Positions 1 to 39,405 of a DNA stretch of 39,405 nt are shown here, piece after piece (the stretch's first letter is position 1; every line of letters starts with the position of its first letter). The position numbers and the translations under genes were made by a program. Under the pieces are notes generated by a model that worked only from the letters and a program-made list of their open reading frames with translations, had not been told where the DNA came from and did no database searches. Source of the stretch: Alistipes sp. (GTDB lineage: Bacteria > Bacteroidota > Bacteroidia > Bacteroidales > Rikenellaceae). The stretch lies in NCBI GenBank assembly GCA_017408825.1, contig JAFQTX010000027.1, positions 1 through 39,405 on the forward strand, read 5' to 3'.

Positions 1-56
1 CCCTCAGCCCATAGCAATGCCCATAGCACCACTATGAACAACTGCACTTTGCTCAT
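1..56 (-). CDS. N-terminus of a secreted or membrane protein, cut by window edge
   Basis: Read leftward from an ATG at 54-56, the frame stays open to the edge and gives 18 complete residues beginning MSKVQLFIVVLWALLWAEG. One lysine followed by a hydrophobic run and small residues looks like a signal peptide. The rest of the gene lies outside the window, so no function can be given. The call rests on the signal-like start and on a long non-coding stretch directly upstream. Confidence 0.45.
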   Translation of the reverse strand, partial: MSKVQLFIVVLWALLWAE

Positions 57-328
57 ACAATTATTTATATTTATTAGTGATTTTGAAAGAGAATTACATT
101 ACTTTCAGTCCTCCCAATTCGTGCTGATATGGGATGTAGATATACGCTGCTGAAATATAGTAATGTAAGTTCGAGTTATTTTTCATATAAAGGAAGAACT
201 TTATGCTCTTCAGCCGACAAAGGCACGAAAAATAACGCAAAGTTGTAAGGGTGTCATTTCGACATTTTTTTGAGTGGAATGTATTGTTGTTTATTTCAGA
301 TAATTAAGATATAGGTCAAAATAGGTTT

Positions 329-368
329 AGTTTAGTCCATTGGCTATATACCCAAAACGGACTAAACT
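329..368. repeat. Extended inverted repeat
   Basis: AGTTTAGTCC (329-338) is mirrored exactly by GGACTAAACT (359-368). Inside, TTGG pairs with CCAA around a short loop, giving a two-part stem. A T-rich stretch follows on the plus strand, so it could act as a terminator, but no rightward gene lies upstream. Function unknown. Confidence 0.55.
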
Positions 369-448
369 TATTTTTGCTTAGACAGCATAAAATATGCTGG
401 CGAAAAAAGAAATCATTGCAACTTCTCTTTTCGTCAGCAATATTTTTA

Positions 449-525
449 TACCTTTGTGATGTCGGAAGTGAAAGAAAATATAAATAATCACCTACCACGA
501 TAGAATTTTTTGTAGTGGTATTTTT
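449..525 (+). ncRNA. Possible small RNA gene (promoter box to weak terminator)
   Basis: TACCTTTG at 449-456 matches the Bacteroidetes -7 box. About 40 bases on, TACCAC (493-498) pairs with GTGGTA (515-520), followed by five T residues. A transcript of roughly 60-65 nt would start near 463. The stem is only 6 bp, no clear -33 element is seen, and no known RNA family is recognised, so this is a weak call. Confidence 0.25.
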
Positions 526-678
526 GCATTACTATTTTCCTTAAATCTTCGATTTTGTATGCAAATTGTATGTTATAAATTTGTGAGTTAATTGCGAAAT
601 GCACAAGTAATAAATTGATAATTAAATAGATATTTAAGGTTGGCAAATCAAGAGTTTATTTACGCTTAGTAAACTGCG

Positions 679-705
679 GTTTTTCGGGCTTCGCAAGCCT
701 AAAAC
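679..705. terminator. Compact hairpin downstream of frr
   Basis: GGCTT (687-691) pairs with AAGCC (695-699) around a CGC loop, and flanking GTTTT/AAAAC (680-684, 701-705) extends the stem past a small bulge. It lies about 80 bases beyond the frr stop codon on the leftward transcript and may be part of its 3' end. Confidence 0.4.
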
Positions 706-781
706 TACATCTTTTTATTCAACCTCCTAACATAATGGGGATACCCAATCTACTTATCCCCTTGGTTTGTGGTGCAATGAA

Positions 782-1339
782 CTACACTGTCATCACCTCT
801 TTCTCCTTCTTCTCGAGCTCTACGTCGAGGAGCTTGGTGAACTTCTCGAGGAGCTTCTGTACCTTATCCTCGCCATCCTTCTGCTCATCCTCAGACATAC
901 CCTCTTTCTGAGCCTTCTTGAAGGCCTCAACGGCATCACGACGAGCATTGCGGAGGCTGATGCGTGCAGTCTCGCCCTCAGCCTTAACCTTCTTTACGAT
1001 CTCCTTACGGCGCTCCTCGGTGAGTGGAGGAATAGAGAGACGAATCTGCTCGCCGTTGTTCGATGGCGTAAGGCCGATGTTTGAGTCGATGATTGCCTTC
1101 TCGATAGCACGAATCATATTTTTGTCCCAAGGCTGGATAAGCACAGTCTTAGCGTCGGGCACAGTGACACTGGCAACACCCGATACAGGGGTCTGTGAGC
1201 CATAGTAATCAACAAATACACCATTGAGGACATTTACCGATGCCTTGCCAGCACGGATGTTAAGTAGCTCCTCAACAAGGTGATCGACAGCACGCTGCAT
1301 ACGATCAGTGGTTTCATTTAGAATAGTCTTGGTATCCAT
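782..1339 (-). CDS. frr: Ribosome recycling factor
   Basis: RRF works with EF-G to split the post-termination ribosome so that subunits can be reused; it is cytoplasmic and essential in most bacteria. The 185-residue product has the family's usual length and shows the conserved IRAGKAS segment at residues 28-34, a central part containing NMIRAIEKAI, and the long charged helices of domain I at the C-terminus. It is the third gene of a leftward set, 29 bases after the thioredoxin gene. In many bacteria frr directly follows pyrH; here a thioredoxin-like gene stands between them. The ATG start sits at the usual RRF N-terminus. Confidence 0.97.
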   Translation of the reverse strand: MDTKTILNETTDRMQRAVDHLVEELLNIRAGKASVNVLNGVFVDYYGSQTPVSGVASVTVPDAKTVLIQPWDKNMIRAIEKAIIDSNIGLTPSNNGEQIRLSIPPLTEERRKEIVKKVKAEGETARISLRNARRDAVEAFKKAQKEGMSEDEQKDGEDKVQKLLEKFTKLLDVELEKKEKEVMTV

Positions 1340-1368
1340 AGTATATTGTGTATTAATTATTTACGTAA

Positions 1369-2049
1369 TTATTTGAGTGCCTTTTGGATCGCAGCATCCA
1401 CCTGCTTGGCAACCTCCTCGTCGTAGCCTGCGGTGCGGTACACCACCTTGCCCTGCTTGTTGATGATGAAGGTGCGAGGGATGTAGTTCGAGGCATACTG
1501 ATCGTAGATCTTACGGTCGGTGTCGAGGCCTACGCCAAACTTGTAGCCGTTGTCGATGATAAACTTCTCGACAACATCACGCTTCTCGCCACGTGATATG
1601 GGCAGCACCACGAGCTTTTTACCCTGATACTTGTCGATAACGTCGGCCTGGAGGTGCGATAGCTCCTGGCGGCAGGGAGGACACCACGTAGCCCAGAAGC
1701 AGAGCATCACGACGTTGCCACGAAGCTCCGAGAGTTTAATCTGGCGACCGTCGAGCATTGTCACTGTAAAGTCGGGGGCAGTGTCGCCCACGTTGATAAG
1801 TGTTGTCTTCTCGACATCCTCCTCCTCCTCGCTCTTGGCGGGTGCTTCAGCCGCTGTTGCCTCGACGGCTGGTGCCTTAGCCTCAGTGGCTTCAGGTGCT
1901 GTGGTCTCTGTCGTAGGCTCCTCGGCAGCCTCTGCCTCACCACCAATTGGCCACTTTAGGATGACGATCACCAAGATGATGAGTACGATAAGCATTAGTA
2001 TGAGCGAGAGGTTCGAGCCACGCTTCTTGTATTTGCTCTCAATAGCCAT
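1369..2049 (-). CDS. Membrane-anchored TlpA-type thiol-disulfide oxidoreductase
   Basis: A thioredoxin-fold protein probably anchored in the inner membrane and facing the periplasm, where such proteins reduce or shuffle disulfides. The 226 residues are: a short basic N-terminus, one membrane helix (about 14-33), a low-complexity linker rich in Ala, Glu, Thr and Pro (about 38-80), and an AhpC/TSA-TlpA domain with active site WCPPC at 122-126. The domain opens with the usual GDTAPDF segment and later has the cis-proline-like YIPRTFII. It lies between pyrH and frr, 33 and 29 bases from them, and is probably cotranscribed. The specific partner is unknown; ResA-like and generic TlpA roles are both possible. 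Confidence 0.88.
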   Translation of the reverse strand: MAIESKYKKRGSNLSLILMLIVLIILVIVILKWPIGGEAEAAEEPTTETTAPEATEAKAPAVEATAAEAPAKSEEEEDVEKTTLINVGDTAPDFTVTMLDGRQIKLSELRGNVVMLCFWATWCPPCRQELSHLQADVIDKYQGKKLVVLPISRGEKRDVVEKFIIDNGYKFGVGLDTDRKIYDQYASNYIPRTFIINKQGKVVYRTAGYDEEVAKQVDAAIQKALK

Positions 2050-2082
2050 AATTTCAAAATTGTTTATAGTTAAAACTCTGAA

Positions 2083-2799
2083 TTACTCGGTAACAATCGT
2101 GCCAATATTCTCTCCTGTGACCACCTTTTCGAGGTTTCCCACTGTGTCCATATCGAATACGATTAGCGACAGGTGGTTCTCACGACATAGCGTGAAGGCC
2201 GTCTGGTCCATAACCTTGAGGCGACGTGCGAGCACCTCGTCGAAGGTGATGGTGTCGAACTTGGTTGCTGTGGGGTCTTTCTCGGGGTCGGCGGTGTAGA
2301 TGCCATCTACACGTGTGCCCTTGAACATCACCTCGGCCTCGATCTCGATGCCACGTAGTGCCGATGCTGTGTCGGTCGAGAAGTATGGGTTTGATGTGCC
2401 ACCGCCGATGATTACAACGTATCCTGCCTCGAGATACTCCAATGCCTTAGCCTTAGAGTAGTACTCGCCGATAGGCTCCATACGTATCGAGGTGAGCACC
2501 TTGCACTTAACGCCTGCTGACTCGAGGGCCGATTGCAGTGCCAACGAGTTGATGATTGTTGCGAGCATACCCATCTGGTCGCCCTTCACACGGTCGAAAC
2601 CACGGCCTGCGCCCTGGATGCCTCGGAAGATGTTGCCGCCACCGATTACTATGCCTATCTCGACACCCATCTCGGCTATGCGCTTGATCTGTGCTGCGTA
2701 GTCGTTGAGCACATCTACATCGTGACCATAATTCTGCTTGCCTTGTAGCGATTCGCCACTAAGTTTGAGGAGTATTCTCTTGTATTTTGCTGTTGCCAT
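2083..2799 (-). CDS. pyrH: UMP kinase
   Basis: Converts UMP to UDP with ATP in pyrimidine nucleotide synthesis. Bacterial PyrH is a hexameric amino-acid-kinase-fold enzyme controlled by GTP and UTP. The start chosen (ATG at 2797-2799, MATAKYKRILLKLSGE) gives 238 residues, the family length; the open frame extends 20 codons further but that part covers the leader and lacks family character. KLSGESL (12-18), the glycine-rich GGGNIFRG (53-60) and a late TADPEKDP segment are diagnostic. It is the first gene of the leftward pyrH-thioredoxin-frr set and reads from a -7 box about 40 bases upstream. Confidence 0.96.
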   Translation of the reverse strand: MATAKYKRILLKLSGESLQGKQNYGHDVDVLNDYAAQIKRIAEMGVEIGIVIGGGNIFRGIQGAGRGFDRVKGDQMGMLATIINSLALQSALESAGVKCKVLTSIRMEPIGEYYSKAKALEYLEAGYVVIIGGGTSNPYFSTDTASALRGIEIEAEVMFKGTRVDGIYTADPEKDPTATKFDTITFDEVLARRLKVMDQTAFTLCRENHLSLIVFDMDTVGNLEKVVTGENIGTIVTE

Positions 2800-2835
2800 A
2801 TTCTTGGTTCCGACAGTTAAACATCTATATCGATT

Positions 2836-2894
2836 GCGAAGATACAAATTTTTAGACAAAAATCACAACTTAAAAATAAATTTTGTATCTTCGC
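2836..2894. promoter_or_regulatory. Mirror-image divergent promoters (pyrH and TPR gene)
   Basis: TATCTTCGC occurs rightward at 2886-2894 and leftward at 2844-2836. Both are one base away from the TAnnTTTGC form of the Bacteroidetes -7 box. The two copies sit in an inverted repeat with arms of about 13-14 bp (GCGAAGATACAAA and its complement) around a roughly 24-base AT-rich centre, so the two gene sets would be fired from one symmetric control region. Confidence 0.6.
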
Positions 2895-2921
2895 AAAAAT
2901 AACTTATTTATCCCGACTACT

Positions 2922-5057
2922 ATGCGCCGAGCTGTCATCCTACTTCTTGCCACAATATTTTGTGGTCTTACAGTGTCGTATGCCCAAACCCAACAACAGC
3001 AGGTTGTTGTTAAGACCCGAGGTCGCTTAACCACTGAACGTGCGGAGTGCCAGCCCGTCGTTCAGGCTATTGTCACACCCAAGGGTGCGTCGAGTGGCGT
3101 GTATAGCGATAGCCGAGGGTGTGCAAGGTTCGGAGTGCCAGCCACCGACGGCTACTACATTAGCAGTGTCTACAAGGAGAATTACGAGTTGTTCGACAAG
3201 TCGTGGGCGCTATTTACCGAGCACCATTATAGCAAGGAGCCACTGGTTATCTATATGGATAACAAAGATGAACTTCGTGAGTATGAATATGTTACGGCAC
3301 AGAGGTATCGCACTATGTATGACGCTGAGATTAAGCGCCTTAAGGCTCATATTGATAGTTTGGAGCGTAACGGTCTTGCCACACAACAGGAGCTCCAAGC
3401 CTTGAAAGCCGAGTATTATCGAAATCTGGAGGAGGTAGAAAAGATTGTCACCGATGCCACCAAGCGCTATCTTCTTATCAACTTTGACAAGCTCGAGGAT
3501 GAGGATATTAGGTTTTACGAGTTGTTCAACAGCGGTAATATTAAAGCTGCCAAGGCCTTTCTTAAGAATCCAACGGAGATTGAGCGTATGACCCGAGATG
3601 CGAATATTACAAGTGCGGCTCTCGATAATATGTACGAGGATATCAACCGCCACTGTATGGGTTGGTGCGAGGTATATAGTTCCGAATTTAAGCGTGACTC
3701 GGTGGCCTATATGTTAGAGCTTCGTGCCGCCGCCAATAGGAAGAATGTCGATTGGCAGGGTGAAGCGGCAAGATATGTCTTAGATTTCTTGGGCGACTAC
3801 GACCGAGCTTTGAATATCTATGGGCCTACGCTCGAATACTGCAAGGAGCACTATGGCGAGCTGCACGAGAAGACCGCCACGCTGTATAATAATATTGGAT
3901 TGGTATATAATAATAAAGGCCAATACGATAATGCTTTGGAGTATTATAAAAAGGCTCGAGAAATAGAGGAGAAGGTTTTAGACCCACAGCATCCCGCTTT
4001 AGCTACGACATATAGTAATATTGGATTGGTATATGATAATAAAGGCCAATACGATAATGCTTTGGAGTATCATAATAAGGCTCGAGAGATAATGGAGAAG
4101 GTCTTAGACCCACAGCATCCCGATCCCGATTTAGCTACGATATATAATAATATTGGATTGGCATATTATGGAAAAGGCGAATACGATAATGCTTTGGAGT
4201 TTTATAAAAAGGCTCGAGAGATATATGAAAAGGTATTAGACCCGCAGCATCCCTATTTAGCTACGACATATCATAATATTGGATTGGTATATTATAGCAA
4301 AGGCGAATACGATAATACCTTGGTGTATTATAACAAGGCTCGAGAGATACAGGAAAAGGTATTAGACCCACTACATCCCGCTTTAGCTACGACATATAGT
4401 AATATTGGAGTGGTATATGATGATAAAGGCCAATATGATAATGCTTTGGAGTTTTATAAAAAGGCTCGAGAGATATATGAAAAGGTATTAGACCCACAGC
4501 ATCCCTATTTAGCTACGACATATAATAATATTGGAGTGGTATATAAAAATAAAGGCGAATATAATAATGCTTTGGAGTACTATAACAAGGCTCGAGAGAT
4601 AGAGGAAAAGGTATTAGACCCACAGCATCCAAGTTTAGCTACGACATATAATAATATTGGATTGGTATATGATGATAAAGGCCAATATGATAATGCTTTG
4701 GAGTATTATAACAAGGCTCGAGTGATAAGGGAAAAGATCTTAGACCCACTGCATCCCGATTTAGCTACGACATATAATAATCTTGGAGCGGTATATTATA
4801 GCAAGGGCGAATACGATAAGGCTTTGGAGTATCATAACAGGGCTCGAGAGATATTTGAAAAGGTCTTAGACCCACTGCATCCCGATTTAGCTATGACATA
4901 TGCTGTTATTGGTTTGGTATATTATAACAAGGATGAGTACGATAAGTGCATAGAGTTTTTAGAAAAGGCACTCGTGATATTCGAAAAGAGTAACCATCCA
5001 TATGCGCAAGAGTTACAAACAATGATTGGACAGTTAAGGATCATAATCAACCTATAG
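2922..5057 (+). CDS. Exported TPR protein with near-identical tandem repeats
   Basis: The 711-residue product starts MRRAVILLLATIFCGLTVSYAQ, a clear signal peptide; an upstream in-frame TTG (2883) falls inside the promoter and is rejected. After the signal comes a segment resembling a carboxypeptidase-regulatory-like fold (VTPKGASSGVYSDSRG), then a charged helical region, then nine tetratricopeptide repeats of the 42-residue kinesin-light-chain/NPHP3 type (NNIGLVY..KG.YDNALEYY.KAREI.EKVLDP.HP). The first eight are almost identical in protein and DNA; repeat 2 has two extra residues (DP) and repeat 9 has diverged. Such arrays bind protein partners; the partner is unknown. The repeat DNA is much richer in AAT, GAT, TTA and ATA codons than the neighbours. 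Confidence 0.85.
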   Translation: MRRAVILLLATIFCGLTVSYAQTQQQQVVVKTRGRLTTERAECQPVVQAIVTPKGASSGVYSDSRGCARFGVPATDGYYISSVYKENYELFDKSWALFTEHHYSKEPLVIYMDNKDELREYEYVTAQRYRTMYDAEIKRLKAHIDSLERNGLATQQELQALKAEYYRNLEEVEKIVTDATKRYLLINFDKLEDEDIRFYELFNSGNIKAAKAFLKNPTEIERMTRDANITSAALDNMYEDINRHCMGWCEVYSSEFKRDSVAYMLELRAAANRKNVDWQGEAARYVLDFLGDYDRALNIYGPTLEYCKEHYGELHEKTATLYNNIGLVYNNKGQYDNALEYYKKAREIEEKVLDPQHPALATTYSNIGLVYDNKGQYDNALEYHNKAREIMEKVLDPQHPDPDLATIYNNIGLAYYGKGEYDNALEFYKKAREIYEKVLDPQHPYLATTYHNIGLVYYSKGEYDNTLVYYNKAREIQEKVLDPLHPALATTYSNIGVVYDDKGQYDNALEFYKKAREIYEKVLDPQHPYLATTYNNIGVVYKNKGEYNNALEYYNKAREIEEKVLDPQHPSLATTYNNIGLVYDDKGQYDNALEYYNKARVIREKILDPLHPDLATTYNNLGAVYYSKGEYDKALEYHNRAREIFEKVLDPLHPDLAMTYAVIGLVYYNKDEYDKCIEFLEKALVIFEKSNHPYAQELQTMIGQLRIIINL
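3882..5010 (+). repeat. Tandem 126-bp DNA repeat inside the TPR gene
   Basis: Eight consecutive units start at about 3882, 4008, 4140, 4266, 4392, 4518, 4644 and 4770, followed by a degenerate ninth. Units are 126 bp (42 codons) except the second, which is 132 bp through an in-frame 6-bp duplication (cccgat). Conserved blocks such as aaggctcgag and ttagaccca recur with almost no drift. Whole-unit gain or loss would keep the frame, so copy number may differ between strains. Confidence 0.9.
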
Positions 5058-5089
5058 CAGCCGTCGTTGCAAAAATGTAGATAGAGAGT

Positions 5090-6625
5090 ATGGACCTTCG
5101 TAGATTGAAGATGGGCATTGCTTGCGTGCTGGGCATCGTAGGGTGCAGCATCCCCGCACGGGCTATGCGTGAGCTGCCCGACACGCTATATACCTCGGTG
5201 GCAGATATAGAGTATCATATCGAGGTGCTCGACACCGTGACAAGCCCTCTGCTTAGCGGTGTAGATGACCTATACCTCGATGCCCCAGGAATATTCACCT
5301 TCCGAGGCTCGCCATATCGTGATATGACCCACTCGGGAACACTCGACAGCATACCTACACGCATAGAGCGAGTGTGGGTGTTTCGCACCGACTACGACGA
5401 TCGTGAGACCGACTACGGAGTGTGGGGTGGTGGCTCGGGATGGACGGGACAGCCGGTATATGTGGAGTGGAGCGAGGAGCTACAACAAAAGCAACGACGT
5501 AGCTCCAAGGCCCTCACATCGGCGTTTGGCAGCCGTGAGATAATCGTAGGCTCGCTGTGTGGCAATGTCTACTTCATAGACTACGAGAGTGGTAGAGCCT
5601 CACGCCGTGAGTTCGTGGGCAAGAACCCAATCAAGGGCTCGGTGTCGCTCGACCCACGCCTAAATGGCAACCTCTACGTAGGCCAGGGCATACCCTCGGA
5701 GGATAACAAGATTGGCGCTGTGGTGTACAACATCTTCACCCACGAGCCTATATCCTACTACGGGCGTGACCCCGAGGCGTGGCGACGATGGGGTGCTTAC
5801 GATGCCTCGGCGGTGGTGGTCGATGACTTCGTACTCCGCCCCTCGGAGAATGGCACGATATACAAACTAAAGGTCGAGGCGGACCGTGTGGCGATACACA
5901 GCAAGATGCGCTATCGTCGCAAGGGCAAGGGCGCTGCGGGAATAGAGTCGTCGCCCGTAGTCTACAAAGACTATCTATACACGGCTGATAACCACGGAAA
6001 TATACTCTGCACAAATATCAACACGCTGAAGCCTGTGTGGTGCTTCGATAATATGGACGACATCGACGCCACGATGGTGCTCGCCGAAGAGGAGGAGTGC
6101 GGCGTGGTGCTATACGTAGGCTCGGAGCTCGACAAGCGTGGCTCATCGGGGTATTGCTACTTCACAAAGCTAAATGCCCTGACTGGCGAGCTTATATGGC
6201 AGAATAAGATTAAGTGCCGCAAGATGGGTAGCGACGAGAAGCCTGTCGATGGCGGTATGTTCTCCACACCACTGCTTGGCGATGGCAACTGTGAGGGGCT
6301 GATATTCACCAATATATGCGGTATGGGGAGCTCGGATTTGGGTACGTTTGTGGCCATCGACCGCCTCACGGGTGAGATTGTCTACAAGACACGACTGAAC
6401 AACTATGCATGGTCGTCGCCAGTGGCATTCTATGCCCCCGGTGAGCGTATGTATGTCTTCACGGGCGATGTTGTGGGTAATGCCTACTTAATAGATGCTG
6501 AGACTGGCCGCATCATCTTTCGCCGAACGATGGCAAACAACTTCGAGTCGTCGCCCGTGGTTGTAGACAACTCGGTGGTGGTGGGTAGCCGTGGTCGTGA
6601 GATTTATAGATTTAGAATATTATAA
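5090..6625 (+). CDS. Exported PQQ-like beta-propeller protein
   Basis: This 511-residue product has an N-terminal export signal. LGIVGC at residues 14-19 fits a lipobox, while ARA-M a few residues on fits ordinary signal peptidase, so lipoprotein versus periplasmic is open. The body shows repeated blades of the PQQ/pyrrolo-quinoline-like type: VYFIDYESGR, GIESSPVVYKDYLYTADNHGNILC, LIWQNKI, FVAIDRLTGEIVY, SSPVAFY, AYLIDAETGRIIF and SSPVVVDNSVVVGSRG. It probably forms a seven- or eight-bladed propeller. There is no sign of the PQQ-dependent dehydrogenase catalytic set, so a binding or scaffold role like that of BamB or other propellers is more likely. It lies 32 bases after the TPR gene and 12 before the esterase gene. 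Confidence 0.8.
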   Translation: MDLRRLKMGIACVLGIVGCSIPARAMRELPDTLYTSVADIEYHIEVLDTVTSPLLSGVDDLYLDAPGIFTFRGSPYRDMTHSGTLDSIPTRIERVWVFRTDYDDRETDYGVWGGGSGWTGQPVYVEWSEELQQKQRRSSKALTSAFGSREIIVGSLCGNVYFIDYESGRASRREFVGKNPIKGSVSLDPRLNGNLYVGQGIPSEDNKIGAVVYNIFTHEPISYYGRDPEAWRRWGAYDASAVVVDDFVLRPSENGTIYKLKVEADRVAIHSKMRYRRKGKGAAGIESSPVVYKDYLYTADNHGNILCTNINTLKPVWCFDNMDDIDATMVLAEEEECGVVLYVGSELDKRGSSGYCYFTKLNALTGELIWQNKIKCRKMGSDEKPVDGGMFSTPLLGDGNCEGLIFTNICGMGSSDLGTFVAIDRLTGEIVYKTRLNNYAWSSPVAFYAPGERMYVFTGDVVGNAYLIDAETGRIIFRRTMANNFESSPVVVDNSVVVGSRGREIYRFRIL

Positions 6626-6637
6626 TGAGTTAATTCG

Positions 6638-8140
6638 ATGAATATGAGAAGAATACTGCTACTTTGTGCGCTTGTTGTTGTGCCTATGCTATCGTCGGCG
6701 CAGATGTATGCCATGCGTGACTCGGTGTCCAACGGATACGACTTCTGGTTATATGTGCCCGATGGCTATAAGGATTGTCGCATAGAGCGTGCTAAGGGCT
6801 CGGAAGAGGTGTCAAAGCCCAAGCCTGTGGTGATATTCTTGCACGGCCGTAGCCTTAGTGGCACTGACATCTACAAGGTGCGTAAGTATGGCACGTTAGA
6901 TGCCCTCTGGCGTGGTCGTAAGATAGATGCTGTGGTAATCGCTCCACAGGTGAACCACGGCGACTGGTGGCGACCTGAGCGAGTGATGAACGTGGTAGAT
7001 TGGGTGGCTAAGCGCTACGACGTGGACCTTACTCGTGTGTACGTACTCGGCATGAGCCTCGGAGGCTATGGAGCTATCGATGTGGCAGCGGCCTACCCCG
7101 ATCGTATTGCAGCGGCCATAGGTCTTTGTGGTGGCTCGACAAAGCGCACCTCGGAGTTAGGGGCGCTCAACAAGGTGCCGCTATGGATTATGCACGGCAC
7201 GGCAGATGCCTCGGTGGCCGTGAGCGCCTCACGACGTGTGAGGGATGCTATGAAGGAGGCGGGATCGACATCACGTCTGCGCTACGACGAGCATGCGGGA
7301 GCTGGACACTCGATATATGCCCGCACGTTCTACCTCCCAGAGGCCTACGAGTGGCTATTTAAGCACTCGACAACGGATAAGAACCGACCTGTGGATAAGA
7401 GTGTGAAGATCCCATACTCGCGCTTTAGCAACGCCTACTCAGGACTGCCACGTGGCGGTGGTAAGGTGACAATCATCGACCCGCCAACAAAGGCAAACAC
7501 CAAGGGGCGTTACATCGAGAACGTAGAGTCGGCAGCAAATACAAAGGCCTCGAAAGCGGCACAAAAGAGCGAGAACAAAGAGTCTAAGAAGGAGAGATTT
7601 GCAAGCTCCGATGAGGTTGTGTCATCGGGCGAGTATCACACTGTCGTTGAGGGAGATACACTTGGACATATCGCCAAGAAGTATGGCACGACTGTGGATA
7701 AGCTCTGCGAACTTAACGATATGGAGAAGACCGACATCCTGCGCCTTGGTGTGAAAATCCGAGTCTCGGAGGCTCAGCCTGAGCCCGTGGTGGAGTATCA
7801 CACTATAGCCGAGGGTGACACCTATTACAGCATCGCCGATAAGTATGGCACTACCGTGGAGAAGATCTTTGAGCTTAACAACATCACAGCAACAACGATC
7901 TATCATCCCGGTGATAAGATTATCGTGCGAAGCTCGGCACCTGCCGCAAAGAGCAACAAGAAGAGTGGCAAGCAGTCGAAGAAGAGTACCTCTACGCCCC
8001 AATATCATACCATTGAGGAGGGTGATACACTCGGACATATCGCCATAAAGTATAACACCACGGTGGCTAAGCTATGCGAGCTTAACGACATCGAGAAGAC
8101 CGATATTTTGAAACTTGGTAAAAAGCTCAGAGTGAAATAG
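6638..8140 (+). CDS. Secreted alpha/beta-hydrolase (esterase) fused to three LysM domains
   Basis: A 500-residue exported protein. After a signal peptide (MNMRRILLLCALVVVPMLSSAQ) comes an esterase-type alpha/beta-hydrolase domain: oxyanion region VIFLHGRSLSG, nucleophile elbow GMSLGGYG with Ser140, probable acid Asp190 (MHGTADAS) and His224 (GAGHS). A lysine/serine-rich linker leads to LysM domains at about 333-377, 387-430 and 456-500, each beginning YHT(I/V).EGDT. LysM binds N-acetylglucosamine-containing glycans, mainly peptidoglycan, so the enzyme is likely held at the cell wall. The substrate is unknown; deacetylation of wall glycan or hydrolysis of a dietary ester are both possible. It is probably cotranscribed with the propeller gene. 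Confidence 0.85.
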   Translation: MNMRRILLLCALVVVPMLSSAQMYAMRDSVSNGYDFWLYVPDGYKDCRIERAKGSEEVSKPKPVVIFLHGRSLSGTDIYKVRKYGTLDALWRGRKIDAVVIAPQVNHGDWWRPERVMNVVDWVAKRYDVDLTRVYVLGMSLGGYGAIDVAAAYPDRIAAAIGLCGGSTKRTSELGALNKVPLWIMHGTADASVAVSASRRVRDAMKEAGSTSRLRYDEHAGAGHSIYARTFYLPEAYEWLFKHSTTDKNRPVDKSVKIPYSRFSNAYSGLPRGGGKVTIIDPPTKANTKGRYIENVESAANTKASKAAQKSENKESKKERFASSDEVVSSGEYHTVVEGDTLGHIAKKYGTTVDKLCELNDMEKTDILRLGVKIRVSEAQPEPVVEYHTIAEGDTYYSIADKYGTTVEKIFELNNITATTIYHPGDKIIVRSSAPAAKSNKKSGKQSKKSTSTPQYHTIEEGDTLGHIAIKYNTTVAKLCELNDIEKTDILKLGKKLRVK

Positions 8141-8198
8141 TAGGCATCGGGCTCAACGATATTTTTCGAAAACTGGGCTGTTAATCGCAAAAAATGAG

Positions 8199-8206
8199 TA
8201 CCTTTG
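8199..8206 (+). promoter_or_regulatory. -7 promoter box of dxs
   Basis: TACCTTTG is an exact match to the Bacteroidetes -7 consensus TAnnTTTG, 44 bases before the dxs start codon. No strong -33 TTTG is seen. The box overlaps the left end of the inverted repeat at 8203-8239. Confidence 0.6.
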
Positions 8207-8239
8207 TAGTTGGCCCGTGCATAAATGGGCCGCTACAAA
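8203..8239. promoter_or_regulatory. Two-part inverted repeat over the dxs promoter start
   Basis: TTTGTAG (8203-8209) mirrors CTACAAA (8233-8239), and inside it GGCCC (8212-8216) mirrors GGGCC (8227-8231). The outer arm includes the last bases of the -7 box, so the complete dyad exists only in DNA and would be truncated in the transcript. This suggests an operator rather than, or in addition to, an RNA hairpin. Confidence 0.5.
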
Positions 8240-8250
8240 CTGAATAAAAG

Positions 8251-10107
8251 ATGGTTGATAAGGAGTATAAATATCTTAGTGCTGTGGACTCACCTGCCGA
8301 CCTTAAGCGTCTGTCGGTGGCGGAGTTAGAGTGCTACTGTCGGGAGGTGCGCGACTACATCATCGAGTGCTGTGCTACCAATCCTGGCCACCTCGGCTCG
8401 AGCCTCGGCTCGGTCGAACTCACCGTAGCGTTGCACTATGTGTACGACACTCCGCAGGACCGTATAGTGTGGGATGTGGGCCATCAGGCATATGCTCATA
8501 AGATTATCACAGGTCGCCGCAAGGCCTTTGTTGATAATCGTAAGTATAACGGCATCAGTGGCTTCCCACGTATGGCCGAGAGTGAGTATGATGCCTTTGG
8601 TGCAGGACACTCGTCGGTGAGTATATCTGCCGCCTTTGGTATGGCCAAGGCTGTGGAGATGAGCGGTACGGGTGAGCACGTTGTTGCGGTGATTGGTGAT
8701 GGCGCTATGACTGGCGGCCTCGCCTTTGAGGGCCTGAACAATGCTGGCGCTTCGCCCACAACCGACCTCCTTGTGGTGCTCAACGACAACGAGATGTCGA
8801 TCGACAAGCCTACGGGAGCTCTCGACAGCTACCTCGTGCGTATGTCTACCTCGAAGTGGTACAACGGCCTAAAGCGTACGCTGTGGAAGGGTCTCGGTGT
8901 TGTGCCTCCACTACATCGTCTTGTGCGAAAAACGGGAAATGCCATTAAGCAGGGCCTGCTCCAAAATAGTAACCTGTTTGAGAGCTTCAACTTCCGCTAT
9001 TTTGGCGTTATTGACGGTCATAACATCGCTGAACTGATACGTACGTTGCGTGCGCTAAAGGATATTGGAGGCCCTAAGTTGTTGCATATCAAGACAGTAA
9101 AGGGTAAGGGCTATGCCGCAGCTGAGGCTAATCCCTCGGTGTGGCACGCTCCCGGCCGTTTCGATGTGGCTACGGGAGAGCGTATTCGCTCGGAGTACCC
9201 TGCGGCACGCTATCAAGATGTCTTTGGTCAGACACTCCTCGACCTGGCACGCTTGGATGAGCGAGTAGTGGGTATCACGCCTGCTATGCCCTCGGGGTGT
9301 TCGATGAATATAATGATGGAGGAACTTCCCGAGAGGTGCTTCGATGTGGGTATTGCTGAGGGTCACGCCGTGACATTCTCGGCAGGCCTTGCAGCTCAGG
9401 GCAAGCGCCCATTCTGCAACATATACTCCACATTTATGCAGCGTGCCTACGACAATGTTATCCACGACGTGGCGCTGCAAAACCTCCCCGTGGTAATGTG
9501 TCTTGATCGTGGCGGCCTCGTGGGTGAGGATGGTGCTACGCACCACGGCGCTTTCGACCTTGCATACTTCGGCTGTGTACCTAACCTCACTATTGCCGTG
9601 CCTCGCAACGAGCTTATGCTCCGCAATATGATGTATACGGCGCTAAATACCGATACCCCTACCGTCATTCGCTATCCACGAGGTATTGGCTGTGGCGTAG
9701 AGTGGCGTGATATGGCCTTCGAGAGTGTCGATATCGGTCGTGGTGAGTGCCTACATGAGGGCGACGATGTGGCGATCCTTGCAGTTGGTCCTATGGCCCA
9801 TGTGGCGTTGCGTGCTGCCGAGCGCTCGAAGCGTAGCGTGGCAGTATACGATATGCGCTATGCCAAGCCCCTTGATGAGGAGCTGATCCTCGAGGTGGGC
9901 CGACGCTTTAGCCGGGTAATTACAATCGAGGACGGTGTTGTGCGTGGTGGTGTTGGCGAGGCTATAACGGCACTTATGGCCAAGAATGGCCTATCACCTG
10001 AGGTACATCACTTAGGCATCGACGATAGGTTTGTCGAGCAGGGCACTCCCGCAGAGTTGTATGCTGACTGTGGCTACGACCTTCCCTCCCTCCTTAATTT
10101 ATTGTGA
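8251..10107 (+). CDS. dxs: 1-deoxy-D-xylulose-5-phosphate synthase
   Basis: Thiamine-diphosphate enzyme that condenses pyruvate and glyceraldehyde 3-phosphate in the first step of the MEP isoprenoid pathway; the product also feeds thiamine and pyridoxal synthesis. The 618 residues are full length. Visible family marks: VWDVGHQAYAHKI near the N-terminus, the ThDP/Mg motif GDGAMTGG followed by the paired Asn (GLNNAG), the transketolase-type segment IAEGHAVTFSAGLA, and DRGGLVGEDGATHHGAFD. The C-terminal transketolase domain is complete. It has its own -7 box and a dyad-containing leader, and a terminator-like hairpin follows 31 bases after the stop. Confidence 0.97.
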   Translation: MVDKEYKYLSAVDSPADLKRLSVAELECYCREVRDYIIECCATNPGHLGSSLGSVELTVALHYVYDTPQDRIVWDVGHQAYAHKIITGRRKAFVDNRKYNGISGFPRMAESEYDAFGAGHSSVSISAAFGMAKAVEMSGTGEHVVAVIGDGAMTGGLAFEGLNNAGASPTTDLLVVLNDNEMSIDKPTGALDSYLVRMSTSKWYNGLKRTLWKGLGVVPPLHRLVRKTGNAIKQGLLQNSNLFESFNFRYFGVIDGHNIAELIRTLRALKDIGGPKLLHIKTVKGKGYAAAEANPSVWHAPGRFDVATGERIRSEYPAARYQDVFGQTLLDLARLDERVVGITPAMPSGCSMNIMMEELPERCFDVGIAEGHAVTFSAGLAAQGKRPFCNIYSTFMQRAYDNVIHDVALQNLPVVMCLDRGGLVGEDGATHHGAFDLAYFGCVPNLTIAVPRNELMLRNMMYTALNTDTPTVIRYPRGIGCGVEWRDMAFESVDIGRGECLHEGDDVAILAVGPMAHVALRAAERSKRSVAVYDMRYAKPLDEELILEVGRRFSRVITIEDGVVRGGVGEAITALMAKNGLSPEVHHLGIDDRFVEQGTPAELYADCGYDLPSLLNLL

Positions 10108-10137
10108 TAAGGCAGCATCTACTGCCGCTAACAAAAG

Positions 10138-10188
10138 AAAATGCGAATGAGCAGTACGCTTTAGTACAGCCCATCCGCATTTTTTTTG
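10138..10188 (+). terminator. Structured hairpin terminator after dxs
   Basis: ATGCG (10141-10145) pairs with CGCAT (10176-10180); ATG, GC and GTAC steps continue inward to a GCTTTA loop (10158-10163), separated by single mismatches. AAA before and a run of eight T after complete an intrinsic-terminator shape. The same architecture with a different outer stem follows kbl at 37480-37526. Confidence 0.75.
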
Positions 10189-10198
10189 CCGAGCGTTG

Positions 10199-10270
10199 TA
10201 TCTGCTACCTTCTGACAATAAATCCCTTTATCGTGATAAGGGGTCATCTGCGGCCTTCTGACAAGAAATT
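10199..10270 (+). repeat. Direct repeats of an ATCTGC/CCTTCTGACAA motif
   Basis: Two copies of ATCTGC..CCTTCTGACAA.AAAT lie about 47 bases apart, at 10199-10223 and 10246-10270. A related copy (ACATCTACGGCCTTCTG) occurs at 37542-37558. The second copy is preceded by TAAGG, as are the related motifs directly after dxs and kbl. Confidence 0.6.
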
Positions 10271-10304
10271 TGGTTCTGGGGCTGATTGAGGTTGCAGCGG
10301 GTTA

Positions 10305-10366
10305 TTTTTTAGGACCATTAAGACCATTAGGACCATAAGACCATTACGAGGTCGGGTACCACGCTG
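10305..10366 (+). repeat. Dispersed repeat copy made of 9-nt AGGACC/AAGACC units
   Basis: A T6 run is followed by consecutive 9-base units of the form TTAGGACCA or TTAAGACCA (one is shortened to 8), ending in TTACGAGGTCGGGTACCACGC. The same unit series and tail occur three times in tandem at 37744-37950. Confidence 0.75.
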
Positions 10367-10437
10367 CTGTTTCGGCCGTTGGCTGTTAGTTCTGTTGGCC
10401 GCAACCGCCTTAATTATCTTAGTGTCTCATTGTCGGG

Positions 10438-10519
10438 TTTAGGGAGATTAGGGAATTTAATGAAATTAGGGAGTTTAGTGATTATCCTTAATTTCCCTAA
10501 TCTCCTTAAACTCCCTAAA
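10438..10519. repeat. Long imperfect hairpin of 9-nt units
   Basis: The left arm reads in 9-base steps with GGGAG, GGGAA and ATGAA cores, the right arm in 9-base steps with CCCTAA and CCTTAA cores. The ends TTTAGGGAG (10438-10446) and CTCCCTAAA (10511-10519) are exact complements. The structure ends 18 bases before the glnA stop and would form at the 3' end of the leftward glnA transcript. Confidence 0.7.
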
Positions 10520-10537
10520 TTCTTTATCTTACAAGTA

Positions 10538-12040
10538 CTATCCGCAGTGGAAATACTTGTGTACGAGGGCGAGCATCTGCTCACGGTCGTTGCCGATGTC
10601 GCTACGAAGAGTGCGGTCATCAAACGAGCGCAACGACTTGATGATGCCATCTATCATCGCTGGGCTGAAGACTCCACGGCTCTCAAATATTGCTCGCTGA
10701 CGCTCAAGGCAGTCGGCCGAGGCGGCGCAGCTATCAGGCAGCTGTGCCAGACCCTTCAACTTATCCTCGTTCTCCTTGAGGTGGATATTCACGTTCACAT
10801 AGGTGCGCTCAGCGATATCGAGTGCATTGTCGAGCTCGAAGCCATAGCGGCAGGCAACAGCCAAGCCTGCGATAAGTTCATATACATCGGCAGAGCCATC
10901 TGGAGAGCGCATCTCCACGGTCTGCTTCTGCGAGGTGTCGTAGTGGCTATCACCCTCGAGAGGGTTGGCTATGCGGCACATATCGCTCTTTGCGGCCCAG
11001 CCAAGTGGTACACGCACCAATACCGAGCGGTTGCGGTCGCCCCAGCAGATATTTGTAGGCGCCTCCTGGTGTGGCACAAGGCGGAAGTATGACGTAGGAT
11101 TGGTGTTACCAAAGGCGGTGATTGATGGCGCAAGCTCCATCATACCTGCGATAGCCTTACGTGCAACGGGCGAGAGGAGACCATCTTGAAGCATCATATT
11201 TTTGCCATCCTTCATTATACGCATATGTATATGGAGTCCCGAGCCTGCCTTGCCTGCCGTAATCTTGGGCGCAAATGTCACGTCGAAGCCATAGCGATAT
11301 GCGAGGTTGCGGATGATCCACTTGGCGATGACAAGCTGGTCGGCAGCATCGGGGGCTGCTACGGGGAGGAACTCTATCTCGTTCTGCTCGTATGTTAGGC
11401 CGTCGTACGAGAAGTTACCCACCTCCGAGTGGCCATACTTGATCTGTCCGCCAGCCTGAGCGATGTAGGCCATACACTCGGTGCGGAACTCGTTGAACTT
11501 AGCATATGGTGCTGACTCGTGGTAGCCCCTCTGGTCGGTAGCAGGGAATAGGGCCTCCTCCTCGGCGATGACGTAGTACTCCAACTCTCCCATAGCCTCA
11601 AACTGCATACCTGTCACCTCCTCGAAGGCTGCGCACGCCTTAAGCAGTGTGTAGCGTGGTGCCGAGGCTAATGGCTCGCCATCCTTGTTGAAGAATGAGC
11701 AGAGCATTGTGAGCGTTGGGATCTCGGCAAAGGGGTCGAGGAAGGCGGTACTGAAGCGTGGCACTACGTATAGGTCGCTACTGCCCGCCTCGATAAACGG
11801 GAAGAGGCTCGAGCCATCAACACGCTCACCACAGCTGAGTATGGCATCGAGGTATGCTGCGTTGTTGATTACAAAGTTGAGCGTCTTAAGTCGCCCATCA
11901 CCCGCAGGATACATAAAGTTTACCATACGCACGTCATTCTCGGTGATGTAGCGTACGATGTCGGCCTTGGTGAACTCTCGTGCAGGCTTACCCAAGAAGG
12001 CAACCACCTTATTGGGGTTTAGTTCTAACTCTCGTTTCAT
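10538..12040 (-). CDS. glnA: Glutamine synthetase family protein (GS-I type)
   Basis: Predicted to make glutamine from glutamate, ammonia and ATP. At 500 residues it is in the GS-I size range. Recognisable parts are the beta-grasp region with YPAGDGRLKTLNF, ELEYYVI (metal-binding Glu), GSGLHIHM (ATP/metal His), NPTSYFRLVPHQEAPTNICW with the nearby arginine-rich GDRNRSVLVRVPLGW, and VEMRSPDGSADVYE. No NLYxLPPE-type adenylylation loop is visible in the C-terminal part, so control by GlnE is unlikely. It is leftward, downstream of yciH, and ends at repeat-rich DNA. A role as a GS-like ligase for another amine cannot be excluded from motifs alone. Confidence 0.87.
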   Translation of the reverse strand: MKRELELNPNKVVAFLGKPAREFTKADIVRYITENDVRMVNFMYPAGDGRLKTLNFVINNAAYLDAILSCGERVDGSSLFPFIEAGSSDLYVVPRFSTAFLDPFAEIPTLTMLCSFFNKDGEPLASAPRYTLLKACAAFEEVTGMQFEAMGELEYYVIAEEEALFPATDQRGYHESAPYAKFNEFRTECMAYIAQAGGQIKYGHSEVGNFSYDGLTYEQNEIEFLPVAAPDAADQLVIAKWIIRNLAYRYGFDVTFAPKITAGKAGSGLHIHMRIMKDGKNMMLQDGLLSPVARKAIAGMMELAPSITAFGNTNPTSYFRLVPHQEAPTNICWGDRNRSVLVRVPLGWAAKSDMCRIANPLEGDSHYDTSQKQTVEMRSPDGSADVYELIAGLAVACRYGFELDNALDIAERTYVNVNIHLKENEDKLKGLAQLPDSCAASADCLERQRAIFESRGVFSPAMIDGIIKSLRSFDDRTLRSDIGNDREQMLALVHKYFHCG

Positions 12041-12086
12041 ACTCTAATGTGTTATAAATATGTGTTTTATACTCTATGTTTAGGTG

Positions 12087-12440
12087 CTATCCTCCAGCCC
12101 TCTTGCAGCGGTAGCCTGCCTTGGTGAGAAGCTCCACTACACGGTCACGATGGTCGCCCTGAATGATTATCTCGCCATCCTTGGCCGTGCCTCCCACGCC
12201 GCAGCTCTTCTTAAGCTCCTTGCCCAGGGCTGCGAGATCGTCGGCGCTACCCACAAAGCCTCGTACGACAGTGGCCACACGCCCTCCCTTGAGACGGTCG
12301 AGCCATACACGTAGGTTTTGTCTCTCGGGAGCGAGGGTCTCTATCTGCTCATCGTCCGAGGTCTGAAATTGGTAGTCTGGGTTGGTAGAAAATACCACGC
12401 CAAGGCGATCTTTCCAATCGTTATCCATATATTTAGCCAT
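12087..12440 (-). CDS. yciH: SUI1/eIF1-like translation factor (YciH family)
   Basis: A 117-residue cytoplasmic protein of the SUI1 fold, related to eukaryotic eIF1, which monitors start-codon choice; bacterial YciH has been linked to initiation fidelity and stress translation. The second half carries the family core: RVWLDRLKGGRVATVV, a KELKKSCGVGGTAKDGEI segment and IQGDHRDRVVELLTKAGY, in the usual order. The N-terminal 40 residues are variable and polar. It lies 46 bases upstream of glnA on the same strand and is divergent from the DUF4435 gene; the gap between them is very AT-rich. Confidence 0.92.
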   Translation of the reverse strand: MAKYMDNDWKDRLGVVFSTNPDYQFQTSDDEQIETLAPERQNLRVWLDRLKGGRVATVVRGFVGSADDLAALGKELKKSCGVGGTAKDGEIIIQGDHRDRVVELLTKAGYRCKRAGG

Positions 12441-12493
12441 ATATATTATAGATATAATATAGATATAATTACGACAATATTGGTTAAAAAAGT

Positions 12494-13609
12494 ATGTCCA
12501 ATCACAAAGATATAAAAAATTTTTGTAACTTTACGTCTGTGAAACAGAATAAGCGAAATAGGCGTAGGCGTGATCTCACGTCGTACAATCCAAATAGGTT
12601 GCCCGATATTCTTCCTCCCGAGGACGATAGGCACCTTGTGCACGTATATGTCGAGGGTTACGAGGATGTGGCCTTCTGGCGTGGTATATTCGACCACTTT
12701 CGCAACCCATACTTGCGATTTGAAATATCGGTGCCCAATCGTGACGACCTGCCAAAGGGTAAGAAGGTGCTTATGTCGATGATCGGACGTACCGACCCCG
12801 AGCGTATTATTCTATGTGTGGACTCCGACTTCGACTATCTGTTCGATGGTGCTACGGAGCAGTCGCGAGAGCTCTTGGCAGCCGATAATATGTTTCACAC
12901 ATATGTCTATGCCACAGAGAACTATCTCTGTTATGCGCCATCGCTACGAAACGTGTGTGTCAAGGCTACGAAGAACGATACTCGCATCTTCGACTTCGAA
13001 AAATTCTTCGCTGAATACTCACGTATAATATATCCCCTCTTTTTGTGGTATGTCTACTCGGCGCAGCTCTCACACGAGAGTGTCTTTACACTCGCCGAGT
13101 TCAAGGCTTCGGTGCGCCTTGGATATGTCGATATTCGTCATAATGGTGAGAGTACGTTGGCCTGGTTGCAGCGCAATGTGGAGCGTAGGGTGCAGTCGCT
13201 CGAGCGCGACAATGCCACGATGATTGGTGAGGTGGCGGACTTTGGCCAGAAGCTCAAACTTAGAGGTGTGGAGCGTGATAACTGCTATATGTTTATGCAC
13301 GGCCATACGCTGATGGATAATGTTGTGCTGGTGGTACTTACATCGGTGTGCGACAAGCTAAGACAGCTCTCCATTGCAAAGATTAATGGCTCGAAGGTGG
13401 AGGGCGTAGCACTTAAAAACGAGCTACAAAACTATACAAACACCCTACGATCAATTCGTGATGTGCTACTCGACAACGAAAACTATACCTCCTCGCCCCT
13501 TTATAAGCGTCTGCGTGACGACATTCAACAGTATCTGGATGTGATGATTACACGCATCAAACAACGCCAAGAGCCAGAGGTGATGCTCAGGTGTAATTTT
13601 GAACCGTAA
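12494..13609 (+). CDS. DUF4435 domain protein
   Basis: The 371-residue product matches the DUF4435 pattern as remembered: an early HVYVEGYEDVAFWRGIF segment, then ERIILCVDSDFDYLFDG, which together resemble the acidic clusters of a TOPRIM-type fold, and an ATENYLC segment. This family is often found beside ATPases in defence or repair loci, but no ATPase is adjacent here; the flanks are yciH and an AraC regulator. Biochemical role unknown. The start is uncertain: ATG at 12494 is preceded by little leader, while a -7-like TAACTTTAC at 12526-12534 and a GTG at 12539 lie just inside, and the first 15 residues look unlike the conserved body. Confidence 0.72.
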   Translation: MSNHKDIKNFCNFTSVKQNKRNRRRRDLTSYNPNRLPDILPPEDDRHLVHVYVEGYEDVAFWRGIFDHFRNPYLRFEISVPNRDDLPKGKKVLMSMIGRTDPERIILCVDSDFDYLFDGATEQSRELLAADNMFHTYVYATENYLCYAPSLRNVCVKATKNDTRIFDFEKFFAEYSRIIYPLFLWYVYSAQLSHESVFTLAEFKASVRLGYVDIRHNGESTLAWLQRNVERRVQSLERDNATMIGEVADFGQKLKLRGVERDNCYMFMHGHTLMDNVVLVVLTSVCDKLRQLSIAKINGSKVEGVALKNELQNYTNTLRSIRDVLLDNENYTSSPLYKRLRDDIQQYLDVMITRIKQRQEPEVMLRCNFEP

Positions 13610-13815
13610 AGTGGTTTTTTAATCACACAAAAATATCTATAAATATAAGTTTTGCAACCTTTTATAGAGGCAAAAAGACCCGAAAATAAAATAATTTGCA
13701 CACTTTTTTAATGTTTTACACTAAAACTGCTTGTAAATTAATTTTATTTGCGTATATTTGTGTGCTGAATTATAGATATATTTGATAAAAGATAACCATA
13801 AAACTACTTAAACTT
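13610..13815. promoter_or_regulatory. Upstream region of the AraC-type gene with two -7 boxes
   Basis: A 206-base AT-rich gap. TATATTTG occurs at 13753-13760 and again at 13777-13784; both match TAnnTTTG. For the first, CTTG at 13730-13733 lies 19 bases upstream, the expected -33 spacing. Close to the DUF4435 stop a short GTGGTT/AATCAC stem (about 13612-13627) could be a weak terminator. Confidence 0.55.
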
Positions 13816-14688
13816 ATGTCAAACCAGTGTCCAGCAACCTGCCATTCTTATACGGTGGAACCCGAAGCCGGTTTCAGCCTTATTACCCTGAAAGAGGGAG
13901 AGAAGCTCATTGTTGACCGAGGTGATTATAACAGTTTATTATTCCTCCTTGCTGGTAATTTTGAGATTACCTCTGAGGAGCGTCGTGAGTATGTAGTTCG
14001 TGAGCACCACTTCGTATTCTGCTTCCGTGCATACCACTATGAGATAACAGCACTCACTGATGTCGAGATCATCAAGGCTCACTTTATAACTGCCGGTGCT
14101 ACCTGCGATATGATCCCATTCAACAGCATCGTGGGTAAAATCAAGAAGATAAACTACAAATTTACTCAGGTGGCATTTAACGATGCACTCGACCTATTTA
14201 TGCGCACCATGCGCCTATACCTGCTCAATAATATGCACTGCAACCACCTGCATAGAGCAAAGATACAGGAGATGTTCGTAATTTTCAAGTTCTTCTACAC
14301 GCCTCAGATTCAGTTGCGCACCTTCTACAACTTGTTTGATCGCAACCAGTCGTTCGCATCGCTTGTGCGTAACAACGCACCACGTGTTAAGACCGTCGAG
14401 GAGCTTGCCGACATCTGTGGTTTCAGTATTCAGCACTTCAACAATATGTTCAAGCAGGAGTTCCACGACACTCCATATAGCTGGATGCAGAAGCAGCGTA
14501 TCGTGGAGATCGAGCGCCTTTTGACCGAGACCAACGTGCCGCTGAAGAGCATCATCAAGATGTATAGCTTCACCAACCACGGCCACTTTGCCCTCTTCTG
14601 TCGCAAGTATCTAAAGAAGACTCCGCTTAAGATCCGCAAGGAGGCCCGTGCCTTGAAGGAGGCTGCTGCCGCCGCTGCCGCAGAGTAG
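13816..14688 (+). CDS. AraC-family transcriptional regulator
   Basis: A 290-residue DNA-binding regulator. The N-terminal half (about 1-175) is predicted to be a cupin-like sensor fold (EGEKLIVDRGDYNSLLFLLAGNF), the C-terminal part two helix-turn-helix units: VEELADICGFSIQHFNNMFKQEF and LKSIIKMYSFTNHGHFALFCRKYLKKTPL, the latter being the classic AraC signature. The protein ends in an alanine run. Ligand and targets are unknown; this type in Bacteroidales often controls transport or envelope genes elsewhere in the genome. It stands alone between its own promoter region and a strong terminator. Confidence 0.88.
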   Translation: MSNQCPATCHSYTVEPEAGFSLITLKEGEKLIVDRGDYNSLLFLLAGNFEITSEERREYVVREHHFVFCFRAYHYEITALTDVEIIKAHFITAGATCDMIPFNSIVGKIKKINYKFTQVAFNDALDLFMRTMRLYLLNNMHCNHLHRAKIQEMFVIFKFFYTPQIQLRTFYNLFDRNQSFASLVRNNAPRVKTVEELADICGFSIQHFNNMFKQEFHDTPYSWMQKQRIVEIERLLTETNVPLKSIIKMYSFTNHGHFALFCRKYLKKTPLKIRKEARALKEAAAAAAAE

Positions 14689-14732
14689 TTGAGTGTATTA
14701 CGGCGTTAGAGATTCAACCTCATGACAAATGT

Positions 14733-14770
14733 GGGGATGACTAATTTACTTTTAGTCATCCCCGTTTTTT
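14733..14770 (+). terminator. Strong intrinsic terminator after the AraC-type gene
   Basis: GGGGATGACTAA (14733-14744) pairs perfectly with TTAGTCATCCCC (14752-14763), loop TTTACTT, then G and six T residues. The 12-bp stem ends transcription 45 bases after the stop codon and separates this gene from ricT. Confidence 0.9.
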
Positions 14771-14814
14771 GTATGTTTCTCTGAGCGACACTTCCGTTTT
14801 TCACTTTTTTTGCG

Positions 14815-14823
14815 TATCTTTAC
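14815..14823 (+). promoter_or_regulatory. Probable -7 box of the ricT operon
   Basis: TATCTTTAC differs from the Bacteroidetes -7 consensus TAnnTTTG at the last consensus base only. It lies 52 bases before the ricT start, after the preceding terminator. The leader also contains a small GGTGC/GCACC hairpin near 14840-14853. Confidence 0.45.
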
Positions 14824-14874
14824 GCCGAGAAGTATATATGGTGCACCTGCACCTAACGATAATATTGATTTACG

Positions 14875-16275
14875 ATGAGTTGTAATAAGAAACATGCTCC
14901 CGAGATGGGACGTGGATGCGCATTCTGTGACTGTGGCAACGAGCTTGAGGCTTGTGCTGTCGAAGGGTGCTATAAGCTCCACGAAACCAACTGGTTGGAG
15001 GAGTATCCCGATAATATACCGACGGACATATTTGAGGTGAGATTTAAGAATACACGACGCTCATACTACCAGAATGTCAATAACCTGGAGCTTAAGCGTG
15101 GTGATATCGTGGCCGTAGAGGCGCAGCCAGGTCACGACATCGGCATCATATCGCTGACGGGCGATATGGTGGCTAAGCAGATGCGTCGTGTGGGCTTCAA
15201 CCCCCACAACGGAGAGTTCAAGAAGATATACCGCAAGGCTCGCCCATACGACATCGAGCGCTGGCAGGAGGCCATAGCCTTAGAGCACGAGACGATGATC
15301 GCTTCACGTCAGATTGCTGCCGACATGGGTCTTAATATGAAGATTGGCGATGTTGAGTATCAGGGAGATAGGCTAAAGGCAATATTCTACTACATCGCCG
15401 ATGAGCGTGTCGATTTCCGAGAGCTTATAAAGGTGTTCGCAGAGCGTTTCCGCATACGCATCGAGATGAAGCAGATTGGTGCTCGTCAGGAGGCTGGCCG
15501 CATTGGTGGCATCGGCGCTTGTGGCCGTGAGCTATGCTGTGCATCGTGGATGTCGAGTTTCTCGAGTGTGACGACAAATGCCGCACGTATGCAGGAGATA
15601 TCGCTCAACCCACAGAAGCTGGCTGGTCAGTGCTCGAAGTTAAAGTGCTGCCTGATGTACGAGTACGACGTTTATGCCGATGCCCGCCGCACAATACCTC
15701 GTCTACGTGAGCCACTTCAGGCCCTCGATGGCGAGTACTTCCTCGTGAAGGTAGACCCTCTGGCACAGACAATGTCGTTCTCAACGAGCAAGAACTCGAT
15801 AGTGAACTTCACAACGCTATCTATCGACCGTGTTAAGGAGATCATAGCACTCAACCGTGCGGGCCAGAAGGTAGAGACCCTTGTGGGCGACGACGATGAG
15901 AGCGTTGTTGAGGAGCCTACATATCGTCATGCTGAGGATAGCATCACACGTTTCGACAATAAAAACAAGCGCTCTAAGCGTTCGAAGCGTCGTTCGAAGG
16001 ATCGTGGCGAGCAGGGTGAGGGTGCTGCGGGGCAGCCTGAACAGCCTAAGCAGGAGGCAGCAACCACTGAGCCTAAGGCTGAGGGCGAGGTTGATGCTAA
16101 GCCCGAACGTAAGCCTCGTGAGGAGCGCCAGCGTAACAACCGTAAAAACAACCGACACCACAAGCACAATCGTGGTGATGGCCGAAACCCCCAGAGCGAC
16201 CCAAGGGGCGAAACAAGGGGTGAGACAAGGAGCGAGACAAGGGGTGAGACGAGTGGTGAGGCAAAGAGTGAGTAG
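14875..16275 (+). CDS. ricT: RicT/PSP1-domain protein
   Basis: PSP1-family protein of 466 residues. In Bacillus, RicT (YaaT) with RicA and RicF forms an iron-sulfur complex that affects RNase Y-dependent mRNA processing and development; whether that holds in Bacteroidales is not established. The core (about 40-310) has the expected segments GDIVAVEAQPGHDIGI, VDFRELIKVFAERFRIRIEMKQIG and IGACGRELCCASW, with the conserved cysteines, then LKCCLMYEY. Four more cysteines lie near the N-terminus (GCAFCDCGNELEAC). The last 120 residues are a lysine/arginine/glutamate-rich tail ending in short RGET-type repeats. It leads a rightward operon with gldH, trmB and rlmD; RicT beside GldH is a recurrent Bacteroidetes arrangement. 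Confidence 0.9.
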   Translation: MSCNKKHAPEMGRGCAFCDCGNELEACAVEGCYKLHETNWLEEYPDNIPTDIFEVRFKNTRRSYYQNVNNLELKRGDIVAVEAQPGHDIGIISLTGDMVAKQMRRVGFNPHNGEFKKIYRKARPYDIERWQEAIALEHETMIASRQIAADMGLNMKIGDVEYQGDRLKAIFYYIADERVDFRELIKVFAERFRIRIEMKQIGARQEAGRIGGIGACGRELCCASWMSSFSSVTTNAARMQEISLNPQKLAGQCSKLKCCLMYEYDVYADARRTIPRLREPLQALDGEYFLVKVDPLAQTMSFSTSKNSIVNFTTLSIDRVKEIIALNRAGQKVETLVGDDDESVVEEPTYRHAEDSITRFDNKNKRSKRSKRRSKDRGEQGEGAAGQPEQPKQEAATTEPKAEGEVDAKPERKPREERQRNNRKNNRHHKHNRGDGRNPQSDPRGETRGETRSETRGETSGEAKSE

Positions 16276-16278
16276 TGT

Positions 16279-16710
16279 ATGATGCAGATAGCTAAATATT
16301 TGGTTGCAGCACTCTTTGTGGTGTTGTGCTCGGCGTGTGGCGGTAGTAGCCGTAGTGTCGAGATGCACGACCAGCCATCGGTAGTGTGGGACTCGGCAGA
16401 GGAGTTCACATACGACAATAGTGATACGCTATATCGTCGTAACATCTCGATAACGGTGCGCTATGACGGCAAGATGACTGCCGAGAGTGTGCCAATGAAG
16501 ATACTCACCGTATCGCCTGACTCTATGGTGCTCGAGGAGGATTTCACTCTGCGCATACCACAACTTGCCGATATGCGCCCCGAGGAGCATACGTTTATCT
16601 ACCGCAAGGGTGTGCTGCTCAAGCGACGTGGCGAGTATATGTTCCGTCTTACGCCCTTAGAGCCTGTCGAGGGTATCGCTTCGGTGGGTATCATCGTTGA
16701 TGAAAAGTAG
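16279..16710 (+). CDS. gldH: GldH-family lipoprotein
   Basis: A 143-residue lipoprotein: MMQIAKYLVAALFVVLCSAC puts the modified cysteine at residue 20. The mature part has the beta-rich character of GldH, including SAEEFTYDNSDTLYRRNISITVRYDG and HTFIYRKGVLLKRRGEYMFRLTP near the end. GldH is needed for gliding motility in Flavobacterium, but homologues are widespread in non-gliding Bacteroidales, where the role is unknown. It begins three bases after ricT. Family assignment rests on the length, C-terminal segment and the ricT neighbour; a second ATG one codon in is an equally possible start. Confidence 0.8.
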   Translation: MMQIAKYLVAALFVVLCSACGGSSRSVEMHDQPSVVWDSAEEFTYDNSDTLYRRNISITVRYDGKMTAESVPMKILTVSPDSMVLEEDFTLRIPQLADMRPEEHTFIYRKGVLLKRRGEYMFRLTPLEPVEGIASVGIIVDEK

Positions 16711-16739
16711 GCGTACAACCTAAGAAAAATTGTTGCCCA

Positions 16740-17492
16740 ATGGGAAAAGATAAACTACGCAAATTTGCCGAGAACCTTACATTCAAATGTATGGTGCAGC
16801 CCGAGTTCGACGACATCTTCCACAAGGATCACGAGCTCAAGGGGCGCTGGCACGAGGAGTTCTTCCACAACAACAACCCCATAGTCCTCGAGCTGGGCTG
16901 TGGCCGTGGTGAGTATACCGTGGCACTTGCCGAGCGTAATCCCGACAAGAACTATATCGGCATCGACATTAAGGGTGCTCGTATGTGGCGTGGCGCTAAG
17001 ACCGCTACCGAGCGTGGTATGCAGAACGTTGGCTTCGTGCGTACACGTATCGAGTTTATACGCTCGTTCTTTGCCGAGGGCGAGATCTCGGAGATATGGA
17101 TCACCTTCCCCGACCCACAGCTCAAGAGCCGCAGAGCAAAGAAGCGTCTCACGTCGCCACTCTTCTTGGCCGACTATAAGCATATGTTGGTCGAGGATGG
17201 TGCGATCAACCTAAAGACCGACTCGAAGCACCTCTATGCCTATACGGCTGCTGTCATTGAGCGCTTAGGCCTTGATGTTGAGGTGCAGAACGACGATATT
17301 TATGGCTCGGGATATGCCGACGAGGTACTCTCGGTGAAGACCGCCTATGAGAGCAAGTTTGTGGCAATGGGACTCCCCATCACCTACACCCGCTTCAGCC
17401 TCAAGGGGTGCTCAGAGTTTGAGTACTTCGACTGGGAGGGTGACGATGTGTTGGAGAAAGATGCCGAGAGTCATAGAACTAAAGCCTTTTAA
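16740..17492 (+). CDS. trmB: tRNA (guanine-46-N7)-methyltransferase
   Basis: Uses S-adenosylmethionine to methylate N7 of G46 in the variable loop of tRNA. The 250-residue product shows the SAM-binding motif VLELGCGRGEYTVALAE, the YIGIDIKGARMWRG segment, and the TrmB signature ITFPDPQLKSRRAKKRL, followed by DGAINLKTDS. The C-terminus has the usual YESKFVAMGLPITYTRF. It starts 29 bases after gldH and is followed 11 bases later by rlmD, so two RNA methyltransferases are encoded side by side. Confidence 0.95.
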   Translation: MGKDKLRKFAENLTFKCMVQPEFDDIFHKDHELKGRWHEEFFHNNNPIVLELGCGRGEYTVALAERNPDKNYIGIDIKGARMWRGAKTATERGMQNVGFVRTRIEFIRSFFAEGEISEIWITFPDPQLKSRRAKKRLTSPLFLADYKHMLVEDGAINLKTDSKHLYAYTAAVIERLGLDVEVQNDDIYGSGYADEVLSVKTAYESKFVAMGLPITYTRFSLKGCSEFEYFDWEGDDVLEKDAESHRTKAF

Positions 17493-17503
17493 CTAAGCGA
17501 ACT

Positions 17504-18913
17504 ATGGGAAAGAGAAGAAGGGATTACCCCTTGATTGAGGGGCTTGAGATAACGACCCTTGCTGCCGAGGGTAAGGCTATGGGTAAGCACGACAACCAAG
17601 TGGTCTTCGTGCCTATGACCGTGCCTGGTGATATTGTCGATGTGCAGATACGTAAGCACCATCGCCGCTATATGGAGGGTAGTGTAGTACGCTTCGTCGA
17701 GAAGTCGAAGCTACGCACTGAGCCATTCTGCGAACACTTTGGGGTGTGTGGCGGCTGTAAGTGGCAGAGCCTGCCCTATGAGGAGCAGCTGAAGCAGAAG
17801 ACAAAGCAGGTCGAAGACCAGCTTGTGCGCATCGGTCATCTCGACATTCCTGAGGTACGCCCCTGCTTAGGCTCGGAGCGTACTCGTGAGTATCGTAATA
17901 AGCTCGAGTTTACCTTTGCCGATAAGAGGTGGCTTACCTACGAGGAGATTGCCGAGGGTGGCGACATCGAGACTGCACCCGCCGTAGGCTTCCATATCCC
18001 TGGCTGCTTTGATAAAGTCCTTGATATTCGCAAGTGCCATTTGCAGATCGACCTCTCGAACCGTATACGCTTGGCTGCTAAAGAGTTTTGCATAGATAAT
18101 GGCTACTCGTTCCATAATGCACGTGCCCACGAGGGCCTTATGCGCACGATGGTAATTCGTACCGCCTCGACAGGCGAGGTTATGGTCATCGTGGTATTCA
18201 ACAGCAACGACACAGAGCGTATCAACGCCCTGATGACCCACCTCAGAGACTCCTTCCCCGAGATCACCTCGCTCATATATATGATCAATGAGAAGTGGAA
18301 CGACTCGCTCGGTGACCGTGAGCCTATATGTTTTGCCGGTAAGGACCATATCATCGAGCAGATGGAGGGTTTGCAATTCAAGGTGGGCCCTAAGTCGTTC
18401 TACCAGACCAACTCGGAGCAGGCCTACGAGCTCTATAAGATAACACGTGACTTCGCCGAGCTGCGTGAAACGGACATCCTCTACGACTTATATACGGGTA
18501 CGGGAACCATTGCTAACTTCTGTGCACGACGTGCGGCGAGGGTTGTCGGCGTGGAGTATGTCCCCGAGGCTATCGAGGATGCAAAGATTAACTCGATGAT
18601 AAACAATATCGAGAATACTACGTTCTATGCTGGTGATATGAAGGATGTGCTCAGCGACGATTTTATTGCCCGCAATGGTCGTCCCGATGTTATCATTCTC
18701 GACCCTCCACGTGCAGGTGTTGATGAGAGAGTGTTGGAGGTAATCAAGCGTGCCGCCCCTGAGCGCATGGTCTATGTTAGCTGCAACCCCTCGACGCAGG
18801 CACGTGATCTTGCCATACTTAGCGATATGTATGAGATTGTGGCCGTTCAGCCAGTTGATATGTTTCCACATACCCACCACGTTGAGAATGTAGTAGCTCT
18901 CTCTAAGCGTTAA
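17504..18913 (+). CDS. rlmD: 23S rRNA (uracil-C5)-methyltransferase, RlmD/TrmA family
   Basis: A 469-residue SAM-dependent RNA m5U methyltransferase. An N-terminal TRAM domain (about 1-65) is followed by the iron-sulfur cysteine motif CEHFGVCGGCKWQ, a fourth Cys (RKCHLQ), the SAM-domain segments YQTNSEQAYELY and LYTGTGTIANF, the ILDPPRAGVDERV motif, and the catalytic cysteine in VSCNPSTQARDL. The C-terminal HTHHVENVVAL is typical. By homology it methylates U1939 (RlmD) or another 23S uridine; Bacteroidetes members are not sorted by motif alone. It ends the ricT operon and converges on the DUF6371 gene with an 11-base gap. Confidence 0.9.
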   Translation: MGKRRRDYPLIEGLEITTLAAEGKAMGKHDNQVVFVPMTVPGDIVDVQIRKHHRRYMEGSVVRFVEKSKLRTEPFCEHFGVCGGCKWQSLPYEEQLKQKTKQVEDQLVRIGHLDIPEVRPCLGSERTREYRNKLEFTFADKRWLTYEEIAEGGDIETAPAVGFHIPGCFDKVLDIRKCHLQIDLSNRIRLAAKEFCIDNGYSFHNARAHEGLMRTMVIRTASTGEVMVIVVFNSNDTERINALMTHLRDSFPEITSLIYMINEKWNDSLGDREPICFAGKDHIIEQMEGLQFKVGPKSFYQTNSEQAYELYKITRDFAELRETDILYDLYTGTGTIANFCARRAARVVGVEYVPEAIEDAKINSMINNIENTTFYAGDMKDVLSDDFIARNGRPDVIILDPPRAGVDERVLEVIKRAAPERMVYVSCNPSTQARDLAILSDMYEIVAVQPVDMFPHTHHVENVVALSKR

Positions 18914-18933
18914 GGTGGCATCTACTAACCGCC
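18911..18933 (+). repeat. Copy of the TAAGG..GCATCTAC motif at the convergent stops
   Basis: TAAGGTGGCATCTACTAACC begins at the rlmD stop codon and also covers the stop of the convergent DUF6371 gene. It resembles the motifs immediately after dxs (10108-10126) and kbl (37453-37473), but lacks the following hairpin. Confidence 0.45.
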
Positions 18934-19875
18934 AGCCAGCAAGTCGGCAATATCGCCGCCTGAGTTTGGGATATTGCGCTGGATAAAGTCCGACACCGAG
19001 TAGCGGAAATGCACGCTGCGGGCGATAGGCTCGATACGGCGTGTCCACTCCTCGTAGCCACGACCCTCATCGGGGAAGAGTATAACATCTCGCCCATTTA
19101 GCGCATAGAGTCGCTCGGCGCATAGCCCTGTCATCGAGTCGAGGGCTACCCACACCATCTCGGGCATTAGTGCCGAGCCTATATGTGCGGTCTTGGCACC
19201 TTCGCATAGTGCCACAATATCCTCCTTGCGTCGCTCCAAGAGGCTCTCGCCATAGAGACACTGCACCAAGTTCCACCCTTCGGGCAGTGCGCCCTCACGT
19301 CGCATAACGCTATGCGCCCAATCTATGAGTTGCTCCTCGCCCTTAAGTCGCTTGCCTGTGGCGGGGTCGAAGTTCATAATCTTGCCTGTGCGGGCATTTC
19401 CCACGCTGTCCACCTGCCAGAATATCGCTGCGTTGCTACCATCCTCTAATACCACGCCACCGATGTGGTAGTCGGCGATAATCTGCTCGGCGGTATAACG
19501 ACCTAAGGTGTTGCGCAACCACTGCTTGTAGTCGCAATCTACCGAGAGCGTGCGCTCGACAAACCACCACGGTATGGTGCCGATGCCCTGAGGCTCATGT
19601 ACAGGTGTACATACATACAAATTCCTATTGTTCTGTATGTATGTACAATCTTTATCCTTTAACCAAGGATTATCCTCAAAGTACATACGTGGGGTATAGT
19701 GATAACCACACTTATCAAGACGGTTACACTTACCAACCTTATCATTGACATACATATTATTATTATGAGTGTCAATGTAACGAGTAAACACCTGTTTACG
19801 ACCACACTGTGGGCACACGTGACGTGTAGCACGACCACGATACTTCTCAAGTTGATATCTATAATTATTATTCAT
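18925..19875 (-). CDS. DUF6371-like zinc-finger/TOPRIM primase-like protein
   Basis: From ATG at 19873-19875 the product has 316 residues. The N-terminus carries a probable zinc finger (CPQC at 21-24, then C50 and C56, the latter as KCNRLDKCGYHY), similar in style to CHC2 primase fingers. Further on, VALCEGAKTAHIG resembles the TOPRIM first-glutamate motif, and ILFPDEGRGYEEW the following acidic motif (D-x-G instead of D-x-D). SGGDIADLL ends the protein. This is the layout of DUF6371 proteins seen on Bacteroidetes mobile elements. It follows the RepA-like ATPase gene, so a replication primase role is inferred. The first third is AT-rich with a perfect palindrome inside the coding sequence (19606-19647); the rest resembles the genome. 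Confidence 0.75.
   Translation of the reverse strand: MNNNYRYQLEKYRGRATRHVCPQCGRKQVFTRYIDTHNNNMYVNDKVGKCNRLDKCGYHYTPRMYFEDNPWLKDKDCTYIQNNRNLYVCTPVHEPQGIGTIPWWFVERTLSVDCDYKQWLRNTLGRYTAEQIIADYHIGGVVLEDGSNAAIFWQVDSVGNARTGKIMNFDPATGKRLKGEEQLIDWAHSVMRREGALPEGWNLVQCLYGESLLERRKEDIVALCEGAKTAHIGSALMPEMVWVALDSMTGLCAERLYALNGRDVILFPDEGRGYEEWTRRIEPIARSVHFRYSVSDFIQRNIPNSGGDIADLLAGG
19606..19647. repeat. Perfect palindrome inside the DUF6371 gene
   Basis: TGTACATACATACA (19606-19619) and its exact complement TGTATGTATGTACA (19634-19647) flank a 14-base loop. The arms are the same sequence as those of the palindrome at 19895-19935. Confidence 0.85.
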
Positions 19876-19894
19876 ATTGATATATATATTTAGT

Positions 19895-19935
19895 TGTACA
19901 TACATACAATACATAGGGTTTTGTATGTATGTACA
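19895..19935. repeat. Perfect palindrome between the ATPase and DUF6371 genes
   Basis: TGTACATACATACAA (19895-19909) and TTGTATGTATGTACA (19921-19935) are exact complements around an 11-base loop. It lies in the 69 bases between the ATPase stop codon and the DUF6371 start, so it would form a hairpin in the shared transcript, or a DNA site for a dimeric or iteron-type protein. Confidence 0.85.
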
Positions 19936-19944
19936 TTTGTACAA

Positions 19945-20934
19945 CTACTTATTTAACATATAATGAACTGATGATGCGTTATTGTATCCGAGCTCTTCGG
20001 CAATCTGTCTATACGACTTGCCCTCCTCACGCATCGCTCGGGCAAGTTCTCGGCGGGGGTCCTCCTCGTCGCTACGCTCACGTATAAGGCCAAAGGGTAC
20101 TCGCTCGCCCGTAGCCTCAAAGTTAAGACCCGATGTAAAGCGCAGCACAAAGGAGTCGTGCTTATAGTCGTCCGAGAGGTAGTTGCCCTTAACGATGCAG
20201 AGGTGGCGGATGTCGTGGCGCTCAGGGTCGGGGCGTAGCTCCATCATAAGTCGCATCTTAGCCTCAAAGCCCTGCGAGCCTATGGCGTTATGCTTCGACG
20301 GCGCAAGAGTCTCGGTGCGCTTGCCCGTATGGTGCAGAAAGATGATGAGCGTGGAGTGCTTGACCGCAAGCTGCGAGAACTGATTAAGGAAGGAGCGCAC
20401 TCGGTTGTTCTCGTTTAGTGGCCCAGAGTAGAGGTCGGCAAAGGCATCGACAATGACAAGGTCACGAGGTCTCTCCTCAAGCAGTTTGTCGAGGTTGGCC
20501 ACAAGGTTTTCCACCTCAAAGATAAAGTCGAGCGAGGCAAACGACTCCTTAGCTATGCCCAACTCCTCAATCTGCCGCTGCATAAGCACACTCACTGCCG
20601 AGGCATCATCCTCCGTAGCAATGTATAGCGCACTGCGGTGCTTAGGTCTTAGCTCAAAGCCCAGATAGCTGCTACGCCCCGACGCTACCGCCATTGCGAG
20701 GCCACGTAGGAGTGTAGACTTGCCCGAATCGGAGCTTCCCACCAACGCCGCCACGCCTGAGCGTGGGAGTATTGGGTGTAGCAGGCACTCCATCTCCTCT
20801 GCCGAGCTGTTAAGCATGTCGTAGCCGTTAACCAAATACTTGCGATAGGTCTGCTTCTCGGCCTCAATCTGCTCGTGCATCTGATGCATAAGCTTCTGCG
20901 TATCACTACGCAACTGTTCAATAAGTTCATTCAT
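19945..20934 (-). CDS. RepA-like AAA ATPase (RecA-fold replicative helicase type)
   Basis: A 329-residue RecA-fold ATPase of the RepA/AAA_25 type, a group of hexameric helicase-like proteins common on plasmids and integrative elements. Walker A is GSSDSGKS at 66-73, Walker B is LVIVDAFAD (about 159-167), and TLIIFLHHTGKR (195-206) fits the sensor strand of these proteins. The last 35 residues (EEGKSYRQIAEELGYNNASSVHYMLNK) look like a small helix-turn-helix. It is upstream of, and probably cotranscribed with, the DUF6371 primase-like gene, reading from a -7 box at 21106-21113 through a leader containing repeats and a C9 tract. No integrase, relaxase or partition gene is near. Confidence 0.82.
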   Translation of the reverse strand: MNELIEQLRSDTQKLMHQMHEQIEAEKQTYRKYLVNGYDMLNSSAEEMECLLHPILPRSGVAALVGSSDSGKSTLLRGLAMAVASGRSSYLGFELRPKHRSALYIATEDDASAVSVLMQRQIEELGIAKESFASLDFIFEVENLVANLDKLLEERPRDLVIVDAFADLYSGPLNENNRVRSFLNQFSQLAVKHSTLIIFLHHTGKRTETLAPSKHNAIGSQGFEAKMRLMMELRPDPERHDIRHLCIVKGNYLSDDYKHDSFVLRFTSGLNFEATGERVPFGLIRERSDEEDPRRELARAMREEGKSYRQIAEELGYNNASSVHYMLNK

Positions 20935-20962
20935 AAGATTGTATATTTTAAGGTTAGAAAGT

Positions 20963-21080
20963 CCCCATCATCCCCAGAGCAAGCCCCGCTTGCGGTCATA
21001 CCCACCATCCCCATCCTCCCCATCATCCCCAGAGCAAGCTCTGCTTGCGGTAATCCCCATATTCCCCATCACCCCCCCCC
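20963..21080. repeat. 9-nt-periodic repeats and C9 tract in the ATPase leader
   Basis: Two direct copies of a 34-base unit (20963-20996 and 21018-21051) differ at two or so positions. Each starts CCCCATCATCCCCAGAGC and ends with a small GCAAGC/GCTTGC hairpin. Between and around them run 9-base steps such as CCCATCCTC and CCCATCATC. A run of nine C (21072-21080) follows. All of it lies in the presumed 5' leader of the ATPase transcript, appearing there as GGGGATGATGGGG-type sequence. Confidence 0.75.
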
Positions 21081-21105
21081 GTTCAAGAACTGAACGTTTC
21101 GGGTA

Positions 21106-21136
21106 CAAATATACAACACAAAAACCCCTTTGTCAA
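21106..21136 (-). promoter_or_regulatory. Promoter of the RepA-like ATPase gene
   Basis: Leftward TATATTTG (21113-21106) matches the -7 consensus, with TTGAC (21136-21132) 18 bases upstream, close to the -33 position. The predicted mRNA leader is about 165 nt and covers the 9-nt repeats. Confidence 0.55.
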
Positions 21137-21191
21137 GCCTCTTGGGTAAAAATATTTTACACCATAAGTTAAACGCCTGAACTATAGCGAC

Positions 21192-21228
21192 AAAAAAAGA
21201 CCGTTGCAGCACTCAGGCCACAACGGTC
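21192..21228 (-). terminator. Intrinsic terminator of the C1 peptidase gene
   Basis: Read leftward, GACCGTTG (21228-21221) pairs with CAACGGTC (21206-21199) and is followed by seven T residues. It lies 24 bases past the peptidase stop codon and has the classical stem-plus-T-run form. Confidence 0.88.
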
Positions 21229-21251
21229 GTATCAGTAACCCCAACGGCTAA

Positions 21252-22436
21252 CTACAAACCGAGCTTCTTGCGGATATCCTTTGGAATTGCGTTCTTGTGA
21301 ACAATGATGTTCATTGTCTTGTAGCGAACGAATGCCTTTGATGCATACCAGATACCCTTGTATGTGCCTGCCTCGCCCCAAGAGTTCTTAACCATATAGT
21401 ACTCTGTGCCGTTCTGATCCTTGGCAATACCGTAGATCTGCATACCGTGGTCATCGGTAGTCTCCCAGTTGTCGTAAGCTCTCTGACGCTCATCCTGTGT
21501 GCACCACTTCTCAGCAGTTGCTGGCTTAGGAGTATTCTTCTTCTCAGCCTCGCTGAGCTTGAGCCACTTAGCCATATCCGAACCCTGAAGGTCTGCACCG
21601 TTAGACTCATCTGGAAGAACTGCTGTACCCTGACGTGTAAAGCCCTTCTCGCTCACGTCGCTACCCCAAGCGATGGTGTAGCCCTCCATAATAGCGTTGT
21701 CGAAAACCTCCATAAGCTCGTCGATAGGGATGTTGTACGACTTAGCCCAACGCCAGTTGTCTGGAATCTCGAGCACGAACGACTCGTAGAATGGGTGGTG
21801 AGTATATGATGTCAATGATACATAGTCATCAGCATTTAGACCCAATGACTCGTAGAACGACTTAGGAGTGTACTCCTTGCCGTTGTAGGTGAACTTCTCA
21901 GGACGCTTGCCGAGGTAGATGTCGTGGATAGCCTCGATGCTCTTCTTCCACAATGGCTCGCCGTCAGGGCCGATCTGCAAGCTGCGGTGGCGACCCTTAG
22001 CAATGGCTGCTACGACAGCATCGCTAACTGCAGAGAGCTCGTTGTGGTTAGAGAGCTCCATACCATACATAACACCTGGACGCATCTCTGCCTCGGGAAC
22101 AAGACCAAATGCCTCCATACCGTAGATTACATCGTAGAACGAGCCACCCTGAGCAAACGACACATCGCCGTGAGTGCGAACAGCCTTATCTGCACGATCG
22201 AGGTAGGTGTTGTGAACGAGGAACATCTCCGAGAAGTCGTACTCGCCCTTGCCCATACGCAGTAGCTCTGACTCGATGAATGCCAACGATGAGTAGCACC
22301 AGCAAGTACCTGCCTGGTTCTGGTTCTTGATGCTTGTGATAGGGTTCTCCTTCACTACGGTGAACTCAGGAGCCTCCTGTGCCATAGCGCCGAAGCCTAC
22401 GCAGAGAAGTGCTGCCAACATAAGGATTTTCTTCAT
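21252..22436 (-). CDS. Secreted C1-family cysteine peptidase (bleomycin hydrolase/PepC-like)
   Basis: A papain-clan peptidase of 394 residues with a signal peptide (MKKILMLAALLCVGFGAMAQ), so it is exported, unlike cytoplasmic PepC. Catalytic Cys45 lies in NQAGTCWCYSS, preceded by the oxyanion Gln; the catalytic His is in TTDDHGMQIYGIA and the Asn in YYMVKNSWG. Intermediate segments such as PGVMYGMEL and GSDVSEKGFTRQG resemble the bleomycin-hydrolase branch (C1B). It probably trims peptides in the periplasm or outside the cell. It has its own terminator downstream and lies 36 bases after topA on the same strand. Confidence 0.9.
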   Translation of the reverse strand: MKKILMLAALLCVGFGAMAQEAPEFTVVKENPITSIKNQNQAGTCWCYSSLAFIESELLRMGKGEYDFSEMFLVHNTYLDRADKAVRTHGDVSFAQGGSFYDVIYGMEAFGLVPEAEMRPGVMYGMELSNHNELSAVSDAVVAAIAKGRHRSLQIGPDGEPLWKKSIEAIHDIYLGKRPEKFTYNGKEYTPKSFYESLGLNADDYVSLTSYTHHPFYESFVLEIPDNWRWAKSYNIPIDELMEVFDNAIMEGYTIAWGSDVSEKGFTRQGTAVLPDESNGADLQGSDMAKWLKLSEAEKKNTPKPATAEKWCTQDERQRAYDNWETTDDHGMQIYGIAKDQNGTEYYMVKNSWGEAGTYKGIWYASKAFVRYKTMNIIVHKNAIPKDIRKKLGL

Positions 22437-22472
22437 AATGATAAAGTTTTAAGGTAAATAAATATTTTCGTA

Positions 22473-24776
22473 CTATTTTTTCTGTGCCTTAGCCACGATG
22501 CGCTGGCAATCTACGTATGTCAAGCTCTCGGGCTTTGAGCCTCGGGGCAGACGATAGTTCTTACCGCCATACGAGATATATGGGCCATAGATACCACTCT
22601 TGATCAGCATCGTAGCATCTTCGGCAAAGGTGCGCAGAGGCTCTGACGCTGCACGCTGCTTCTCACCGCTCTCACGTAGCAACTCCTCTGCACGCTCTCG
22701 GGTGATGGTATATGGGTCGTCGGTCTTTGCGAGCGACGTGAAACTCTTGCCGTGACGCAGGTATGGGCCAAACTTACCAACACCCACCATCAGTGGCTCG
22801 CCATCCAACTCGCCGAGGTTGCGAGGCAGCGCAAATAGCTCCAAGGCCTCCTCCAGCGTGATAGACTCGATGAGTTGTCCCTTCTTCATAGAGGCAAACT
22901 GACCCTTTGTGCCATCGTCGCCACCAAGCTCCACCATAGGGCCGTAGCGGCCGATACGTGCCTTTACCGTAAGGCCTGTCTTAGGGTCTACGCCGAGCAC
23001 ACGCACCTGCTGTGTGCGGTCGTTCTGAGTGCCGATAGCGGCATCAACGAGCTTGTGGAAGGGGGCATAGAAGTCGTTAATCATCGTGTGCCAGGTTATC
23101 TCGCCATCGGCCACACGGTCGAACTCCTTCTCGACGTTTGCCGTGAAGTGGTAGTCGATGATCGAGGCAAACTGCGACTCGAGGTAGTCATTAACGACCA
23201 TACCTATGTCGGTAGGTGCTAAGCGGCTCTTCTCCTTGCCGTAGCTCTCCGTGGCCATCTTCTGCGAGATTTTACCTCCTGAGAGTATTAGATGCTCAAT
23301 CTGGCGCTTCTGGCCATCTCGGTTTTGTTTCTCTACGTAGCCACGATTTATGATTGTGGTGATTGTAGGTGCATAGGTAGATGGACGGCCGATACCAAGC
23401 TCCTCAAGGCGCTTTACGAGTGCCGCCTCGTTATAGCGTGAGGGGGCTTGAGTGTAGCGCTCCGAGGCGGTAATTGTTGTGGCTACGACTGCTGTGCCAA
23501 CCTCCATCTTGGGGAGGATGCCACCCTCGCCCTCCTGCTGTGTATCCTCGTCGGTAGACTCAGAGTAGAGACGCATAAAGCCGTCGAAACGTACCACCTC
23601 GCCCGAGGCAACAAACTGCTCCGAGCGACGGCTGAGGTTGATCTCTATGGTGGTGCGGTCCAACTCCGCAGGTACCATCTGTGAGGCTACGGTGCGCTTC
23701 CAGATAAGCTCGTAGAGACGCTTCTCGGGGGCTGTGCCCTCAATCTCGTGGCGCTCAATATATGATGGACGGATAGCCTCGTGAGCCTCCTGAGCACCCT
23801 TAGCCTTGGTCTTGAAGTTGTGGGGGTATGAGTACTTAGCGCCAAATAGTCGAGTAATCTCATTTTTACACTGCGTGATAGCCATCTGCGAGAGGTTCAC
23901 AGAGTCGGTACGCATATATGTGATAAGACCCTGCTCGTAGAGGCGCTGTGCCACAGACATCGTCTGTGCAACGCTCATACCGAGCTTACGGCCCGCCTCC
24001 TGCTGGAGTGTCGAGGTGGTGAATGGTGGTGCGGCGTAGCGCTGCACGGGTTTCTCCTCGCACTTCGATACGCTATACCTCTCATCGATGCAGCCCTCGA
24101 GGAACGCAACAGCATCCTCACGTCTCTCAAAGCTGCGTGACAGCGTAGCTTTGAAGAGGCTCTTCTGAGGGTCACCCTCGGCATAGAACTGAGCAACCAC
24201 ACGGTAGCTTGCCGTGGTCTGGAAGGCGATAATCTCACGCTCACGCTCCACGATAAGGCGTACGGCAACACTCTGCACACGTCCTGCTGAGAGTGCTGGG
24301 CGCACCTTCTTCCAGAGTACTGGCGAGAGCTCGAAGCCTACCAGACGGTCGAGAACACGACGTGCCTGCTGAGCGTTTACGAGGTTCATATCTATGGTGC
24401 GTGGGTTCTCAATGGCGTTGAGAATGGCACGCTGTGTAATCTCGTGGAAGACAATGCGTCGAGTATTATCGATAGGCAGGTTGAGTACGGTGGCAAGATG
24501 CCAAGCAATAGCCTCTCCCTCACGGTCCTCATCGGATGCCAGCCATACGGTCTTAGCCTGGCGGGCAAGGCGTGAGAGCTCGTCTACAACCTTACGTTTA
24601 TCCTCGGGGATTTCGTATATTGGTTCAAACTCCTTATCAACCTCGATACCGAGTCCCTTTTTGGCCAAGTCGCGAATATGTCCGAAGCTCGACTTGACCA
24701 TATAACTCTTGCCGAGAAACTTCTCGATGGTCTTCGCCTTGGCTGGTGACTCAACAATTACTAAATTCTCTTGCAT
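22473..24776 (-). CDS. topA: DNA topoisomerase I
   Basis: Type IA topoisomerase, which relaxes negative supercoils by transient single-strand cleavage. The 767-residue protein starts with the TOPRIM domain (LVIVESPAKAKTIEKFLG, then ASDEDREGEAIAWHL), carries the catalytic tyrosine in GLITYMRTDSVNLSQ and the GIGRPSTYA segment, and ends with three short C-terminal repeat domains (ARIGRYGPMVELG, GVGKFGPYLRHG, KSGIYGPYISYGG) of the cysteine-free type rather than zinc ribbons. It is leftward between DUF4270 and the peptidase; a strong hairpin at 24801-24834 separates it from DUF4270. Confidence 0.96.
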   Translation of the reverse strand: MQENLVIVESPAKAKTIEKFLGKSYMVKSSFGHIRDLAKKGLGIEVDKEFEPIYEIPEDKRKVVDELSRLARQAKTVWLASDEDREGEAIAWHLATVLNLPIDNTRRIVFHEITQRAILNAIENPRTIDMNLVNAQQARRVLDRLVGFELSPVLWKKVRPALSAGRVQSVAVRLIVEREREIIAFQTTASYRVVAQFYAEGDPQKSLFKATLSRSFERREDAVAFLEGCIDERYSVSKCEEKPVQRYAAPPFTTSTLQQEAGRKLGMSVAQTMSVAQRLYEQGLITYMRTDSVNLSQMAITQCKNEITRLFGAKYSYPHNFKTKAKGAQEAHEAIRPSYIERHEIEGTAPEKRLYELIWKRTVASQMVPAELDRTTIEINLSRRSEQFVASGEVVRFDGFMRLYSESTDEDTQQEGEGGILPKMEVGTAVVATTITASERYTQAPSRYNEAALVKRLEELGIGRPSTYAPTITTIINRGYVEKQNRDGQKRQIEHLILSGGKISQKMATESYGKEKSRLAPTDIGMVVNDYLESQFASIIDYHFTANVEKEFDRVADGEITWHTMINDFYAPFHKLVDAAIGTQNDRTQQVRVLGVDPKTGLTVKARIGRYGPMVELGGDDGTKGQFASMKKGQLIESITLEEALELFALPRNLGELDGEPLMVGVGKFGPYLRHGKSFTSLAKTDDPYTITRERAEELLRESGEKQRAASEPLRTFAEDATMLIKSGIYGPYISYGGKNYRLPRGSKPESLTYVDCQRIVAKAQKK

Positions 24777-24800
24777 CTCAAATATTTATCTCTTTTACGT

Positions 24801-24834
24801 AGCAAAACCTAAGTACTCATATACTTAGGCTTGC
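24801..24834 (-). terminator. Hairpin between the DUF4270 gene and topA
   Basis: CCTAAGTA (24808-24815) pairs exactly with TACTTAGG (24822-24829) around a 6-base loop, and AGCAA/TTGCT (24801-24805, 24830-24834) extend it past a small bulge. In the leftward transcript a short T-rich segment follows. It is a likely terminator for the DUF4270 unit or an attenuator before topA. Confidence 0.65.
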
Positions 24835-24849
24835 TGTTATCGTATCTTG

Positions 24850-26502
24850 TTAATATACAACGGTATATGTTATCTCCAATGTCACAGGAGCTTTGTTCTT
24901 CTCCCCGCTCGCGAGTGGCACATCGCCACCTGCGATCTGCTGACGTTGGAAGCCGAAGAGCGCATCTGCCGCAGGGCCGATGTAGAGGCGGCGGCTACGG
25001 CCAAGAGTCGCATCGGTGCGGAACTTCTCGAAGTCTACGGTGCCATCCTCCTTGACATTCGTGGCGGCAGCCATAATCATCGACTGAATGAAGTTGGAGA
25101 TATCCATACGGTAGCAGCCCAACGAGCGGTTGAGATAGCCATCGTAGGGTATTGAGTAGTTCGACGACTCCTTGGTGTAGAGGTAGTCGGCGATAGCTAT
25201 AATATCATTGGTATAGGCATCCTCATAGCCTCCGTAGCGAGCATATAGGCCCATACGTGGCATTGCAGCATCCATAACCGGTATAAGAGTACCCAGATTT
25301 AGATTGAGGTAGTCATAGTCCGAACCCTCGAGGTAGATGTTTAGCTGTGCCTGGTTTACAGATACTACGGCGTTGGGCTCGCTAAGTGCGATGTCGGCCA
25401 TCGACTGCAAGAACTCATCGGTGAACTCCAGCTCGGTGACAACACCTGCCATAGCATCGACCTTGCCCACAAGCACCTCCTTATGCTCCTTAATCGTGGT
25501 AGCATCCTCGGGGATAAACTCGTGCTCGACACACGAGATAGATACGTTACCCGCCTTAACGTCATACTGCAAGGGGTTTACGTAGAAGTTATACGACATA
25601 ATGACCGTGTCCTTGATAATCTCGGGGTCCTCCTTGTAGCGGCTACGTGCATAGAGCACCAGGGCGGTATTCTCTACATCGGTAGCAAACATAGCACCCT
25701 CGCCCTCGACGTCGCCTACGGGAGCGATGTAGATACCACGAATCTGCTTCACGAACTCCCCCTCGTTGCCCTGCTCGTAGATCTCCTCCTTGTCGAGGCC
25801 GTAGCCATCGTTGGCCTCAAGCTCCTCCTTAGTGGTGAACATCAGGCGCTGGATATACTCCATCGTAGCGTCGGTACGCTCAAGATAGACGTTGCAGTAC
25901 TTGGGGCTCTCCATATTGCCTACGTATGCACCACGCTCCTGATCGGGGAATGTAAAGGTGAATATTGGCTCTTTGGCGATATAATCCTCGGGGTTAAAGT
26001 TCGTGTAGAAGATCGAGTCTTTGTGTCCGTCAATATACTCGTTAGAGGTAATCTCGTAGACAGCAAAGCTCTGCTTCTTGGTGGTATCGCCGTGATAGTC
26101 TGTGACGTATAGCGATAGTGTCATTGAGTCGAAGATGGGACGATAGCCCCATCCATACTCCTCGTCGAGCTTCGAGCCAAAGAGCACTTGCGACATAAAG
26201 GCTGCTCGGCGTGTGCCATAGACATCGCTATGCTCTACGCCGAAATATACCAGATCGAGGTTAGAGCTCTTGATAGAGTCGTTCTGATAGAGATATGCCT
26301 TCGACATAGGCACATTGGCAGTGGTGCTTCCCTCAATCATTTGGCCATCACGGTAGACACGGCGGCGAAGCTCCATATTTTGGTTGGTGGGCAGAAACTC
26401 AGAGCCCAAGGTATAGTCTACCTCTGTGGTACACCCCACGAGGAGGTATGCCGCAACAAATAGCACTACAACTTTCGACCAAAATGCTTTACAACTCATC
26501 AT
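24850..26502 (-). CDS. DUF4270 lipoprotein
   Basis: An outer-surface or periplasmic lipoprotein of about 550 residues. The start is taken as the ATG ATG pair at 26502-26497, because upstream residues belong to the overlapping glycogen-synthase frame. From the second ATG the signal MSCKAFWSKVVVLFVAAYLLVGC puts the lipidated cysteine at 23. The rest fits DUF4270: LGSEFLPTNQ after the signal, PIFDSMTLSLYV, an FTFP motif, repeated beta-rich segments and a C-terminal LEITYTVVY. Function unknown. It overlaps the short glycogen synthase gene by about 14 bases, a pairing that recurs in Bacteroidales, so the two are co-expressed. Confidence 0.85.
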   Translation of the reverse strand: MMSCKAFWSKVVVLFVAAYLLVGCTTEVDYTLGSEFLPTNQNMELRRRVYRDGQMIEGSTTANVPMSKAYLYQNDSIKSSNLDLVYFGVEHSDVYGTRRAAFMSQVLFGSKLDEEYGWGYRPIFDSMTLSLYVTDYHGDTTKKQSFAVYEITSNEYIDGHKDSIFYTNFNPEDYIAKEPIFTFTFPDQERGAYVGNMESPKYCNVYLERTDATMEYIQRLMFTTKEELEANDGYGLDKEEIYEQGNEGEFVKQIRGIYIAPVGDVEGEGAMFATDVENTALVLYARSRYKEDPEIIKDTVIMSYNFYVNPLQYDVKAGNVSISCVEHEFIPEDATTIKEHKEVLVGKVDAMAGVVTELEFTDEFLQSMADIALSEPNAVVSVNQAQLNIYLEGSDYDYLNLNLGTLIPVMDAAMPRMGLYARYGGYEDAYTNDIIAIADYLYTKESSNYSIPYDGYLNRSLGCYRMDISNFIQSMIMAAATNVKEDGTVDFEKFRTDATLGRSRRLYIGPAADALFGFQRQQIAGGDVPLASGEKNKAPVTLEITYTVVY

Positions 26503-27295
26503 AGAATCTCTTGTAATTATCGAAGATCTCCTTCTCGTCGCCCTCTGCATAATCAAGAACCTTCTTACCAGCGTTACGCGCATAATTTACGAGCTCCTTG
26601 TCGGCATCGGGCGATGTCACAATGATGCCATCGGCATACTCTATAACGAAGCGATATAGGTTTTGGTATGATGGCTCCTCAAGAATCTTCATCGAACTAT
26701 CCATAATGCCCTCGCCCTCGAGCTTCTGCTTGAAGTCCTCGGCGAGCCTACCCTCGAACTTATCGCCCGTGAGCGAAAGCACGATCTTAACATCACGGAA
26801 TAGTGGGTCGTCGTAGAAGACCTTCTTAAGATACATTGGGGCAATAGCCGAGAACCAGCCGTGGCAGTGCACAACGGTAGGTGTCCAACGGAGCTTCTTC
26901 ACGGTCTCGAGCATACCTCGAGCGAAGAAGATCGCACGATCGTCGTTATCCTCAAATGGCTTGCCATCTGCGTCGTGGAGCACGGCACGACGTGAGAAGT
27001 AGTCGTCGTTGTCGATGAAATAGATCTGAATACGTGCCGATGGTATTGAGGCTACCTTGATGATAAGCTGATGGTCGTTATCATTGATAATGAGGTTCAT
27101 ACCCGACAGGCGGATAACCTCGTGGAGCTGATTTCGGCGCTCGTTGATACAGCCATAGCGGGGCATAAAGGTGCGCACCTCAGAGCCACGCTCCTGCATC
27201 TGTCGAGCCATCTCAAGGCTTAGCTTCGAAAGTTCGTTTTCGGGAAGATAGGGTGATATCTCCTGACAAACATACAGTATTTTGCTTGTTGCCAT
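26489..27295 (-). CDS. Short glycogen/starch synthase (N-terminal GT5 domain only)
   Basis: A 268-residue protein matching the N-terminal Rossmann domain of GT5 glycogen synthases: KILYVCQEISPYLPENELSKL (in full-length enzymes a KxGGL-type motif stands here), EVRTFMPRYGCINERRNQLHEV, VVHCHGWFSAIAPMYLKK and ADGIIVTSPD. Full-length enzymes have about 480 residues or more; the second GT1-type domain that carries most of the ADP-glucose site is absent, and the gene ends cleanly and overlaps DUF4270. The KxGGL lysine is replaced. It may therefore be regulatory, act with a partner, or have another substrate. It has its own -7 box. Confidence 0.82.
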   Translation of the reverse strand: MATSKILYVCQEISPYLPENELSKLSLEMARQMQERGSEVRTFMPRYGCINERRNQLHEVIRLSGMNLIINDNDHQLIIKVASIPSARIQIYFIDNDDYFSRRAVLHDADGKPFEDNDDRAIFFARGMLETVKKLRWTPTVVHCHGWFSAIAPMYLKKVFYDDPLFRDVKIVLSLTGDKFEGRLAEDFKQKLEGEGIMDSSMKILEEPSYQNLYRFVIEYADGIIVTSPDADKELVNYARNAGKKVLDYAEGDEKEIFDNYKRFYDEL

Positions 27296-27316
27296 AACGT
27301 CCTTACTTTAAGTAGG

Positions 27317-27324
27317 CAAATATA
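27317..27324 (-). promoter_or_regulatory. -7 box of the glycogen synthase-DUF4270 unit
   Basis: Leftward TATATTTG (27324-27317) matches TAnnTTTG and lies 21 bases before the start codon, in the short gap after queA, so this pair can be transcribed apart from the queA operon. Confidence 0.5.
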
Positions 27325-27335
27325 CGAAAATTTTT

Positions 27336-28385
27336 CTACAAAATCAACATTGCGTCGCCATATGTGCCGAAGCGATAACCCTCGTCGCGAGCAATCTTGT
27401 AGGCATCCATAACCATATTGTAACCGCCAAATGCCGCAACCATCATCAGCTGTGTTGAGTAGGGCAGGTGGAAGTTCGATACAAAGGCATCGGCCGAGGT
27501 AAACTGGTAGGGGTGGAAGATAAACTTGTTGGTCCAGCCCTCCATAGGCTTGAGCATACCACCTACCGATACGGCGGTCTCCATTGCTCGCATCACGGTG
27601 GTGCCGATTGCCACAACCTTGCGGCCATCTCTCTTGGCGGCATTAATCTGGTTGGCGGTCTCATCGGTGATGAAGAACTGCTCCGAGTCCATCTTATGTT
27701 TCGAGAGATCCTCAACATCTACGGTGCGGAAGTTACCAAGGCCTACGTGGAGTGTGAGGAAGGCACTATCAATGCCCTTAATCTCCATACGCTTAAGTAG
27801 GTGCTTTGAGAAGTGTAGGCCTGCCGTAGGTGCTGCCACAGCGCCCTCGTGCTTAGCGTAGATTGTCTGATACCACTCCTCATCCTCGGGCTCTACCTTC
27901 TCACGTACCCAGCGGGGTAGTGGAGTCTCGCCCATGGCGTACAACGCCTCCTTGAACTCCTCGTACGAGCCATCGAACAAGAAACGAAGAGTACGACCAC
28001 GTGAGGTGGTGTTGTCGATAACCTCGGCGCCCATAAGGTCGTCGTTGCCGAAGAAGAGTTTATTGCCGATACGTATCTTACGTGCTGGGTCTACCAATAC
28101 ATCCCAGAGGCGAAGCTCTCGGTTGAGCTCACGAAGTAGGAAGATCTCGATATCGGCACCAGTCTTCTCCTTACAGCCCTGAAGGCGTGCGGGAAAGACC
28201 TTCGTATCGTTGAATACGAACATATCTTTCTCGTCGAAGTACTCAATAATATCTTTGAATGTGCGGTGCTCGATCTCACCTGTTGAGCGGTGGAGCACCA
28301 TCAGACGTGCATCATCACGGTTTGTCGTAGGATACTTAGCAATCATATCCTGCGAAAACTCGTAGCCATACTGTGATAACTTCAT
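27336..28385 (-). CDS. queA: tRNA preQ1(34) S-adenosylmethionine ribosyltransferase-isomerase
   Basis: Transfers the ribosyl part of SAM to preQ1 at tRNA position 34, forming epoxyqueuosine. The chosen start, ATG at 28383-28385 ([10 protein letters not shown]), gives 349 residues, the family length; nine further upstream codons are less likely. Diagnostic segments: [63 protein letters not shown] and the late [11 protein letters not shown]. QueD, for an earlier step of the same pathway, is encoded at 38133. The gene follows truB and ends the ftsX-uppP-truB cluster. Confidence 0.95.
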
Positions 28386-28435
28386 TATTTTCTCTAAAAA
28401 AGCGTGTAACAATCAAATACTATACGCAATATTTG

Positions 28436-29149
28436 CTATTTTGTTTCACACTCGTGTAATTTTTCCATAAATTGGTCGAGTGTGTGAGCCTGTTCTACGG
28501 TGTAGCCACCATTGCGTGTGCGACGCAACGAGCGAAGGTAGGCGCCACTCTCAAGCGCCTCGCCAATCTCGAAGGCCAACGAGCGGATGTAGGTGCCCTT
28601 GCTACACTGTACTCGGATTTTGATATATGGCAGGTCGTACTCCAAGAGCTCCAAGGCGTAGATGTTGATAATCGCCTTCTTGAGCTCTATCTCCTCGCCG
28701 AGGCGGGCAAACTCGTAGGCACGTACGCCCTGAACCTTCTTTGCTGAGTAGAGCGGAGGCAGCTGCTCACGCTCACCCATAAGGCTGTGTAGCGCCTGCT
28801 CAACCCTCTCGCGTGTGATGTGCTCCGTGGGGTAGCGCTGGTCGATCTCGTGCTCCATATCGCCACTGGGCGTAGTAGCACCTAACTCGAGCTCTGCGAC
28901 ATACTCCTTCTCCTTGGATTGCAGCTTCTCAACCTGCTTGGTAGCACGACCGATGCAGACAAGGAGTATTCCTGTGGCTAAAGGGTCGAGTGTGCCGGCG
29001 TGGCCAATCTTAATCTTGGGGTAGCCGCATTTGCGCAACTGAAACTTTATCTTGCGCACAACATCGGCGGATGTCCACTCGTAGGGCTTGTCGATAACGG
29101 CAACATAACCCTCGTTAAGGTCGAGCTCCTTCAACGAAATATCCTCCAT
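28436..29149 (-). CDS. truB: tRNA pseudouridine-55 synthase
   Basis: Isomerises U55 in the T-arm of nearly all tRNAs. The 237-residue protein carries the TruB catalytic region KIKIGHAGTLDPLATGILLV with the essential Asp, preceded by DKPYEWTSADVVRKIK, and then PPLYSAKKVQGVRAYEFAR, RVQCSKGTYIRSLAFEIGE. Its length is shorter than the E. coli enzyme because the C-terminal PUA-like part is reduced, as is normal in Bacteroidetes. It starts one base after uppP and is clearly cotranscribed with it. Confidence 0.96.
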   Translation of the reverse strand: MEDISLKELDLNEGYVAVIDKPYEWTSADVVRKIKFQLRKCGYPKIKIGHAGTLDPLATGILLVCIGRATKQVEKLQSKEKEYVAELELGATTPSGDMEHEIDQRYPTEHITRERVEQALHSLMGEREQLPPLYSAKKVQGVRAYEFARLGEEIELKKAIINIYALELLEYDLPYIKIRVQCSKGTYIRSLAFEIGEALESGAYLRSLRRTRNGGYTVEQAHTLDQFMEKLHECETK

Positions 29150-29150
29150 A

Positions 29151-29945
29151 TTATATAAAGTATGAGCCTATGGCGACGATACCCACCACGGCGCAGTAGA
29201 TGGCAAACCAGATGAGCTTGCCTCGTTTAACAATATTGATCATATAGCGGCAGGCAAGGCATCCTACGACAAAGGCCGAGATGAAGCCTGCGATAAGTGC
29301 GCCGCTACTTACTCCCGAGAGGCTTAGGCCTCCATCCACAACCGTGAGAAGTGTCTCGCCAAGGATTGGGGCAAGCACCATAAGGAACGAAAAGGTTGCA
29401 ACAGCACTCTTCTCGTTGCCCAGCAGTAGGCCCGTAGCAATGGTTGTGCCCGAGCGTGAGAGGCCTGGCATAGCGGCTACGGCCTGTGATAAACCGATGA
29501 TAAACGAGTCACGATACGATATCGTGCTCTTCTGACGTGGACGTGCATAGTAGGCAAAGCTAAGCAGCACAGCTGTGCAGAGAAGCATAGCACCCACGAT
29601 GACCATAATATAGCTCGAGCCGAGCATAGCATCGATATAGTCCTTAAGGGCAAAGCCCACGATGCCGATAGGTATCATCGAGATTATGAGCTTGATAATA
29701 TAGCGCTTCTCATCGTTCATACTTCGGGTAAACAGACCCTTCAATATTGCCCAAATCTCGCCCCAGAGCACCACGATGGTGCTTAGTACTGTTGCTGCGT
29801 GGAGCGTAACATCGAAGGCTAAGTTCTCCTCGAGCTCAACGCCAAGAAGCTCCTTGGCAAGCTGAAGGTGGCCGCTACTCGACACTGGTAGAAACTCGGT
29901 GAGGCCCTGTACCGCACCCAGGATTATTGACTCTAAAACCTCCAT
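29151..29945 (-). CDS. uppP: Undecaprenyl-diphosphatase
   Basis: Integral membrane phosphatase (BacA type) that returns undecaprenyl diphosphate to the monophosphate carrier used for peptidoglycan and surface glycans; overexpression gives bacitracin resistance. The 264 residues form about eight membrane segments. Two family motifs are present: [14 protein letters not shown] near the N-terminus (catalytic Glu and Ser) and [14 protein letters not shown] with the catalytic Arg. It lies six bases after DUF3098 and one before truB, in the conserved Bacteroidetes order ftsX, DUF3098, uppP, truB, queA. Confidence 0.96.
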
Positions 29946-29951
29946 AGTCTA

Positions 29952-30221
29952 CTATTTTTGCTCCTTCTCGGGGAAGCGTTTCATAATTGCAAAAATCTCA
30001 AATACAAAGCCTGCGATGACAACTATCGGTGCAAGCGTGATGCGACGGAACGAGAATATCGACTCGTCGAACTCAGTGGCCGTGTGCTCTCCACCACCAG
30101 CCATAAGCGCAAAGCCGATGGTGATAATAGCTATGCCTATCAACATCATAGCGTAGTTCTTGCGGCCTAAGGGCATACGCTCATTAGACTTGGGAGCATT
30201 GTTCTGGTTTGATGTAGCCAT
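29952..30221 (-). CDS. DUF3098 small membrane protein
   Basis: An 89-residue protein with two membrane helices (about 24-42 and 62-80), joined by a loop containing GGGEHTATEFDESIFSFRRIT. The loop with IFSFRRITLAPIVV is typical of DUF3098, which in Bacteroidetes almost always sits between ftsX and uppP. Function unknown; the position suggests a link with division or envelope growth. It starts four bases after ftsX. Confidence 0.9.
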   Translation of the reverse strand: MATSNQNNAPKSNERMPLGRKNYAMMLIGIAIITIGFALMAGGGEHTATEFDESIFSFRRITLAPIVVIAGFVFEIFAIMKRFPEKEQK

Positions 30222-30225
30222 AATT

Positions 30226-31116
30226 TTAGTATAGGTGTATTTTATTTGTTTTCATATTCACAAACTTATTTACTGCCAAGGCGCTGAATATGAGTGTGAT
30301 AACGATGCCAATAACCACCATAGCGCCGATGATTACTGCGGCCTCAATATAGTTGAGCACATCGATGGTTGTAGGTAGGATGTGCTGTGCGCCATAGACA
30401 AGGCCGATTACCATCACACCGGCGATAACGCCAGCGATAACACCCTGCCAGAGGGCACTGCCGAGGAAGGGGCGCATAATATACCACTTGGTGGCACCTA
30501 CCAACTTCATAGTGTTGATAAGATAGCGCTTGGCAAAGATCGCAAGACGTATGGTGTTGTTGAGTAGCAACAGCGTAATGACGAGCAGCACGCCGAGGAA
30601 TACCAGCAGTGTTATGACGATGGTAGAGAGCGTGTTGTGCATCTGGTCGATAATCTCGAGGGGTGGCTCTGAAATATAGACCACGCCGCTCATAGCTCTA
30701 AGCTCTGAGGTAAGCCTCTCGATACTTGCGGCATCGACGTAATCGTTGTTGAGAGTGAGCTCGAAGCTATCGTAGAGGGGATTTTCGTCGAGTATGGCGT
30801 AGATGTCGAGCTCAAATTGGCGGCGGAACTCCTCATCCTCGAGCTTATCCTCCTTCGAGGTGTAGTCTACGTCGGCCACCTCCTCTCGTGAGCGAAGCGT
30901 CGAGAGCATATCACGTTTATCATCCTTGGTCAGCTCGTCGGCAATCTCCACCGAGATTATAACCCTCTCACGTAGTGCCTCGGCGGCATTTACTGCCGAG
31001 AGCGTCACGTAGCTCACCGCACCAAGGATGAAGAGTACCAGGGCGATACTCACTGTTGAGATAAGGTACGAACGGCGCACCTTACGACGTATTCGCTTGT
31101 CGCTGCTACTTGCCAT
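30226..31116 (-). CDS. ftsX: Cell division protein FtsX
   Basis: Membrane subunit of the FtsEX complex, an ABC-transporter-like machine that transmits ATP hydrolysis by FtsE to peptidoglycan hydrolases at the septum. The 296 residues have a cytoplasmic basic N-terminus, a first membrane helix (about 18-40), an extracytoplasmic domain (about 45-165) with the EVADVDYTSKEDKLE segment, and three C-terminal helices with the FtsX permease motif ANTIRLAIFAKRYLINTMKLVGAT-like stretch (here NNTIRLAIFAKRYLI). FtsE is not next to it. It starts two bases after the YfhO-type gene ends. Confidence 0.93.
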   Translation of the reverse strand: MASSSDKRIRRKVRRSYLISTVSIALVLFILGAVSYVTLSAVNAAEALRERVIISVEIADELTKDDKRDMLSTLRSREEVADVDYTSKEDKLEDEEFRRQFELDIYAILDENPLYDSFELTLNNDYVDAASIERLTSELRAMSGVVYISEPPLEIIDQMHNTLSTIVITLLVFLGVLLVITLLLLNNTIRLAIFAKRYLINTMKLVGATKWYIMRPFLGSALWQGVIAGVIAGVMVIGLVYGAQHILPTTIDVLNYIEAAVIIGAMVVIGIVITLIFSALAVNKFVNMKTNKIHLY

Positions 31117-31118
31117 AG

Positions 31119-33713
31119 TTACTCGATATTTTGGTTTTTAACTCTGCCTCGCACAGCGAAATATATCGCTGCGACAAGAGCAAGCAGAATGGCTACTGAT
31201 GAGATTGCCGTGATGGTTGTTGTCCAGCTCCAGCCTGGTGCTCGGAACCTCCACTCTACGGTGTGCTTACCCGCAGGAAGCTCCATAGCTCGCAGGGCGT
31301 AGTTGGCAGCGAAATAGTTACTTGGCTCGCCATCTATCGTTACGCTCCAGCCCTCGGGGAAGTAGATCTCGGAGAATACGCAGAGCGCCTCGGCAGGTGC
31401 GTCGTACTCATATTTGAGGTAGTTGGGAGCATACTCCGTAAGCGATATTGTGCCCGTGGCGTCGTACATTGGCTCAAGGCCTACGACGCTCTCCGACACC
31501 ACAGCCTTGCTGCGCAGGTCTACATACTCCAATGCCTCAAGCTCCTTGGCTGGTGTAGGCTGAGTGTATGCACCCTCAACAAACCACGCTGCGCCAAGAG
31601 GCTCTACTCCATAGGCGTCGGCAAGTGTTATAACCCTACCTCCGTCAATGATGTAACGGGTGTTGAGCATGGCCAATACTGCGCCACTCTCACGATAGAT
31701 ATAGCGCTCTAAAAGCTCTTGATAGCGGCCGAGCTTTGCGCCATGGTAGCCATCTACCGAGCGGTGGAAATATGCTGCGGTGGCTGTGCCGCTATGGTCG
31801 ATGTCAAAGACACGATAGCCGAGCTCCTTATCCTCGAGAATTTGGCGGTTGGCCTCCGATGGAGTTAATACTGTAGGCTTGCCTGTACGCCACTTGTCCT
31901 CGTTGAGATAGCGCTCGCCAACGCCCACAAGGTCGGCCGAAACAACTGTGATGATTGCGGCAAAGGCAACATACGCCACCCACTGTCTGTCGCCCTTATG
32001 CTCACGCAGCCATCCGTAGAGGATGACGATACCCGCAGTAACTGTTACGTAGAGCATCGAGCGCCATACATCGCTGTGCATAGCGTCGTGACGTGCGGTA
32101 TAGGCTGCCTCCTTAAGTTGCTCCACCCACCACTCGTCACCGAGCTGAGCGTTAATATCGGCAAGACCGTAGTCGGCCGTAATAATCATTATAACCACGA
32201 GGAGCATTACAATGCCGTAGGCGGCGCTCACACGCTGCACAAGACTCTTGTATGAGGGTTTGTCGCTCCATATGCGCCATAGGGCAACGGCGGCAAGCAG
32301 TGGCACGGCCCACTCCAACACCACAAGAGCCATAGAGACTGTGCGGAAGCTACTATAGCCGGGGAGGATGTCGTACATAAGCTCGTAGAAGCCCATAAAG
32401 TTCTTACCCCACGCCAGGAGCAACATAAACAGCATCGAGGCCACAATCCACCAGCGGTCGCGCCCCGAAGCATACATCATACCCAGAAGCGCCAAGAAGA
32501 TGGCCGCAGCACCGAGATATGTAGGACCTGCGGTAAAGGGCTGCTCACCCCAGTAGTTCGAGGCGTAGGCCTCAGCCTTGCGAGCCTCTCTATCGGCAAG
32601 CTCATAGACCAACGAGAGTAGCTCCTCGTCGCCCGCCTCGATAGCCTCGAGAACGTGATCTGGAGTCATCTCGGGGATGTATTGGCGGTAGATCTCGGCA
32701 GCCTCCGTAATGGCTTTGCGGAGGATAGCATCATTGAAGCCTCCACCCTTAAGTATGTCGATAGCCTTATCGTTAAGGTCGCCTGACCAGCGTCCCATAT
32801 AGTCGGGAACAAGCATATTGAAGCTCTCTGCCTTGCCGTAGCTCCACTCGGTGTTATAGGCAATCTTGCGCTCACGGGCCTCATCCTCCGACACAGCCTC
32901 GGCAACACCTCGAGTGGTGTATTTCTGGTGCTTGAACGTATACCATAGTGGCGAGAAGTTAGAGCCTAAGGCGAGGAGCGCAGCGGCAGCCAATAGTAGC
33001 GTCGTGCGACCAAACTTGCCAAGAGTCTTATCCTTAATTGCAAACCATAACTCGCTGAGCCATAATGTGGCGGCCACAATCAAGAAGTAGTAGGTTATCT
33101 GTGGATGGTTAGCGCCGAGCTCCAACGAGCCAAAGAGCGCAGCGAGTGCAGCACCAAGCCAACCATTTTTGCGTAGGGCATACCACACCGAGGCGATGAG
33201 TGGTGGGGCATATACCAGTGCCCACATCTTGGTGATGTGTCCTGCGTCGATGACCAAGAAGAAGTAGGTGGATAGTCCGTAGGCCAGACCTGCGATGATG
33301 CCTATCCATGGGTTAAGGCCCATAAGCACCACGGCGACCATCATCAGCAGCATCGCAAAGAGCGTCATATTCATCGGGCTGTCTATGATCTTCACTGTGC
33401 TGCCCACGCTCTGCTTAACATACTGTGTGGGGTACTCCACGTCGATAAGATAGGCGGGCATGCCCGAGAACATATTTCCTGTCCACTGAGGGTCCTCGCC
33501 CGTGGCCGCACGATGATCCTTGATATCCTTTGACATTCCGGCATATTGAGCAATATCGCCCTGACCGAGTGACTTGCCATCAAACTGTGGTGCGTAGAAC
33601 AGGAGCGATACAGCTGTGAAGAGTGCAATACCCGTAATCCACGGTAGTAGCATCTTGCCAAAGCGTTGCATATTATTGCGAGCATTCGAGCCCTTAACGT
33701 CGTTCGAAACCAT
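31119..33713 (-). CDS. Large YfhO-family membrane protein
   Basis: An 864-residue integral membrane protein with about twelve or more hydrophobic segments and a soluble C-terminal domain ending in one last helix. Related to YfhO, a GT-C-fold group whose Firmicutes members glycosylate lipoteichoic acid; the role in Bacteroidetes is not defined. Features: FYAPQFDGKSLGQGDIAQY after the first helix, a loop with TGNMFSGMPAYLIDVEYP, a large extracytoplasmic insertion (about 260-390), and the C-terminal beta-domain ending ICFPEGW-like (here IYFPEGWSVTIDGEP) that is typical of the family. It is the first gene of the leftward envelope/tRNA cluster and has a -7 box upstream. Confidence 0.85.
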   Translation of the reverse strand: MVSNDVKGSNARNNMQRFGKMLLPWITGIALFTAVSLLFYAPQFDGKSLGQGDIAQYAGMSKDIKDHRAATGEDPQWTGNMFSGMPAYLIDVEYPTQYVKQSVGSTVKIIDSPMNMTLFAMLLMMVAVVLMGLNPWIGIIAGLAYGLSTYFFLVIDAGHITKMWALVYAPPLIASVWYALRKNGWLGAALAALFGSLELGANHPQITYYFLIVAATLWLSELWFAIKDKTLGKFGRTTLLLAAAALLALGSNFSPLWYTFKHQKYTTRGVAEAVSEDEARERKIAYNTEWSYGKAESFNMLVPDYMGRWSGDLNDKAIDILKGGGFNDAILRKAITEAAEIYRQYIPEMTPDHVLEAIEAGDEELLSLVYELADREARKAEAYASNYWGEQPFTAGPTYLGAAAIFLALLGMMYASGRDRWWIVASMLFMLLLAWGKNFMGFYELMYDILPGYSSFRTVSMALVVLEWAVPLLAAVALWRIWSDKPSYKSLVQRVSAAYGIVMLLVVIMIITADYGLADINAQLGDEWWVEQLKEAAYTARHDAMHSDVWRSMLYVTVTAGIVILYGWLREHKGDRQWVAYVAFAAIITVVSADLVGVGERYLNEDKWRTGKPTVLTPSEANRQILEDKELGYRVFDIDHSGTATAAYFHRSVDGYHGAKLGRYQELLERYIYRESGAVLAMLNTRYIIDGGRVITLADAYGVEPLGAAWFVEGAYTQPTPAKELEALEYVDLRSKAVVSESVVGLEPMYDATGTISLTEYAPNYLKYEYDAPAEALCVFSEIYFPEGWSVTIDGEPSNYFAANYALRAMELPAGKHTVEWRFRAPGWSWTTTITAISSVAILLALVAAIYFAVRGRVKNQNIE

Positions 33714-33740
33714 ACTTTACTTATATAGACAATTACCGCC

Positions 33741-33748
33741 CAAAGGTA
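33741..33748 (-). promoter_or_regulatory. -7 box for the YfhO-ftsX-uppP-truB operon
   Basis: Leftward TACCTTTG (33748-33741) exactly fits TAnnTTTG, 28 bases before the start of the YfhO-type gene. Spacing of 0-10 bases or small overlaps through ftsX, DUF3098, uppP and truB fits one transcript. Confidence 0.6.
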
Positions 33749-33842
33749 CGAAAAATTTACGAAAAAATAAAAAACAGCAAAAAAAGAGCGAAATGATATG
33801 CAGATTGTTGTGTTATGTAGGGTGATATTCCCAAAATTTCGT

Positions 33843-33850
33843 TACCTTTG
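33843..33850 (+). promoter_or_regulatory. -7 box for the polyprenyl synthase gene
   Basis: Rightward TACCTTTG matches the consensus and lies 20 bases before the ATG. It is divergent from the box at 33741-33748, with about 95 AT-rich bases between them. Confidence 0.6.
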
Positions 33851-33870
33851 CGTGATATAATACATTTACA

Positions 33871-34887
33871 ATGGTTACAATCGACTCTATACGCAAACCC
33901 ATAACCAAAGATATGGAGGCCTTCGAAGCATTCGTCGCTGAGAATATCTCTGCCGAAGGTGACCTTATGCACGAGATGCTGACCTATGCCCTCACCTCAC
34001 GAGGTAAGGGTGTGCGCCCAATGCTCACAATGCTCACAGCCTCGATGATGGCGGCAGATGACGGTGTTGTAAATGAGGAGTGTGGCTCGGAGCGCCACTG
34101 CTCGAAGCGCACATATTTGGCGGCAATGCTCATAGAGATGATTCATACCGCATCGCTTATCCACGACGATGTGCTCGACTCGGCAGATGAGCGCCGTGGT
34201 CGCCCCTCGGTGAATGCTAAGTGGCAGAGCGATATGGCGATTATACTTGGAGACTATATCCTCGCTCGCACAATGTCGATAGGTATGGCCTCGGCGCAGT
34301 ACGACCTGCTCTCATATGTGGGCTCGTCGATGGCAACACTCTGCGAGGGTGAGGTGCTGCAAAGCCAGCACGCCCGTAATTTTGATACCACACGTGAGGA
34401 CTACTACCATATCATCAACCAGAAGACAGCAAGCCTCTTAGGTGTGAGTGCTGCAATGGGTGCGCTCTCTGTTGGAGCTTCACGTGAGGATGTGGACCGT
34501 ATGCGTAAGTTTGGCGAGGCGATAGGTATGGCCTTTCAAATCCAAGACGACATCCTCGACTACAACCGCCAAAACAACACTGGCAAGCCTGCAAACAACG
34601 ACCTGCGTGAGCATAAGATGACCCTTCCGCTTATCGAGGTTATGGAGCGTAAGTCGGAGGAGGAGCGTCGCGAGATCGTCGAGCTTCTAAAGGTGTGCGA
34701 TAAGGATGAGACGGCTGTGGATAGACTTCAGGCAATAGTCGATGAGAATGGCGGCCGTGAGCTTGCGGCTCAGACCATGCAGGCATACTTGGCACGTGCT
34801 ATGCACCTTTTGGCAAAGTATCCCGACACGCCATACCGTATGTCGTTGATGAACCTCTGTGCGTATATCGCAGAGCGTGATAGATAA
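33871..34887 (+). CDS. Polyprenyl diphosphate synthase
   Basis: Trans-isoprenyl diphosphate synthase that lengthens allylic chains with isopentenyl diphosphate. The 338 residues contain both aspartate-rich motifs: LIHDDVLDSADERRGRP (DDxxD, with the paired arginines) and FQIQDDILDYN. The residues before the first motif (EMIHTASL) are small or medium, which fits a long-chain product such as an octaprenyl tail for menaquinone rather than a short C15 chain, but product length cannot be fixed from this. TGKPANNDLREHKMTLPLI is also typical. It is divergent from the YfhO cluster and 31 bases upstream of the sugar transporter. Confidence 0.92.
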   Translation: MVTIDSIRKPITKDMEAFEAFVAENISAEGDLMHEMLTYALTSRGKGVRPMLTMLTASMMAADDGVVNEECGSERHCSKRTYLAAMLIEMIHTASLIHDDVLDSADERRGRPSVNAKWQSDMAIILGDYILARTMSIGMASAQYDLLSYVGSSMATLCEGEVLQSQHARNFDTTREDYYHIINQKTASLLGVSAAMGALSVGASREDVDRMRKFGEAIGMAFQIQDDILDYNRQNNTGKPANNDLREHKMTLPLIEVMERKSEEERREIVELLKVCDKDETAVDRLQAIVDENGGRELAAQTMQAYLARAMHLLAKYPDTPYRMSLMNLCAYIAERDR

Positions 34888-34918
34888 TTGACAATCAATA
34901 AATTAAACCAATACTATT

Positions 34919-36208
34919 ATGAGTACACAGAAAAAAAGTAACGTGTTGGCTATTATCGTGATGATTCTCTTGTTCGGAATGATCTCGTTCGTTACCAACC
35001 TCGCATCGCCTATGGGTGATGTGCTTAAGAACCAGTTTGACGTGGCTAACTGGATGGGTACACTCGGCGTATTTGCCAATTTCATTGCCTATGCTTGTAT
35101 GGGTATCCCCGCAGGTAATCTTCTTCAGAAGCGTGGCTACAAATTTACCGCTTTAGCTGCCGTAGCTGTCGGCTTCACAGGTGTTGGCGTGCAGACCATC
35201 GCAGGTTTGTTGGAGGGTAATGTTGCCTTTGGCGTATATCTCCTCGGTGCATTTATCGCAGGTTTCTCGATGTGTATGCTTAACATCGTGGTTAATCCTA
35301 TGCTTAATAAGCTCGCTGGTGGTGGTAATCGTGGTAACCAGCTACTTCAGGTGGGTGGCTCGTTTAACTCGTTTATGGGTACTGCCGTAATCTTCCTCAC
35401 AGGTGTGTTTGTGCCAAGCATCGCTGATGCTCAGATCAAGCAGGTATTCCCATTGATGTACATCGCTTTGGCAATCTTTGCTCTTGCATTTGTTGTTATC
35501 CTATTCACCAATATTCCAGAGAATGAGCGTGTTGAGGCAGCTAAGGGCGAGGAGTCTAAGATCGGCCCTATGTCGTTCCGTCACTTCGTGTTGGGTGCTG
35601 TGGCTATCTTCATCTACGTAGGTGTTGAGGTAGGTATTCCAAACGTGTTGCAGAAGTGGTTGCAGAATGGTGGCCTTTCGGTAGAGACTGGTGCTGAGGG
35701 TATTGCTGCAACAGTGGCTGCTACCTACTGGTTGCTAATGTTCTTTGGCCGTTTGTTGGGTGCTGCCCTTGGTGCTAAGGTGTCGGCTAAGGCGATGCTT
35801 ACCTCGGTATCACTCATCGGTATGGCACTTGTGTTGGGCGCTATGATGCTCAACCCTGAGATATCTGTAAACCTCCCAGTATTCAAGGGTACTGATGGCT
35901 TTGGCATGGCTCAGGTGCCTATCAACGCTGCATTGCTCGTATTGTGCGGCTTGTGCACATCGGTAATGTGGGGCGGTATCTTCAACCTTGCAGTTGAGGG
36001 CTTGGGTAAGTACACTGAGCGTGCTTCGGGTATCTTTATGGCACTCGTATGTGGTGGCGGTATCCTCCCATTGCTCCAGAATGGTATCGTAGACTGGACA
36101 AACAACTACCTCGTAAGCTACTGGGTAATCGTTGCAGGCCTTGCATACCTGCTCTTCTACGCCTTGGTAGGCTCGAAGAACGTGAACAAGGATATCAAGA
36201 CCGAGTAA
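34919..36208 (+). CDS. FHS-type sugar MFS transporter (FucP/GluP-like)
   Basis: A 429-residue, 12-helix major facilitator of the fucose/glucose/galactose:H+ symporter group. The GFSMCMLNIVVNPMLNKLAGGG-type region (here NIVVNPMLNKLAGG) and the following GNQLLQVGGSFNSFMG are the family's recognisable helices 4-5; MGIPAGNLLQKRGYK is the helix 2-3 loop. The sugar is not predictable. It lies between the polyprenyl synthase and kbl genes, 31 and 46 bases away, with no obvious metabolic link. Codon choice (GGT, GCT, CGT) is like that of kbl and suggests high expression. Confidence 0.85.
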   Translation: MSTQKKSNVLAIIVMILLFGMISFVTNLASPMGDVLKNQFDVANWMGTLGVFANFIAYACMGIPAGNLLQKRGYKFTALAAVAVGFTGVGVQTIAGLLEGNVAFGVYLLGAFIAGFSMCMLNIVVNPMLNKLAGGGNRGNQLLQVGGSFNSFMGTAVIFLTGVFVPSIADAQIKQVFPLMYIALAIFALAFVVILFTNIPENERVEAAKGEESKIGPMSFRHFVLGAVAIFIYVGVEVGIPNVLQKWLQNGGLSVETGAEGIAATVAATYWLLMFFGRLLGAALGAKVSAKAMLTSVSLIGMALVLGAMMLNPEISVNLPVFKGTDGFGMAQVPINAALLVLCGLCTSVMWGGIFNLAVEGLGKYTERASGIFMALVCGGGILPLLQNGIVDWTNNYLVSYWVIVAGLAYLLFYALVGSKNVNKDIKTE

Positions 36209-36254
36209 TTCAGAACATAATTCCAATAAAACTATAACTAAAACTTTTACTACA

Positions 36255-37442
36255 ATGTACGGAAAATTTCAGCAGCATTTGCAGAACGAGCTAGCCGAGA
36301 TTAAGGCTGCCGGCTTGTACAAAACTGAGCGCATCATCGAGTCACCACAGCGTGCCGAGATTGACGTGGCTAACCGCCCCGTGTTGAACTTCTGCGCTAA
36401 TAACTACCTCGGCCTTTCGGACAACCAGCGCCTTATCGACGCAGCTAAGAAGGCTATGGACGAGCGTGGCTTTGGTATGTCATCAGTACGCTTTATCTGC
36501 GGCTGCCAGGATATGCACAAGGAGCTTGAGAAGGCTATCGCTGACTACTTCGGCACTGAGGATACTATCCTCTACGCTGCTTGCTTCGATGCTAACGGTG
36601 GTGTATTCGAGCCATTGTTCACTGCCGAGGATGCTATCATCTCGGATGCTTTGAACCACGCCTCTATCATCGACGGTGTACGTCTTTGCAAGGCCCAGCG
36701 CTACCGCTACGCTAATGCCGATATGGCAGAGCTCGAGGAGTGCTTGAAGCAGGCTCAGGCACAGCGTTTCCGCATCATCGTTACCGATGGTGTATTCTCA
36801 ATGGATGGTAACGCTGCTCCACTCGACAAGATTTGTGAGTTGGCCGAGAAGTATGACGCTCTCGTTATGGTCGATGAGTGCCACTCTGCTGGTGTTCTTG
36901 GTAAGACCGGTCGTGGTATCACCGAGCTCTACGACCTTCGTGGTAAGGTAGATATCCTCACAGGTACTCTCGGTAAGGCATTTGGTGGTGCTGTGGGTGG
37001 CTTCACAACTGGCCGCAAGGAGATCATCGATATGCTCCGTCAGCGCTCACGTCCTTACCTCTTCTCTAACTCGCTTCCACCTGCCGTTGTGGGTGCCTCT
37101 ATCGAGATGTTTAAGATGTTGGAGGAGAGCGATAAGCTCCACGATCAGCTCGTTGCTAACGTTGAGCACTTCCGCACTAAGATGATCGCTGCTGGCTTCG
37201 ATATCAAGCCTACACAGTCGGCTATCTGCGCCGTTATGCTCTACGATGCTAAGCTCTCACAGGACTTCGCTGCTGAGCTCCAGCAGGAGGGTGTATTCGT
37301 AACAGGCTTCTACTACCCAGTAGTTCCAAAGGGTCAGGCTCGTATCCGTGTTCAGGTATCTGCTGGCCACACTACCGAGCAGCTTGACCGTTGCGTTGAG
37401 GCATTCGTTAAGGTTGGTCGTAAGCTTGGCGTCCTCAAGTAA
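36255..37442 (+). CDS. kbl: Glycine C-acetyltransferase (2-amino-3-ketobutyrate CoA ligase)
   Basis: PLP-dependent alpha-oxoamine synthase; Kbl splits 2-amino-3-ketobutyrate with CoA into glycine and acetyl-CoA in threonine breakdown. The 395-residue length and segments VLNFCANNYLGLSDN, SSVRFICGCQDMHKELE, DECHSAGVLGKTGRG and TGTLGKAFGGAVGG (PLP Lys241) follow Kbl closely. Threonine dehydrogenase (tdh), its usual partner, is not in this window. Serine palmitoyltransferase, a related enzyme important for Bacteroidales sphingolipids, is an alternative, but the GTLGKAFGG and CGCQDMHK context favours Kbl. The gene is followed by a structured hairpin and the largest repeat region. Confidence 0.9.
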   Translation: MYGKFQQHLQNELAEIKAAGLYKTERIIESPQRAEIDVANRPVLNFCANNYLGLSDNQRLIDAAKKAMDERGFGMSSVRFICGCQDMHKELEKAIADYFGTEDTILYAACFDANGGVFEPLFTAEDAIISDALNHASIIDGVRLCKAQRYRYANADMAELEECLKQAQAQRFRIIVTDGVFSMDGNAAPLDKICELAEKYDALVMVDECHSAGVLGKTGRGITELYDLRGKVDILTGTLGKAFGGAVGGFTTGRKEIIDMLRQRSRPYLFSNSLPPAVVGASIEMFKMLEESDKLHDQLVANVEHFRTKMIAAGFDIKPTQSAICAVMLYDAKLSQDFAAELQQEGVFVTGFYYPVVPKGQARIRVQVSAGHTTEQLDRCVEAFVKVGRKLGVLK

Positions 37443-37479
37443 TTTTCGATTATAAGGCCGCATCTGTGACCTCTCAATC

Positions 37480-37526
37480 ATTGCCCCGAATGGGAAATAC
37501 GCCAAGTATGTCCCATCCGGGGCAAT
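37480..37526 (+). ncRNA. Structured hairpin after kbl, homologous to the one after dxs
   Basis: ATTGCCCCG (37480-37488) pairs with CGGGGCAAT (37518-37526); an A-C mismatch follows, then ATGGGA with TCCCAT, another mismatch, and ATAC with GTAT around a GCCAA loop (37501-37505). The dxs copy has the same order and the same A-C mismatch but a different outer stem. Unlike it, this copy has no T-run. It may be a 3'-end stabiliser, terminator or a mobile structured element. Confidence 0.65.
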
Positions 37527-37585
37527 CTCTTAATCGAGGCCACATCTACGGCCTTCTGCTCAAAAATTGGGGCGTGGTGGTTTCA

Positions 37586-37698
37586 GGGAGGATGGGGACG
37601 ATGGGGATTATGGGGACGATGGGGATTATGGGTATTATTGACCTTAAATTCCCCAGTATCCCCAGTATCCCCAGCATCCCCAGTCTCCCTAAGCTCCC
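37586..37698. repeat. Giant hairpin with G-rich and C-rich arms of 9-nt units
   Basis: The left arm (37586-37635) repeats GATGGGGAC / GATGGGGAT / TATGGGGAC in 9-base steps. The right arm (37651-37698) repeats CCCCAGTAT / CCCCAGCAT and then CCCTAAGCT in 9-base steps. The arms are largely complementary around a short AT-rich turn, so a long hairpin can form in DNA or RNA. Confidence 0.8.
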
Positions 37699-37743
37699 TT
37701 GTCCGCAGCCGTCTTAATTGTCTTATTGGTCTTAATGGTCTTA

Positions 37744-37950
37744 TTTTTTAGGACCGTTAGGACCATTAAGACCTTTAAGACCATTACGAGGTCGGGTATC
37801 ACGCTGTGGTCTCGGGCACTTTTTAAGACTATTAGGACCGTTAGGACCTTTAAGACCATTACGAGGTCGGGTATCACGCTGTAGTCTCGGGCACTTTTTA
37901 GGACCGTTAGGACCATTAAGACCTTTAAGACCATTACGAGGTCGGGTATC
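37744..37950 (+). repeat. Three tandem 75-76-bp units with 9-nt substructure
   Basis: Units start at 37744, 37820 and 37895. Each has a T5-6 run, then four or five 9-base steps (TTAGGACCG, TTAGGACCA, TTAAGACCT, TTAAGACCA), then TTACGAGGTCGGGTATCA. The first two also share a CGCTGT.GTCTCGGGCAC tail. Step order is rearranged in the second unit. A fourth copy is at 10305-10366. Just before the first unit, at about 37719-37742, the same units appear in opposite orientation (GGTCTTAAT), able to pair with it. Confidence 0.85.
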
Positions 37951-38056
37951 AGCGTTATCCGTGGCCTCTTAATTGTCCTAATCTCTCTGCTCTCTTTGAA
38001 TTCTCTCGGTCGCTTGGCCTTTCTTAACCCCAGCACCAAATAATTTCCGTAACACT

Positions 38057-38086
38057 ACCATATTTCAAATAAATATGGTATCTTTG
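38057..38086 (+). promoter_or_regulatory. queD promoter with overlapping perfect palindrome
   Basis: TATCTTTG at 38079-38086 matches the -7 consensus. ACCATATTT (38057-38065) is mirrored exactly by AAATATGGT (38071-38079) around CAAAT, and the palindrome ends on the first base of the box. Its place between -30 and -7 is where a repressor dimer would block transcription. Confidence 0.6.
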
Positions 38087-38132
38087 TAGTATCATAATTG
38101 ATAGGAGATTAATAAATTAAAAAATAGATATT

Positions 38133-38585
38133 ATGTCGGTAATTAGACTAACCAAAGAGTTTTCGTTCGAGGCGGCCCATATGTTAGAGGGTTACGACGG
38201 ACTATGTCGTGAGATTCACGGCCACTCATATCGCCTCTTTGTAACTATCAAGGGCGAGCCACAGAGCGATCCCGACTCGCCAAAACTCGGTATGGTGATG
38301 GACTTCGGCCTGCTCAAGCGCATAGTGAACGAGCAGATAGTAGAGCGTCTCGACCACTCGTTTATGATGCGCAACACGCTTGCTGCCGAGCAGGTGGCAA
38401 CAGACCTCGGCTATCGCTTCTCGAAGATTGTGCTTACCGACTACCAGCCTACGTGCGAGAATATGCTTGCCGACTTTGCTGAGCGACTGCTCGGCGCACT
38501 ACCCGATGATATTGAGCTACACTCACTGCGTCTGCACGAGACCGCAACATCGTTTGCCGAGTGGTATGCCTCGGATAACTTCTAA
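38133..38585 (+). CDS. queD: 6-carboxy-5,6,7,8-tetrahydropterin synthase
   Basis: Zinc enzyme that turns dihydroneopterin triphosphate into 6-carboxytetrahydropterin, an early step to 7-deazaguanine (preQ0/preQ1) and queuosine. The 150-residue protein has the PTPS fold marks: FSFEAAHML-type start (EFSFEAAHMLEGYDGLC) with the first zinc His and the catalytic Cys, REIHGHSYRLFV with the other two His, GMVMDFGLLK, LDHSFMM, PTCENMLADFAERL and LHET near the end. QueA is at 27336; other que genes are not seen here. It is 16 bases upstream of polA. Confidence 0.94.
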   Translation: MSVIRLTKEFSFEAAHMLEGYDGLCREIHGHSYRLFVTIKGEPQSDPDSPKLGMVMDFGLLKRIVNEQIVERLDHSFMMRNTLAAEQVATDLGYRFSKIVLTDYQPTCENMLADFAERLLGALPDDIELHSLRLHETATSFAEWYASDNF

Positions 38586-38601
38586 CTAATACTGGCTACG
38601 G

Positions 38602-39405
38602 ATGGCTAAGCGACTATTCCTTATCGACGCCTATGCGTTGATATACAAGTACTACTACGCATTTATGGGCCGCCCTATGCGTAATCGTGATGGTATGAAC
38701 ACCTCGGTGGTGTTTGGCTTCACTAAGTTCTTGCGTGACATACTCAAGCGTGAGAACCCCGACCTTATAGGCGTGGCGTTCGACCCTCCAGGGGGTAGCT
38801 TCCGTGGCGAGATATTTCCCGAATATAAGGCCAATCGCCCACCAACACCCGAGGATATAAAGCTATCGGTGCCATACGTAAAGCGACTCTTAGAGGCAAT
38901 GTGCATACCCATTCTCGAGGTAAAGGGCTATGAGGCCGACGACGTGATAGGTACGCTGGCAAAGCTCGGTGCTAAGGCGGGCTACGAGGTGTTTATGGTG
39001 ACACCCGATAAGGACTACGGGCAGCTTGTAGACGAGAAGTGCAAAATATACACGCAGAAGGGCGAGGATATAATCATTGTTGATAGGGCGGCGATTGAGG
39101 CTAAGTATGGCTTCGAAGACCCTGCGCTGGTGCGTGATATGCTCGCTCTGTGGGGTGATGCCTCGGATAATATCCCAGGAGTACCAGGCATCGGCGAGAA
39201 GGGTGCGTGTAAGCTCGTAAAAGCATATGGCACAGTGGAGAACATTCTCGAGAATGTGGAGAGCATAGGTGGTAAGACGGGTAAAAATATCGCCGAGTGG
39301 GGCGATAAGCTGCGTTTGGCAAAGGAGCTTACGACAATTTGCCTCGATGTGCCTATTGCCTTTGACGAGTCGGCGCTGACGATGTGTTGTCCAAACTACA
39401 CACTG
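38602..39405 (+). CDS. polA: DNA polymerase I, N-terminal 5'-3' exonuclease part (cut by window edge)
   Basis: Open from ATG 38602 to the edge, 268 residues. It begins MAKRLFLIDAYALIYKYYYA, then shows the FEN/5'-nuclease motifs: VAFDPPGGSFRGEIFPEYKANR, EADDVIGTLA with paired Asp, TPDKDYGQLV, and the helix-hairpin-helix DNA-binding WGDASDNIPGVPGIGEKGA. This is the exonuclease domain that removes RNA primers; the 3'-5' exonuclease and polymerase domains should follow beyond the window. A stand-alone 5'-nuclease cannot be excluded from the part seen. The usual RAFFAL-type segment is here KYYYAF. Confidence 0.92.
   Translation, partial: MAKRLFLIDAYALIYKYYYAFMGRPMRNRDGMNTSVVFGFTKFLRDILKRENPDLIGVAFDPPGGSFRGEIFPEYKANRPPTPEDIKLSVPYVKRLLEAMCIPILEVKGYEADDVIGTLAKLGAKAGYEVFMVTPDKDYGQLVDEKCKIYTQKGEDIIIVDRAAIEAKYGFEDPALVRDMLALWGDASDNIPGVPGIGEKGACKLVKAYGTVENILENVESIGGKTGKNIAEWGDKLRLAKELTTICLDVPIAFDESALTMCCPNYTL

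Follow-up and report, generated by a model that had tools for sequence, protein, structure and literature searches.

The window, that is, the whole 39,405-nucleotide stretch of Alistipes DNA that was analysed, carries the genes dxs and kbl, whose identities are both backed by NCBIfam (TIGR00204, 716.7 bits, and TIGR01822 glycine C-acetyltransferase, 685.5 bits, respectively), and each of them is followed by a palindromic unit and by further repeat modules (Table 1). No tRNA was found in the window. The initial annotation had reported a pair of similar hairpins after these genes, and their positions, the letters that they share and their folds are all found in the sequence. The hairpin behind dxs (46 nt) folds at -18.0 kcal/mol (z -6.1) and the one behind kbl (47 nt) at -29.6 kcal/mol (z -6.8), none of 200 shuffles being as good in either case; they start 30 and 37 bases after the respective stop codons, TGA and TAA. 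The paired changes between them are also present, ATGCG/CGCAT being replaced by GCCCCG/CGGGGC and GTAC/GTAC by ATAC/GTAT.

Table 1. Units, stop codons and neighbouring repeat modules in the window.
Feature	Position	Strand	Description
dxs stop codon TGA	10105..10107	+	inside unit 1; ORF 8251-10107
Unit 1 (type A), 127 bp	10097..10223	+	3' of dxs; outer arms ATTTATTGT / ACAATAAAT
Unit 1 inner hairpin	10138..10183	+	apex GTACGCTTTAGTAC; from sequence and fold
Short 'solo' unit behind unit 1	10227..10269	+	outer arms only, without inner hairpin; read from the sequence
Third-module copy behind unit 1	10305..10379	+	direct-repeat family D3; 67% identity to reference copy
kbl stop codon TAA	37440..37442	+	at start of unit 2; ORF 36255-37442; offset +5
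Unit 2 (type B), 126 bp	37442..37567	+	3' of kbl; outer arms ATTTTCGATTAT / CTCAAAAAT
Unit 2 inner hairpin	37480..37526	+	apex ATACGCCAAGTAT; from sequence and fold
Module behind unit 2	37568..37694 (approximate limits)	+	palindromic GGGGATTATGGGG / CCCCAGTATCCCC minisatellite, common to many arrays
Third module	37745..37969	+	3 tandem 75-bp copies, TTTTTAGGACC..GAGGTCGGGTATCACG..; direct-repeat family D3

These two hairpins are the inner third of palindromic units of 126-127 bp, which have covarying outer arms of their own. The limits of unit 1 were set from near-identical unit pairs, and its first bases are coding for the last residues of dxs and its stop (..SLLNLL, then the stop codon). The R1 covariance model matches unit 1 at 10093-10227 (145.8 bits, E 1.4e-35) and unit 2 at 37438-37571 (82 bits, E 3.8e-18), and the folds support both units. 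Solo units like that behind unit 1 also stand behind full units at two other loci (L016 and L041), and the third module of the kbl region is likewise found behind many other arrays.

Many more copies exist. In the source genome (1.89 Mb), 104 places match R1 at E <=0.1, after subtraction of 24 mirror-strand matches of the same places from a total of 128. R1 matches occur in 90 of 180 Alistipes genomes, source included, and in one of the 294 other genomes of the order that lie outside the genus; their number is patchy, from 0 to about 80 per genome among 25 same-genus genomes, again with the source. As R1 misses other types of unit (e.g. L237:10716-10854), all these counts are lower bounds. The units are often arranged in tandem, and those further back may repeat the inner type of the first or have a different one (A, B, C and others). 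An assembly artefact is rejected, since many assemblies made independently contain copies and the flanks, where inspected, differ. Phage or plasmid cargo is also rejected: two exact element patterns have no match in viral contigs, and the stretch with unit 1 has none in phages or plasmids.

The placement of the units relative to genes is highly constrained. Of 69 first-in-array units in the source genome, 61 lie at a same-strand stop codon (model offset -6 to +22), and 42 show the exact TAA/TTT junction (offset +5). Typically, the unit starts with ATTT directly behind the TA of the stop codon, which is nearly always TAA in the source genome, and its orientation is fixed relative to the upstream gene. 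Among the eight off-stop first units, one is at -21, two are without a called ORF and five are at -119 to -133; the latter, being one unit length behind a stop, are probably second units after an undetected first one. A stop codon is found at -6 to +15 in 35 of 42 units from nine other genomes, whereas the mirrored position has one in a single unit of the 42 (these 42 were kept from 87 matches, 45 with less than 115 bits or on the mirror strand being left out). As a control, none of 26 TAATTT hexamers outside elements (76 kb) ends an open frame of at least 80 codons. TAA is the stop codon of 52/54 element genes versus 31/57 long ORFs (Fisher P 1.5e-7). Eleven units are embedded in a larger repeat of ~250 bp: seven of them are 28-74 nt behind a called stop, for one, the stops called upstream are 114 and 184 nt away, and three are at contig ends with none called. 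Finally, one genome from a different family of the order has a distant relative whose inner hairpin is of another kind and which is placed precisely at the TAA that ends a 412-codon ORF; this would make the stop-codon rule older than the genus. As a side observation, the next gene could be called for 64 first units and is convergent in 40 of these cases, a raw count without background that rests on crude ORF calls.

Units with nearly the same sequence are found at unrelated sites. When 105 unit pairs at least 90% identical are compared, the match frequency is about 0.3 upstream and 0.2-0.6 downstream, and at the left boundary, on the letters AT in TA/ATTT, it climbs to 0.98 and 1.0. The units at C8:24536 and C35:8291, for instance, are 97.8% identical, with flank identities of 0.23 and 0.17. 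In one other genome (G054), 16 copies are, among the matches listed, 91-95% identical to one source-genome unit, the coding matches of G054 in the same search being 69-87% identical. Presence or absence differs at the orthologous 3' ends of kbl, dxs, g615, g4778 and g17423, in a comparison of gene ends and not of base-exact empty sites, as the species are too diverged between genes for such a site to be aligned. Units are carried by 10 of the 15 closest loci for kbl, with differing types, by 1 of 20 orthologous loci for dxs, and by a single genome (G017) among the nine read for g615. The same intergenic regions hold other shared repeats and rearranged neighbours, and the second-unit pairs in arrays share the upstream unit as well, so that recombination between gene ends could also contribute to the spread of units.

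We consider it probable that these units form a family of non-autonomous, palindromic, MITE-like mobile repeats, spread through Alistipes and set at stop codons. The insertion step itself may place new units there, as units that are 96-98% identical and have unrelated flanks already sit at stop codons. The family would be moved in trans by an enzyme, perhaps a TA-targeting one as proposed for ERIC and RUP. Once inserted, the units might take over the 3'-end role of a native intrinsic terminator, which is absent from the compared element-bearing gene ends within the loop limits of the scanner. A terminator-like hairpin was found at most 130 nt from the stop in 18/39 element-free versus 0/22 element-bearing ends, or 18/41 versus 0/20 after correction for two of the 22 that a regular expression had misflagged and that are without units; the scanner accepts loops of 3-8 only and is blind to the long hairpins of the units themselves. 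Applied to the two regions of the window, it returned a single weak match, which lies beyond the units in the dxs region, and nothing around kbl.

The presence of units where relatives have native terminators would also be expected of a host 3'-end element, i.e. a vertically inherited terminator or a structure at the mRNA 3' end, whose copies gene conversion would homogenise and whose location would be kept by selection and not by insertion. A start at the stop codon would then be required, for example if the terminating ribosome opens the base of the hairpin, and the 40/64 first units facing a convergent gene fit such a role. We nevertheless regard this alternative as unlikely: copy number is patchy among the same-genus genomes, close relatives differ in the type of unit behind a given gene or lack one there, near-identical units have unrelated flanks, and the better fold belongs to the antisense strand, not to the mRNA of the gene.

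This strand asymmetry is consistent, the strand antisense to the gene folding better in 87/95 and 41/41 units. On that strand, two-sided change is seen in 31 of 52 pairs, and the covariation score (0.375 versus 0.117 when shuffled) is above all 500 shuffles and above every slid control. Over three analyses, the share of paired cells in the outer helix is 92.9, 96.7 and 98.0%. The initial annotation had suggested a structured element that is functional or propagates itself, and this is supported: further copies with the same structure, and covariation, whose absence it had named as refuting, were both found. Its statement that an A-C mismatch is kept stands for both top strands, and the A-C at columns 56/85 is retained in 40/41 units, but on the better-folding opposite strand the same position is a G-U pair. 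The initial annotation had overlooked the 127-bp unit and its anchoring at stop codons in a fixed orientation, as well as the tandem arrays and the better opposite-strand fold. G-U pairs are scarce on the sense strand (9/1,688 paired cells), which had been read as pairing at the DNA level; this reading was dropped, since G-U pairs exist on the antisense strand (187 of ~2,091 paired cells, as summed from the table; three near-invariant pairs account for 121).

Covariation between arms could also result from a mutational process, the correction of quasi-palindromes by template switching, rather than from selection on structure or mobility. Such a process would account for the L275 unit, whose outer arms are perfect where the other rows of alignment A4 (which omits two of the 42 kept units from nine other genomes) are mismatched, and for top-strand pair changes being almost all two-sided (216 versus 7 one-sided cells). 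It is however very improbable, as fixed imperfections such as the top-strand A-C are retained, as the TC/TC step (a tandem G-A on the other strand) is present on both arms, by a loose motif count, in 36/41 type A units of A4, though in only 5/11 of type B, and as correction would be blind to strand, whereas the antisense one folds better almost throughout.

As for the ends of the units, TA precedes ATTT in 51/71 and 23/40 units, which makes a strong left end, and directly follows AAAT in 4/71 (16/71 one base further on) and 12/40, which makes a weak right end; 10 of 121 units were not scorable. Target duplication at the ends is not clean. A REP/RAYT or IS200/IS605-derived origin, with a Y1 (HUH) transposase as the mover, would fit the palindromic and orientation-specific nature of the units, their folded-strand asymmetry and their many copies, but it is rejected and hardly credible here: Y1_Tnp (PF01797) was sought in 31 genomes, of which 15 are at least 90% complete, and matched none, in a search that did find matches in 5 of 14 named control genomes. 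A retroelement moved by a reverse transcriptase is rejected as well: the distribution of RVT_1 does not follow that of the units, with no match in the element-rich genomes G118, G119 and G129 (94-98% complete) and matches in several genomes without R1 matches. No autonomous partner with matching ends was recognised among the loci examined, the search for partnerless arms giving no convincing candidate. A known RNA family is rejected, Rfam 15 giving no gathering-score match in the window; below threshold, the two units have weak microRNA matches and one weak sRNA match, far below the cut-off. That the initial annotation did not recognise the hairpins as a known RNA family or as REP elements agrees with these searches.

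A more specific version, which we put forward as speculative, is that of a stop-codon-homing element. Its working form would be the antisense strand in its folded state, either single-stranded DNA or RNA copied from it, and the G-U pairs, the tandem G-A step and the conserved apex would serve for recognition. Insertion would take place in one set orientation, where the DNA is open at the ends of genes that are transcribed and translated, and the enzyme would be distinct from Y1 transposases and from any detected reverse transcriptase. The strand asymmetry points to the strand to be sought in RNA or DNA experiments. The base-exact placement in fixed orientation makes targeted insertion versus selection after insertion directly testable: if insertion targets stop codons, this would be a new targeting principle, and if it is untargeted, the units would be portable 3' ends that replace terminators.

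The literature, searched at the level of titles and abstract starts and with most subscription papers outside coverage, gave no description of this family. Integron attC sites are also hairpins directly behind stop codons, gene-oriented and with a structured bottom strand, and their R'/R'' core consensus is GTTRRRY / RYYYAAC. They are rejected, as the conserved GTTGTA and GCTAAC of the units misfit this consensus (by eye, in alignments A1 and A4) and as the units attach to core genes (dxs, kbl), whereas attC attaches to cassettes. Porphyromonas gingivalis is of the same order as the source organism. Its BrickBuilt repeat, like the arrays described here, combines a MITE with a minisatellite, but according to the available part of its description it has 23-nt repeats and lies 49-591 nt from the nearest coding sequences (PMC4596501). 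A study of structured RNAs in human microbiomes also mentions palindromic candidates from Bacteroidetes (PMC8040213).

Likenesses are also found among small repeats of other bacteria. SPRITE, a terminator-like repeat of Streptococcus pneumoniae, is likewise enriched near gene 3' ends and between convergent genes, but consists of an 18-bp duplex and a U-rich tract, with 30 copies in the genome studied; exact stop anchoring is not mentioned in the portion of the source available (PMC3049150). QMITE2 of Coxiella burnetii is, like the units, a MITE found mainly 3' of ORFs with an overlap of a few bases with C-termini, a placement whose reason its authors call unknown; it differs by a GTAG REP and variable duplications of 7-11 nt, and that source, in its accessible part, does not mention exact stop anchoring (PMC5896051). 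ERIC, a palindromic MITE of enterobacteria that forms a single long imperfect hairpin of 127 bp, with many dispersed copies and TA at its left end, resembles the units of 126-127 bp, and ERICs at gene 3' ends are described, in the text available, as changing transcript levels in Yersinia (PMC10969869, PMC2229807). MITEPlu5, likewise a palindromic enterobacterial MITE, of 123 bp, has IS630-like ends and a TA target in the part of the report available (PMC6267812). ERIC itself is rejected, unit 1 having no match in 20,395 E. coli records (word size 11, E <=0.01). Unlike ERIC and MITEPlu5, the units are mostly anchored at stop codons in one orientation, form tandem arrays, lack a clean TA duplication and show several inner hairpin types within one outer frame. 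As in MITEs, they are shorter than 200 bp (about 126-130 bp), leave no room for a transposase gene, have terminal inverted repeats, occur as many dispersed, discrete copies with unrelated flanks, and differ in their presence from one orthologous gene end to the next. We file the family as a new one of a known kind, the ERIC/QMITE-like MITEs. Palindromic repeats at gene 3' ends were already known; what the present family adds is a preference that is base-exact in most copies and fixed in orientation, seen at ~60 gene ends in the source genome and again in nine other genomes sampled.

Both hairpins that had been described after dxs and kbl are present as described and fold far better than shuffled sequence, and the identities of the two genes (dxs, 8251-10107; kbl, 36255-37442) are backed by NCBIfam. 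The complete units consist of mutually pairing outer arms and an inner hairpin, with apices that are alike (GTACGCTTTAGTAC, ATACGCCAAGTAT), and fold as RNA at -47.7 and -52.6 kcal/mol (z about -7). The window also contains a tandem repeat of nine register copies, mostly of 126-base (42-codon) period (3739-5052, in ORF 2883-5057), and an inverted repeat with 31-bp arms, 87% complementary, and 284 bases between them (19598-19943).

Repeat units in the window
Feature	Positions	Length	Strand	Remarks
Unit 1	10097-10223	127 bp	+	after dxs; the hairpin first noted is its inner part
Unit 2	37442-37567	126 bp	+	after kbl; the hairpin first noted is its inner part

Further copies of like structure, as expected of a family, are found in the same assembly. 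A 101-base query gives 43 matches at E up to 10, and with a cut-off of E 0.1 R1, a covariance model built on 24 type A copies, returns 128 hits, which leave 104 places once 24 mirror-strand hits are subtracted (69 first or single units, 20 second or later, 11 of a 250-bp type and 4 partial); it misses some of the other inner types. One outer frame is common to several types of inner hairpin, A (unit 1), B (unit 2), C and others, and tandem arrays of units are common. In a pattern scan, the outer left arm, TAATTTN6ATAAGG, occurs at 45 places, versus 1 with the reversed control. Eleven copies sit within a larger repeat of about 250 bp, with ends like AGGCTGAATAAAAAG / CTTTTTATTCAGCCT and CAACCT in some copies; this repeat (loci L012, L013, L014, L015, L019, L020, L021, L022, L029, L031, L034) has a type A hairpin inside, its copies are nearly identical and it is frequently located at contig ends. 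A chimeric unit, with a type B left half and a type A right half joined at the apex, lies on the reverse strand of locus L043 (around 840-864), and that of L041 (1054-1081) carries another kind of hairpin, which resembles a terminator: its apex is similar (GGGCTGTACCGTTGAGAGTACAGCCC) and a T run comes after it. Behind the units (window 37568-37969 and 10305-10526, and many other loci), more repeat modules follow in similar order, namely a minisatellite of palindromic GGGGATTATGGGG/CCCCAGTATCCCC and a module of 75 bp (AGGACCATTAAGACC..GAGGTCGGGTATCACG); they recur at many loci and look like additional 3'-end repeats.

Most first units are anchored at stop codons. For each of the 69 first or single own-genome units, the longest sense ORF upstream was taken and its stop placed relative to the unit model: 42 stops are exactly at TAA|TTT (offset +5), 12 at -6 to +4, 5 at +15 (a TGA within the unit) and 2 at +6 to +22; six lie farther upstream (five at one unit length, one at -21), and for two units none was called. 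Among 42 units of at least 115 bits at 40 loci of nine other genomes, taken from the best listed R1 matches, the stop is at -6 to +15 in 35, with offset +5 in 19; four of the remaining units are about one unit length past the stop, two are at -11 and -18, and one is without a stop. A stop is found at the mirrored place in only 1/42 of these units, and none of 26 TAATTT hexamers located outside elements closes a long open frame. TAA is the stop of 52/54 element genes (stop at -6 to +5), versus 31/57 long ORFs in 76 kb; in other genomes, TAG or TGA precedes some units (L272, L273, L281). By crude ORF calls, 40 of the 69 units face a convergent next gene and 24 a tandem one, with no gene called behind 5.

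Orthologous gene ends differ in whether they carry a unit. Thirty kbl ends were read, from 58 genomes with a kbl match: 10 of the 15 closest loci have a unit directly past the stop, and its type varies (for instance B in the own genome, A in G056 and C in G011); the other five have none, and none was seen in the 15 more distant loci. At the dxs end, only the own genome among 20 has a unit, which encodes the last residues of the protein (SLLNLL* versus SLLSLLNE* in the closest relative). Downstream of the conserved g615 (94-97% protein identity), units are present in G017 only, among nine genomes read, while g4778 and g17423 are followed by units of differing kinds in some relatives and by a plain terminator or neither in others. 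The g4778 protein of the own genome and of G060 is without the residue found after NLW in others, the TAA being at the unit start. A terminator-like hairpin occurs within 130 nt of 18/39 ends scored element-free versus 0/22 scored element-bearing, two of the 22 being misflagged. Comparison of L237 with L240-L259 shows that, past the same stop codon, downstream sequence and genes often differ between related species; such gene ends may be rearrangement breakpoints.

R1 matches are found in 12 of 25 genomes of the genus, inferred to be Alistipes (own included; 0 to about 80 hits each), and in 0/16 genomes of other families in a first sample; in a larger one, they are found in 90/180 genomes of the genus, own included, and in 1/294 other genomes of the order, with none in either of the two listed genomes of another genus of the same family. 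An exact pattern matches five contigs of GTDB 220, all from MAGs (three labelled Alistipes sp., from ruminant colon, and two Rikenellaceae bacterium); these labels are the basis for taking the genus as Alistipes. The sole outside match, in G321 (L300), consists of tandem units; the first has outer arms of like kind (ATATTGATTATAAGAGGTCATCT ... TATCTAACCCCTTCTAATCAATAT) and a different inner hairpin, and its start, too, coincides with the TAA that ends a 412-codon ORF.

Unit boundaries were compared among 89 units with sufficient flank, the 250-bp type being left out of pairs. In the 105 pairs with 90% identity or more, bases match at a frequency of about 0.3 upstream, rising to 0.78 and 0.80 at TA and to 0.98 and 1.0 at the opening AT of ATTT, then dropping to 0.2-0.6 past the unit. 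Some of these pairs share more than the unit, either the preceding unit, for second units, or the module behind; C8:24536 and C35:8291, in contrast, are 97.8% identical and share nothing beyond it. Sixteen copies among the matches listed for G054 share 91-95% identity with a single own-genome unit, whereas the coding matches of G054 in the same search are at 69-87%, which fits the recent spread of a mobile unit, although strong constraint could contribute too. TA precedes 51/71 and 23/40 units and directly follows the terminal AAAT in 4/71 (16/71 one base further on) and 12/40; with TA strong at the left and weak at the right, a target duplication of TA is possible.

Stem partners change together in 41 units from ten genomes: on the sense strand, both partners vary in 26 of 42 pairs and the covariation score is 0.364 versus 0.091 shuffled (0/500 shuffles as high; slid controls at most 0.066), such counts being inflated on both strands by kinship of the sequences, and each structure being predicted from the same alignment. 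The A-C opposition is kept in 40/41 units (sense columns 56/85), but is a G-U pair on the opposite strand, as is that of columns 60/81 (17/41); sense-strand G-U pairs are nearly absent (9 cells). The antisense consensus comprises 52 pairs, of which 31 vary at both partners; its score is 0.375 versus 0.117 shuffled, and its energy -77.07 versus -47.98 kcal/mol for sense. Taken singly, all 41 units are more stable antisense (mean -69.7 versus -57.0 kcal/mol), as are 23/24 type A and 11/11 type B own-genome units, all three type C units, 87/95 own-genome units with RNA parameters (89/95 with DNA parameters), and the distant relative in G321 (-64.5 versus -43.6 kcal/mol). On the antisense strand, the TC/TC step of the arms becomes a tandem G-A (AGAT/AGRT), present in both arms of 36 of the 41 units and of 20/24 type A and 5/11 type B own-genome units by a loose motif count. 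Structural constraint thus appears to act on the strand antisense to the upstream gene, which may work as RNA or as single-stranded DNA.

The initial annotation had left the choice between a functional and a self-propagating element. The best supported reading is a non-autonomous palindromic mobile repeat, which would insert at stop codons in one orientation and then become the new 3' end of the gene. Placement upon insertion is inferred from the near-identical copies. The main rival is that the position is kept by selection after insertion. Of the 250-bp type, 7/11 copies are 28-74 nt past a called stop, so that the hairpin is tolerated away from the exact position, and a strict need for it is less likely. 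As candidate movers of the repeat, a Y1 transposase was not found in 31 genomes, and the distribution of RVT_1 reverse transcriptases does not track the units. According to the consulted parts of the literature, ERIC-like MITEs are tied to IS630 ends and TA targets (PMC6267812, PMC2229807), which is a lead for the mobilising enzyme rather than a test.

MITEs of palindromic form near the 3' ends of genes are a kind already known, as ERIC, QMITE2 and SPRITE. The parts of the sources consulted describe neither an anchoring to the exact base of the stop codon, in one orientation and across species, nor arrays with interchangeable inner hairpins, nor an antisense-strand fold.
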